Shown one piece after another: positions 1-64,000 of a stretch of DNA of 64,000 bases (position 1 is the first letter of the stretch; every line of letters starts with the position of its first letter). The DNA comes from Maylandia zebra (taxonomy: Eukaryota; Chordata; Actinopteri; Cichliformes; Cichlidae), in assembly GCF_041146795.1 (NCBI RefSeq), contig NC_135177.1:24556060-24620059 (forward strand), read 5' to 3'. The notes below the pieces were generated by a model. The model made no database searches. It was not told the origin of the DNA and saw only the letters and a program-made list of their open reading frames with translations. The position numbers and the translations under genes are program-made.

Positions 1-12
1 TGTTGCATTCAG

Positions 13-179
13 GTACTGCCGACGATTGCCCACTGGGACTCTCCTGTTGGATGTGGATTGCAATAGGGGTGTGCTGCCAGTTTGGGATGTTCCTGATAGT
101 TTGTGTCACAGTCTTGTGTAAGTGCATGAATGGAAGGATGGTATGTGAGGAAAGGCGTTCATCAAGTATTTATGTATAG
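13..179 (+). CDS. CD4-2-like receptor copy 1, last coding exon only (5' part lies outside the window)
   Basis: This is the transmembrane exon of a CD4-2-like gene whose earlier exons lie left of the window. An AG acceptor at 11-12 opens a phase-1 exon starting TADDCPLGLSCWMWIAIGV, with a hydrophobic segment through FLIVCVTVLC and a basic stop-transfer KCMNG. Reading on without splicing gives VCEERRSSSIYV and a stop at 177-179. A GT at 141 could act as a donor, but I see no downstream exon with a Cys-X-Cys motif before the Tc1 relic. The exon is clearly homologous to those at 10418 and 18385 and more distantly to 27101. Family assignment rests on copies 3 and 4. Whether the gene is functional cannot be judged from this fragment. 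Confidence 0.75.
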
Positions 180-463
180 TGTTGATAGCTGTGGTTACAG
201 ATTATGTTGGTCTAACCTCTTCGCCGAATGTGTAACTGATCAGATTCATAGTTTCACTACACCAAGCTCTTACAAAGTCCTGGACATTTCACAACTGGCA
301 AAAGTCTAACTGAGTGTCTCGGATTATCTATTACACTCTTCAGTAAATCAGTAGATGTACAGATGAAGTATTTGTTTTGTTTCCTGGGCTTTGCTGAGTA
401 AAACCGAGAACCACCTGAAATCTCTCAGACATCTGTTCAGGCTTTTCTCCCAAATTACACTTT

Positions 464-1640
464 ATTGCCAAAAGTATTTATTCGTCTGCCTCCAAACGCA
501 CATGAACTTGAGTGACACCCCATTTTTAATCCACAGGATTTAATATAATGTAGGCCCAACTTTTTCAGTTATAACAGCTATAATTCTTCTAGGAAGGCTT
601 TCCACAAAGTTTTGGAGTGTGTTTATGGGAATTCTTGACTGTTCTTCCAGAAGCACAGTTGTGAGATCAAACACTGAGATGAGAAGGCCTGGTTTGCAGT
701 CTCTGCTCTAATTCATCCTAAAGATGTTCTGTTCAAAAGTTCTTCCTCACCACAGTCACTCATCCATGTCTTTATAGACCTTGCTTTGTGCTGTCTTGTA
801 GAGGAACAGGAAGAGGCCATCCTCAAACTGTTCACACAAAGTTGGCAGCATGGAGTTCTCCAAAATGTCTTGGTATGCTGAAGCAGTAACAATTCCTCTT
901 ACTGGAGCGACCAAGCTCTACTCCAGAACAACAATCCCACACAATAATCCCCTCTACACCAAACTTTACAGTAAGTCCAATGCAGTCAGACAAGTACCGT
1001 TCCCCTGGCAACCTTTAAGCCAGACTCATCCACTGGATTGCCAGATGGAGAAGTATGATTTGTCACTCCACAAATCATCTATCCACTGCTCAAGAGTCCA
1101 GTGGTGGCATGCTTTAAACCACTGCATGTGATGTTTTGCATTGTCTTTGTTGACGTGAGGCTTGGATGCAGCTGCTTGGTTGTGTAAAACTCATCCCATG
1201 AAGCTCCCTGTGCACTGTTCTTGAGCTAATCGTAAGACCTGAAGTTTGGAGGTCTGTTGCGATTGACTCTGCAGAAAGTTGGAGACTCTGCACACTATGA
1301 AGCTCGGCATCCTACCCTGTGATTTTACACAACCTATCACTTTATAGCTGCATTGCTGTCATTCCCGATCGCTTCCACTTTGTTATAATGCCACTAACAG
1401 CTGATTGTGGAATATTTAGTAACAACAACATTTCACAACTGGATTTGTTGCAAGATGGCATCCTATCATGGCACCACACTGGAATTCAATGAGCTCCTGA
1501 AAGCGACTCGTTGTTTAACAAAAGTTTGTAGAAGAGGTCTGAATGCCTACATGGCTTATTTTATACGCCTGTGGCCAGAGAAGTCACTAGAACACCTTGT
1601 TCTACTGATGTCAGCGCCCTAATGGCAGCCAAACATTAGA
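464..1640 (-). mobile_element. Tc1/mariner DNA transposon relic, copy 1 spacer
   Basis: The left end reads 'attgccaaaagtattta' and the body matches, in reverse orientation, my memory of a common fish Tc1-like transposon. That includes the transposase C-terminal region (reverse frames give pieces such as LNASAYQDILDNFI in the paralogous copies) and the 'aatattccacagtca' segment near 1400. Length is close to a full Tc1 element, but the reading frame is heavily broken. Related relics sit at the equivalent place downstream of copies 2 and 3 (10785 and 18890). The right boundary is approximate. Confidence 0.75.
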
Positions 1641-2060
1641 GCGACTTTGTTGTAGCTTCACTCTTTGTGCTAACTCTGACTGTTGGTTTCCACTGCCATC
1701 AGTAGTCACCTTCAGTCCCCTCCTCGACCTGTTAGAGTGAGGAGATAACAACTAATGTGTTTTACAGAAAGAAAACAAAGCACCAAAACAACTTGTTTTC
1801 CTTTGGTTTGGAGATCGTGATTTTTCAATGATTCATGTTTTTTTTTTAATTTTACTTAAAAAAAAAAACTTTGTTACTTCTGTTGTGATAAATAAATGTC
1901 TTTCTGTCAAGCTGTGTGCTCTTTCAATTTTTGTTTCTGATATTTTTTTTCTAGTTTTTGCTCTATATGTTGTCAAAAACAGTGGATAATCTTCATGTTA
2001 ATTGGTCAGCTAAATAGCTTTTAGGGTTGAGCACATAAGCCCCACTCTCCTGCCATTCTA
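1640..2060. other. Cassette spacer without a gene
   Basis: AT-rich spacer that recurs with divergence after the Tc1 relics of copies 2 and 3 (about 11590-11940 and 19740-20050). It includes 'gataaataaatg' near 1889, resembling a polyadenylation signal, and a diverged echo of the same sequence near 2975. No open frame or exon is recognisable. Confidence 0.5.
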
Positions 2061-2283
2061 ATCTTGTATTTGTGAGGGGCAGCCAATCAGAAGAAAGTTT
2101 TCTCAAGGTGGGTAAAGCTATCTATTAGATAAATATTAACTAAATATTAGATAGTATTACACAAATAAGGCTCACCTGTCAATCTAAGTGGTCAGTTGGT
2201 GTGTTTTGGAGACGTTTTAATGGATTGTGTGACTAATATTCTGATATCTAATAACCATCCCAGAGGTTCGTGCTTCAGTTCAG
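2060..2283 (+). promoter_or_regulatory. Conserved CCAAT-containing segment ending in a splice donor, upstream of copy 2 (candidate distal promoter and first exon)
   Basis: The block begins near 'agccaatcaga' (about 2088-2098), a CCAAT-box match, and ends 'cttcagttcag' followed by the strong donor GTGAGT at 2284. Equivalent blocks lie upstream of copy 3 (split by a transposon, 11980 and 13930-14046) and copy 4 (20060-20315), each about 2-4.3 kb before the start codon. Conserved position plus a conserved donor suggests an untranslated first exon. Transcription is not shown by sequence alone. Confidence 0.35.
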
Positions 2284-3014
2284 GTGAGTGAAATTCAAGT
2301 GTTTTATTAGTTGTCAAAGGAGCTTGCAAAGAAAAGCGTCTGGACTTCTTTAAGTAAGTTCTTTAATAACTAATTAAGTAATTAGTTATTACTTTGAGCA
2401 TATAGAGCTCAAACACATATCAGTAAGTATGTGTCTTATGTGCGTCATACTGTACAGTTTTTTGGATGCAGCTTTTTAACCAAGTAAGCAGAGAACCAAC
2501 TGACCACCCTGAAGGTGGTCTAAAAATGATGATGTTTGCCTTTGTTAACACCTGGGGGAGGCTAATGAGGCTTCAGAAGATGGATTTCACAACCATTAAT
2601 GACATCTGTAACTGAGTTTGTCAGGGTGCATGGCAAGAACGGGACCCAAATGCAGGACCTTCCAGTCCGAGACAGTGTGTTTATTTATAGTGGCAATTAG
2701 TGAGCAATGTGCAACAGTTTCAATAACGTGGTTCCCGAGTCCTGCTCCATGCTTGTGTTCCTGTGACAGACAAACAACTGCAACACTTGATTTCACAGTC
2801 GCTCCACTCTCCTAAACCTGGTAAGACAAGAGGGGAAGATCAGTGACGAAATGCTGAACACAATATTTGAACACAAACACAACACAAAAGAATAAAACTG
2901 AGTTTAACTCTTTAAATCAGCTCATTTACCTTCATTTTCTTTTATATTGAAAACTATTACTTTCTTACTTCTGCTGTGATGAATAAATATTGGTCTTTTT
3001 TCAAACTCTTATGT
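2284..3014. other. Spacer upstream of copy 2
   Basis: No coding exon seen. From about 2616 to 2830 there is a sequence starting 'tgtcagggtgcatggcaag' that resembles the end of an LTR-type repeat, as in the solo LTR at 4601, but with no identifiable second end. The rest is AT-rich. Confidence 0.35.
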
Positions 3015-3100
3015 TCTTAGTCGTATAAAGCGCTTTGAGTGCTCAGACAGAGTAGAAAAGTGCTATATAAGAACCAGTCCATTTACCATTTACCATTTTT
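3015..3100 (+). repeat. 3' end of a tRNA-derived SINE
   Basis: 'aaagcgctttgagtg' followed by 'gtgctatataagaaccag' is the conserved 3' tail seen in the fuller SINEs at 34671 and 35090. The tRNA-like head is absent, so this is a 5'-truncated copy. Confidence 0.65.
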
Positions 3101-3130
3101 TCTATTTTTCCTGTTATGACTTACAGACAT

Positions 3131-3167
3131 GAGTAGCAAACCCACAAAGATCTGGGGTTTGCTACTC
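3131..3167. repeat. Perfect 13-bp hairpin duplicated from the CD4-2 5' region
   Basis: Arms 3131-3143 (gagtagcaaaccc) and 3155-3167 are exact inverted copies around an 11-base loop. A shorter form of the same stem-loop occurs in the proximal 5' region of copies 2, 3 and 4 near 3540, 15762 and 23490. Confidence 0.7.
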
Positions 3168-3339
3168 ACATCTCAATTAAGGAAAATTAGTGAAACTGTG
3201 TATAAACAAATTTCCATGATGGAGTCAGTTCAGTAGAGACAAATTTCTATTTTTCTTCTTAAAGACTTCTCATTTCTGATGAGCAGTCAGATAAAGTTAC
3301 ATAAAACTCTGTGTTCTTTCTGTTCTTCCTATTATGACT

Positions 3340-3736
3340 TCCCTGTTTAGTTCCAAGTTATTTTCACTTCTCTGTTACAGGAATCATTGTGATCACATTG
3401 CGATCCATGAGCGTAATCCTACTGAGTGTGTGCAGCTGAGCCTTTTTTAAGTCACTGTGCAGAACTTTCTTCAGCTTTTTGTAAGAACTGCACTGAGTAG
3501 AAAATGCCAGGCCTAGATTGCAGGAAAATGCAGACCTGAGTAGCAAACCTACAAAGATCTGGGGTTTGCAGTGGCCTACAACTTTGCAGAGTGCAGCTCT
3601 GTCTTCAGATGTCTTCCACCTTCTACACTTTTGCATCCTTGAGATCTTATTTTCAGTGAAGTGAAGCACAGAGGAAGAAAAAATATTTTAGCTTCAATAA
3701 CTGAACTAAAAGACACAGAATCTGTTCAAAATTAAG
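3340..3736 (+). promoter_or_regulatory. Copy 2 proximal 5' region with untranslated exon (donor at 3737)
   Basis: This block is strongly conserved before copies 2, 3 and 4. It ends 'caaaattaag' directly before the donor GTAAGAG at 3737. The next acceptor, 'ccctcag' at 4487-4493, opens the exon holding the start codon, so the block likely contains a 5' UTR exon. I see no TATA box at a convincing place and the start of transcription is unknown. Confidence 0.5.
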
Positions 3737-4506
3737 GTAAGAGCTCAACCTACATTTTAAAATTTGGTTTTATATTTCAAAATAAATACAAAGGATTTAA
3801 CATGACCATCCTAGAAACTTTCTGTTTGCTCCGTAATGGAGTTCAAAGTTAGTGCAGAGGGACCAGTTTAAGAGCCAATACAGATGAAAATGTTTTAAGT
3901 GTTTCAGAAATTGTTGTTTGTACGGAGTCGAAGTTAAAACTGATTTAATTTGTCAATTTGGACTCACAGATTTAAGTTTGAAACTCCAATGAAAGCACCT
4001 TTTTGGTGGCAGCAAATTCTTAATAAGTGTTAATATTCATTTTAACGCTATTTAATTGGACACATAATGATCTCAGTTGAGCTGTTTTTTTAGGAGAATT
4101 TATTTAAGTCGGTCCAGAGGAAATAAATTTTTATTTTTCTAATTAAAACTTCTCATTTCTGATGAGCAGTCAGATAAAGTTACAGCAGCTTTACAGGAAA
4201 CACCTTCACATGAGCTGTTGGTGAGATTAAATTAACGAGCCACAAGAAATGTTTGACTTTCTCAGTGACACCCTTTTTCACTTTTTAAGTGTAACACTGA
4301 GTTTTATTGTTTTTAACACAGAGAGAGGACGGAAACAGAGCGAGGGCTTGGTGGTTTCTCTGTAAAGTGTTCATGTGAAGAAGAATCTCTCTGTGGCTGT
4401 GTGTGAAATGAAAGTGTTCACGTTTAATTGGTGTTCTTTTTATGATGTCGTGTTAACAGTAATGTTCATTTGTGTTTTATTTTAAACCCTCAGGTCGACT
4501 TTCAGA

Positions 4507-7500
4507 ATGAAGGTGATTGTGTTGTTTGTGTTTGGTGAGTGAATATACTTGTGAAGACAATATTGTGAATAATACTTTAAAATACTGCACATACATGTTG
4601 TGTCATGAATCGCTGTGTGGCAGGCAGGCAAGCAGGAGTGGTGGACCCAAAATGCAGAACTCAGACACGGAAGTAGTGATGGCCCGCTTGAAGCTGACGC
4701 TCCGGAGCGTGTGTCGAAAAAAAACAACACACTGGTTCAGAAGCACTGTGTCGAGGCTTGCTTCGTTTGGCAAAAGTCACGTGACCAGTGACGTCCGAAG
4801 CTTCATTACGCACGTAACTGCTTCGGTACCTGATTCAAACGGATATAAGGAAGTGAATCATCCACGGGATTCGTGGAGTGTGTTGATGGTGACAGATAGC
4901 GACGAGGTGATCATTCCACTGACAGATATGGAGCCAGCGAGGAAGAGAGGACGTTCTGGCGTGTGGGAGTATTTTGAGTTGATTTTGCTCAATTCATTTT
5001 ATCTGCCGAAGTGAAAAACTTGAAATATCCAAAATCATGTTTTCATAATGTAAATATCATTACAGCATATGACTTTAGGAACACTTCCATGTGAATTAAA
5101 GCTGATGAAGACTACAACAATGTATTTGACACTATACGTACATTACATTGCTACACAGTTTAGAAAATCATTTTGTTTATTGTTTTTAGGTGATAGTCTG
5201 CAGGACCCAGGAATACCTGCATATCTACCAACTTGCAGTGTAGTTCCTGCACTCCACAGCCTCTTCTGTTCCATGCAAGTGGATTTTCTCCAGGGCAGGA
5301 GAAACTATTTCTAAGAAAAGAAACAGACTCAGCCAGCGCACAGTAACACTAATCCTCTTTTTAAATGTAAATAACAAAAGGGCTACCTTACATTGATCAT
5401 GTTTTTACTTTGCAAGTTCTTGATTAGGGGTGGGTTTTGATTATCGCCTTTCTGATTACAATCCATGCTAAATTGAATAAAGTGATATTGATTCATTAAA
5501 ATCCCGTGTCGATTTGTAAATTAACGTTATTATGCCTGAAACGCCAGCATCTCAGGTTAAACCTCACAACATGTCGTCAAACACCATACAGCTAAAACAG
5601 TAACTGGGAGCAGGTTTACGGATTCTGCATACAAACGTAAACACAGAGCGCGGACCCGACACGTCAGAGTCAGATTTTGGTGTGTCGTCGGGTCCGCGCT
5701 GTGTTTGCCTCTTTTTTTTTTTCGCTGGCTTCTGCAGCTGCAGGTTTCATAACTCTCTGTTTACATCTCTAATTAAGTCTCACATGTGTCAGCTTTCTTT
5801 TAATAGATACGAAATTATGGATATATACTGATACATGACCAGAATTGTAATATTTCTGACTGAGGCAAAACTTTCCAGATTCCAATCTAATTGAATCGGA
5901 TCCTGTATCGAATCAAAAATGATTCTACAAATCAGTGACGATGCAGCCGTACTCAGCCCCCTAAGCATTTTCCCTTTCCAGTTCACAATCAATCCCACCC
6001 CTAAGTCAAAAATATGTATAGGACAATTGGCCTAATCTAATATTTTGTATGAACCTGTCCAGCTGTCCAGTGATTAAACGACAAGTAGATGGAGGCAGGA
6101 CTTCACAGCAGGGGCATACTCCATAATGTGCTGTGCATTCTCATATGTATATTATATATATTGCTCACTTATTGTATTTACCAACATCAAGGAGTTATGA
6201 GCAAAGAAAGGCCACACCATAGTGCATGTTTAAATAGGGAAAGTTTATTGATCAAAATGTATTACGCAGATACGCATTACATTTTTTTCAGCCCCCCAAT
6301 CGAGAAAACAAAACCAATTACATGTTCAAAGCAACGGAACGGTGGCCCAATATCAGAGAGAACTCCACTCTTGAGTGAGCAGCGATGATTGAGCAGTCCG
6401 TTTTATTTTGCAGATTCAAGCTGCTCTTCAAAATTTTCACCACCAGATGTCACCGGAGAGGACTGTGTTGAAAAGCTTCGAGTAATGAACCGTTTTTCAA
6501 TACAAGCTTCAGTGCTTCGGAAAGCTTCATTTGGCCATCACTACACGGAAGTGAAACTGAAAGCGCAGCTTTATTGCTGGGAAAAACCTCGTACAAACTA
6601 AACTCACCAAAAGACAAACAAAAGTCTGAACAGAGGAACCAAGGACTGAAACACTGGAAAAGAAAACTGGAGCAGGAGACTAAACACTAGGCACATAGAA
6701 GCAGAACACACAGCTAGTTGAGGGTACAACGCAACACTGACACAGAGAAACACAGGGCTTAAATACACAGACGGTAGTAATCAAGGGATGAGAGACAGGA
6801 GGGGAACACACCTGGGAGAAATCACAGCTGACGAGACAGGGGAAATGTAAACTGAGCACACTCACATAAGACACAGACCTTCACAATAAAACAGGAAACT
6901 CAGACACAGGGAACCAGACAAGATGCTGAACTGAACAGACAGATTCACAAACAGACGGGGTGACACCATAGACAGACAGAGATACAGACGCAGACTCAGA
7001 GGCAGACCGAAGAGAACTCAAACAATAATAATCATCATAATAATAAACTAGAAAATGATAATAATAAACTTAAAGCGCTGGGTCACCGACCTAGGACCAT
7101 GACATGTTGTAGATGGTGTGTGATCTCATGTTTGATCTAATTGAAAAATCATGTATAAATATGGTTGTAGTGGTGTTTTACTCAGGTTCTCTAACATAAA
7201 GAGAGAATATGACTTGTTTTGTCTCCATGCAGAGACATTTCTTGTATCCTCCTTTAAATACACATTAATAAAAGCAGAGTATTTATTAACTGTGATTGTC
7301 TTCTTTTCAGTGCTGGGTGCACTCTCTGCTGCAGGTGAAGATTTCTTTGCAAAAGTCGGGGGGAAGGTCACATTGAACTGTGGGGTCAGCAGCTACAGAC
7401 ACACTCTGCAGTGGCATCATGGAACTGACGTTGTGTTTAATGTTGATCAGAGAGGCTTCACTCGCAAAGGTACTTGAGAATCTCAGAATACTTAACAGTT

Positions 7501-10500
7501 AACATCAGTATATGATGACTAATTATATTAGAGCCTATTTCTATTTTCTGTGTTAGGACTTGTTGAACTTGCACGGAGGTCAGTCGTGAGACAGAACAAT
7601 CTGGAAATCTCCAGTGTGAGAGAAACAGATACCGGAGAGTTCAAATGTTTGGCAGATGGGACACGTCATGAACATTCACTTTCTCTGTTCTCAGGTAAAA
7701 AGCAGACCCTGGAAAATTGCAAATTTTTTTACAAATAAATGTTCACATTTAATGGATCAGTGATGGGTTTAACATATTAGGCCTGTTATGTTTTTGTTTT
7801 AAGGATCCTTCCACGTTACACTGATAATCAGATTAATAAAAACATCACTGCTGTGATGCTTTAACAAACTCTGTGCTACAGACATCCTTCCTGCTAAAAC
7901 TTTGTCCTCTCTGATTCCAAACTGCGACATCAAACAAATAATACAAAGTAATCAAGGCCTGCTCTTTTTTCTTACCAGCTGTATAACTACTTATTACAAT
8001 TGCTCTACAGTTAAATGTTTATTTATGATATTTTCATATCACCAAAAATGTTCCCATGTGTGAAAGAGTTACCACTTTCCCTTTAATACTTAGTGTAAGA
8101 TGCTCTCACTGTTTTTCCTCTCATGTTATAAAGCTTTGTCACGTGTGTAATGAGTTTGGATGAAGCACTTTGTTTGTCTCCCTTTCTCTTTGTGATTCTC
8201 ACTGTATCTGTTGTTGTCCATCTGTTCTCCTTCTCAGTTTTGGTCTCCGTCAAACCCTCTGCTGTTCTCAAGCTGAACGATGAGGCAACGCTCCAGTGTG
8301 AGGTTATAGGTCAGCACCATGGTTGTGAAGTAGAGTGGAGGCGTCTAAATACATATTTACCCTCAAATACATCAACAGTTCAACTCAAACCTGTAAAAAC
8401 CTCACATAATGGTCCCTGGCTGTGTTTCGTCACCTGTGGCAGGAATACGTTTATTGAGCGTCTGGCCATCAAAGTACAAGGTAATACACAGTTACTAGGA
8501 ATGAAGACCCATGTTTACATATGTGGTCAACGAAGCATAAAGATCTGTGTTTTTGTTCTTCAGAGCCTCCAACTACAACAACTCCACCATCCACCCCGAA
8601 GAACGTCACATTTGTAACGAGTGTTTAGAAGACAACATGTGGCTGGCAAAATCCCATCACCACCTCCTCGCGGTGCCAGCTGGAAACAACGACCCTCGGG
8701 AAGTTGGCTAACGGTGAGGGTCCTCGACGTCAGGTGGAGTGACGCGCCGGTCGATGTAATCCACAGTCACATCCCATGCAATGACGTCTCAAAAAGCTAG
8801 GGCGTCCCCCGTCGCAGCCGTTAAAAATATGGAGAATGGCAAAGCGACCGGACCAGACGACATACCAGCCGAAGTCTGGAAGCTGCTCGGGCGCCAAGGC
8901 GCCTTAGTCCTCGCCAGCCTGTTCAATAGCATCATCAGAGACGGGACCGTCCCAGCAGCCTGGTCAACCAGCATAACGGTGCCCATCTGGAAAGGGAAAG
9001 GCGATGTGGCTGAATGCTCCAACTACCGCCCGATCCGACTCCTAAGCCATACCATGAAGGTTTTCGAACGGATCATCGACGCCAGGATGCGAGAAATCGT
9101 CAACTTAACGCCCAACCAATGTGGCTTCATCAGGGGGCGTGGCACGACGGACGCCATCCATGCTGCCCGCCTGCTTTTGGAGAAGCACCGAGAGAAGTCC
9201 AAGACCATCCACATGGCCTTCCTCGACTTGGAAAAGGCGTTTGACCGTGTCCCACACGACCTCATCTGGCACTCCCTGCGATCACATGGAGTTCCTGAAG
9301 CCTACGTCAACTGGACAAAGCTCCTCTACCGACAAGTCACCAGCGTGGTCAGAAGCCCAGTGGGAACATCGCCGCCCTTTAACATCAATGTGGGCGTCCA
9401 CCAAGGCTCGGCACTCTCCCCGCTGCTCTTCATCCTTTGCATGGACACTGCGACGGCGGATCTCCAGTCACCCCATCCCTGGACACTTCTCTACGCCGAC
9501 GATGTCTTCCTGGCCGATGAATCGCGAATAGAACTGCAATACCAAACGCAGCAGTGGAAGACTCGCCTAGCTGACTTCAGCCTGAGGCTCAACACCAACA
9601 AGACCGAATACTTAGAGGCTGGCCCCCAGACCGACGGCACGATCAGCGTCGATGGAGAAGATCTGGCGAAAGTACCTCATTTCAAATACATCGGATCGAT
9701 GATCAGCAATGACGGCGATATCCTACTAGATGTACGAGCCAGGATCAACGCAGCGTGGATGAAATGGCGCCAAGTCACCGGCGTCCTGTGTGACCGAAGA
9801 ATGCCCAATCGCCTCGAGTCAAAGATCTACAAGAGTGTAGTGCGCCCCGTCGCCCTCTATGGATCCGAGTGCTGGCCAGCCACCGCAAAGCACGAACAAG
9901 CCCTTCACACGATGGAAATGCGGATGCTGCGATGGTGCCTAGGCCTGACACGATGGGACCACGTCATGAACACCGACGTTAGAAAGAGGATGGGAATCGC
10001 GCCAATCACAGATAAGATGAAAGAAGCAAGGCTGCGGTGGTACGGACATGTGGTACGGAGCGATGAGAACTCAGTGGTGAGAACAGCACTGCGGCTCAGC
10101 CCCCAAGGACGTCGACCTAGAGGCAGACCAAAGCGGAGATGGATGGACCGAATCAAGGACGACGTGAAGAAGATCGAAGCCGATCTGACCGATGCCCTTG
10201 ACCGACCCAAGTGGAGACGACTTTGCAGAAAAGCGGACCCTGCAACCGAGTGGGAAAAACGCTAGGAGGAAGAAGAAGAAGTTTAGAAGACAACATGTAC
10301 AACATGTGTGTCCAGCTTTTGAAAAATGTCTGAAAATTGGATCAAAGTGATCCTTTGTTGAATGTGTAACTCATTCTTGTCATTCTCACTTTGTCCAATG
10401 ATCTGTGTTGCATTCAGGTGTTGCCAACGATTGCCCACTGGGACTCTCCTGTTGGATGTGGATTGCAATGGGGGTGTGCTGTCAGTTTGTTCTCCTGATA

Positions 10501-10581
10501 GTTTGTGTCATTGTCTTGTGTAAGTGTATGAGAAGAAGGAGGGTATGTGAGGAAAGGCGTTCATCAAATATTTATGTGTAG
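4507..10581 (+). CDS. cd4-2-like: CD4-2-like receptor copy 2, disrupted (premature stop and LINE in stalk exon)
   Basis: Coding exons: 4507-4534 (MKVIVLFVF), 7311-7469 and 7557-7694 (Ig D1), 8238-8480 (Ig D2), 8564 onward (stalk EPPTTTTPPSTPKNVTF) and 10418-10581 (transmembrane and tail). D1 shows NCGVSS, the QWHH tryptophan and a TGEFKCLAD F-strand. D2 shows LQCEV, GCEVEW and NGPWLCFVTC. Two features disrupt it. A TAG stop at 8626-8628 ends the stalk exon, and the donor used by copy 3 (GGTACA) reads AAGACA here. An RTE-type LINE then lies at 8641-10280. Used as is, it would encode a 210-residue protein with two Ig domains and no membrane anchor. Because exons 4 and 6 are both phase 1, skipping the stalk exon would restore a 243-residue membrane form. 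Intron 1 is enlarged by nested transposons. It could be a pseudogene. Confidence 0.7.
4674..6543 (+). mobile_element. hAT transposon (ZBED-type transposase remnant) nested in the solo LTR
   Basis: Inverted ends TAGTGATGGCC and GGCCATCACTA are flanked by a perfect 8-bp duplication 'cacggaag' (4666-4673, 6544-6551), the hAT signature. At 4928 a short frame starts MEPARKRGRSGVWEYFELI, which looks like the N-terminus of a BED-finger hAT transposase. The rest of the transposase is missing, so this is a non-autonomous derivative of 1870 bp. It also contains a strong internal stem-loop (about 5639-5660 with 5687-5706). Confidence 0.8.
5425..6003. mobile_element. Candidate small hAT-like element nested in the hAT transposon
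   Basis: The block begins 'taggggtgggttttgatta' and ends with the near inverted copy 'caatcaatcccacccct' + 'a'. Inverted ends of about 17 bp and a 'taggggtgg' start fit a short hAT-type MITE. The flanks (agttcttgat / agtcaaaaat) are at best a degraded target duplication, so the call is tentative. Confidence 0.45.
8641..10280 (+). mobile_element. RTE-type LINE, 5'-truncated, with an open 494-codon reverse transcriptase frame (8781-10265)
   Basis: The frame shows reverse transcriptase blocks in order: KATGPDDIPAEVW, then NYRPIRLLS, FLDLEKAFDRVPH (motif A), GVHQGSALSPLLF (motif B) and LYADDVFLADES (motif C, YADD). A C-terminal part follows with LRWYGHVVRSDE and RPRGRPKRRWMDRIKDD. This layout fits the RTE group as I recall it. 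No endonuclease domain is present. The element ends in a short GAA/GAAG tail and is flanked by a perfect 18-bp duplication (8623-8640, 10281-10298). The first ~140 bases have no long frame (a TAA in the RT frame at 8757-8759), suggesting a 5' region joined by internal deletion. The sequence is visibly GC-rich against AT-rich surroundings. It is inserted in the stalk exon of CD4-2 copy 2. Confidence 0.88.
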
Positions 10582-10784
10582 AGTTGATCGTTGATGATGA
10601 AACAAAAAAATGGCTTAAGTCTAAATGACTGTCTCAGTTTGAGTATTACACTCTTCAGAAAATTGGTGCAGATGTACAGATAAAATATTTGGTTTATTTC
10701 CTGGACCTCGCTGAGTAAAACTAAGAACTGAAATCTACCTGAAGTCAGACATCTGGTCAGGCTTTACTTGCAAATGACTCACTA
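10582..10784. other. Short spacer after copy 2
   Basis: Cassette sequence similar to 180-463 and 18552-18889, including the 'gctgagtaaaact' segment that also occurs at 400, 15165 and 22895. No exon carrying a Cys-X-Cys tail is visible. Confidence 0.5.
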
Positions 10785-11590
10785 GTCTACCTTCATACAC
10801 ATATAAACTTGAGTGGCATCTCATTCTTAATCCTTAGGGTTTAATATGATGTAGGACCAACTGTGGCATCTTAAACTCTTATGGGAAGGCTTTCCATAGG
10901 TTTGGGAGTGTTTATAGGAGTTGACCATTCTTCCAGAAGCACATTTGTGAGGTCAGACACTGATGTTGGAGATGCTCGCAGTCTCCACTCTAATTCATCT
11001 CAAAGGTGTTCTGTCAGGTTGAGGCCGGGACTCTGTGCAGGCCAGTCACGTTGTTCCAACAGGAACAGGAAGAGACCATCGCCAAACTGTTCCCACAAAG
11101 TTGGAAGAATGAAATTGTCCAAAACGTCTTGGTATGCTGAAGCATTAAGAGTTCCTTTTACTGGAAATAAGCCGTTAAACCCCAACTCCTGAACAACAGC
11201 CCCTCACAATAATCCTCCACCAAACTTTACATTTGGCACAACGCAGGCGGACAAGTAGCATTCCCCTGGCAACCGTCAATTGGATAGTCCAGATGGAGAA
11301 TCTTGATTCGTCACTCCAGAGAACATGTCTCCACTGCTCCAGTCGTCGTGTGCTTTATGCTGATCTGAAGGTCACATGAAGGTTGGAGGTCTGTGGTAAT
11401 TGACTCTGCTCTGTGATTTTATGTGGGCTTCCACTTCATGGGTGTGGTGCTGTCATTCCACTTTGGTACCATAACACTAACAGTTGACTGTGGAATATTT
11501 AGTCATGTGGAAATTTAGAGATAGAAGTGACCAAAACATCTGAATTTAACGATTTGGATGCTTGAGTGAATATTTTTAGTATAATAACAA
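10785..11590 (-). mobile_element. Tc1/mariner relic, copy 2 spacer
   Basis: Reverse-orientation Tc1 sequence, equivalent to 464-1640 and 18890-19735. The minus frame near 11000-11185 still gives KGTLNASAYQDVLDNFILP, typical of fish Tc1 transposases. The right end reads 'gagtgaatatttttagtataa', a decayed terminal inverted repeat. It is shorter than copy 1's relic through internal loss. Confidence 0.75.
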
Positions 11591-12111
11591 GTCCCAAACA
11601 TTAGAGTAACTTTCCTGAATCTTCTCACTCTTTGTTAACTCTGACTGTTGATTTCCGCTGCCATCATTTGTCACTGGTTTCTCTTCTTTTATTGGATGAT
11701 TACAGCTTGGTTCACTTCAGCCTTGGTGATTAATGATTCTGTCTATGTCTTGTTTTTTATTTCAAAAAGAAAAGCTTTGTTACTTGATAAATAAATGTTT
11801 TTCTGTCAGGCTGTGTGCTTTTTTAGCTTTTTGTTTCTGATTTTTTTCCCACTTTTTCTTCTATATGATGTCAAAGGGAGTGGATAACGTTGATCATGTT
11901 GTTAATTTCTCAGGTATATATCTTTAGTTTTGAGCACATAAGCCCCGCCCTCCTGCCTTTCTAATCTTGTATTTGTGAGGGGCAGCCAATCAGAAAGTAC
12001 TGTGGCCCCGAGAGGCCAAACGGACTGCAACATAAGAAAACATCAGCAATAAGAAAAATGCTGCAAAAGCACACAAAACACAACAGAAATAGGAAAAACG
12101 AAAATGGAAAT

Positions 12112-13365
12112 GGAATGTCTGGCCCATTGTTATGGGCCATTCGATCCCTATACAAGCGTTGCAAGAGCTTGGTTCGCATTGCCGGCAATAAGTCGGACTC
12201 GTTCCCGGTGGGTGATGGGATTCTGTTCATCATTTTTATGGACAGGATTTCTAGGTGCAGCCAAGTGGCAGAGGGCTTTTACTTCGATGGCCTCAGAATC
12301 TCATCTCTGCTTTTCGCGGATGATGTGGTTCTGTTGGCTTCATCGGGTGAGGGCCTCCAGCTCGCACTGGAACGGTTCACAGCTGAGTGTGAAGCAGTGG
12401 GAATGAGGATCAGCACCTCCAAATCTGAGTCCATGGTTCTCAGCTGGAAAAGGGTGGAGTGCCCACTCCAGGTTGGGGATGAGTTCCTGCCCCAAGTGGA
12501 GGAGTTCAAGTATCTTGGGGTCTTGTTCGCGAGTGATGGGAGAAGGGAGCCGGAGATCGACAGACGGATTGGTGCTGCAGCCACAGTGATGCGGACGCTG
12601 CACCGGTCCGTTGTGGTGAAGAGGGAGCTGAGTGTAAAAGCAAAGCTCTCAATTTACCGGTCAATCTATGTCCTTACCCTCACCCATGGCCATGAGCTGT
12701 GGGTAGTGACCGAAAGAACGAGATCGCGGATACAAGCGGCGGAAATGGGTTTCCTCCGAAGGGTGGCTGGCCTCTCCCTTACAGATAGGGTGAGAAGTTC
12801 AGCCATCCGGGAGGGGCTCAGAGTAGAGCTGCTGCTCCTCCACATCAAAAGGAGCCAGCTGAGGTGGTTCGGGCATCTGACAAGGATGCCTCCTGGGCGC
12901 CTCCTGGGCGCCTCCTGGGTGAGGTGTTTCAGGCATGTCCCACCGGGAGGAGGCCCCGGGGCAGACCCAGGACACGCTGGAGCAGGGGTGCCCAATCCCG
13001 GTCCTCGAGAGCTACCGTCCTGCAGCTTTTAGATACATCCTTGTTCCCACACACCTGAATCAAATGAATGGCTTGTTATCAGGTCTTTGCCAAACATGAT
13101 GGCATGCTGAAGAGATCAAACCATTTGATTCAGCTGTGTTGGAGTAGGGATGCATCTAAAAGCTGCAGGATAGTAGCTCTCGAGGACCGGGATTGGGCAC
13201 CCCTGCGCTGGAGAGATTATATCTCTCGGCTGGCCTGGGAACGCTTTGGTGTTCCCCCGGATAAGCTGGAGGAGGTGGCTGGGGAGAGGGAGGTCTGGGC
13301 TTCTCTGCTTAGGCTGCTTCCCCCGCGACCCGGCCCCGGATAAAGCGGAAGAAGATGGATGGATG
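12112..13365 (+). mobile_element. Rex1/Babar LINE, 5'-truncated, inserted in the foldback element
   Basis: The frame gives IRSLYKRCKSLVRIAG, LLFADDVVLLASSGEG (FADD motif), VEEFKYLGVLFASDG, SQLRWFGHLTRMPPGR and, after the nested MITE, WASLLRLLPPRPG, as in teleost Rex1 reverse transcriptase C-termini. It ends in the (gatg)n-type tail 'gatggatggatg'. A perfect 12-bp duplication 'gaaaatggaaat' flanks it (12100-12111, 13366-13377). Compared with the family as I remember it, the RT motif B region is deleted (FPVGDGILF). Confidence 0.85.
12983..13205. mobile_element. 223-bp hAT MITE inside the Rex1 LINE
   Basis: Inverted ends begin 'caggggtgcccaatcccgg' and the mirror end is 'gattgggcacccctg'. The flanking 8-bp duplication 'cgctggag' (12975-12982, 13206-13213) is perfect. 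It has no coding capacity. Confidence 0.9.
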
Positions 13366-14280
13366 GAAAATGGAAATAGGAAAAAAGAAAACAAAAATAG
13401 AAAAAACGAAAACAGAAATATGAAAAAACTGATTTCCCAAGCACAAGGGAAGTGTTTCTGGGGAGACAATAACCCTACGGACCAGTTGCAGGAACCAAAA
13501 TATGCTATGTAAGTGTGTTTTAGTCTCATGATTCATATAATACTGATGACAGATTTTTAGGCTAATAGTTAGGCTAACACACTTACCTCTCATCTTTTCT
13601 TTCCTCACAAAACTGATAGATAGACATGCATTTCTTTTAAGTGTCTCCCAGCGCACTTCTTAGCATATTTTGGTTCCTGCAACTGGTCTGTAGGGTTATT
13701 TTCTCCCCAGAGACACTTCCCTTGTGCTTTTGGAAATTAGTTTTTTCCTATTTCTGTTTTTGTTTTTTCTAATTTCTGTTTTCTTTTTTCCTATTTCAGT
13801 TGTGTTTTGTGTGTTTTTGCAGTGTTTTTCTTATTGCTGGTGGGGGTTTTTTTAAGTTGCAATCCATTTGGCCTCTCATGGCCACTGTAGAAAAGGATTT
13901 TCTTACGGAGGGTAGGGCTTCAGATGAAAATAAGATAAATAATGTTCACTTGTCAATTAAAGTGGTCAGCTAATGACTTTTGTGGACGTTTTAATGGATT
14001 GTGTAACTAATATTCTGATAAATATTAGGTTTGTGCTTCAGTTCAGGTGAGTGAAATTTGTTTATTATTTGGAACTCGGGATGTGTGCAACTAATCATCG
14101 ATGTTGTCACTAATCAGTCCCAGATTTACTTGTCATTTAATTTAATTGTTAAAATGTATTATTAATTGTCCAAAATGTTGGCAACAGTCTGCAACCAAAT
14201 GACGCATTGTTGAGAAATGCCAAAAATTTGTGAATGAAGGCCTGATCTTTTTGTTAACTGCAGGAAATGAGCTTTCTATG

Positions 14281-14430
14281 AAAGGTGGATGGGCCCTCTC
14301 TTAGCGACAGGGTGAGGAGTTCAGTGATTATGGATGGGTTCAGAGTAGAGCCTCTACTCCTTCACATCGAAAGGAGACCGCTAAGGCTTTCGCCTCCCGC
14401 GTGAGGTGTTTGGTGTTGTGCCAAAAGGGA
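14281..14430 (+). mobile_element. Short Rex1-like LINE fragment
   Basis: Translates in pieces to LSLSDRVRSSVI and VEPLLLHIERRPL, matching the Rex1 C-terminal region at 12760-12860. The same fragment is at 20560-20700, so it was part of the duplicated cassette. Confidence 0.6.
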
Positions 14431-15400
14431 TCGTCTGCCCAAAACTGATTTATTTCCATTTGTTTTTTATGTGTAATGGCATTACTTATTTTAGTAAACA
14501 GACTTTAGTAAACAGGATTTACAAAGGATAAACTCAGAAAATTACCTGTTTTTCATTTATCTTTATGGTTGCTGTAACTTTATACCACAGCAGCAGCTTC
14601 TCAGCTCGCAGCCGAACACATCACCAAAAACAACCCATGTTCAGGACCCAGTTCCCTATAATGTGCAGGGGAGGCGTGACCAGCTGATGTGGCCCAGGTG
14701 TGACAGCCACACTACCAACCATGCCCCGCCACAATAAAACACATTACAATGACATTTTATCAACACAAAATGCACCAGTTTATTGAATATGAATAACGTC
14801 ATCAATTTACCTCAATTGTTAGAACGTCTATGTACAACCAATGTCCACTATTAAATTAAGTAAATGCAACATGTTCTTTGTTTCAGTGCTAAACATTTAC
14901 CTGGATTTTCATTCTTAAGGGATATTTCATAGTTTTAATCAAATTTTGGATAGAACTTTATTCAAACAATAGCAAAAGAAAAATAAAAGCATTTTATCCT
15001 ACAGAAAACAAAATAGATGACTTGCTTACAAACTTACAAACTGCTTATTATATATGTGCTTGCTGCTCTCTGGTCATTGTTTGAGTTATTTATTAGTTCA
15101 GGGCATGATTACGAACCACAGGTCTGGTCAGAGAGCAGGTTCGGTTTGTTTTCCTGCGCCTTGCTGAGTAAAACTGAGAACCACCTGAGATCAATCAGAC
15201 ATCTGTTCAAGTTTAACTCACAAATTATTTCAGAAAACCAACAAGACCCACGGCTGCTTCGGGTCCTCTCTGCCTTTATTGGACGATTGGAGTTTGGTGT
15301 CATCACTTTAGTCTGACGACACCTCCTCTAGTGTGAGGAAATAAGACAAAGAAAGAATTTAGCATCCACAATAAGAGAAAATGTCATTAAATAAAAAAAA
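14431..15400. other. Spacer upstream of copy 3
   Basis: AT-rich. The segment 15110-15330 ('gagagcaggttc' to 'agtctgacgacacctcc') is a cassette repeat also found at 22855-23055. No exon recognised. Confidence 0.45.
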
Positions 15401-15957
15401 TTGCAACTAATGACTGTCGGGGGAAAAACAGAAAAAACACCAAATCAGCTCGTTTACCTTCCGTTTCTTTTATTTTGAAAACAAATACTTTCTTATTTCT
15501 GCTGTGATGAATAAATATTAGTCTTTTTTCAAACTCTGTGTTCTTTCTTTTCTTTCTATTATGACTTCCTTGTTTATTTCCAAGTTATTTTCACTTCTCT
15601 TTTGCAGAAATCATTGTGACAATTGATCCATGAGAGTAGTCTAACTGAGTGTGTGCAGTTGAGCCTTTTTTAAGACACTCTGCAGAACTTTCTTCAGCTT
15701 TTTGTAAGAACTGCACTGAGTAGAAAATGCCAGGCCTAGATTGCAGGAAAATGCAGACATGAGTAGCAAACCCACAAAGATCTGGGGTTTGCAGTGGCTA
15801 ACAACTTTGCAGCTCTGTCTTCAGATGTCTTCCGCTTTCTACACTTTTTGCATTCTTGAGCTCTTGTTTTCAGTGAAGTGAAGCACGGAGAGGACGAAGA
15901 AAGATTTTTGCCGTCACTAAATGAACTAAAAGACACAGAATCTGCTCAAAATTAAGG
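15401..15957 (+). promoter_or_regulatory. Copy 3 proximal 5' region with untranslated exon (donor at 15958)
   Basis: Equivalent to 3340-3736. It ends 'aattaag' before GTAAGAG at 15958, and the next acceptor is at 16190-16191. It carries the partial stem-loop 'gcaaaccc...gggtttgc' near 15765. Confidence 0.5.
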
Positions 15958-16204
15958 TAAGAGCTCAACTTACATTTTAAAATTGGGTTTTATGTTTCAG
16001 AAGGATTTCTTATTTTTAACATACGACACAGAGAGAGGATGGAAATCGAGCGAGGGCTTGGTGGTTTCTCTGTAAACTGTTTATCTCTCTGTGGCTGTGT
16101 ATAAAATGAAAGTGTTCACTTTTAATAAGTTTTCTTTTTATGATTTAGTGTTAACACAAATGTTCATTTGTGTTTTATTTTAAACCCTCAGGTCGACTTT
16201 CAGA

Positions 16205-18551
16205 ATGAAGGTGATTGTGTTGTTTGTGTTTGGTGAGTGAATATACTTGTGAAGACAATATTGTGAATAATCCTTTAAAATACTGCACATACATGTTGTA
16301 GATGGTGTGTGACGTCATGTTTAATCTACTTGAAAAGTCATACTTGAAAAGTATGGTTGTTGTGGTGTTTTACTGATCCCAGGTGGTTTAATGTCACTCT
16401 ACAAGTTTACAACAAAATGAAGAAAATATGACTTGTTTGTCTCCATGTAGAGACGTTTCTTATATCCTCCTTTAAATAAGCATTGTTAAAAGACAAGTAT
16501 TTATTTACTGTGATTGTCTTCTTTTCAGTGCTGGGTGCACTCTCTGCAGCAGGTGAAGATTTCTTTGCAAAAGTCGGGGGTAAAGTCACATTGAAGTGTG
16601 GGGTCAGCAGCTACATACGCTCTCTGCGGTGGTATCATGGAAATGACCTTCTTTATAGTGTTGATCAGAGAGGCTTCCCTCGCAAAGGTCTTTGATTATC
16701 TCAGAACACTTAACAGTAAAGTATTTGATGGTAACATTATAATAGAACATATTTTTATTTTCTGTGTTAGGCAGTGCTGAACTTGCGTGGAGGTCAGTCG
16801 TGAGACTGACGAATCTGGAAATCTCCAGTGTGAGAGAAACAGATGCTGGACGGTTCACATGTTCGGCAGATTGGACACGTCATAACCATTCACTTTCTGT
16901 GTTCTCAGGTAAACAGCAGACCCTGAAAAATACACATTTACAAATAAATGTTCAAATATAACTGAACAGTGCAGCGTTTAACATATTAGGACAAATATGG
17001 TTTTGTTTTCATTTTCCCTGCACATTACATTGATAATCAGATTAATAAAAACATCACTGCTGAAAAATGAGGGGAAATTATTTTATGTGGCTGATGGTTC
17101 TTTTACTATAACAGGTAAAGGATATACAGCAAATATACAAAATGAATTTCTTGCACAGCATGTCTTGTATATGTTTTGAAATTTGGAGACTACATTTCCC
17201 AAAATCCAACTTAATCCCCTCCTAGTCAACCTGGTGGTGGGCAGGACCACCACAGTGTCAAGTGTGGCCACCCTGCCATTACTGGAGTCCATCAGGAGAA
17301 GGGGAAGCATCGGAGGGGCCACGGACATATGCTGGGCTCTAGAATTACATCCATAGCTATTAAATATTACATAAGACACAACTATTAATTAATAATTCTA
17401 TTTTTTTATACTATTAACTATATAAACAGAATTTTCTTTAAAAAACTACTTTAGCTTTATTCCTTCGTTTTTTATTTCTTTTTGTCAGATAATTGAATAA
17501 AAAGCTTACTTTGTGTTTCTATATGACAGTCATGCCGTGTAAGCAAATTATAACAGTGACCAAAAAAACCAAACCAAACCAAACAGTCCAGGCCTACGCT
17601 GTTCTCTCACCAGCTGGGTCACTACTTATTACCATCCCTCTACAGTTAAATGTTTATTTGTGTTTCATTTCACCAAAAATGTTCCATGTGTGAAAGAGTT
17701 ACCACTTTTACTTTAATTCTTAGTGTAATATGCTCTCATTGTATTTCATCTCATGTTATAAAGCTTTGTCATGTGTAATGAATTTGGATGAAGCTCCTTG
17801 TTGGTCTCCCTTTCTCTTTGTGATTCTCACTGTATCTGTGGTTATCTGTCTGTTTCCTTCTCAGTTTTGGTCTCCGTCAAACCCTCTGATGTTCTCGAGC
17901 TAAACGATGAGGCAACGCTCAGGTGTGAGGTGAAAGGTCAGCACCATGGTTGTGAAGTGAAGTGGAGAAGTCCAAATACATATTCACTCACAAATACATC
18001 AACAGTTCAACTCAAACCTGTAAAAACCTCACATAACGGGCCCTGGCTGTGTATCGTCACCTGTGGCAGGAATACATTTAGTGAGCGTCTGGCCATCACA
18101 GTACAAGGTAATACACAGTTACTAGGAATGAAGACCCATGTCCACATATGTAGTCAATAGAAACATAAAGATGTGTGTTTTTGTTCTTCAGAGCCTCCAA
18201 CTACAACTCCACCATCCACCCCGAAGAACGTCACATTTGTAACGAGTGTTCAGGGTACAACACGTGCAACATGTGCGTCCAGCTTTTGCAAAATGTCTGC
18301 AAATTTGATCAAAGTGATCCTTTGCTGAATGTGTAACTCATTCTTGTTGTCCTCACTTTCTCCAATGATCTGTGTTGCATTCAGGTGTTGCCAACGATTG
18401 CCCACTGGGACTCTCCTGTTGGATGTGGTTTGCGATTGGGCTGTGCTGCCAGTTTGGGATGCTCCTGATAGTTTGTGTCATTGTCTTGTGTAAGTGTATG
18501 AGAAGAAGGAGGGCATGTGAGGAAAGGCGTTCATCAAATATTTATGTGTAG
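16205..18551 (+). CDS. cd4-2-like: CD4-2-like two-Ig receptor copy 3, open, short tail without CxC
   Basis: Exons 16205-16232, 16529-16687, 16771-16908, 17865-18107, 18192-18254 and 18385-18551 join in phase to 265 residues. The signal peptide is MKVIVLFVFVLGALSAAG. D1 (about residues 19-108) has KCGVSS, LRWYHG and AGRFTCSAD. D2 (about 109-189) has LRCEV, GCEVKW and NGPWLCIVTC. A Thr/Pro-rich stalk EPPTTTPPSTPKN follows, then a membrane span near FGMLLIVCVIVLC. The tail KCMRRRRACEERRSSNIYV ends at 18549-18551. The donor that could lead to a further tail exon reads GC here (gcatgt instead of gtatgt), so read-through is the likely form. Lck could not bind through CxC. Expected role is a cell-surface CD4-type receptor, perhaps with ligand binding but altered signalling. 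Confidence 0.8.
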
Positions 18552-18889
18552 AGTTGATAGCTTATGTTAAAAGAAACCAAAAGAAAATGGGTTAAATGCC
18601 TCCTGCACCACTGTGTTTACAGATTATGGTGAACTTCTTCTTAAAGTTCTTCATTGATTGTGTAAGTGATCAGAGTCCTGATTTCACTCCACCAAATTCT
18701 TACAAAAGTTCTGGCACACTTCACAGCTCGCAAAATTCTAAATGACTGTCTCAGATTGAGTATTACACTCTTCAGTAAATTGGTGCAGATGTACAGATGA
18801 GGTGTCGATTTGTTTTCTGGGCCTTCCTGGGTGAAACTAAGAACCAACTAAGATCTCTCAGACATCAGTTCTGGCTTTACACACAGATT
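18552..18889. other. Spacer after copy 3
   Basis: Cassette spacer related to 180-463. No tail exon with a Cys-X-Cys motif is visible. Confidence 0.5.
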
Positions 18890-19735
18890 ACACTTTATTG
18901 CCAAAAGTATTCACTCGTCTACCTTGACACGCATATGAACTTGAGTGACATCCCATTTTTAATCCATAGGGATTAATATGATGTACGACCAACTGTGGCA
19001 GCTGAAACTCTTACAGGAAGGCTTTCCAAAGGTTTAGGAGTGTTTATAGGTGTTTTTGGTGCTTCTGTACACCTGGACACCTGTCTAGAAGCACATTTGT
19101 GAGGTCAGACACTGATGTTGCACTAGAAGGCCTGGCTCACAGTTTCTGCTCTAATTCATCCCAAAGTTGTTCTGTCGGGTGGAGGTCGGGACTCGGTGCA
19201 GGCCAGTCCCGTTGTTCCAACAGGAAGGGGCCATCCCCAAAGAAGAATGAAATTGTCCAAAATGTCTTGGTATGCTGAAGCATTAAGAGTTCCTTTTACT
19301 GGAACTAACCAGCTGAGCCCAACTAATGGAAAACAATCCCACACAATAATCCCCCTCCACCAAACTTTACACTTAGCACAACGCAATCAGACAAGTAGCG
19401 TTCCCCTGGCAACCGTCCATTGCATTGTCCAGATGGAGAATCTTGATTCGTCACTCCAGAGAACATGTCTCCACTGCTCTAGAGTCCAGTCGTAGTGTGC
19501 TTTATGCTGATCTGAAGATCACATGAAGGTTGGAGGTCTGTAGTGATTGACTCTGCTCCGTGATTTTATGTGTCCTACATCTTCATGGGTGTGCTGCTGT
19601 TATACCACTTTGGTGTCATACCACTAAGAGCTGACCGTGGAATATTTAGCGAGGAAATTTCAGAAATGGAAGTGACCAGAACACCTGATTTACTGATTTG
19701 GATGCTTGAGTGAATATTGTTAGTATAATGCCAAG
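18890..19735 (-). mobile_element. Tc1/mariner relic, copy 3 spacer
   Basis: Left end 'attgccaaaagtattcact' and right end 'gagtgaatattgttagtat' are decayed terminal inverted repeats. The minus frame gives KGTLNASAYQDILDNFILL. It sits in the same place as the relics after copies 1 and 2. Confidence 0.78.
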
Positions 19736-20059
19736 TCCCAAACATTAGAGCAACTTCCCCAAGTCTCTTCACTCTTTCTTAACCCTGACTGTTGATTTCC
19801 GCTGCCATCATTTATCACTGCTTCCTCTTCTTTTATTGGACAATTACAGCTTGACATTGTGATAATTTGATGATTCTTGTTTTGTCTTGTTTTTTATTGC
19901 ATAAAGAAAAGCTTTGTTACTTCTGCTGTGATAAATAAATGTTTTTCTGTCAAGTAATGTGCTTTTTAAATTTTTGTTTCTGATATTTTTTTTCTACTTC
20001 TTCTTCTACATGATGTCAAAGGACGTGGATAATGTTAATGTTGTTAATTTTTCAGGTAT

Positions 20060-20315
20060 ATAGCTTTAGCTTTGAGGACATAAGCCCCACCCTCCTGCCT
20101 TTCTTATCTTGTATTTGTGAGGGGCAACCAATCAGATAAGGGTTTTCTCAAAGAGGGTAGGGCTGAATATTAGATGAAAAATTAGATGAAAGCTAAATAA
20201 GCCTCACTTGTCAATCTAAGTGGTCAGCTGGTGCCTTTTGGGGAAGTTTTAATGGATTATGTGACTAATATTCTGATAACTAATAATCAGCCCTGAGATC
20301 TGTGCTTCATCTCAG
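20060..20315 (+). promoter_or_regulatory. Copy 4 equivalent of the CCAAT/first-exon block
   Basis: Contains 'caaccaatcaga' near 20125 and ends 'catctcag' before donor GTGAGT at 20316, matching 2060-2283. It lies 4.3 kb before the copy 4 start codon. Confidence 0.35.
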
Positions 20316-20559
20316 GTGAGTGAAATCAAGTCTTTTATTTGTTTATTACTTGGAACTTGGGATGTGTGGGACTAATCATCGTCATTGTCACTAGTCGTAA
20401 ATGTGAGACTTTTTAAAATTTAAAAATGATGCCCATTGCCAGTAACTTACTTTGTCCTAAATGTTGGCAACACTCTGCCACTAGATGGCGCATTGTTGAG
20501 AAATGCCAAAAATCTGTGAATCAAGCCCTGTGTTAACGACAGGAAATAAGCTTTCTCTG

Positions 20560-20700
20560 AAAGGTGGATGGGCTCTCCCTTGGCGATCGGATGAGGAGTT
20601 CAGTGATTATGGTTCAGATTAGAGCCGCTGCTCCTCCACATCGAAAGGAGACCTCTAAGGCTGTCGCCCCCTGGGTGTTCAGTGTTGTGCCAAAAAGTGA
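20560..20700 (+). mobile_element. Short Rex1-like LINE fragment (cassette copy)
   Basis: Same fragment as 14281-14430, with LSLGDRMRSSVIM readable. Present in both spacers, so it predates the split of these cassettes. Confidence 0.6.
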
Positions 20701-20778
20701 TCCTCTGTCCAAAACTGATTTGTTTTCACGTGTTTCTTATGTGTAATGTCTTTACTTATATTGGTAAATACACTTTAT

Positions 20779-21095
20779 AATAATAATAGATTGCATTTAT
20801 ATAGCGCTTTTCGAGACCCTCAAAGCGCTTTACATTACATTTCCACTATCCATTCACTGTCACGTTCACACACTGGTGGAGGCAGCTACAGTTGTAGCCA
20901 CAGCTGTCTTGGGGCAGACTGACAGAAGCAAGGCAGCCATATCGCACCATCGACCCCTCTGGCCAACACCAGTAGGCGGTAGATGAAGTGTCTTGCCCAA
21001 GGACACAACGACCAAGACAGACAGAGCTGGGGATCAAACGGGCAACCTTCTGGTTACAAGATGAGCTTCCCAACCCTCTGAACCACGATCGCCCC
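20779..21095 (-). repeat. Full-length tRNA-derived SINE, minus orientation
   Basis: Read on the minus strand it starts 'ggggcgatcgtggttcagag', has a B-box-like 'gtttgatcccc', a middle 'gtccttgggcaagacact' and ends 'gcgctatataaatgcaat'. This is a widespread fish SINE layout. Confidence 0.75.
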
Positions 21096-22098
21096 AAACG
21101 TTAGTGAACAGGATTTACAAACATTATATGTAAAATTGAATAATTACCTGTTTTTCAAGTATCTTTATGACTCCATGTTATTGTTTCTATGTCCTTTTTG
21201 GCAACTTAAAATATGTTTACAGAACTATTGTTATATTTGTTGCAATTCCTGCTGTCCACTTGGCCAGATTACTTTTTTTAAAAAGACATTTTTAATGTCA
21301 ACAAGATTTTTTACCTTATATATAAGCCACTGCAAAAACACTGATTGCAGCTTCTACCTTGTGATAGGAATGTCGTTTGTGGCTCAAGATGACTTGATAT
21401 AATTAATCAGGGACACAGTTGACATATGTTTCACATATTATAGGCCAACAAGTTATCTAAAGCAGATATAATACAAACAATTACTTTTTGGCAAACAATT
21501 ACTCAGGCCTACCGATAGAAGACCTGGCCCCTACTTGAAGGTAACAACTCTAACATTTAAATGTCTTAAACCATTTAAAGATGAAACTACATTTGTATTA
21601 AGACAGAATCTGAATTGATGCAGTAACAAATCAAGTTTACAATAGCAGCATTTAGTCAAAATCATAATTTTTTATTTCCTGGACTCTAACGTAAAAAATG
21701 TATTCTGATGTGGAGACAAGTGTCATGCCAGCTTTAATAACTTGTACATTTGGATTATTTTAGGTGGCCCACTACTGCCCTCTATGTGCCATTTTATGTG
21801 AGTTCTTAAGTCCTTAAAACTCTGCAATGGAGCTAGTGACAGCAATATTATCGCAAATATCAGACACAATGTCTGCTTTTATGGGAAACAGGCCACGTTT
21901 GAAAGTGCAGGATTTATATTTAAATCAGTTCTTACATAATGACAAAAATAACAAGCACCTGTTCCCTGGTCAAAAAGAGGAACGTGGAAACTGGGTGGAG
22001 CCATGTGATCAAATCTGTGCTCAAATAAGTCAAAGGAGAGACCAAATCAGTATAGTGATTACAAAGGCATGAAGTCTTAAACATTTCTTCTGTTAAAA
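21096..22098. other. Spacer, nothing recognised
   Basis: AT-rich single-copy-looking DNA. Short open frames have no recognisable motif and no splice context. Confidence 0.4.
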
Positions 22099-22168
22099 AC
22101 CTCCTTGGAGGGTGGAGATGATCTGCTGTAAAGACCCCTGAAGGGAGCAGCTGACAGAAAAAGAAGGG
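22099..22168 (+). mobile_element. 3' end of a LINE
   Basis: 'agatgatctgctgtaaagac' followed by 'cctgaagggagcagctgac' and an A/G-rich end is the same 3' end seen at 63166-63242 after a decayed reverse transcriptase. Confidence 0.55.
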
Positions 22169-23339
22169 ACCGGCTATTTTTCAATGTTCATATTTATTAT
22201 TGACAAATCAGCCCTGGTTGAAGGGATATTTCATAGTTTTAATTAAATTTTTGGAAGCAACTTTAGTCAAATAATAGCAAAAGTAAAAACATTTCTTCCA
22301 GCAGAAACAAACAAAATAGATGAATTCCTTACAAACGTCCAAACGGACAGTTTTTAAGTTATTTATTAGTTCAGTGCAAATATCGGGAAAGAATTGCATT
22401 AAAATAAAATGAGGTAACCTTTGAGCTTCTTCAGCAGGGGGCACCATACTCCACATCTGCTCTGACAAAACTCATTTCATGGCTGCTGATGTGCACAGTC
22501 TGATGTGTTAATCTGTCAAAGAAGTGAAGGTTTGAAGGATTTATATCCATCTATCACCAACATACCTGGAGGAAAAATGTTTGTGTTGTGTCTGAATAGA
22601 AGAAAATGGACCAGTTTCTACTGATGAGTCCTGCTTTAACTTTTATTATGACATCTGTACCTGAGCTGTACATTTGGAGGCAGCAGGTGCTGTTAAACAG
22701 GCCTTTGTGTGTTTTATCTTTGTGTCTCACAGATGGGTGATCGTCAACAATCAGGTGAAGGTGTGCACCACAGAGACCTATGATAGCTCTCCCTCTACTG
22801 CAGGCTGAATGAGGTGATATTTGTCTTTAAATCCTCTGATTACAAACCTCAGGTCTGGTCAGAGAGCAGGTTCAGTTTGTTTCCTGGGCCTTGCTGAGTA
22901 AAACTGAGAACCACCTGAGATTTTGTCAGACATCTGTTCAAGTTTAACTCACAAATAATTTCAGAAAACCAACAAGACCCACAGCTGCTTCGGGTCCTCT
23001 CTGCTTTTATTGGACGATTGGAGTTTGGTGTCATCACTTCAGTCTGACGCCTCCTCCTCCTCTGCCTGTTAGTGTGAGGAAATAAGACAAAGAAAGACTT
23101 TAACATCCACTGTGAGAGAAAATGTCATTTAATGAAAAAGAACTAATGTCTGTCAAAAAAGAAAAAAAAACAGCAAATCAGCTCGTTTACCTTCAGTTCC
23201 TTTTATTTTGAAAACAAATACTTTGTTACTTCTGCTGTGATGAATAAATATTGGTCTTTTTTTAATACTCTGTGTTCTTTCTATTCTTCCTATTATGACT
23301 TCTCTGTTTAGTTCCAAGTTATTTTCACTTCTCTGTTAC
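22169..23339. other. Spacer upstream of copy 4
   Basis: 22855-23055 repeats the cassette segment of 15110-15330, and 23170-23330 repeats the AT-rich block of 15430-15600. No exon recognised. Confidence 0.45.
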
Positions 23340-23688
23340 AGGAATCATTGTGGATCCATGAGTATAATCTGACTGAGTGTGTGCAGCTGAGCTTTTTTTA
23401 AGTCACTGTGCAGAACTTTCTTTAGCTTCTTGTAAGAACTGCACTGAGTAGAAAATGCCAGGCCTAGATTGCAGGAAAGTAGACCTGAGTAGCAAACCCA
23501 CAAAGATCTGGGGTTTGCAGTGGCCTACAACTTTCCAGAGTGCAGCTCTCTCTTCAGATGTCTTCCGCCTTCTACACTTTTGCATCCTTGAGCTCTTGTT
23601 TTCAGTGAAGTGAAGCACGGAGAGGATGAAGAAAGATTTTTGCCTTCAATAACTGAACTAAAAGACACACAATCTGCTCAAAATTAAG
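23340..23688 (+). promoter_or_regulatory. Copy 4 proximal 5' region with untranslated exon (donor at 23689)
   Basis: Equivalent to 3340-3736 and 15401-15957. It ends 'aaattaag' before GTAAGAG, with acceptor 'ccctcag' at 24591-24597 and start codon at 24611. The partial stem-loop lies near 23493. Confidence 0.5.
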
Positions 23689-24610
23689 GTAAGAGCTCAA
23701 CTCACATTTTAAAGTTGGGTTTTATGTTTCAGAATAAATAGTAAGGAGTTAACTCGACTATCCCGGAAACTTTCTGTTTGCTCCGTAATGGAGTTCAAAG
23801 TTACTGCAGAGGCACCAGTTTAAGAGCAAATACAGATGAAATGTTTCAAGTGTTTCAGAAATTGTTGTTTGTACGGAGTCGAAGTTAAAGTCTTTTAAAC
23901 AAACCTGAAGAAAAAATGTGCTGAAGTTTGTTTCTGAGCCTTTGATGTGTACGATCATGTTAATTTAATAGGCTTAAAGATTCGTTAACCTGTGAGTTTA
24001 ATTCTGTGGTTCAGTCACTGAGATTTAATTTTTCAAATGAGGCTCACAGAGTTAAGTTTAAAACTGAGCTTTAACTTTTTTAATTTTTGGCGTGATTAAA
24101 GCAGCTTATGTGGAGGCAGCAAGTGTTAAAATTCATTTTGATGCTAGTTAATTGGACACAATGATCTCAGTTGAGCTGTTTTTTTTAGGAGAATTAATAT
24201 ACACGTCACTTGAGTGGAAACAAATTTATATTTTTCTTCTTAAAACTTCTCATTTCTGATGAGCAGTCAGGTAAAGTTACAGCAGATTTACAGGAAACAC
24301 CTTCACATGAGCTGTTGGTGAGATTAAATTAAAGAGCCACAAGAAATGTTTGACTTTCTCAGTGACACTCTTTTTCACTTTTTAAGTCCAACACTGAGTT
24401 TTATCATTTTTAACATGCGACACAGAGAGAGGACGGAAACAGAGCGAGGGCTTGGTGGTTTCTCTGTAAAGTGTTCATGTGAAGAAGAATCTCTCTGTGG
24501 CTGTGTGTGAAATGAAAGTGTTCACGTTTAATTAGTTTTCTTGTTATGATGTCGTGTTAACAGTAATGTTCATTTGTGTTTTATTTTAAACCCTCAGGTC
24601 GACTTTCAGA

Positions 24611-27430
24611 ATGAAGGTGATTGTGTTGTTTGTGTTTGGTGAGTGAATATACTTGTGAAGACAATATTGTGAATAATCCTTTAAAATACTGCACACACAT
24701 GTTGTAGATGGTGTGTAACCTCATGTTTAATCAAACTGAAAAATCTTCTATAAATATGGTTGAAGTGATGTTTTAATCATCTCAGGTTCTTTAATGTCAC
24801 TGCACAAGTTTACGACGACATACAGAGAATATGACTGGTTTTGTCTCCATGTAGAGACGTTTCTTATATCCTCCTTTAAATAAGCATAATTAAAAGCAGA
24901 GTATTTATTCACTGTGATTGTCTTCTTTTCAGTGCTGGGTGCACTCTCTGCTGCAGGTGAAGTTTTCTTTGCAAAAGTCGGGGAGAAAGTCACATTGAAG
25001 TGTGGGGTCAGCAGCTACACACGCTCTCTGCGGTGGCTTCATGGAAATGACCTTCTTTATAGTGTTGATCAGAGAGGCTTCCCTCGCAAAGGTACTTGAG
25101 TATCTCAGAACACTTAACAGTAAAGTATTTGATGATAACATTATATTAGAACATATTTTTATTTTCTGTGTTAGGCAGTGCTGAACTTGCGTGGAGGTCA
25201 GCCGTGAAACAGAACAATCTGGAAATCTCCAGTGTGAGAGAAACAGATGCTGGACGGTTCACATGTTCGGCAGATGGGACACGTCATGAACATTCACTTT
25301 CTGTGTTGTCAGGTAAACAGCAGACCCTTGAAAATATACAATTACAAATAAATGTTCATATTTATTGGAACAGTGATGGGTTTAACATATTAGGACAGTT
25401 ATGGTTTTGTTTTCTGGATCCTTTCATGTTACACTGATAATTAGGTTAATAAAAATGACACTGCTGTGAAATGAGGGGAAATTTGTTTAATGTGACTGAT
25501 GGTTCTGTTACTATAACAGGTAAAAGGATATACAACAAAAATATACAACGTATTTCTTACACACTATGTTTTGTACTCACATTAGACAATTCAAAGCAGC
25601 AGAGACCAAAATCCAGATTATACTATTGAAAAATCAAGCTCAGAGTACTACATTTCCCTTAATTCAACTTAATCCTCTCCCAGTCAGCCTTCAACATCTT
25701 TAAATAAGTAAGTAAAGTTTATTAATTAAGCGCTTTTCATAGACAGGCCGTCACAAAGCGCTGTACACAAAGATTAAAATAAACAGAAAGTTACGTCACA
25801 GAATTTTCAATATACACAATATTAAAGTTTAATAGTAAATAAAAATGTAAAATTTAAAAAGCGTTGATCAACAGAAGGCTTGTTTAAAAAGATACGTTTT
25901 AAATGCTTTTTAAAGGATACCATAGAGTCAGCCAAACGTAGTTGTGGTGTAAACTGTTCCACAGACTGAAAGGCTCTGTCCTCTTTCAGACGTGTACGGG
26001 GAACAACCTCTTTAACAAACTCTGTTGTACAGGCAGCTTTCCTTGTTTGATGTCTCTAATCCCAACGTGGGACACCACTGAAACTTCCTGAACAGGAGTG
26101 GAGACACGGGGTGGGCAGGACCACCACAGTCTTAAGTTCTTGTTTTTTATTTTAGTGAACGGCTGCTTAAACAAAAAAGCTTATGCTGTGTTTCTATATG
26201 ACAGTGATGCCTGTGTAAGCAAATTATGACAGTTATGGACAAAAAAAATGCAATTTGGTCTACACTAATTTGTAGTAAAGGAAAAGGACACAAACATCAG
26301 CTTGTGATGTAATAAACAGTCCAGGCCGGATCTTTTCTGTCACTAGCTGGGTCACTACTTATTACAATCCCTCTACAGTTAAATGGTTATCTATGATATT
26401 TTCATATCACCAAAAATGTTCCAATGTGTGAAAGAGTTACCACATTTCCTTTAATACTTAGTGTAATATGCTCTCATTCTTTTCCTCTCATGTTATAAAG
26501 CTTTGTCATGTGTGTAGCGAGTTTGGATGAAGCACCTTGTTCAGCATGGTCTCCTTTTCTCTTTGTGATTCTCACTGTATCTGTTGTTGTCCGTCTGTTC
26601 TCCTTCTCAGTTTCGGTCTCCGTCAAACCCTCTGCTGTTCTCAAGCCGAACGATGAGGCAACGCTTCAGTGTGAGGTGAAAGGTCAGCCCCAAGGATGTG
26701 AAGTGAAGTGGCAGAGTCCAAATGCAGATTCTCCCACAGATTCATCAACAGTTCAACTGAAACCTGTAACAAGCTCACATAACGGGGCCTGGCAGTGTAT
26801 CGTCACCTGTGGCAGCAATAAGCTTAGTGAGCGTCTGACCATCACAGTACAAGGTAATACACAGGCACTAGGAATGAAGACCTTTGTGTGCATATGTGGT
26901 CAAAGAAACATAAAGATGTGTGTTTTTGTTCTTCAGAGCCTCCAACTACAACAAAGTCGCCACCCAAACTGAATGGCAAGAGTGAGAAACCCTGCGGCAC
27001 AAACTGTGGGTACAGTTTATCACGACTTCTGCTCACAGAGATCCTTCACTGAATGTGTATCTGACACTTTTAATGCTTCAATAATCTGTTTGGCTTTCAG
27101 GCGGTAATGATGATGCTTCACCGAGGCTGTTGGGGCTAGCCTGGTGGGTGTGGGTTGCCATTGGTGTTGGCTGCCTGGTTGCGATTCTCCTGATGGTTTG
27201 TGTCATAGTCTTGTGCGTGAGAGTCAAAAGAAGGAAGGTGAGTGAGGAGATCCATTCATCACATCTTTATGTGGTGCTGTGATGACTGAAGATGAAACAA
27301 AGAAGAATGGCTCTCTGTAGCAAACAAAAATGCATTTGTTTTCTTCTCTTGTTTTTTATAGAAGAGATTTCTGAAGATGAAGGGCCAACAACGACCCAGG
27401 CATAAGAAATACTGCCAGTGTGACCAGTAA
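24611..27430 (+). CDS. cd4-2: CD4-2 (CD4-related) two-Ig receptor, copy 4, intact with CxC tail
   Basis: Exons 24611-24638, 24933-25091, 25175-25312, 26611-26853, 26937-27005, 27101-27237 and 27362-27430 join to 280 residues. Signal peptide MKVIVLFVFVLGALSAAG. V-type D1 has KCGVSSYTRSLRW and DAGRFTC. D2 has LQCEVKG, GCEVKWQSPN and HNGAWQCIVTC. The stalk is PTTTKSPPKLNGK, the membrane span VWVAIGVGCLVAILLMVCVIVLC, and the tail KRFLKMKGQQRPRHKKYCQCDQ. The CQC motif is the Lck clasp of CD4. 'WQSPN' and 'NGAWQC' resemble D2 of the neighbouring CD4-1, and D1 is split by an intron as in CD4. Two Ig domains, CxC and linkage to CD4-1 match teleost CD4-2. The stalk exon donor is best placed at GTGGGT (27006), because the alternative GTACAG at 27010 would give a stop. 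Intron 3 holds a repeat at 25715-26110. Confidence 0.87.
25715..26110 (-). repeat. Interspersed repeat (LINE 3'-end-like) in intron 3 of copy 4
   Basis: Starts 'aaagtttattaattaagcgc' and is absent from the equivalent intron of copy 3 (17200-17240), where the flanks are continuous. It resembles a dispersed fish repeat, but I cannot name the family firmly. Confidence 0.45.
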
Positions 27431-28370
27431 ATGTTCTTATTTTACTCCAGTCTCATAAAAAAAATCCCCTTTTACCCCCACTTCAGCGATCTCTCTTCAC
27501 TTTACAGATGCTTTCTAATAGACTCTATTCACTTTATACGAATGACTGTTTGACCTTCATTTTCACAGTGGCTTTTACCGAGTGCTCCATTATTATGTTG
27601 TAATTAGTGTGAAAACTTCTCCTCTTTGCTCTCTTTATCACAGCCCAACAGCTGCAGCAAAACCGAAGCAAGGACGCCGGAGAGAGAAGCCATCAGCCCT
27701 CCCTCTGCACCCCGCCTAATGGAGTGACATGAAAGGCAGATTGAAAGGAGGGGAGATGCAGGAGAATAAAGAGTGAAAGAGAGGAGGGGCAAGGAGGAAT
27801 AGATGGAGATAAGGAGTGAGTGATGGAGAACCCCAGTGCGGACACGGCGTGAATGTAAATTAGGCTTTTAATGCAAATAAAAATTCAATGTAATGATGTA
27901 GGAACTTTTTGTGTAGGCGTTCTTTCTGCAAGTATAATTCCCGTCTGAACACTGTTCACCCCTCCACCCCACCTCCACCCCTCTCCATCCACCCACCGGA
28001 TGTCCTTGGACTCTCCTCCCAAATCCTGTCACCTGACTCCCCACGCTCACCTGCATGTCTCCAGTCAGTGAGCCGTGACATCCTCGGCTGTTTTCTTTGT
28101 CAGATTGTCAATCTTCCTCCAAGCTTCTTTTTTATTTTTGTTTTTTTTTGGCCTGTCTGCCTTTTAAGCACAATTGTAACTAAAGATCTGCACTCGTTTT
28201 GCCTCAACATTTATACGTCATTTTAAATGTAACGCATTTATCGAGCTGATTAAAGAGAATGTCTTTCTTGTGTTTTTCTGCTCATATGTAAGATATTTCT
28301 TTTCTTCTTGTATTGCTTTAAAATCAAATGTTTATTTTTTCCATTCAATAAACTTTTACTTGACGGCAAC
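27431..28370 (+). other. Probable 3' UTR of copy 4
   Basis: No coding exon. AATAAA hexamers occur at 27765-27770 and 28347-28352. The latter is followed by a T/G-rich stretch and is the better poly(A) signal. Confidence 0.45.
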
Positions 28371-31300
28371 ATTTGCTCATTTATTTCTATCTGCATGTCA
28401 CAATCACAGGGTCACATAACACCGTCAGACTGCAAATTCGCTGCAAATCCTCAGTGTTAAGTAACAAAATAATTAAAATACTATAGTTTAAAACTTTTAC
28501 ACCCTTGTTCTTTTGCACTTCTCTGCTTTAGACCATGCCTACACTGGTTTCAAAGCTCACGAATTCCCTAAAACTGGTGCAATACCATGCAGCTGTTGAC
28601 ACCAGAGCAGCACTTCATGATATGGAATAAACAGTAAACACCTGTTTACCTCAATAACACGACCACCCGTGGCATACATACATACCTGCTCATAAATATG
28701 CACAAGTGAAGTATTTTCAATCTTTTATATGAGTTAAGAAAAGCCCTGTTTTGTGCACTAAGTTGAGCTTATCAAACTTCTAAAAGTGTCCTCCAGGCTT
28801 GTGCCTGAATTTGTAATCTAGTCTGTAAAATGTATTAAGTGCATAACAGAGGGGATGAGATCATAGTGAACGCTGACTTCCTGTGTGTGTGTGTTTGAAA
28901 GAGGCACCTGCAGTGCACACAGCCTACCAAGTGTCAAAGCTGAACTCATAGCTGTACTGAGAAGATCCCATGTAAGTACTCTGTAATACTTTGTATGTAT
29001 ACTTTAGTGTTTTACGTGATAGTAGCAGGTTTTCAAAGCTTTTCTTCAAGGGAGATGATACTTTAATCAGGATAACAACATGTCAAGGACTCGAATCATA
29101 ACTACATGCTGACAAATGTCAGAGACGCTGCGAAAGATCCACTCTGATAGACGTAAAGGGGCACGTAGGGTCAAGATTCAAATGTGGTCCCAACAGAGGC
29201 CGCTTTTAAAAGTTTTTTGACTGATTTGTCTTGAATTTGATCTGCTCGTGTTTGTGTTTGTTGCCTGAAAAACTGGCACAATTATTTTCATATATATTTA
29301 TATCATTAGAAGAAAGTGACGATCCACAGTTCGTAGCCAGCGTTCAGTGTGTCTGACTGTCAACACATGAATTGAATTAAATTCGTCAACACTGAAAGAT
29401 TTATGGTTGTTTTATCATCAGACTTAAGCAATTCTCAAATGAGCCGGACCTGATCTGTAGATTTTACCCTCTATGGGACGTCTTTCAGCCTTCATTAGTC
29501 TCTCTGATGTGCTTAAACCTAATGACAACCCTGAGGAGGATTTCAAAATGTCACATCAGAAATGCCTAAAATAGAATTTTCTGCTCTGCAGTCTCTTTAA
29601 ACGTAAAGATCAAAATTTATGCAATAACAGCAGCGCCAGCAACACATTGTTGATTTTGCAATAAGATGCTAAATTTGTCCTGATCTTACGCAATCAGGAC
29701 ATAAACTAATTTTAATTTTTTTGAAAAAATGTAAAGAAAGTTACAATATCCTTAACAGTTTAAAATCAGGCAGGTTTGCTTGAATGTTAAGTTTAGTGTG
29801 TGTGTTGTTCCTCTAAAATATGATAGTGCTAGCTTTGCTGAGGGCCTTGTGCCATGCAGAACGCTTAATTTTGTAGGTAAATAGCAACGTTAATCAAAAA
29901 GCTTCAAATACCTTCAAATATTTTTAACACATTTGGTAAAGTGTTTCTTTTACGGCATTTATAAATTACTAAAACACACTGTAGCAAAGTATTTCTCTTA
30001 TGTTATGTATATAACATTAAAAATGTTTTCACAAGTTAAAACTTCTGCCTTAAAACAGCCTTAAAAAGTCGAAAAAAATCTCACAGCTTATCTTATTTTT
30101 ATATTTTTGGCACTGATAGTGTCGACAGTAATGTACTGCTTTTATTTAGTTCAGGTAAATAAGACCTGTAGCGTTCCCTCGTAAAGGCCATTTACAGCTG
30201 AGTGTGGATCGCACCTCATCTGCTGAGTTTTCTTTAACAAACAAGTAACTCTGAGAAGCTTCCAGCGTGCGTACTATCTTCAGAAATACGCCAGACGATG
30301 CCAAAAAATTTACTTATAGCAGGGTTAGTTCAAATGCTACGTGTGGTGGGCAGCAAATTATTGTAATATAATGAAAAATTTGCTTGTTTAACGCAAATCT
30401 CCTTGTAAACTGTAACACTGAGCATAGTTCAGCTGTTATACTGAGGAAATTAACTTTAGATCACACTAAGTGGTAAAATCTCATATTTGCTTCAAACTCT
30501 AAACTCAGAGGCAACAAATAAAAGTTTTGACCTCTCGTTAAAGACAGGTGGCACGTACGGTGGTTACATCAATGACGGCCTTGTTTTATTGAATGGTCCC
30601 AAAGAGTCGTGAAGCAGTGAGCCTGCGTGGCCTCGGGGTCCTGCTGGTTTTGTTTTAGGAGGACCCTGAAACTGAAAATGCTTCCTATGAAAACTGCCAA
30701 TATAAAATAAATGAAAAAATAAATAAATGAATGAAATGAAATTTACCAAGCGCTGTACTCTCACTCGAATATAAAATATAATAAGTGTAGGATTAAACTG
30801 GCTCAAATTTTTTGATTAATATTACAAAAATGGGCAATAATTTAGTGTTAGAGATATCTCACTTGAGATTATAGTGCTTCTTTTCTTATCTCTGAGCATT
30901 ATATCAGGATAACAGTCTAGATTTCACTAATCCGTGGCTCATAGTGTTTTAAATTTTACTCATGATAAGCACCATTAAAATTAGATCTAGCAAACATGGC
31001 AAAGTGGCTGCAGACGGACAAAGATCTGGTGTAAAATACTAAAAAATAAATTTACCTGGCTCTTTCTGCGCGAGCGCTTTAATAGATCGCCTCCTTTCAG
31101 CTTCTCCATGTTTTATCTACTGCCAGAGCTTAAAAGGAGTCATATAACTCACAATTTTAAAAATGATATTACAAAATGGTAACAAATTAAAGGAAAATCC
31201 TGAAAACCCCCGACCCTGCCAGCGAAGCAATGCGATGCAGTGGCCCCTTTTTACTTTGAGGGGCTTGTCCCTCGAGAGCAAAGCGTCACTAGAAATCAAG

Positions 31301-33011
31301 CAACCAAAAAGTTGATTTGCACTTTATCCTTTCATGGAGCACTTCTATCCTGAAGGGAGCGGTCTGTTCCAGGATGGAAATGCCCCCGTCCAGAGGGCGC
31401 GAGGGGTCACTGAACGGTTTGAATATAAAACAATGTGCTACGGCCTCCCGAGACACGAGATTTTAACCCAGTATGAATGATTTTAGGCTGATGTACTGAA
31501 CTGCTCTCCCAATCAAATGAGAGAATATCTTGGAAAAGAGTTGCGAGCATCCCCCCCAGCAGAGTCTCAAAGATTTAACACAAATATTGTAGAAAAGTGC
31601 ACCCAAGCTGTTCAGGCGGCACGTTGCGGCCCAACTTCTAACTAAGACACTTGCTGGTTTTCACATATCTGTATGATGTTACTTCTGCTGCTCACATTTT
31701 ATGTTCCAGTTTGCTCTAAAACTAAATGTTTTGTGACACAAATGAAATTTGGTAACATACATGTCGGATAAACTCCATCAGTGGCCAACCAGCACAGCGC
31801 TGCAGCACAGTCTGAAACAGAAGCGCTACCTTGAGCTTAAAGTGTTGACTGTTTGTTTTGTTTTTTTACACCAAAATGTTAACGTACAGCTGAATGCTGC
31901 ACCTCACAGGTGTCAGCAGGCACTTCTTACTTGCTGAACTGTCTTCTTGCCTTTCTCGTTTCGAGGGTAGTCTGTTTTCAGTTTGCTCAGTAGGATTGAG
32001 GTTGGTTGGCTGATTTGGCCTGTGAATGTCGATCACATGTCCCCGGGTTCTTGGTTGTTTCAGCTTCATGCTCCGGATGCTGTTCCTACAATTCAAAGGA
32101 CTGAATTGTTTATCTCTGTTTATCCAGGAACACCCATAAAGCTGTTCAGAGCAGTTCAAAGCCATTTATTGTTTATTACTGACTAACTAAAGTGCTGCTG
32201 ATTTACTCTTTTTGTTGCATATCATCGTGAAGAGTCATTAAATGTACTTGTTTCTTCTTCTTGGACTTTAGCAGTGAGCAAAAAGTCTCCTAGAGGCACA
32301 CACTGTATGTATTTTGATGTTCTCTGTAGGCGATTACTGAGATGTGTTTCCCTTACCCTGTTATGAAAATATAACCTGTCTACACTGGAGGTGTTCTCAT
32401 ATGAGACATTAGGATTCCCTTTTCATGGGACTGCATTAGTCAGTTCTCTTTTTCACTGTATTACCCAAATGTGCACACTCATAGACACAAACATGCAGTC
32501 ATACAAAGTGAAACTGCAATTTCTGAACCAGGGTGTGTCCCTCCTTCTGCTATTTCCATTTGTCTTGTCATTCCATCGCTACAAACCATCAGGAGCCAAA
32601 TTCAGGTCAGCAAATCAAATTTTTTACTTCTTGATATCAGCAGGTTAGAAATGTCACTGTTGAAGGACATTGTTGCGATACATGTATTTATTGTTTGTGT
32701 AACCTCCATAAACAGCATATTACTGTAAAATTACGCTTATGTGAAAAAAGGAAGTGGACCGTTTTCCCATTCTGAACTTTTATGTATCAGGACATAATAA
32801 AATATCATCTGATCCTCAGCAGGGGTCTGCAGGCAACACGGCAACCACATCCTGTCCTACTGTCAGGCCAGTAGAGTTAAAGAAATGTGCATACCATAAC
32901 AGCAGCTGTATGGCCGCATACCTGTGAGGTTGTTGTAAGGTAGTGTTGCATCTGTTAGTATCAGAGTAACAGTCTACTTCCAAAACTTCTCTGCAGTAAA
33001 CTATAAAACAC
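28371..33011. other. Gene-poor interval between copy 4 and CD4-1, left part
   Basis: No exon set, RNA gene or named transposon recognised. A candidate untranslated exon at 28880-28973 is listed separately. The remainder is AT-rich DNA with short meaningless frames. Confidence 0.4.
28880..28973 (+). other. Candidate untranslated exon ending in a strong donor
   Basis: A relatively GC-rich stretch ('gaggcacctgcagtgcacac') ends 'gatcccat' before GTAAGTAC at 28974, after 'ctgacttcctgtgtg' (an ETS-like TTCC core). It could be a distal first exon of CD4-1 or chance. Confidence 0.2.
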
Positions 33012-33145
33012 AAATATGTGATGCTATAAGGTCGCTTATAGCATCACATATTTGTGATGCTATAAGGTCGCTTATAGCATCACATATTTGTGATGCTATA
33101 AGCGATCACAAATATGTGATGTCGTGCGACACTGGGTCGCACGAC
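33012..33145. repeat. Cluster of perfect palindromes
   Basis: 33012-33030 and 33035-33053 are exact 19-bp inverted arms around GTCG. The unit then repeats (33054-33066 / 33071-33083, again around GTCG), followed by a partial third unit. A separate 10-bp GC-rich hairpin lies at 33121-33130 / 33136-33145 around 'actgg'. Confidence 0.85.
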
Positions 33146-34249
33146 CCTTAAAGATTAAAAAAACAACAACATGTGATTAAACTCTTTCATTGTTTAGTTA
33201 ACAAAAACTAGATGAAAAAGCAGAAACTGTGTGAAATAGAAGATTCGGGAGCTTGCAGAACAACCTTTAACAATAATCATTTTCTGTATGACTTTATCAG
33301 TGTCTCACATCATGTTGGCCCACTTTTCTTTGCATTTTTACTTTAGTTCATTGAGGTTTGTAGGCATTCATTTGTGCACAACTCTCTTCAGGTCCCAACA
33401 CATCATTTCAGTCCGGTTGAGAGCTGGATTTTTCCTGGGCCATTGCAACATCTCGATTTTTGACTTTTGATTTGCTGCTGTGCTTGCGATCGTTGTTCTG
33501 TTGCATGACTTAGCCGTCAGACAGATTGCTTCACATTTCTAAAAGTGTTTCGTATAAAGTTAACTGTCAGCTCAGGACAGTGACAGCAGAACAAACATAA
33601 ATCATTACTCCTGACTGTGCTTGACAGTTGAGGTGTTTGTGCTGATAAGCTGTGGTTCATTTTTCTGAGCGTTATGGCCAAACTTCTCTATTTTAGCTCG
33701 ATCTGTCTAAAAGCAGTAGTGTGGTTTGTTCAGATGCAAAGCCATGCTGCCATGTTCTTTTTAGACAGTGTTTCTTCTGGCAACTCTTCCGAACAGGATG
33801 TACTTGTTCAGTCTTTTTCTGAATGTATTGTCATGAACTTTTACATCTAATAAACTGAGGCCTGTAGAGTCTGAGATGTAGCTCTTGGGTTTTCGGCACT
33901 TTCTCTGAGCATTGCTCAGTCTGACCTTGGTGTGAATTTGCTGGGACGTCCACTGAAGATTAGCAGCTGTCTTAAATGTTTTCCACTGATGAACAATCTT
34001 TCTCGGTGTAGAATAATAAACTTCACAATGTTAGGAAATGGCCTTAAGCATTTATAGCATTTACATATAGCAGTTAGTTAGATTACCAGACCGTTGATAT
34101 CTTTCTTGTTGTTAACACAAACCTGAATGCTCCAGACCTGTAGCCTGTTAAAACAGTTAACATGATTAATTAATGAAGTGCATTTGATTATCAGCACCAG
34201 GCTGCTACTTACCACTTAATTCCTATGATGAAGGAATTAAGTGGTGGCT

Positions 34250-34515
34250 CCCACATAGCAAGCAGGTCTGGCCCGGATCTGGTACCAAGCCGTCACTGCT
34301 GGCTGACTTCTGGCATGGTAAGTGGTATGTCATCCATATATGGGTCAGGCTTGGCGTAGATGGCACTGGCTATGTGATGGCATGCCACATCTGGCTCGAT
34401 TATGTTTTTGGTTATGTGGCCCAGGATCATAGAAAAGAGATCTGGCCCGACTGGTGTCATGGCAGGGTGTATGTCAACCAGATGTGGGCCAGGTCTGCCA
34501 ATCATGACATAATTT
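34250..34515. repeat. Degenerate 'tctggcc'-rich interspersed repeat
   Basis: Repeated phrases such as 'gtctggcccggatctgg', 'atctggctcg', 'atctggcccgactgg' and 'gatgtgggccaggtctgcc' recur at irregular spacing. The composition differs from both flanks. No coding frame. Family not identified. Confidence 0.5.
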
Positions 34516-34670
34516 ATGTTCCTATTTTCCTATTTTAGTTAGAAGACCCAAATGCCATGTTGCAATACTATACTGCTATGGTAGCCAACGTTTCAAATGC
34601 AGGTTTGACAGGTTTGTGAGTGTACACTTTATCCTAAACCTAGAGACGGTTTACTCATGTTTATCACAGG

Positions 34671-34870
34671 GTGGCTGTAGCTCAGGAGGTAGATCAGAAG
34701 GTTAGTGGTTCGATCCCTGTTTCCTCCAGTCTGCATATCAAGAGTGTGAATGTGTATGAATGTAGTTAGGAAGCACTCAGTTAAGAGAAAGTGTGTGAAT
34801 GTGTCATGTTGTATAGAGCACTTTGAGTAATCTGGGAGAGTAGAGGAGCGCTATATAAGAATCAGTCCAT
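34671..34870 (+). repeat. tRNA-derived SINE, full length
   Basis: tRNA-like head with A-box 'tggctgtagctcaggagg' and B-box 'ggttcgatccc', a middle with 'gtgtgaatgtgt', and tail 'ggagcgctatataagaatca'. Confidence 0.75.
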
Positions 34871-35089
34871 TCACTGTCTGAACAGAGTTTCCTCATGTTA
34901 CTTTTGCACTATTATGTTCCGGCACATGTTGTTATTACACGGCTTGATTAAGGTACACATTAGGCTGACATCTGCGGCCAGAGCTGAAACTGTTCTGGGG
35001 CAGCACAGGCCGTCATTCTTTGCGGTATGTGAGCCATGTGTAAGCACATTGTGTGGTCCAGATCCGAGCCATACCAATTTTGCTATGTT

Positions 35090-35295
35090 GGCTGTAGCTC
35101 AGGAGATAAAGCAGGTCATCTACTTTTTGGAAGTTGGATCCCTTTTGATTCCCTCCCTGCTCCAATTTGTATGCCAGTAAGTTAACAGGCTTGTAGAAGT
35201 AGAAACAAGCGCTTGTCTGTGAATGGGTGAATGGGGCAAAATGTATAAGCGCTTTGAGTCCTTGAGTAGAAAAGCGCTATATAAGAAACGGATGT
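35090..35295 (+). repeat. tRNA-derived SINE, second diverged copy
   Basis: Head 'ttggctgtagctcaggagat', a degraded B-box, and tail 'aagcgctttgagtcc' then 'gcgctatataagaaac'. More diverged than the copy at 34671. Confidence 0.7.
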
Positions 35296-38200
35296 GTTTA
35301 ATTATTCATAAACTTCTTCTTAACTTTTAACGTTTACTAAATAAATAATGACACAATATGTCATGTCACATGTTGCTGTTCATTGGAGGTTGTATTTAAA
35401 TAATGTTAAGTACTGCTAAGAATCAGATCTCTCTTATTATGTGTGATACATTAAAACTTTAGAGATCAAAGAGGGTGTTTTTATCTTTTCCACATGACTG
35501 TAGCAGCATCTCCTCGCTCGGGCACCCCGAGTTTAGTTTCTTGGTTTTGTCATACTATGACAAGATATCGGCTCTGTAGAAGTTCCCCTTTTTCTTCCAC
35601 AACATGGTTAGGGGAATGCTTTGGTATTTAACTTCAGAGCATCTACCCCGAAAGTGAGCACAACTGAACCCTACAGGAGTCTCGTTGATGGTGGTAAAGC
35701 CTCAACACGTAATAGCTTAAAATAACCACCATAACATTTCTGAATTAATACTCTGAACACCAAAGAAAAAGGAATTATATATAACGTACTTTTTACAGTT
35801 TACAGTAGCTTCCTGTTAATATTTTTTTGTACAAAGGAATTGGCACAAACTACAGCGCAAAACTCTGTAAACTGTCCTTGATTTCAGCTCCAGTTTGTTA
35901 GATCGAAGTATTCGGAGAGGGGTTTTTTTGCAAACGTACGTGCATACGTAATGACCCTGACACAAGTGCCAATGTAGCCACCATCATTACAAATTTGTTA
36001 AATGCCAAACAGCAGCAGATTGTTGCAAAAAACACCAAAAAACACCAAAACAAAACAGTTGCAATAGTAAGCAGGATGATGTGTGAGCTTTCAGAGCAGG
36101 GAGAGGCAGCACACAGCAGCCAGCTGTAACCCCACTGCAGGTGCACTCCTTTTTTAAAAACTGAATTTCCTGATTATTTTTGAAATGATCGTGTGCTGGG
36201 TGATTTCCCTGCAGTAAACTCCCCTCGTGTTTCACTTCCACGCAGGTTTTAGTGTCAGAGCAGCTTTTCATGACTGGAATCGCTGTTAAAGCAACCTGCA
36301 GAGGGTGATCGGTCAGTGACCGGTCGCAGGCTAAAATCATTTGTTTTCTTGTTTGTTAAAGTTGTCCTCTCATAGGTGGCGTCTCAGCTGCTCCTCTTCG
36401 TCTTGCTGTGTGTTGTTGGCTTTTAAAACTAAAGAAGTGAAAGTGTTGTTAGTAGGCAAAGGGTAACATGCAGTGAATCAGGAAATGAAGCATTATGGTT
36501 AAATTATGGCCGGCTTTTTAAATGCTCTTCAGCTCTGTTTGTGTAACAAATGTTTTCTGGTTTTCCTGTTTCAGTAGGTTCATATTAATAGAAACTCTTT
36601 CACTGTATACCTGTACTGGCTGTCTAATACAGCTCTAATGAGATTGTCTTCATTCTTAAAAGACGTCCTAAAGTTGTGACAAATAACGCAGGTACCATTA
36701 AGTCTTTCCCTTTTTGTGTTTCTCTGTCAGTGTTTTCTAACATTTAATGATTGCAGCAGACATGAAGGGGGGGGGGATTTCGTGCTAAAAAGAGTGTCAC
36801 TTAATTTGACTACCCACATGGAAAAGAAATAGAAAGTGCTTAGAGCGAAATGTTTATGTTTCATGTTCAGGAGATTGACTCTTTGACGTTTTCCTTATAC
36901 AGTCGTAAGATATTTAGGGTGAACTGAGTAAACATTGTTTTGTGAGGTAGAAATTAGTAGATAATAATATGAGAGATGACCCACTCAGTCACAGTGAATT
37001 ATCTCTTTATTTCTCCACATTTTGTAACAAGACTTTGTACAGAACGACATCAGCTGAGTAAGTTAAGCCTCTTTTACCTTATAGAACCGGGAAACTGTGT
37101 CTTCTACCAAGTATGTGTGTGTTTTGCTTGTAGTTTGCTACTAAATAACTGTTTGCGAAAAATCAGCAGCAGCCCAGCGAGTGGAAAACTTAACGACAAA
37201 TGCATCTTTACATTTCTCACTTCCGAATTAATGATGTTTACATTCACATCTTCCAAAAGTCACACTGGCTTCATATTGCCTGTGTTTTATTGTGCGTATT
37301 TGCGCATCAGATGTTTTATTAAATTTGTCACAGATACTTTTTAAACATCAGTCTGCAAACTTTGGACTCGTACCGCAGGTCATGATCATCATTATCAAAG
37401 GCAATATAAACACTTTTTCTATTTCTATTTCTTTTAGTTTACCTTTAACTTTGAAGATGATTTTTGCCCATTAAAAAATCTGCCTCTCCTGTTGCCTCTG
37501 AAGCGGCATTAGGAAGCAGGCTCCTCAAAATCAACGCCGCAAGGCTGAGCCTGCAGCGAACAAAAAAACTGCACAAATGCACATGTGAGGCATATTTTTA
37601 AAATGATTTGATTATTTAATCTAATGGCAGCTTAGTGTGTTTTTTAGCTATTGGGCAGATGTAGCAAAGGAACATCACTGAACTCTTCCTGACACTTTGA
37701 ATGTGGCCGTCTGTACAATGAGTGGCAACATGTGAGTAGTGGAATAGTGTTTTTGTGCCTAACGTTTATGCAATTAAAATGCATTTAGTTCTTATTTGAA
37801 TGCATGTTGATGGAAAAAAAATTGCAAAACATTTCCATAATTTCCGGATATAAACTGTAGGATGTACAGAAAAACATTACTGACTGAAAACTGAATTTTG
37901 TTTGTGTCATTGTTTTGAGAAATGCTCTAAAACTGACATCAAATGTTTTTTGTTTCCATTTTGTTTATTCATTTATTACAATAAGCGAATAATCATATTA
38001 TCTCGATTACTTACAGGAATGCAGTAACGTGCTTCAGCTACGCTCAGCGCATATGCTGCACACACGTCTGTAGGCGCTGTGGAAATATACAGCAGTGTTT
38101 CCACTGCAAACAAACGTCATCATTAACCTCATCATCTTAATCACAGATTTATAGTAGCAGTCGTGTGCAGTCCATATGAATTAGAAAATCTACATGAACT

Positions 38201-41200
38201 GTGGCAAAATCTACATTTTCCTTTTGATAAAAAGGATCATCCAGCGGCCCACAAACCAAAAATAACTTACAGATACTGATGATGGAGGTTTTAGCGATGA
38301 GTGGGAGAGACAGTAAACTTTTCTGTCTTTGCGACTGTTTCACAAGTTTGAGGTTTCAAAGAAGCTTGAATGAAGTTCCCCTCATGATGAAACACACTAA
38401 ATGTTTTCAGGCACTGAGGGAGAATGTCACTTGTTTCTGATTCTTAACATCTTTTCCACTGACATTTTGTTTATTTATGAAACACAAAAACAGCCACAGA
38501 CTCTTAAACTTCCAGCACACACCCAGCACCTTCAGCACATCCTCCCGTCTTTGGCTAAATCGCACGCCATAAGTCTAACCTGTAATTTTATCAAATACAA
38601 TAAAACCAGCGCAAGTCAGAGACAGGAAATAGAGATCGATTGCCGAGGGAAACCCTCTGTAGGAGAGATTGGAGGCTGAGGAAGCATGAGAGGCATATGA
38701 AAAAAGTGAATCACCCATCTTTCTTGCTTGTGGCCCACACTTTGTCTTTTTCTTTTTCAGTAATGACACAGTGTGGTGCACACCCCCTCGTTAGGTGTGT
38801 GTGACTAATGAGGGAGTCCTCACTTTCAAGGTGTTTTCCATCAAAATCACAGCTCATAAACAAATATGCATCCACCGAGGAAAGAAAGGGGTGTCGCGCT
38901 GATCGCGGGCTTTGCAGCCGCTTTTATATCCGAGTAATCTGAAAGGAGCTCCATTTAAAAGCTCATTTCATTTAGGCCTGTAAGCAAACGTTTGGCTGAG
39001 GCAGCACAGACGTGAAGGTTTTGCTTTACGAGTGAACAAAAGCTTGTTTCATTTCGAGCTCAGAAGGAACAGAAGCAGGTGTGAGCCCTTCATGAAGGCA
39101 GTACAGAGGCAGGCAGAGAAACCTCAGAGAGACACATGAGACGTGTGTGAGATGTTTGTTTTGTCCTTGTTGTGGTTCCTGTATCTAAACCACCTCAGCA
39201 GCATGTTTCTGCAGCACCAGTCTGATCCCTGTAGCCTTCATTAGCTGTGATGGAAGAGATCATCTGATTTCTTGAATGAAAAATAAGCGATTAGCTTCTA
39301 TTTCAGCAGAATAAACAGCCAAACGATAACCCTTTACAGAGTCAGTGCATCTGTGTCAAACATGCTGCTGAGCCTCTCAGGCCTGCCTTCAAAGTGTAGT
39401 ACTTCACTGGTATTGTGCCCAAATTTTAAGCAGTTTTGATTCAATTTAATGTAATCTTCCAGTCACAGGATCTCTCATGTTTTCTGAGGACATCAAAGAT
39501 GCTCTAATTTTTGTAATTAGTTTGCAGTTTAATGTTTTATCTAGCACATCAGCACAGCTGCCATAGCTGTAAGGCAATACTGTACTCACCCATACAGCTC
39601 GTGTGTACAACTTCTGAGAAGCTGAGAAGCTGACAACAGTGAGAAAACACAGAAATCTACAGATGTTGTTGAGTCGAGCGCAGATGTGACTCGGCTGCAT
39701 TTTAGGAGTGCAAATAAGAACAAGCAGATGATCAGCTCCCTCACAGGTGGACAGTTACTATTATTAAGTAATAAAGCAATGAGTAATCAGAGTGCCGTAC
39801 AGAGAGAAAAGTGAAATGTGCAGAGAATCTGAAATCTTAAGCTCAAAATTATGATACCGATCCCCAACAAGAGTCATCTGTGGGACTCTTTATATCACTT
39901 TTCAGGTCAAGAAGGGAGATTGAGGGAAAGGTGTTGTTATATTTCTCCCGGACTGCCCGAACTCTGCAAGCTATACGTATAAATGAATTTTAGTGGCATG
40001 GCAGATTGACTGATGACGACCGATTGCCTTCATGTCAAAGAAAAGAAGAATATCGCCTCTACCATGAATTTGATCACACTCTGGTAAAATGAACTGGATT
40101 GATGCTGCGTGCCTTTTTTTAAATGAACAAAGTAGTTTGCTGATAATTACATTTAGCACAGTTACATTTACAGACTGATGTTGGCCGTCATAGACCTCAG
40201 TCTGGTCAACCTTTTATTCACGTGTTTGTCTGTTAACCAAGGGTCCCAGATATTTTAGCAACTAAAGTGACCCCTTTATACTTTATACAACAAAACCTAA
40301 TTTACATGGCTCTATTTGTGTTTATTCTAATGTAATCAGCAACGGTTTTAAATCATTTTGATGTTACCCAACTCAAACGCTTTAGCTATATTTCATCGTC
40401 ATCGGGCACCGAGTATGTGCTCGACTTTTGCAGATTTGGTTCTCTGAGTCTGTTAGCTACGCTCACTGTAAAACATTGTAATGCAGCGATTCCAAGTAAA
40501 AACATTTAAATAAAACAAACCAGAAACATTTCCATCATCATACATGACCCCACACAACTTTCCATTATCCCTGACACACCATTGTTCCAATTCCTGTAAT
40601 CTATGAAAAAATATGAGTGAAGTAGACCGATGAATTCATGGTAGGAAATGTTTTCATGATTAAAGATTAAAGACAAATATTTCTACACCGCTAACGTCAT
40701 AAACGAGTCCACGCGGTCATTTGAAGTTAAAACTCGCAAACCCAGCATTGTTCTGATGAAGTTCGATCAGTTTTTCTGTTTAATACAAATTTGCTGGTAA
40801 GACATAAAGAAACGGGAATTATGTAAGACGGAAACATTCAATAAAAAACTATTGATCGCTTTCACCCGCGCTGACCGTTTGGCGGGTCTTTTCTTGTCAA
40901 ACGCACAAAGGGAAGATTTTCTTTACTCGACAAATCTTTACATTTCAGTACAGTTTGTTTTATTAAAATCAGTTCATCGAATCTTAGATTGAAAGGAAAT
41001 TTCAATTTACTGCTAGTTACCGCCAAATAACATGACACAGTGGTTTTTATTTTGATGAATGTTTTCCTCGATGCTGTAGCTTCGGCGGAGCTCCGTAACA
41101 AGCACAAACAGATTATATACATCGAAAAATGAGTAACATTTAAGCTACTCAGCAACAACTGAAGAAGACATATTGTGAACATTTATTCTGGCGGGTATGT

Positions 41201-42239
41201 TTGTACGATTGTGATTTCAGCACCTTTACACGCGCGGCTGGGTGGACTTATAAATTTCACAAAGTAATTGTGTTTGTTGACTTTATTCTACTTTAACATC
41301 CATTCATCTTGTTCTGAACTTTAAAACTTAGGCCGTGATTATTGGTTGATTGATGATTCGCTCGCCGTGTTCAGACAGCAATATTTGTTTGCTTTCTGGA
41401 AGAAATCTAAACATGTCAAAGATGGGGAAAAATGAACGATAAGGGCAATTTTAAAGTGCGAAGAGGTTCTGAAAAGCACTGGTCATGGAAGTGAGAGCGA
41501 GACCTTACAGAAGAGACGCTGCACTGCACCGTCGTCGATAGACTTGAAGATTTTAAGTCCATGAAGTCTGTTATTCCGTCATATATAAATTAATCTCATA
41601 TATGCCGCTCTCCCAGGAAAAAAAACATCCCTAAACTTTTTGCTTTTCTCATCCCGTTCTGCACTTTATCCGACTTTCTCTCCAGGAAATGTCGCATTTT
41701 TAATTTGCATCAGTCAACTGTTTTTGTGAAGATTGGTTCAGCAGTTCATGCTTGAATTCTGATACACTAATTATGTATCTAAATTGGTACAATTATAAGA
41801 CCAGTGGAAAATTACAATAAATTAGTTTGTAAGCGGCTCATGTGCCGCTTAGAACGTGCTAAGGATAGATAATGAGTCCGGAGAGACCCTTCACAGAGTT
41901 TATGACATAAACAGCATCTCATACTTAATGAGCTAAGACATTTTACCCCATTAAGATTTGTTCTCTATTTGTTATTATAGCCACTGGACAGATTAAAAGT
42001 AAAAACAGAAACTCAAAAAAACATTTAATTTTACTGATTAAATGACGACATGATTACACTGCCAAAGCGATGCGTTTCAGTGTTTTGTGTATATGAATCT
42101 TAGATATTTTGTTTACTCTAAACAGTACCCAACGGTAAACAGTTTAAGGGGGTAGAAAAGTTTCGAAAACTGATCTTGAGTAGAGTTTAACAACCAATCA
42201 AAGGTCATTTTTCTGACTTTGGGTCTGATCAGCATCTGT
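35296..42239. other. Gene-poor interval, right part
   Basis: About 7 kb in which I see no exon with protein similarity, no RNA gene and no clear transposon. A poly-G run lies near 36769. Regulatory content for CD4-1 is possible but cannot be read from sequence alone. Confidence 0.4.
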
Positions 42240-42378
42240 GTGTGTGTCTTCCAGGCCAATCAGTGCTGAGGGAGGTGCAACGGCATTTAAAAAGAGGGCT
42301 CGTTTGATAAATATACAACACTTCCGACTGACTCCGGATCACTGAGCACAGAGGGACACTCTGCACTGAGCAGCCGCT
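42240..42378 (+). promoter_or_regulatory. CD4-1 promoter and untranslated first exon
   Basis: CCAAT box 'ggccaatcag' (42254-42263), TATA-like 'atttaaaaa' (42285-42293) and 'gataaatatac' (about 42306) precede a GC-richer stretch that ends 'cagccgct' before donor GTAAGTA at 42379. The next acceptor is 45755-45756, just before the CD4-1 start codon. Transcription probably starts near 42330. Confidence 0.6.
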
Positions 42379-44089
42379 GTAAGTATTGTGTAATTTTTCA
42401 GATTTTAACCTAATATACACATAATTCAGAACCACGGCACACGTTGTAAAGTTAATTTATACTAGAATTATCAGTATCACATTTTTTTTAAATAATAAGT
42501 TTGAAATATAAACATGTAAAGCCTCAACAGGCCCAGTGGAGCCAGAATATCACGCTGAGTTTTATGCAATTAGAGCTCCAAGGTAAGTTTTATAAATCGA
42601 CAGCGCAGTGACTATCCTCTCCAGATATGAAAAAACTGAAAGAAAAACTAAATAATAAACTTTTTGGAGGATTTTAAAAACACACACATTAAACGTTGCC
42701 TGAAAATGTAATTTCAGATCGTATTATTAAAAATGTTAAAATGCTAATCCATTTCTTGTATTTCTTTTTTCTTACATTTAACTAAAACATATAATCGTTT
42801 AAGCGCTGAGCAACTGACCCGTACAAAACAGATGACCGCTGAGCAAAAGATGTATGTGTAATTTTCAAATTATACATTTACAATAAAATAGGATATAAAC
42901 ATTTACACCGGTGGATTATTTTAGCTTGAACTAAATATGTTGACGTAGCATTAGCGATAGTTATTTTTTAAGTTACTCACAAATTCACGCTTTATGACAC
43001 ACAACTATTCCTGATTTTTCTGAAAAACAAACAATCTAACACTTTAATTTTTTCTTAAGCTTCATAAATAAAATATGTTTGAGGTGATGGTGAAAAAAAT
43101 AAAGGAAACTTTTTGTCAAATTAATTTAAAGTCTGGCCAAAAAAAAAGAATAAATAAGACAAATGAAGATTAAAAAAAATGAGATGAATGAAATTAAATG
43201 AAATGCTGCTGTTAATCTGGTTTCTCTGTTCATTCAGCTCCCCTCCTTCATCTCTCTGCTGTGTCTGACCCTCATCCTCCCCTCCCCCCCATCTCTGTAT
43301 TTGTTGTTGTAGCTCCCTCCTGACTGCAGATACGATCATGTTGGTTTCTGGGTTATACTTCCACAGGTGCGATGACTTTGAACGTCAGTTTGTCATCAGT
43401 TTCACTCCATCACCGATCTTCCCTCATTATTGTTTCTTACAAACTCTGATACAATTCATATTAAACACTATGCAGTTTCAGTCGAGTGAAATAGATTATA
43501 TTGGAGCATAAATTCTCTGAGACATTCTCCCTCAACACAAAAACACCTCAGATTTTAATATTTCCTGTTGATTTTCTTCTTCTGGTAGCTGGCTTATCTA
43601 TGAGCGCTAACAATTAGCTTTTTTAATTCAAGATTTTAAGAGTGAGACCCCTAGAGAGATGATTGCACTCTAAAGCTGTTACGAGAATTTTTATTTTTTA
43701 TTTTTTCATGTGAATAATGAGGCTATTAGTAGGACAAAGGAGGACTTGGTGACTTTTATATTTATCCCAACACATTTATGCACATTTAGCCCATAAGGAC
43801 ATTGTGCATCATACGTGGAGCTGATTTTCCCTCCAATGGTGAAACTAGTGAAAACCTGTAATATTATTAAAGGTATTTGGGGGCACTTTACTGCACAGAG
43901 ACATGTAGAGCCGGCGCCCGGGCTGGCCCAAACTAGAGACTCCGCAAACCTTTAATTTTACCGTAAGTTTAAATATCTATTAGCAGTTAAACCTTAAACA
44001 ATAACTCAAAATAACTGGACACGAGCAGTTATTGTGTGTCTCCACATATTATATACAATAACGCATTAAATTTAGATTTAAAACAAATT

Positions 44090-44135
44090 CAAATTCAAAT
44101 TCAAATTTTATTTGTCACGTACACAGTCATACACA
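44090..44135 (-). repeat. LINE-type 3' tail fragment with (ATTCAA)n in CD4-1 intron 1
   Basis: Short tandem 'attcaa' units run into 'attttatttgtcacgtacac', the reverse complement of a common fish LINE/SINE tail. No body recognised. The rest of this 3.4-kb intron (42379-45756) shows nothing else. Confidence 0.45.
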
Positions 44136-45769
44136 TTCGGTCGCCGATAAAAAAAACCTGTATTTAGGCGTAAAGTTCTGTTTTACCTCACTATTGAAGA
44201 ATATTTTGATGAACAATTCTCTGATCTTCGTCTGTTTCACGAATAAAGAGCCCACAGCTTTATCCACATCTCATAGAGAATCGTGTCATCACAGCATTGC
44301 CATTTTTCTTCAATCAAAATAATTTATTATTTTTGATCGATTTATGTTTTGATCTAAAGTGTTTAATCCAAAAAGGAAAAATCTGATACTGAACTCAAGT
44401 CTTATCATTTAAAAGTCAAATAGTTCCTAAGATCTCTGGAAATTGTGGAGTGTTGCACAAATAAATCTGATTCGCTCAATCTGCTCATTCAAAATAAAAA
44501 GTCTTTAATGAACATCGGCTTATACATTAAAGAAATATTCATAATCTTACTTTAAAGCTGCTTCCCCTTCAAGAGTGTGTTTGTTGGGAGGGCACATAAA
44601 TGCCCTCTTTTAACATTTTTTCAATATTCATTTATTTATCTTTTTACACAAACATACATTTAGAGTTTCTGTGTACAACCATAACACAGCGTACAGGCAA
44701 AGAGAAGAAAAACAGAGATAAGGGGTGAAACAGAAAAAAAAAGAGAGAAACATCTACCTTAAACCACAGTCTAGGTGTGCTGCCGGTGCTGTGGTCTTTT
44801 TAAGCGTGGAGAGATCCGTCTTTCGTGGAACACAGGAGGAAGAGAGGGGGTGTGAGAGGCAGAAGAAGGGAGGACTGGGATAAGAATCTGCACCCTTCAC
44901 TAAATCAAGTCCCACCACAAGCCAGCTTACGCTCTGAGTCTCTTCCCTCCAACATTTGTCTGCTTCTTTTCATCCAAAGCCCACCACAGGCCGCCTACTC
45001 TCAGCTCTCTGAACTACTTGTCTTTTATCTTCTCAAATCTCTCAAAATCTGAGACCACCACAAACCCCCCTTTGCTTCCTGTTGAATGATTTCACTTTGC
45101 AGCAGACTTCAATATACACAGGACGCTACAACTAAACTAAAGACTCATTTTTACTGAAATGCTTATTTTTCAACATCTACTTTTCTTCTTGTTTGTCACT
45201 AAATGATTAAATATAGTACGACATATTTACGATGTATTGCGGACCTGTTCAACAGCTCTGAAAGACCTTCAAGTTTCATCTACAGGTTACATAGAGAGTT
45301 ATTTATTTATTGATTCGTATGCAGTGAAGTACAACATCACTACTAAACACCCTCAAATCAATCGGTCAATGCATTTTTTTAAAGGATTGTATTGAGTTCA
45401 GGCAGCAAATCTCAGACAATTGAACAGTAAATTGGATTTGTCATATAAACTGAAGAAGCAGGCTGATGTGGAATTTAATTCCATGGAGATTTTCTTTATG
45501 GTTTTCTTCTGTGTTGTATCTGTTTCAAAGAACTACATACATTTGTGATCATATAATATATAACAATTATACCTCGGGCTTTCTGATGTAAAGAAAGTAA
45601 TACATTTCTTGAATATTGTTCTGCTCTTTTAAGAAAGTTGTACATAATCAGGCTTGAAGTCTTAATCAAAAAAGTTAACATTTGAAAGAAGCTATAAAAA
45701 GAAAGCTTATAGTCACTATAAAAATCTATAAACTATATTTTTATTATATTTTTCAGACATATAACAAGG

Positions 45770-48700
45770 ATGAAGAACTTCATTCAGTCCCTTCTCCTTC
45801 TTATCGCTGTGATTGTGTCAACTACCGGTAAGACGCCCTGACTGTAGACTCATTTATTTTCATTTGGAAACTGGACTGTTTGATATTCCGTATTAACACA
45901 TAACATCCTTCTCATCCTTGTAGGTGCTCAGAAAGAGATTTATGCTAAGGAGGGACAGGATATTACCTTGGAGCCAACATCCTATCCAGCAAACTCTTAT
46001 GTGTACTGGTATTTTGAAAAACAGGATGGTCATCAACTTGCCTGGCTTAACCCCTTAGGCGGAAAGGGATTCAGTAATGGTAAACCATATATTTATGTAT
46101 ATATTATTTATTTATTGTTACTGAGCAGGGAAATACAGGTAAATAAAAAAATATTTTTAACAATAACTTTCTGCCTTGTAGATGAGAAGTGGAAAAACAG
46201 GTTGTCCTTAACTGGTGCCTCGCTGGTCATAAACGCTTTGCAGGAAGACCTCTTTGGGACTTTTGTCTGTAAAATCAGCGCAGCCGGTCAGCGTGACTCG
46301 ATCACTGTATTTAAAGTCATTCAAGTCAATGGTAAGAGCAAAAATAAGGTCACATGATTAGTGTGTAAGTTTAATTAATGGTTATTAAAGTTTAAACCAC
46401 TGTATTTACATATCTGCATCATATTCAACAGTCTTACACAAGTTCAAATATAGCGCATGTTTTTAATTTGTGTCCTGAGATGTTTGATGTAAGAGCAGTT
46501 TAACTTATTAACTTCTTAACATGGCCTTTATGAATTCATTGGACATGACAATCTGTTTTTTTAAACTACGTATGTGAAAAAAGTTTATTTTAAAATGTAA
46601 AACATATCACTTCTATTCTGTTTCCTTTATTCTGCTTGTTTTCTGTGCTAGTGATTGAGAAATCAGCCTCTCCTCTGTTGTCTGGCGATTATCTGAGTCT
46701 GACCTGCAGTCTGGGAAGTGTTCCTCAAAACACACCTGAGATTTACTGGCTCAGTCCCCAGGGAAACAGAGAAGGAAACAAAGGAATAGTCTACATTCAA
46801 GCCAGAAGTGAACACAACGGCCAGTGGGACTGCGTAGTGAAAAAAAATGCCAATGAAAAGAAGTTCCCAGTTTCTGTTACAGTTGTGGGTGAGTTTCTGT
46901 GTGTTTGCATTTGTTTCGCAGTTGTGTATCCTCATCTTTAAGATCAGGTTTCTAACAGTTTCTCCTCCTTTTTAGACCTCGCCCCTGTGCCTTCACATCA
47001 GTATACATCCACAGACTCGCCTCTCACCATCCCTTGTTCTTTAATTTCTCCTGTTACCTGGGAACAAGTGAAAAAAAAGGAGATTGAGGAAGTTCAGTGG
47101 CACTTTGCTCCTAAACTCTCCTCAGGCACCCTTTCTGACAATCAGGAGCAGCTCTTCTCCCTCGATCTGGAAAAACTTACCTGGAAGAAGGGTAAAGACA
47201 AAGGACTGTCTCCTGTATATAACATTAAAAACGGAAATCTGTCTTTGACCAAATCAAAGGCAACAGTAGAAGAAAGAGGGCGCTACACGTGCTCAATGAA
47301 ATTTAAAAATGGCAGGACCCTGGAGACCACAGTAGACGTAGTGGTGTTGGAAAGTAAGTCACATTTTTTTGACAAGACCAGCTCTGTGTTACACTCACCT
47401 CCGTTATATTTAGGGTTATTTTTTCTTTGTGACCGCTCTTGCTGCCTTCCTGCTCGGCCAGTATTTTCATTTCTCTGCTACTGAATTTATTTGCAAGTGT
47501 CCACAGTGTGACATGTTTCTAATTCACAAGCTCCTCTTGTTTTAATTGGCTGTATTAAGCATCCCCTCTGCCAGAACAGCGTGCTAACACAGTGAATCTT
47601 AATTGGACCGTGTGTTATGAGAATCTATGAAGTAAACTATGATTTCTCAGTTGCGGCTGAATGTTTTTTAAAGTAGAACCAGAAACAAATACAGATCTGA
47701 TGTATTTACTCACAGGAAATTGCTCCTATAACACAATTTCTCTGGACTGTTCTCAAGCAAACCCACAACTCACATTATATTCAAATGATAAAAGCTATAT
47801 TTAAATATTGATGTGAGATGTTGAATTTCTACAGCATTCACATGTGGAGGTTTGAAGCCAAACCTTTTGTTTTTTACAAGCTTTTATTTGGGAAAGAAAT
47901 CAAAATGTCTTGTTTAGACATCATCGCTGCTTTCGTGGCCAAAGTTTTAGTCTGATTTCAGGAAAATGCCGTTACAGACAACTTCTTTGAAGCAATTTAT
48001 TTTATAAAATGCATGTTTTTCATTTTATTTCTTTGTTCTTTCTCTTCTGCTTCGTCTCCAGTCATCGCCCACCCAAAAGCAGAGCTAATCTACGGTCAGC
48101 AGGTCAATCTGTCCTGCAGCACTGGTGACCAGCTGCCCAATGATATGAAGTTAAATTGGACTTCACCTAAAACGTCATCTTACATCTCTTACCCCACCCA
48201 TATTACTGTCCCGGAAGTGGGCAAAGAAGATAACGGAAAGTGGGGGTGTGAGCTGTGGCAGGGCGGCAACAAGCTGACGTCAGATGAGATACTGCTTAAG
48301 ATCGGTGAGCACGGGAAGTGAGACGAGCAGGAAGTGTGACATGGGCCTGACCTTGTGACCACAAAATTTTAAGACAGAAACTTCTTTTACATGATGTGTT
48401 CTTTCTATACTGTATACTGTTTGATGACTGTCTGTCTCTGTTGTGTACAGAACCCAGACTGAGTGTGTGGATGCTGGTGATCATTTGCAGCGCAGCAGTC
48501 ATCCTTCTCCTCCTCCTCGTGCTCGCTTTCATCCACTACCGACGCAGAAAAGTACAGTTCAGCCGTTCATATTCCTTTCTTTTCAATCACACTGAGTTAT
48601 TAGTTCAGCTTTAAGAGTTACCCCTCTGTGTCTGCCTCTTTGTCACTCACATTAGCAGAAAACGAGACTCCTCAGGCATCAACTCTGCCAGTGCAAAAAG

Positions 48701-48946
48701 TACGTACTAACCATTTCCTGAACTGGTAAAATGGCTCCAAAGCCACATTTATAAGCATGCACACTTATTAGCACTAAAATCTGAATGACACTTTGAGCCA
48801 TGAGATATTTTTTGAAGTACGAACATTACTTAAATAAGCATTTATGATTTGGCTTTTGTAGTTCTGCGTCAGTTTCCATAACTCAAACAGAAACCTGGGA
48901 CTTTTTCTTTTTCAGCCCCAAACCAAAAGGATTTTACAGAACATGA
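45770..48946 (+). CDS. cd4-1: CD4-1, four-Ig-domain T-cell coreceptor
   Basis: Coding exons 45770-45827, 45924-46079, 46182-46331, 46652-46888, 46976-47353, 48062-48304, 48451-48551, 48659-48699 and 48916-48946 join in phase to 464 residues. Signal peptide MKNFIQSLLLLIAVIVSTT. D1 (about 20-122) spans two exons, as in mammalian CD4. D2 (about 122-200) has LTCSLG, IYWLSPQG and NGQWDCVV. D3 (about 201-326) has IPCSL, VQWHF and GRYTCSM. D4 (about 327-407) has LSCSTG, LNWTSP and NGKWGCEL. The membrane span is VWMLVIICSAAVILLLLLVLAF. The tail RHQLCQCKNPKPKGFYRT carries the CxC Lck-binding motif. Role by family: MHC class II coreceptor on helper T cells. D1 lacks the usual B-strand cysteine (DITLEPT) while keeping FGTFVCKI. 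The start of exon 8b could instead be 48656. Confidence 0.9.
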
Positions 48947-49355
48947 AAGCTCACAGACCGGATCTTTAAGAAGAAACGGGAACACGCTGAATTTCTGATC
49001 TGATATGTTCTGATTTACCTGATTACCTGGATTTACATCTCTCATTTTGCCATACTGGAAAGTACAAAAGAGTTTTGTTGGATTGAGGATCAAACATATC
49101 AGGCAATCTGGACTGATTTTATGTATTTTGTGTATGATTATTACCGTCTGTGACTTTAAATCATTTACACTTTGAGTCTATCTGTAGACTAAATTTCCTG
49201 TACCCTTATGTATATTTTTGAGGAGGTCTGTAATGCTTTCAGATGTGTAGGTGCTTCTGTAAATTTACATGTGCAGCATATTATTTGTGTAAAGTTTATT
49301 GCTAAAAATGGAAAGATGAAAACTGTAATGTGTAAAAACATTAGCAGATGTTTTC

Positions 49356-49361
49356 AATAAA
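49356..49361 (+). terminator. Poly(A) signal of CD4-1
   Basis: AATAAA in 'ttttcaataaagcatc', 410 bases after the CD4-1 stop and just before the 3' end of the convergent lectin gene. Confidence 0.65.
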
Positions 49362-49407
49362 GCATCAAAATCTTTCTGAGTGATGTTCCTGTAGAGGTCC
49401 TCTTGGG

Positions 49408-52400
49408 CTAATTTAGCGGGATGGCATCCATCTGACAGATTCGTCGATACTGGAAGGAGCAGGGAACGTCGTACCAGTTTGTGATTCTGGGTGTCCACCA
49501 CCGCACAGTCCTCTCCAGCTTCCCCAGCGGACGCGTTGTTATCCGGCTCAGACTTCAGTGTGTTCCAAAATCTTTACAACGCAGATGGAAGAAGATTAAC
49601 ATTACTTTCATTAATATTCTGCTGAAGTGGCATTTCACCTGCTAAGTTTGTGCACTGTTTTAACAGTTGTCTTGGAAGATGCATTACTTTTAAGTAATTC
49701 TTTATTCTTCAAGAGCCATCACCAGCTAAAGGACCTGTTTATTTACCGGATGGTTCCTTGTGCTTGTGCACATTTCTAGTTGTGACTATAGTTAGTTTGA
49801 AGGATGGAGGAACTGATGCAAAACATGCCTACACCTACATACTAGTTGATGAATTGCTGTGAAGTTTTGCAAAAAACAAAAAAAAAAAAAAAAGATCAAA
49901 TTGACTTGTCCTCCAGCGCAACCATCAGGTTTTCAGGGAACTGCCGTAAAGGTTATTTAATAAATGTTTGTGCTTTGTACTTTTCATCATGTCTAATATG
50001 GTGATGTTCTCATGAAAACAGTGGTAGTTTTCTTCTTCGAACAGTTTTCTCATGGAAAAATGTCATGACGTAATGAGACATGCAATTATATTAAAACATC
50101 TATAAATCTAAACACCGTCTGTTGGAGGGAATTCATTTCACATACACCATAGGCTAGTCCAGAGACTTTAGCAACCTCTTCAGCATTATTAGTAATATGA
50201 CACCTATAAAAATAAAAACACCCCACATTACTTAAACCAGTAATTATGTACTTGGTGCCAAGAAACCTTTGCTGTGTACAAAAGCCCGATTAACAGGCTG
50301 AAAATGCTCTTTAAGGACTTGGCGAGCTCTGTGAACCCATCTGGGTTGATTTTAATCGAAGCTGATCCTCAACTCTGCCTCGATCACCGTTTTCTCAAAA
50401 GAAGTACATTTATTGTTAAGTCTTTAGTGAACATGCATGAACCAAAACTCTGTGTAGGTGTCAAACTGTATGTTTCCTTTACAGCATATGAAACCTAAAT
50501 AAAAGATGATGGCAACGTTACAGAAACACCCAGGCCTTCATTTTAAGTCTCTAAAGCATTCAGTGTGTAGGCAGGCAGGTGCTGCAGCTCCATGCAACAA
50601 TGTTTGTCGTTAAACCAACGATAGGTTACTCGATGATTATTCAGACTAGCGTGTTCATTTATACATGTTTGCTTTAGGATTGTAAAGAAATGTCGTGTTT
50701 GTCATTTGTCATAATAATATAAATATTTGTTTAAAATTGTTTAACTAAGTAAATATGATTAAAGAGCAAAATGGTCAGAATTAGCATCAGCATTTTCATT
50801 TTGTTTTATAAACTGAAAATTAATAATTCATATTTTCAGCAATCGTTTTATCTTCATTTTTTGCGCAATCTGCACTACCAAACAGACTCTAATGTGATCC
50901 GTACATCTATCTAGAAGTGGCCAAAGGAGTCATTTAACTGACATAAACAACAATCACACAATTTTTTTTTTTACTGTTTCCCAACTGCTTCTCTACCAAC
51001 CACAGACTGTATATAAAAAATGGACACAGCCAGCATGGTGTCACCCACTGGTTTGCAAAGTCCTGCCATGAAACCTTGAGTTTAGCAATGACGATGAGCG
51101 ACCCAAGGAGCACTGCAGCTCTTAAGGCAGCAGCGTATCAATCAGTAACTAGGCCTGAGCTAAACCACACTCTGGTTTGACACAGGCCTAATCCTCATTT
51201 TGACTACAATCTGATGTTATATTACAAAATGCATAATTTTGTGTTAAAATAACTATCAATTGAAACAATAAGGCATCAGGAAAGTGTTCATGAGTGATTT
51301 CTTTATTGACTTCCATACAGTCTGACTTCTTTCTGCATCTATATGAGGTGCCCCCTGCTGGCCATTTGAGAGAATGCAAGTTCCTACATCCATGAGACAA
51401 AGCCTGTGTGGTCTTCACAGTAGGTGCAGACATCGCACTCGAGTTACAGTGAGGAAAAACTCATAAGTGAAACCCCAAAACTTTTTAGGGTTTTTTACAC
51501 GAAAGCTATAGCAGCTGAATTAACCTGTTTTAACAAAGCATCAGATGGACATTTTTAAACTAATAGCTTTTACATATTTTTAAATGTCCACAAGCTTCAA
51601 CATCACACAATCCACAGTGAGAACTATTTGTCTCTCTAACTGATGATCATTTGTAAACTGTATCTGTTAACAACCATCAGAAATGCTTTTTACTTTATTT
51701 TTTTACTTTATTTTTTTTTGTTAGATCACCCACTTTTTGTATGATGATACCATCCTGAGAAGACCATTGAAATTTGAATCAATCAATTCATACTTACGAA
51801 ACTTGAAGCGTTGAGTTGTCCACCCATTTCCAGTCTCCTCTGTTCTCAGTGTCACTCAGCCCAAGCCAGTAGAATGGGTTAAATGTCCCAATCGTCCTGG
51901 CTTCTTTTTCAAGAGCGTCCTAAAAATAGGTACAGTCAAATTCTTTAGCACTTGTGAATTCCAAAGAAATAGATTTGAAACTTTTAAAGTACAAAGAAAC
52001 TCTCACATACTCTTCTTTGGTGGTCAGGATGGCGAGATGTCCGCCTATATCCTTACATTTGAGCGTACTGTTAAGCCAACCGTCGGTATCGTTGCTGAGG
52101 AAAAAGCAGTGATCCCCTATGTGAACCCACCCGTCAGGACACTCTGTGCAGTTGATCGCTGTAGGGTGACACGGGGACAGACAAATATACAAGTTAAACA
52201 TTTATAGAAAGGTGCAGAACAAGAAACAAGCACTGAATTATCATTCATCTGCTGAACATTTGGTACCTGGAGCTGAACAGTTGTGTGCCAGGTCGGAGTA
52301 TTGGTTACACATGTGTCTGAAGCGGTCCTTCAAAGACTCTAGTTTCAGCTTTAGAAAGGTCAGCTCTCCCTCTGTGTTGTTTGCGTCCTGAGCAGATTCA

Positions 52401-52570
52401 GCACTAGCAAACAGGCCGAGCACAACGCAGAGGATGGCGAGGCCTTTAATGCCCAAGGTGGCTGATGACAGACAGCAGACTCAGCATTAGCACACATGCA
52501 AACAGATCCGGACATACGAATATCTGGAGCTGCATCGGGGCTTCTTACCTTTCTTTTGGATAAGATGCAT
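49408..52570 (-). CDS. C-type lectin, minus strand, last exon frameshifted (possible pseudogene)
   Basis: Exons on the minus strand: 52570-52549 (MHLIQKK), 52461-52267 (GLAILCVVLGLFASAES then a coiled region LKLKLESLKDRF), 52158-52007 (CPDGWVHIGDHCFF), 51919-51798 (FYWLGLSD, WKWVDNSTL) and 49571-49408 (SEPDNN, GEDC). The layout is a short N-terminus, one hydrophobic segment serving as signal or type II anchor, a neck and one C-type lectin domain. In the last exon the frame breaks after NHK. Relative to the plus-strand paralogue two bases are missing, so the expected WYDVPC...RRICQMDAIPLN lies in another frame. As written, the frame runs on to about 49265 and loses the last two domain cysteines. 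Introns 1-3 are short and intron 4 is 2.2 kb. Without the break it would be about 218 residues. A sequencing error is possible. Confidence 0.75.
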
Positions 52571-52630
52571 GTCAGCTGTCAGCTTGCAGGATATCGCAGT
52601 CTTTGGTGTCCTCTCTGTGCCCTTTTGATC

Positions 52631-52640
52631 TTTTATATAG
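52631..52640 (-). promoter_or_regulatory. TATA box of the minus-strand lectin
   Basis: Minus-strand 'ctatataaaa' lies 61 bases before the start codon, placing transcription start near 52605 and giving a 5' UTR of about 35 bases. Confidence 0.55.
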
Positions 52641-53915
52641 CAGTTTGTGTGTCAAAGAGAAGGGAAAAGTACAGCTTGCACAAATCTTCCAGACAGATTG
52701 GACTCTTCATGGCTATCAAACCATGTAAACTCAGATGGTGCAATCTCTTGTAGCCAAACTAGTAATAACCTGCCATGTTGGATTGCACAAACAAACATTT
52801 GATGATGGGGAGCTGGCATGTAGGTTCAGTATTATTTACCAAAAACATGAGCAAAGTTCTCTTTCTGTTCCCAACTTTTTTAAAATTGGCAAAAATGGAG
52901 GACTGACTATGACTCAGCATTTACCAGCACTGCAAGTGTGTGTGTGTGCTGGTAAACATGTGCGTGTGTCCTTAAGGTTATTTGTATTCTCTCCATAAGC
53001 AGAACAGCTGTAACAATATCACCTCTTCACCACACACACACCAGATGCCCACTCTGTTCTTCCAGCACACTGTCAACATTTTTTCTGGTACATGTCCAAG
53101 TTATTTTTTTTCCTGGCACCTTATTCCCACAGACATTGTCAGCTCTTGTGCTTCATGAGGTTTTGTTATTCAAACCAAACTAATTAAAACAGAGAGGAGG
53201 GGTGTTTCATGTTTGTGTCTTATTCAGTGACTGCTGTGCTGAAATTTGTGGTTGCACATGAACAGAAATTCTTCTCTTCTGACTTCCTGTACTTTTCTCG
53301 CTGAGCCACAGCTTGGCTCTTCTTTTTTAAAACACGCTGTTCCCGCCTGCTTTCCCATCACAACCTTGTCACAGCTCCAGTTCTAGTTCTTGTTGCTTTA
53401 ATTAATGTCAGGAGGAGTTCAAGTACACACTGTATTTTTTCGGATCCTGTTAAAGAACACGTTCCCCCACTCTGACTCATCCGTAACGAATTTCCAGAAT
53501 CGGTGGCTCAATCCAAACAGAGCCGAGGAAACTTCTGGGATTGCGCAAGATGGGGCTTGATGGCAAGATGTCCCACCAATGAGAAGCACACGGTGCCAAA
53601 AATGTGAGGAAAGAGCCTCCCTGTTTGGCTTAACAAATTCTCCTTTTTTACAAAACAGATGACACAGAAAAGCTTGAGTTATCTCGTGGAGGGCAAAGAG
53701 TAGTGTTGTGCAGTTCTCTGAGCAAATATATTTAACACTGCAACGTTCTTTGATTCAGGGGGACGTGCCTCAATAATTCAACCAGCAGGGACAAATTTAA
53801 TTTTAAGGAGAAATATTGTTTCTCCAGACAAAAGATACCAAAACCTTTAGGGACCTGAAGAGGTAGCATATAGAAGGACAAAGTGGGGAAGAGGGTTGAG
53901 AAGGAAACTACAGAC
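52641..53915. promoter_or_regulatory. Divergent intergenic region between the two lectin genes
   Basis: 1.3 kb separates the start codons of the head-to-head lectin genes. The minus-side TATA is clear. On the plus side a weak 'aatatatttaac' lies near 53726. No other gene seen. Confidence 0.4.
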
Positions 53916-55196
53916 ATGGAGCAGAGAGAAAACTACAGCAGCCTGCACGAGTTCACAGAGGAGCCCAGACCGGGAGCGAACAGGCTCGTCCCACAATACA
54001 GCGACGGTAATTTGTGTGAACAAACAGATGCGTGAGAGCCAGAGGTGGACTTGAGTACATTTACTTAATTGCTAAACTCAGCTATGATTTACATGGTACT
54101 AGACTACTATTTTGTACCCATGTTTTATACTGGATGCAGAATAAAATATGGATACAAAGTACTTACCGCCTGTATTTCACTTGACTTTATTAATGCTACT
54201 TTTTTATATATTATAGCAGAGTTTTTGTTACAAATGAATTCATATAAGTTGCTCATTACAGCTGCTGTGTGGTAAAGTTATTGTGTAGCTAGTGCTACCT
54301 TATTTTAGATTTTGCTGTTTTAACCTCCTGAGGCCCGAGCTATGTGTGATTAGCTGCTCCTGATAGTCTAGTCTAATAATGAAGCTTTACCCCAGATTAT
54401 AAACTTGTTACTTTGCTACAAAGTTTTCTTATGCCTTGTTTTTTTAAATAGTATTTTCTCACAAGGGGATAGTGCCTTTATTTTTATTTTATTTTTTTCT
54501 TATTTTGCAGCATAAGACAATAAATTTAACATTGCTTAACAAAGCATGAAAAAACTGAGCACATTGAAATTTAAGGTGCAGAACAGCCATAAATGTGATG
54601 TCCTCACATGAGGTCGAAGGATCTCAGGAGGTTAAGACTATTTAAACACGTATCCATTGAATGTAGTAGTAAAAACAATGAAATATTAAGAAACACAGTT
54701 GGAATCAGTTTTTTTTAGGTGAGCTTACTTTCACAGCTATCATGAGCAGAAGTCCATGTGATGTTGGAAAGAACTTGAACTATCTTTAATTTAGTGCTGC
54801 AGTTTTAACGTATCTAAATTTCACTTGAATGCTCGTGTCTATGCTTTCCTGGCAGCTCAGGGACTCCATGCTTCAAACAGCAGGATCCAGGGTTCAAAGC
54901 TTGGTGCTGCCTTTCTGTGTGGATTGTGCATCTTCAGCTCATGTTGCTAGGTTATTCCTTCTTATCTTAGTTCAAATTACTCTCATCAAATTCATTTAAA
55001 CTTTAATTTCCTCTTTATATTAAACAGAGTTGGTCTACAATCTTACTTTGCAGATGAATGTTTTTTACAAACACATCGTCTCATAAAGGAAGTGGCTGCA
55101 GATTATGCTTTAAGTCCAACTGTCTTATAGAATCACAGCCAAAAATGTTGGCAGTGGTACAAATTTCTTGTTGCTGCTTCAGCTTTATTTAAACTG

Positions 55197-55294
<98 letters not shown>

Positions 55295-58200
55295 ATGATC
55301 TAGCAAAGAAACAATCAAACACATTTCATACATTTCATGGGGAATGTTGATCTGTCTTCTTTGTATCTTCTGCAGTGTGTTTAATATCAGCTGCCAGGAC
55401 AAATCCAGAAGCTCTTTGTAATTAACATATTTGCTTCTGATCATAATAATACAGGAATGCTGAGAGCCACCACCATAAAAACTGGGGCGTCAAAGCACCC
55501 TGCCAAAACTTGTGGGTATGACTGTAATCTCTAAGGATAAAATTGATGCACAACTTTCAGTATCTGAAACTCTGTATTTTAGTGTTAGTGTACATATGTG
55601 ACAGCATGAGGCAGAGAGTATCCACTGGCTTGCTATCTTTGGGGATTTGAAAATATAATGAAGCTAAACTCTGGTCAAACGGTTCTGCCCCACAATTTCC
55701 TTTAAAGTCTGTTCTCGCTGCTACACCAGAGGAATTAAAGTGGTGAATTGACAGCTTGCATGCTGTGGACTGTTTTGTGTCTAATCAGGCTCCCAGGGAC
55801 TGAAGCAAGGCGTCAAGTGTTTGAGGAGTAAGACTTCTCTCCTGATACTTATTGGCTTTTTGGCCTCCATCTGTGGCAACATCGTACTCGCTGTGCTCTG
55901 TAAGTATAAATACTGTCTCAGAACCTCGTGCCCCCTCCTGTGTGTGCTGTACTTTGGGTCCAGTGCAAAAGACTTTGGTACTTAAAATAAAAAGCTTAGT
56001 AACTAAAAGTCCATATTTATCAGTTTTTCTTCATAAAGAGTGTAGGAAAGAGGGAAAAAAATCAATATTTGCTACAAGCAACTACCATCAGTTCCCCTGC
56101 ATATGTACACAGCTTCGAAGTATTTAGGATGTATATGTTGGAGCTCATCTCAGTTCATCAGTGGATTTATTTTCAGTATCTTCTGTCTCTTCATGAAATC
56201 CCAGACTGACTCCACCATGTTGGGATCAGGCCTCTTTAGGGGGGAAACTCATTGCTCTTGCTGTCATTAAAGATAGTCATTTATGACTCTGGCTCTATGT
56301 TTGGAGTCATTTTTGTGCTGCAGTCTGAATTTAGTACCAACCTGATGTCTCCCTCAGGTATTGGTTGATAGAAAATGAAACATTTGAAGTGCCTAAAACT
56401 TTTGCACTGTGCTCTACATCTGCCTGTCTATGTCTGTGTCTTTGGGTCTCTATCCCATGCTGATTATTCTCTCTTTATTTCAGCTCAGTGGGCTTTTGGA
56501 CACCTAGAATTGGCAATAAAAAAGATAAAGCACTCTCTCCAGTCCAGTGAGGGTCATGTAATAGAAAAAGCACAAAAGTCCATAATTGTGAAATATTTCT
56601 CCTGCAGGGCCAAGAGTCTCTGGCAGCTCAGCCTGATAATGTGCTTGTGAGGACACTCTTTCATTTAAAACAAACACCACTGGGGCCGTACATGCTTGAT
56701 CTATTGCCACGCATGCACATACACACTCGTTCAGACGCACACTCCCAAGCTATCGAGTACAATTTTCAGATCCGAAAATGATGACTGGGATGTCTTGCAG
56801 CAAGAGGAGGAAAAAAAAAGAAATACTTCCCATGACAACAGGATCTCTAACATATTTTAAGACTTTCGAAAGAGAGAGTGCTTTAATTCCATTTCATGAC
56901 TCTGTAGAGCAAGTCTGCCTAAGTAAAACAAATTAAATGTAATGTAATGGTATATACAGTAGCTGCAGATTAAATCACAACTGCCGTATGAAAAGTTAAC
57001 ACATTTCATTTCACAAACATCTGCAACATATGCATTTGTAGAAAGGTTTTTTGTGACGTCATGCAAGCCACATTTTACCACAGCAGCACCTGCACCTGTG
57101 TTTTGAAAGGGCTTTCCAGGAAAGGATCACATGTCATTAGTGGTAAAAGGTCCAACTCGTTTTTCTAGCACATATTAACTCTGATGTGATTTACTAACCA
57201 CAGTTCAGCTTACAGTAAATCAAGATAAACATGCTGAAAATAACTTTGAATCAGTTCAGCTGTTGCAAGCACCTTGGCTTTCATTTCCCTGACACATGAC
57301 CAGTTGCGACACTTCTTCAGGGTAACATGTTGATTGGGCCTGAAGGATGTCACCACTTCTTATGGTACTTCTTAATGACAGTGAGGTAACTATAGTAACC
57401 ATTATCTCTATTTATGTAATTAGATGAATATATTTTTTAAACGTTTCAGTACTCAAATGGGAAGTGGCAACATAAAAGAGAGCAGACACACAAATGGAAA
57501 AATATGTGGCAATGAAACCAGATTGCAAATGATAATTTCTTCTGGCCGCAAGGGATCTCATGTAAACACGATCATTCCAGCCAGGGCAGCAATGAAACCA
57601 TACAGAGTCACAGACTGTAAAGAGAAGGCTTATATGCTTCAAGAGGGAGCGGTTTATTGGCAAATGAGAAACCACAACAGTATAAAAACTGCATTTGTTT
57701 ATATTCAGTCTTATATTCAGTCCAACACGAGAATACTGGATGGATTTATCCGGTGATCGACCCCGAGATATTGGCTGTGTTGATTGAAATGTCTTCACTG
57801 TCTCATATAATTTTGCACATGCATCCGTGTTCTTTTCATCAATATCATCGCTGAGTCAACAATTAGATTTTCCTCATAATGTTCCTATCAACCTGCTAAT
57901 TTCCAAACATTAGTGTGCGAGCACTCTGATAGCTGTTAGCAAAGCATGCCAGCGGATGCTCCACCAAACGATCACATTTGCTGTGGATTGCTTTGCTGAT
58001 CGGTCCATCACTTTTTTCCAGACTGATCTTCCCAAGTATCACATGAATTGCCATAAAATTTGGTACATACACTCATCAGAAATTTAGGTACACCTTGCCA
58101 CTGCTGGGTCGGATACCCTTTTGTCTTCACGGCTGCCCTAATTCTGGATGTGCTGGAAACATTCATCAGAGATTTTGACCCATATTGACATGATAGCCTC

Positions 58201-58568
58201 ACATCAACATTGATGTGCAACATCTCAGTAGTGCTCTGTGTGGAGCACTACAGAGGCCATTTGAGTCCAGGAAAATCATTGTTATGTTTAAGAAACCAGC
58301 TTGTGATGATTTGAGCTTTGTGACATGGCGCTGCTGAAAGCGGGATAAGGCGCCATGATCTTTTGACTTAACAACCAAAGTCAAAAGGTCACTGCAGTAA
58401 CTTAAATCATGCACATATTTCTTCCCCATTCTGATTTTCAGTTTAAACTTCAGCAAGTTTTCTTGACCATGTCACATTGCCTAAATGCAGTGAGTGAGTT
58501 GCTGCCACATGATTGGCTGATTCGATGTTTAAATTAGCATTTAGCTGAACACGTATACCTATTGTGGC

Positions 58569-58610
<42 letters not shown>

Positions 58611-60815
58611 CTCTCTCTCTCAGTGATTAGTAGGCCGGTGCCAACAGCCCCACTGGAGTCTTCCTCCTCTTCAGCTCTGGGTTTGAAATCGATGCAGAGG
58701 CGTTACATCCAGCTGTGTGAAGACTACACTGCCCTGGGACAGGGCTGTTCAAAGACAGGTGGCAGGAAGTCGTTCAAACAAATGAACACAGTCTTCATTT
58801 CCTGCTGTCTTTGATTTCCCTTTCCCCTCATCCCTTTATCTTGCTCTTTCTCATTAACAGTTAAGCAGTGCAGGGAGTGTCCTGAAGGCTGGCTTCACAT
58901 CGGGAATCAGTGTTACTATTTCAGCAATGACAGGCTGGACTGGGTGAGGAGCAGAGACAGCTGTGAAGAAATGGGCAGCCATCTCACCATACTGCACACC
59001 ATAGAACAGCATGTATGCAAATTAATGTGTTTTGTGTGCGTGTGCTTGTGTGTGTGAGTGTGTTGAACCCTGCTGACCAGCACAGGTGTTGCTCATTCCC
59101 CTAATTGTGTGGGTTACAGCATGCTGTTGGCGAAGGAGTGGATGTGGGTGGAAGGAGCGATGACACTCATATATCTTTGCGAGGCAAGGTTATTTTATCT
59201 GCTGAAGTTAAGAGGACCACTGGATTTTTCGGTGATAACATTAATGATGCCTTCCTTCTATTCAAGTGTCACAGTTAACATGGTCAGTGTGGCAGTTAGC
59301 TGAGTCATGCACAATACCAGGATGCTGCAATAGGAGCAAAAAAATAAAACTCAGCCCACATTCAACATAATTTGTTAAAAAACAGTAACTAAGCCACACA
59401 CAAATAATGCAGTCAATTGTTTAAACTCCACAGTGTGAGTAATATTTATGTGATTTCATGATTTCATTTGTGTGATTTCATGTGATCACCATCTTGGTCT
59501 TTTGGAACCAGATAAGACCACATTAGCCAACTAGCTGAGTGACTAAGTTACAAAAAAAGAAAAGAAGAGAGCAAAATCTCCTCTTGTCCAGTTATTGTGA
59601 AAGGGGAATTGGTTAAATAGGCCAAAAACCTTTTTATATCAGGTCTTTAAAATGCTGATGTTCACTGATTTGACTTTTTTAGGGCGTCAGCCTCAAGTGG
59701 CGACTGGCTGAGTGGAGCCCCAGAAGTTAACACCTAGTTACAATGCTAATTTAAGAAAATAAACATACACAGGTGATCCGAACAGACTATCGTTTTGGCT
59801 TTGTTGCACCACATCACAGTGTAAACTGAGTTAATTTGTCAAGAAAGACTCTGGGACATGTCACAAAAAAGAAAGGCATGGATGTAAATAATAAGATTTA
59901 TGATGGCTAAAGTCCATTTATCATCTTCAGGTTCCATTTCCTGGCATTCTTGCATCATGACTGATGGTTTGCCGGACACAACAGAGACACTGTTAGTCTT
60001 ATATGCTGTTAGATTTGCTGTTGTGCTTCTAGCTATGTGGGTTTGGTTTACTGCATTAACTGGAGATCATTCTCCAATAGTGCAATATTAAGAGAATGTA
60101 TTTTGAGCTTTCGACCTTGCGGGTGTACGTTTTGCAACATAAATTTTACATCAACAGTTTTCAAGGAGCACAGCTTCTAAGTTACGGTTAAGGTTGAGTT
60201 TAGATTTTAGGTGTAAGAAAGGACTCTGAGTCATGTATGTGTGTTCATTTTCTCCAGGATGCTCTGGAAAAGGAAGCTAAGAGAATTGGTGGATTTTATT
60301 ACCACTACTGGATCGGCCTGTCTGACATAGAGACTGAAGGAGAGTGGAAATGGGTGGACAACACGACACTCGAACACAAGTAACAAAATTTAATGCATGC
60401 ATTTATTTTCTTTTTTAAACTTTTATTTTCGATTATGACACCAATCAATCTGTCCAGGAACAACCTATATAAATTCAAATGGCAAACTCTGCCCACACTT
60501 ATATCAAAGCCTCAGGTATATCAAACATTTCATCATCAATAAATCAGGTTGCTGGCCAAGGTGAACTTGTTTTTATCATTTGTCAGACATGTTTAGTTGT
60601 TATTTATAGCTCACCAATCTATCACACTTTCTGCTCTCTCCCTCTGTCACAGATACTGGGATCAAGCGAGCTCAGAGCCAGATAACCACCACACAGGAGG
60701 GGAACACGGAGAGGACTGTGCCACCTTAGACAGCCACTCCAAGACATGGTTTGATGTTCCTTGTGATCACATTTATAAACGAATCTGCCAGATGGATGCC
60801 ATTCAGCTCAACTGA
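53916..60815 (+). CDS. Type II transmembrane C-type lectin receptor
   Basis: Exons 53916-54006, 55455-55511, 55789-55899, 58624-58758, 58861-59012, 60258-60379 and 60653-60815 join in phase to 276 residues. Cytoplasmic residues 1-65 include ENYSSL near the start. The membrane span is about 66-88 (LLILIGFLASICGNIVLAVLL). A short stalk (about 89-131) precedes the C-type lectin domain (about 137-272). Domain landmarks are CPEGWLHIGNQCYYF, the YWIGLSD variant of WIGL, WKWVDNTTL, EPD with GEDC, WFDVPC and RICQ. EPD stands where mannose binders have EPN and galactose binders QPD, so sugar preference is uncertain. The family resembles CD209/CLEC4/ASGR-type receptors. I do not assign an orthologue. 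It pairs head-to-head with the minus-strand lectin, with which it shares exon phases and the C-terminal QMDAI(P/Q)LN. The exon 2 donor is best read as GTGGGT at 55512. Confidence 0.85.
55201..55292. repeat. (GT)46 microsatellite in lectin intron 1
   Basis: An uninterrupted 92-base GT array, 163 bases before exon 2 of the plus-strand lectin. Confidence 0.98.
58571..58620. repeat. (CTAT)n then (CT)n microsatellite at the exon 4 acceptor
   Basis: About ten 'ctat' units pass directly into CT repeats and the acceptor CAG at 58621-58623, so this array forms the polypyrimidine tract of exon 4 of the plus-strand lectin. Confidence 0.95.
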
Positions 60816-61571
60816 ATCCCTACACCACTAAAAATGATGCAGACCTGCGAAGGCTGGATATACAAGACGTGAAAATGAATGGGGGCATGTTTGGGATTAC
60901 TGAAAATAGATGTCGGCACTAAAATAAGCACAGTTTTGCTTTTTTGTTTTTGGGGTTTTTTTGTAAGCTCACGGTTGCTGAAAAGCTGCACATTATGTTG
61001 AGAAAGCTTGTTGGAGATTAAGCTGTTCGCTGAAAGATATCATTTGCTTAGTGGTGCACTGATTGTACACAAGGACGTGAATATTTTTAAAAAAATGTGA
61101 GACCATGACATCAGGTGGCAATTTTTGACTTTACAATGAACTCGTGTAGTTTCAGAGTTGCACGGTCTGCTGGGAAATGAGCATGAATGTTGTCACTGTG
61201 CCACATTTTTTTAATCTGTCTGCTGTTGAGGGCTGCAAAATGGTTTAGAAACAGCACTGTAGGGTTTGTTGGGTGCCAAGCAGCGGATGTCCTATTTTGA
61301 CCTTATCTTAGAAATCCACCTTACCTTATCACACAAAACCCATGACAGCCCGTAAAACCCTGTGAAAAAAAAAAAAAAGTTAGGGAGGTGATTTGATTCT
61401 GTTGATCGAGTTTTGTGCGTACACAGAAGTTGCGTTTTTTTAAAACTGAGGATTTCCATTGAATTTCAGTCGAAAATGGCTGCAAAACAGGAAATGAGAT
61501 AATATCTCGGCAATTCTTTGTGTAAACATGGTCAAGTGTTTCGACTTACATCTGAAACATCTGGTGGATAT

Positions 61572-61572
<1 letters not shown>

Positions 61573-61664
<92 letters not shown>
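61573..61664. repeat. (GT)46 microsatellite in the lectin 3' UTR
   Basis: An uninterrupted 92-base GT array between the lectin stop (60815) and its poly(A) signal (61794), so probably transcribed. Confidence 0.95.
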
Positions 61665-61665
<1 letters not shown>

Positions 61666-61793
61666 GCTCTGCTGAACTGGCCCTTCATATCTGCTGTCAG
61701 CTAAAGTATAATTTCTTAGTATTTTCCCTTTAAGATGAACCATGTTGCTTGTCTGGAGTATTCTATATTTGTATGTATGTACACTTGTAAATC

Positions 61794-61799
61794 AATAAA
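61794..61799 (+). terminator. Poly(A) signal of the plus-strand lectin
   Basis: AATAAA in 'gtaaatcaataaactatg', giving a 3' UTR of about 1 kb. Confidence 0.6.
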
Positions 61800-62193
61800 C
61801 TATGTTTTATCATCTACCTTTTTGCTTTCTGTCTATTCCATGCTGCTTGCAGACAAATGAACAAATAAAAAAGATATAACAGTTTACAAACCTTTTTTTT
61901 ATTGTTTAAAGCTAAATTACTGACCTCTTGTTAAATGTTATGGCCTTCGTGTAGATATGAGTTTGCGGACCTCTTACAGACTTTACATTCTTTGTTTATT
62001 TTTGATACATTTGTCGACTATTACACAAGAATTGGAGTATTATGAGTTGCAAGAATGTCATATACAAGGCCCCTAGTAAAGCACCTTTTAATAAACAGAC
62101 AATATAACTTTTAAATAGATACAAGCCCTAACAACATATACTGGAAAACTTGTGCAATTTAAAAAGGCACGAGTAAGTAAATCCTAAATGGTG
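61800..62193. other. Spacer, nothing recognised
   Basis: AT-rich sequence after the lectin poly(A) signal. No exon or named repeat seen. Confidence 0.4.
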
Positions 62194-62267
62194 GATTCTG
62201 TTCATCTGGACGTAGCGTTTTCAATTGGAGAAACGTTTCGTCACGCTACGTCCAGATGAACAGAATC
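62194..62267. repeat. 24-bp perfect inverted repeat
   Basis: Arms 62194-62217 (gattctgttcatctggac...) and 62244-62267 are exact inverted copies around 26 bases. The phrase resembles a dispersed fish repeat with matching ends. Confidence 0.85.
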
Positions 62268-62339
62268 AACCTTTTGGGGCCATGAATACTTAAATACAGT
62301 TATATCTACTGATCAGTTATGTAATTTAAAAGCACGTGG

Positions 62340-63242
62340 TGAAGGGTATGGGGAACATTTTGTTGTTTCCAATGATTATGGACAGGTTCACAGGTGAGGT
62401 CAGGCAGTCTCTATGGTGGATGCTCCTTGCAGACGACATTGTGGCTTGTACTTAGAGTAGGTAGGAGGTAAAGTGATGGAGGCATAGTCTGAAGAGAAGA
62501 GGAATGTAAGTCAGCAGAAGCAAGACAGAATACGTGTGTGTGAGGGATCATAAAAGGAGTAGAGATAGTAAAGATTTAAATACCTGTGGCCAACCATTCA
62601 AAGCAACAGAGGGTACATAAGAGAGCTGAGATGGTTTGGTTTATTTGCAGAGGAGGGAGTGTGGATATATCACTGAGAAAATGTTGAATATCAAGCATCC
62701 AGGCAGGAGGATTCAGAATCAGAATACTGTATTAATTCCTAAGGAAATATCTTAAAGGAAAGAACCAAACCAGAGTGTAGGTTCAGATGTTGTTTAAGGA
62801 GGACATGCAGTATAGCTGTATAGCTGTATATCTCAGATTTCTGTAAAGTTATTTATTTCATATTCTGTATAGTTTTTCATATTTATATCCTGTTCATAGC
62901 CTGTACATAGCTTGTACTCACTACAGCCTGTACATACTTATAGTTATAGAATATTCACAACATACTTCATACCGTGTACATTATAACATACCATAATAGA
63001 CCAATTTCTGTAATATACTCACATATCTATATTATTGCTAATATATATTGTAATATATCTATATCACTAAAGCACTTCTGGATGGATGCAAACTGCATTT
63101 CGTTGCCCTGTACCTGTGCATGTGCAATGACAATAAAGTTGAATTCTATTCTATTCTATTCTAATAGAGGAGGATGCTAGGAGCTAGCAGATGATCCACT
63201 GTAGCGATCCCTAAAGGGAGCAGCCAAAATAAGAAGATAAAG
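62340..63242 (+). mobile_element. Decayed LINE 3' half, interrupted by a second repeat
   Basis: Fragments 'atggacaggttcacaggtga' (MDRFTGEVRQS), LLADDIVA (an ADD motif) and RAEMVWF recall a fish LINE reverse transcriptase C-terminus with many breaks. The matching 3' end, 'agatgatccactgtagcgat' then 'ccctaaagggagcagcc' and an A/G tail, resumes at 63166 after the insertion. Confidence 0.6.
62710..63165 (+). mobile_element. LINE/SINE-like element with (TTCTA)n tail nested in the LINE relic
   Basis: Starts 'ttcagaatcagaatactgta' and ends 'gcaatgacaataaagttgaa' plus about five 'ttcta' units. It splits the LINE relic, whose two halves fit together at its edges. Confidence 0.55.
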
Positions 63243-63559
63243 ATATCATGCTTGTCTTGAGTTTCCCTCTGAAATACATACATAGACTTTGGGAGATGTA
63301 GAGTAATATTAAAGAGAAAATAAATATTAGTAAAGGTTATTGAAGATAATAAACAGTTGAGGCCTTTTTTTCATATTTATGTTCCTAAGTTGAAAGCATG
63401 CTAACTGTTTTATTTGGCTTTGTGTTTAGCAGGAAGAAGCATTTCATCACTGACTGCTGTTCATGAGAACATTGACACTCGGTACAGTCCGCTAACATTT
63501 GCGTGGAGTATACCCAGTCGCCGCTAAGTGGTGCTCTCCTCTCTAATCCGCTGTAACAA
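63243..63559. other. Spacer upstream of the right-end promoter
   Basis: No exon or named repeat seen. GC content rises from about 63480. Confidence 0.4.
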
Positions 63560-63687
63560 ATCGTGATTGACAGCTGGCTTTGTCCCGCCTGCTTTGAGCG
63601 GCTGTCCAATCACGGATTACGTCACTTTGTTGTAGCGGAACTGAGCGCTCGAAAGGGAAACTGTCTGCCAGAAACCAACACAACAAG
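63560..63687 (+). promoter_or_regulatory. Probable promoter and first (untranslated) exon of the next gene
   Basis: Locally CpG-rich. CCAAT at 63606-63610 and a cAMP-response-type TTACGTCA at 63617-63624 precede 'gaaaccaacacaacaag' and donor GTAAAT at 63688. No TATA box, as in broadly expressed genes. The gene body lies beyond the window. 63688-64000 would be its first intron. Confidence 0.45.
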
Positions 63688-64000
63688 GTAAATTTTAACA
63701 CGCTAATCCGCGTTTTACCATTTTTGTTTTAATATTTCAATGCATATGTAGTTTATTGGCTATCTGAATACGATGGTGGCATGTTTGAAGTCAATATAAA
63801 GCCTTAAAATGGACTGAGGCCTGAAGTCAGCGGTTAGATGAAGCCTGTCGGCGGCTAATTAGCCGCTAGCAGCCGAGCTAGCATGACACATTGAGCTTGA
63901 ATAATAGGTAATGTTTACGTAAACAGTGAGCTTAAAGTCGGGCAGCTACCCAAAACTACAGTTATAATGTGTATCTTTAGCACTTTGTCTGACAGCTGAT

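Follow-up and report, generated by a model that had tools for sequence, protein, structure and literature searches.

Neoteleost CD4-2 genes (fugu and others), as presented in PMC10768021, have a V–C2 ectodomain, a phase-1 intron in D1, a WxC motif in D2 and a separate hinge exon. The locus described here shares these features, and one of its copies also has the YCQC tail; it differs in that it consists of five copies, four of them without a CxC exon. The view that teleosts usually carry one or two CD4-2 copies, put forward in a first-pass annotation of this DNA, agrees with the parts of PMC6323851, PMC9595569 and PMC10768021 that deal with gene number. A tail-less CD4-2 paralogue, CD4-2.2, has already been described in zebrafish (PMC5073357), so the idea of a tail-less CD4-2 is not wholly new. 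According to the descriptions in PMC5073357 and PMC10768021, CD4-2.2 is predicted to be secreted and to contain five Ig-like domains, whereas the present copies have two Ig domains, show at least two other types of end (short-tailed transmembrane and GPI-like) and form a larger array. In the sterlet sturgeon, too, the Lck motif of a second CD4-2 gene, CD4-2f, is defective, phenylalanine having replaced the second cysteine of CxC (PMC10768021); here, the whole exon is missing. Fish CD4-2 function was called unknown in 2016 (PMC5073357), and functional differences between CD4-1 and CD4-2 were described as not yet established in 2023 (PMC10768021). We found no paper in the open-access literature on tandem CD4-2 arrays in fish or on a 'GPI-anchored CD4' with MHC class II.

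The window analysed is a stretch of 64 000 nucleotides from Maylandia zebra, which has a 962 Mb genome. The array comprises five CD4-2 ectodomains, c0 to c4, with CD4-1 as a neighbour (Table 1). The first-pass annotation had counted four CD4-2-like genes; four 3' gene ends are indeed present at 13–27430, but the array has a fifth copy, c0, upstream of the window. When the D2 exon was searched against the whole genome, 54 matches were listed at E up to 0.01, with 150 of 182 candidates scored; five of them were strong (E 2.3e-28 or lower), all within the array. With the c3 transmembrane (TM) exon as the query, four matches were obtained genome-wide. A promoter/5'-exon module is alike (82–92% identity) ahead of c1–c4, while that of c0 has diverged to about 70% identity and an exact copy of its core element was not found at c0. 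An assembly artefact is unlikely, as the ectodomain exons of the copies are 4–27% different.

Table 1. Features of the CD4-2 array and of CD4-1; positions refer to the window unless marked as genome coordinates.
Feature	Position	Strand	Remarks
c0, whole copy	Genome C11:24538430-24540281, upstream of window		Signal peptide (SP), D1, D2, last exon EPPPTTSTTTASLCSSKDSPKTTFAIVCSVLLSYFLL, stop
c1, SP, D1, D2 and stalk exons	Upstream of window, from genome C11:24554288		
c1, TM exon and stop	13..179	+	Short tail ending CKCMNGRMVCEERRSSSIYV, stop
c1, short tail and stop	141..179	+	Read-through of c4 splice position, donor-like GTATGT kept
c2	4507..10581	+	Ectodomain open, TM exon 10418-10581, short tail
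LINE in c2, between stalk and TM exon	8641..10280	+	Reverse transcriptase frame 8760-10265, Pfam RVT_1 E 9e-35
c2, short tail and stop	10543..10581	+	Donor-like GTATGT kept
c3	16205..18551	+	Open SP-D1-D2-stalk-TM frame, short tail ending CKCMRRRRACEERRSSNIYV, stop
c3, short tail and stop	18513..18551	+	GCATGT where GT donor expected
c4	24611..27430	+	Two-domain CD4-2, hinge exon, TM exon, CxC exon
CxC (Lck-clasp) exon of c4	27362..27430	+	69-nt last exon KRFLKMKGQQRPRHKKYCQCDQ, stop, ending KKYCQCDQ
CD4-1	45918..48955, approximate limits taken from open frames	+	Four Ig-like stretches, WDC and WGC motifs

One criterion for the CD4-2 lineage (PMC10768021) is an internal phase-1 intron that splits the D1 coding sequence. 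Such an intron is found in all five copies, preceded by 28 + 159 nt. LAG-3, to which the same paper assigns a phase-2 intron in D1 and an (F/Y)xxL(D/E) tail motif, was rejected: the D1 intron is in phase 1 and the motif is absent from the last 45 residues of each of the five copies. D2 invariably carries WxC (WQC in c0 and c4, WEC in c1, WLC in c2 and c3), a separate stalk (hinge) exon follows the Ig domains throughout, being the last exon in c0, and Pfam detects two Ig stretches in each of the three copies submitted (c0, c3 and c4). The hinge of c4 reads CGTNC (CxxxC) instead of the CxxC that is described for many species in PMC10768021. In structure-library searches, generic Ig proteins outrank CD4. 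A six-row profile built from the five array ectodomains and the neighbouring CD4-1 matches CD4 D1–D2 chains collinearly over positions 4–173 (best E 5.4e-11), with six other chains ranking higher, and for D1–D2 of c4, CD4 appears at E 1.1e-5 behind twelve other chains. D1 alone retrieves other Ig proteins first, with no CD4 chain among the best 60 of 196 matches. The Pfam CD4 C-terminal model PF12104 gives 17 weak matches in the genome, all below the cut-off and all outside the array and CD4-1, and is therefore uninformative. Because a cytoplasmic CxC for Lck at the usual position is present in c4 alone of the five copies, we file c4 as a canonical CD4-2 and c0–c3 as CD4-2-lineage paralogues only.

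CD4-1 is canonical and lies about 18 kb downstream of the array. It has a CxC exon, KTRLLRHQLCQCKK, and the C-terminal sequence SPKPKGFYRT; all four of its Ig-like stretches match Ig models (E 4e-4 or lower), one of them (the third) above the Pfam cut-off. Upstream of the array there are frames with matches to PEX5, USP5 and a G-protein beta subunit, which are found near CD4 in other vertebrates. The array is thereby linked to both CD4-1 and the CD4-region neighbours. The presence of CD4-1 in the same window had not been recorded in the first-pass annotation, and neither had c0, the stalk stop of c2 and the donor remnants of c1 and c2 described below.

The TM exon of c4 ends with AAG at 27237, followed by GTGAGT, and the gene model bears out the earlier placement of YCQC in a separate last exon. 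A genome-wide search with the KKYCQC exon, which had been suggested as a check, returned a single match, the c4 exon itself, and none elsewhere in the array. In c1–c3 the coding frame instead continues into the equivalent of the c4 intron, resulting in a 12-residue tail with the end SS(N/S)IYV. These had been described as short basic tails without CxC; no CxC exon was found for them, but a CKC is present at the membrane edge (VLCKCM), off the usual Lck-clasp position. CKC and IYV occur in all three copies and a four-arginine stretch in c2 and c3 only.

The remaining ends are of other kinds. For c0, our searches found neither a TM exon nor a CxC exon; the copy ends with FAIVCSVLLSYFLL at its very C-terminus, preceded by CSSKDSPKTT and adjoined by a polyA signal. 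Its final 14 residues have a mean hydropathy of 2.51, whereas the best stretch of 19 reaches only 1.44. A GPI signal is a short hydrophobic C-terminus that lacks a cytoplasmic tail and has small residues and a polar spacer in front of it. The C-terminus of c0 has this composition, from which we infer that c0 is GPI-anchored. The stalk of c2 contains an in-frame TAG at 8626–8628, next to a LINE that is flanked by an 18 bp target-site duplication (8623–8640 and 10281–10298). Depending on splicing, the c2 product may be short-tailed or soluble, the latter being considered because of the stalk stop and the adjacent LINE.

One Lck-competent CD4-2 beside several copies without a CxC tail, as the first-pass annotation had read the locus, is thus supported by the gene models, by the genome-wide searches and by a scan for hidden exons (see below). 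On balance, the locus is probably best explained as a five-gene CD4-2 array with one Lck-coupled and four Lck-uncoupled, differently ended members, which are perhaps competitors for MHC class II. Repeated duplication would have started from an ancestral CD4-2 gene that possessed a CxC exon, with c4 retaining the ancestral form and c1 and c3 being short-tailed membrane proteins. Because all copies keep the D1–D2 head, which is the MHC class II-binding part in CD4 and is assumed to bind in these copies, the Lck-free forms could compete with c4 and CD4-1 for MHC class II. Alternatively, they might lower the share of Lck-coupled molecules on the same cell; either way, the T-cell activation threshold would be tuned. 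A decoy function of the Lck-free copies is plausible. More tentatively, Lck-coupled c4 and CD4-1, short-tailed c1 and c3, possibly soluble c2 and GPI-linked c0 could constitute a graded set with MHC class II-binding heads, in which the ratio of signalling to non-signalling forms would set T-cell sensitivity.

Lck-free forms of CD4 have mostly been studied as laboratory constructs. In a natural array whose members have similar heads but differ in their ends, the contributions of Lck coupling, anchoring and MHC binding could be compared in a single animal. Such an array also calls for caution, as probes or antibodies for 'CD4-2' could, in these species, detect several molecules with differing functions. 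The CEACAM family, as discussed in PMC13278318, offers a parallel: its Ig-superfamily receptors have also been duplicated, and proposed decoys exist there alongside an inhibitory receptor. It is a different family, however, and its decoys are thought to be pathogen-selected, for which there is no such evidence in the array.

It is rather unlikely that c0–c3 are instead decaying duplicates of a single working gene, c4, and lost their tails by degeneration. The CxC exon is absent from all four, c2 carries its stop and LINE, and ectodomain dN/dS is near 1 (0.71–1.47 across pairs), as would also be expected from relaxed constraint. Against decay, the signal peptide–D1–D2 frames are free of frameshifts and stops in all five copies, with no frame-shifting gap in 5376 aligned ectodomain exon bases versus 93 in 6214 intron bases (ten copy pairs), and in a simple neutral simulation all five frames stayed open in 2% or fewer of the runs. 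AG/GT splice sites flank D1 and D2 in every copy. The short tails are also better conserved than the 3' UTR after them, at 92–97% identity among c1–c3 versus 47–79% just past the stop, although this comparison covers 38 nt and is weak beside the 83–92% identity of the preceding intron. For the signal peptide and D1, dN/dS exceeds 1 in nine of the ten pairs; we do not claim positive selection on D1 because the counts per pair are small.

We regard it as improbable that c1–c3 gain a CxC tail after all, whether from a downstream exon that went unrecognised or through trans-gene splicing of the GTATGT donors of c1 and c2 to the c4 CxC exon, both in phase 0. The GT of c1 and c2 does sit exactly at the c4 splice position and in the same phase, but c3 has GC, the CxC exon is without a second copy, and array polyA motifs and whole genes intervene. 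A scan for hidden CxC exons behind c1–c3 (131–3500, 10536–15600 and 18506–23400; phase-0 acceptors, 10 or more pyrimidines out of 16) remained at chance level, with one match each versus 1.49, 1.37 and 1.44 expected, while at c4 it gave two matches versus 0.49 expected, both corresponding to the true exon. The three candidates behind c1–c3 were rejected as unlike the c4 tail. The one at c3 (20056, motif SCICEG) sits past the c3 polyA motif; c1 and c2 have an identical stretch, but there a stop codon comes just before it. The similarity of c2 and c3 to c4 stops 50–90 bases ahead of the CxC exon.

Finally, we give little credence to the short tails being new signalling tails (CKC as a lipidation or metal site, IYV as a PDZ-type or tyrosine motif) that make c1–c3 alternative receptors and not decoys: the shared CKC and IYV, the arginines of c2 and c3 and the tail identity would fit, but that identity concerns 38 nt, the motif readings are pattern matches and the segment is homologous to c4 intron sequence.

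Exon searches of 154 kb of joined sequence place five CD4-2 copies in tandem, such that the first-pass annotation was right about the array but not about its number of four: an additional copy (c0) lies upstream of the four in the window (c1–c4), which is part of contig C11 in a 962 Mb, 63-contig genome. Every copy contains a 28 nt signal-peptide coding stretch, a first Ig domain (D1) encoded by two exons of 159 and 138 nt, a second Ig domain (D2) exon of 243 nt (237 nt in c1) and a stalk exon rich in Pro and Thr, and AG/GT signals flank all D1 and D2 exons. Overall, the open heads are retained, the Lck exon is present solely in c4 and the C-termini differ. The assignment as CD4-2 rests on the phase-1 D1 intron, the WxC motif, the two-domain layout, the YCQC of c4 and the linkage to CD4-1. 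A two-domain CD4-2 next to CD4-1 marks the genome as that of a ray-finned fish, probably a neoteleost. Used as a profile, the five ectodomains together with CD4-1 pick up CD4 D1–D2 chains with a best E of 5.4e-11, with six other multi-Ig chains ahead. All five copies keep the sequence RGF(P/T)RKG, the putative counterpart of the Phe43 loop through which human CD4 touches MHC class II.

In c4 the transmembrane (TM) exon ends in AAG/GTGAGT and is joined in phase 0 to the exon encoding the CxC Lck clasp. In c1–c3 the frame continues for 12 residues beyond this splice point and then stops. The CxC exon peptide has one match in the whole genome at E up to 10, while the TM exon of c3 has four at E up to 1, corresponding to copies 1–4. 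A scan for hidden exons, defined by an acceptor in phase 0 that leads into a frame carrying CxC, gives one candidate each behind c1, c2 and c3 versus 1.49, 1.37 and 1.44 expected by chance, and two behind c4 versus 0.49, both being the true CxC exon. Within the reach of these searches, the claim that only the last copy carries an Lck exon holds, copies 1–3 being at chance level. A stop closes the frame equivalent to the c3 candidate in c1 and c2. The description of copies 1–3 as lacking CxC is correct for the Lck-clasp exon but not for the membrane edge, where a CKC is present. In human CD4 the cysteine pair at this position is a palmitoylation site, and the CKC is therefore regarded as probably not an Lck clasp.

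In a self-comparison, likeness to c4 stops at 27312 (c2) and 27273 (c3), 50–90 bases 5' of the CxC exon. The tail segments (38 nt) differ at two (c1–c2), three (c1–c3) and one (c2–c3) positions; identity over the first 150 nt 3' of the stop is 54, 79 and 47%, respectively, in gapped UTR alignments, and 83, 84 and 92% in the intron preceding the TM exon, against which the contrast with the tail is far less striking. Because CxC is a general feature of ray-finned CD4-2, CD4-2f excepted (PMC10768021), loss of the exon in c1–c3 would be the simpler direction. Sturgeon CD4-2f has CxF in place of CxC (PMC10768021), whereas in c1–c3 the CxC exon was not found. Read through its splice donor, the c4 TM exon resembles the short tails of c1–c3 (71–76% DNA identity), and intron retention could therefore yield a short-tailed c4 form too.

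A single further coding exon was found after D2 in c0. It reads EPPPTTSTTTASLCSSKDSPKTTFAIVCSVLLSYFLL, and an AATAAA starts two bases past its stop codon. Searches of the interval from c0 to c1 at E up to 1 detected neither a TM-like exon nor a CxC exon. The final 14 residues are hydrophobic (mean hydropathy 2.51), and the best 19-residue window reaches 1.44 compared with 2.42–3.16 in the TM segments of c1–c4. This end fits better as a putative GPI signal than as a membrane helix. The DNA around the stop codon resembles a polyA-bearing segment repeated across the array.

The stalk of c2 contains an in-frame TAG and its exon is the site of a LINE insertion. The LINE is flanked by an 18 bp target-site duplication with identical flanks, which suggests that it is young. 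Splicing at the modelled donor would make the c2 product a soluble two-domain protein; an alternative upstream donor could let c2 bypass the TAG.

Features of the CD4-2 array and its surroundings (window positions; negative values lie upstream of the window)
Feature	Position	Sequence or remark
Short tails of c1, c2, c3		VCEERRSSSIYV, VCEERRSSNIYV, ACEERRSSNIYV; read-through of c4-equivalent splice position
c4 TM exon read through donor	27238-27282	VSEEIHSSHLYVVL, then stop
CxC exon of c4	27362-27430	YCQC
In-frame TAG, c2 stalk	8626-8628	
LINE at c2 stalk exon	8641-10280	501-codon open reverse-transcriptase frame
PolyA-bearing segment	1877, 2968, 19920, 23229; -3814, -15790	CTTC..TG.TGTGAT.AATAAA
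Near-palindromic element, conserved ahead of c1-c4	3558, 15781, 23507; -2677	GCAAACC(C/T)ACAAAGATCTGGGGTTTGC
Near-palindromic element, more copies	3151; -3520	same element
C-type-lectin-like frames	51920-52480 (-); 58815-60815 (+)	downstream of CD4-1

Across ten copy pairs, the D1 and D2 exon pieces show four gaps in 5,376 aligned bases, none frame-shifting and all reflecting one 6 nt event in c1 counted in four pairs. Intron pieces, some poorly aligned, show 115 gaps in 6,214 bases, 93 of which are not multiples of three; the pairs are non-independent in both counts. Neutral evolution was simulated on a star tree (4,000 runs, c3 as ancestor, inter-copy exchange ignored). All five frames stay open in fractions of 0.01975, 0.0025 and 0.00025 of the runs when each branch carries 0.04, 0.06 and 0.08 changes per site, respectively. 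The ectodomain dN/dS is nevertheless near 1 (0.71–1.47), exceeding 1 in four of the ten pairs, in nine for the signal peptide plus D1 and in three for D2. Taken together, these values point to weak amino-acid constraint or a fast-evolving D1, yet with frames that stay open. The c0–c4 divergence is 4–8% in D1 versus 18% in D2, and that some pairs are closer in D1 than in D2 suggests sequence exchange among the copies.

A 5' module precedes c1–c4. In self-comparison c1 is 92% identical to c2 over 1.26 kb and about 82% to c3 or c4, while c0 has solely a diverged version (about 70%). The similarity of these modules suggests that c1–c4 are expressed similarly. Lck-free copies may occupy MHC class II or dilute the Lck-coupled co-receptor. 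In tilapia, CD4-1 and CD4-2 are described (PMC9595569) and CD4+ cells express both, with no copy detail in the available text (PMC8750066); a published table gives as many as three CD4-2-type entries for a species (PMC6323851). No report of a five-gene CD4-2 array or a GPI-type CD4-2 was found in the accessible portions of the open-access literature.

A genome-wide search with one polyA-bearing segment gives at least six matches, all in the array. The segment also stands ahead of some genes, with no gene body seen preceding it there, and these segments are possibly remnants of lost copies.

All four Ig-like stretches of CD4-1 match Ig models at E of 4e-4 or lower, one of them above Pfam's cut-off. 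The gene carries the exon KTRLLRHQLCQCKK, and its C-terminus SPKPKGFYRT conforms to P(K/Q)P(K/R)(A/G)FY(H/K/R), the motif given for CD4-1 in PMC10768021. Upstream, frames match USP5 (best E 5e-35) and PEX5 (E 2.5e-22, with one engineered repeat protein ranking ahead). A G-protein beta frame, which we read as GNB3, has its lowest E with a two-stretch beta-1 chain, followed by beta-3 (2.5e-39) and single beta-1 chains (about 1e-34). Downstream of CD4-1, reading frames look C-type-lectin-like; two short pieces of them gave no match in Pfam. In the D2 search, 48 of the 54 matches listed belong to a large Ig-domain family on contig C3 (11.5–12.8 and 30.7–31.1 Mb; 30–35% identity), which is probably a separate immune receptor family.
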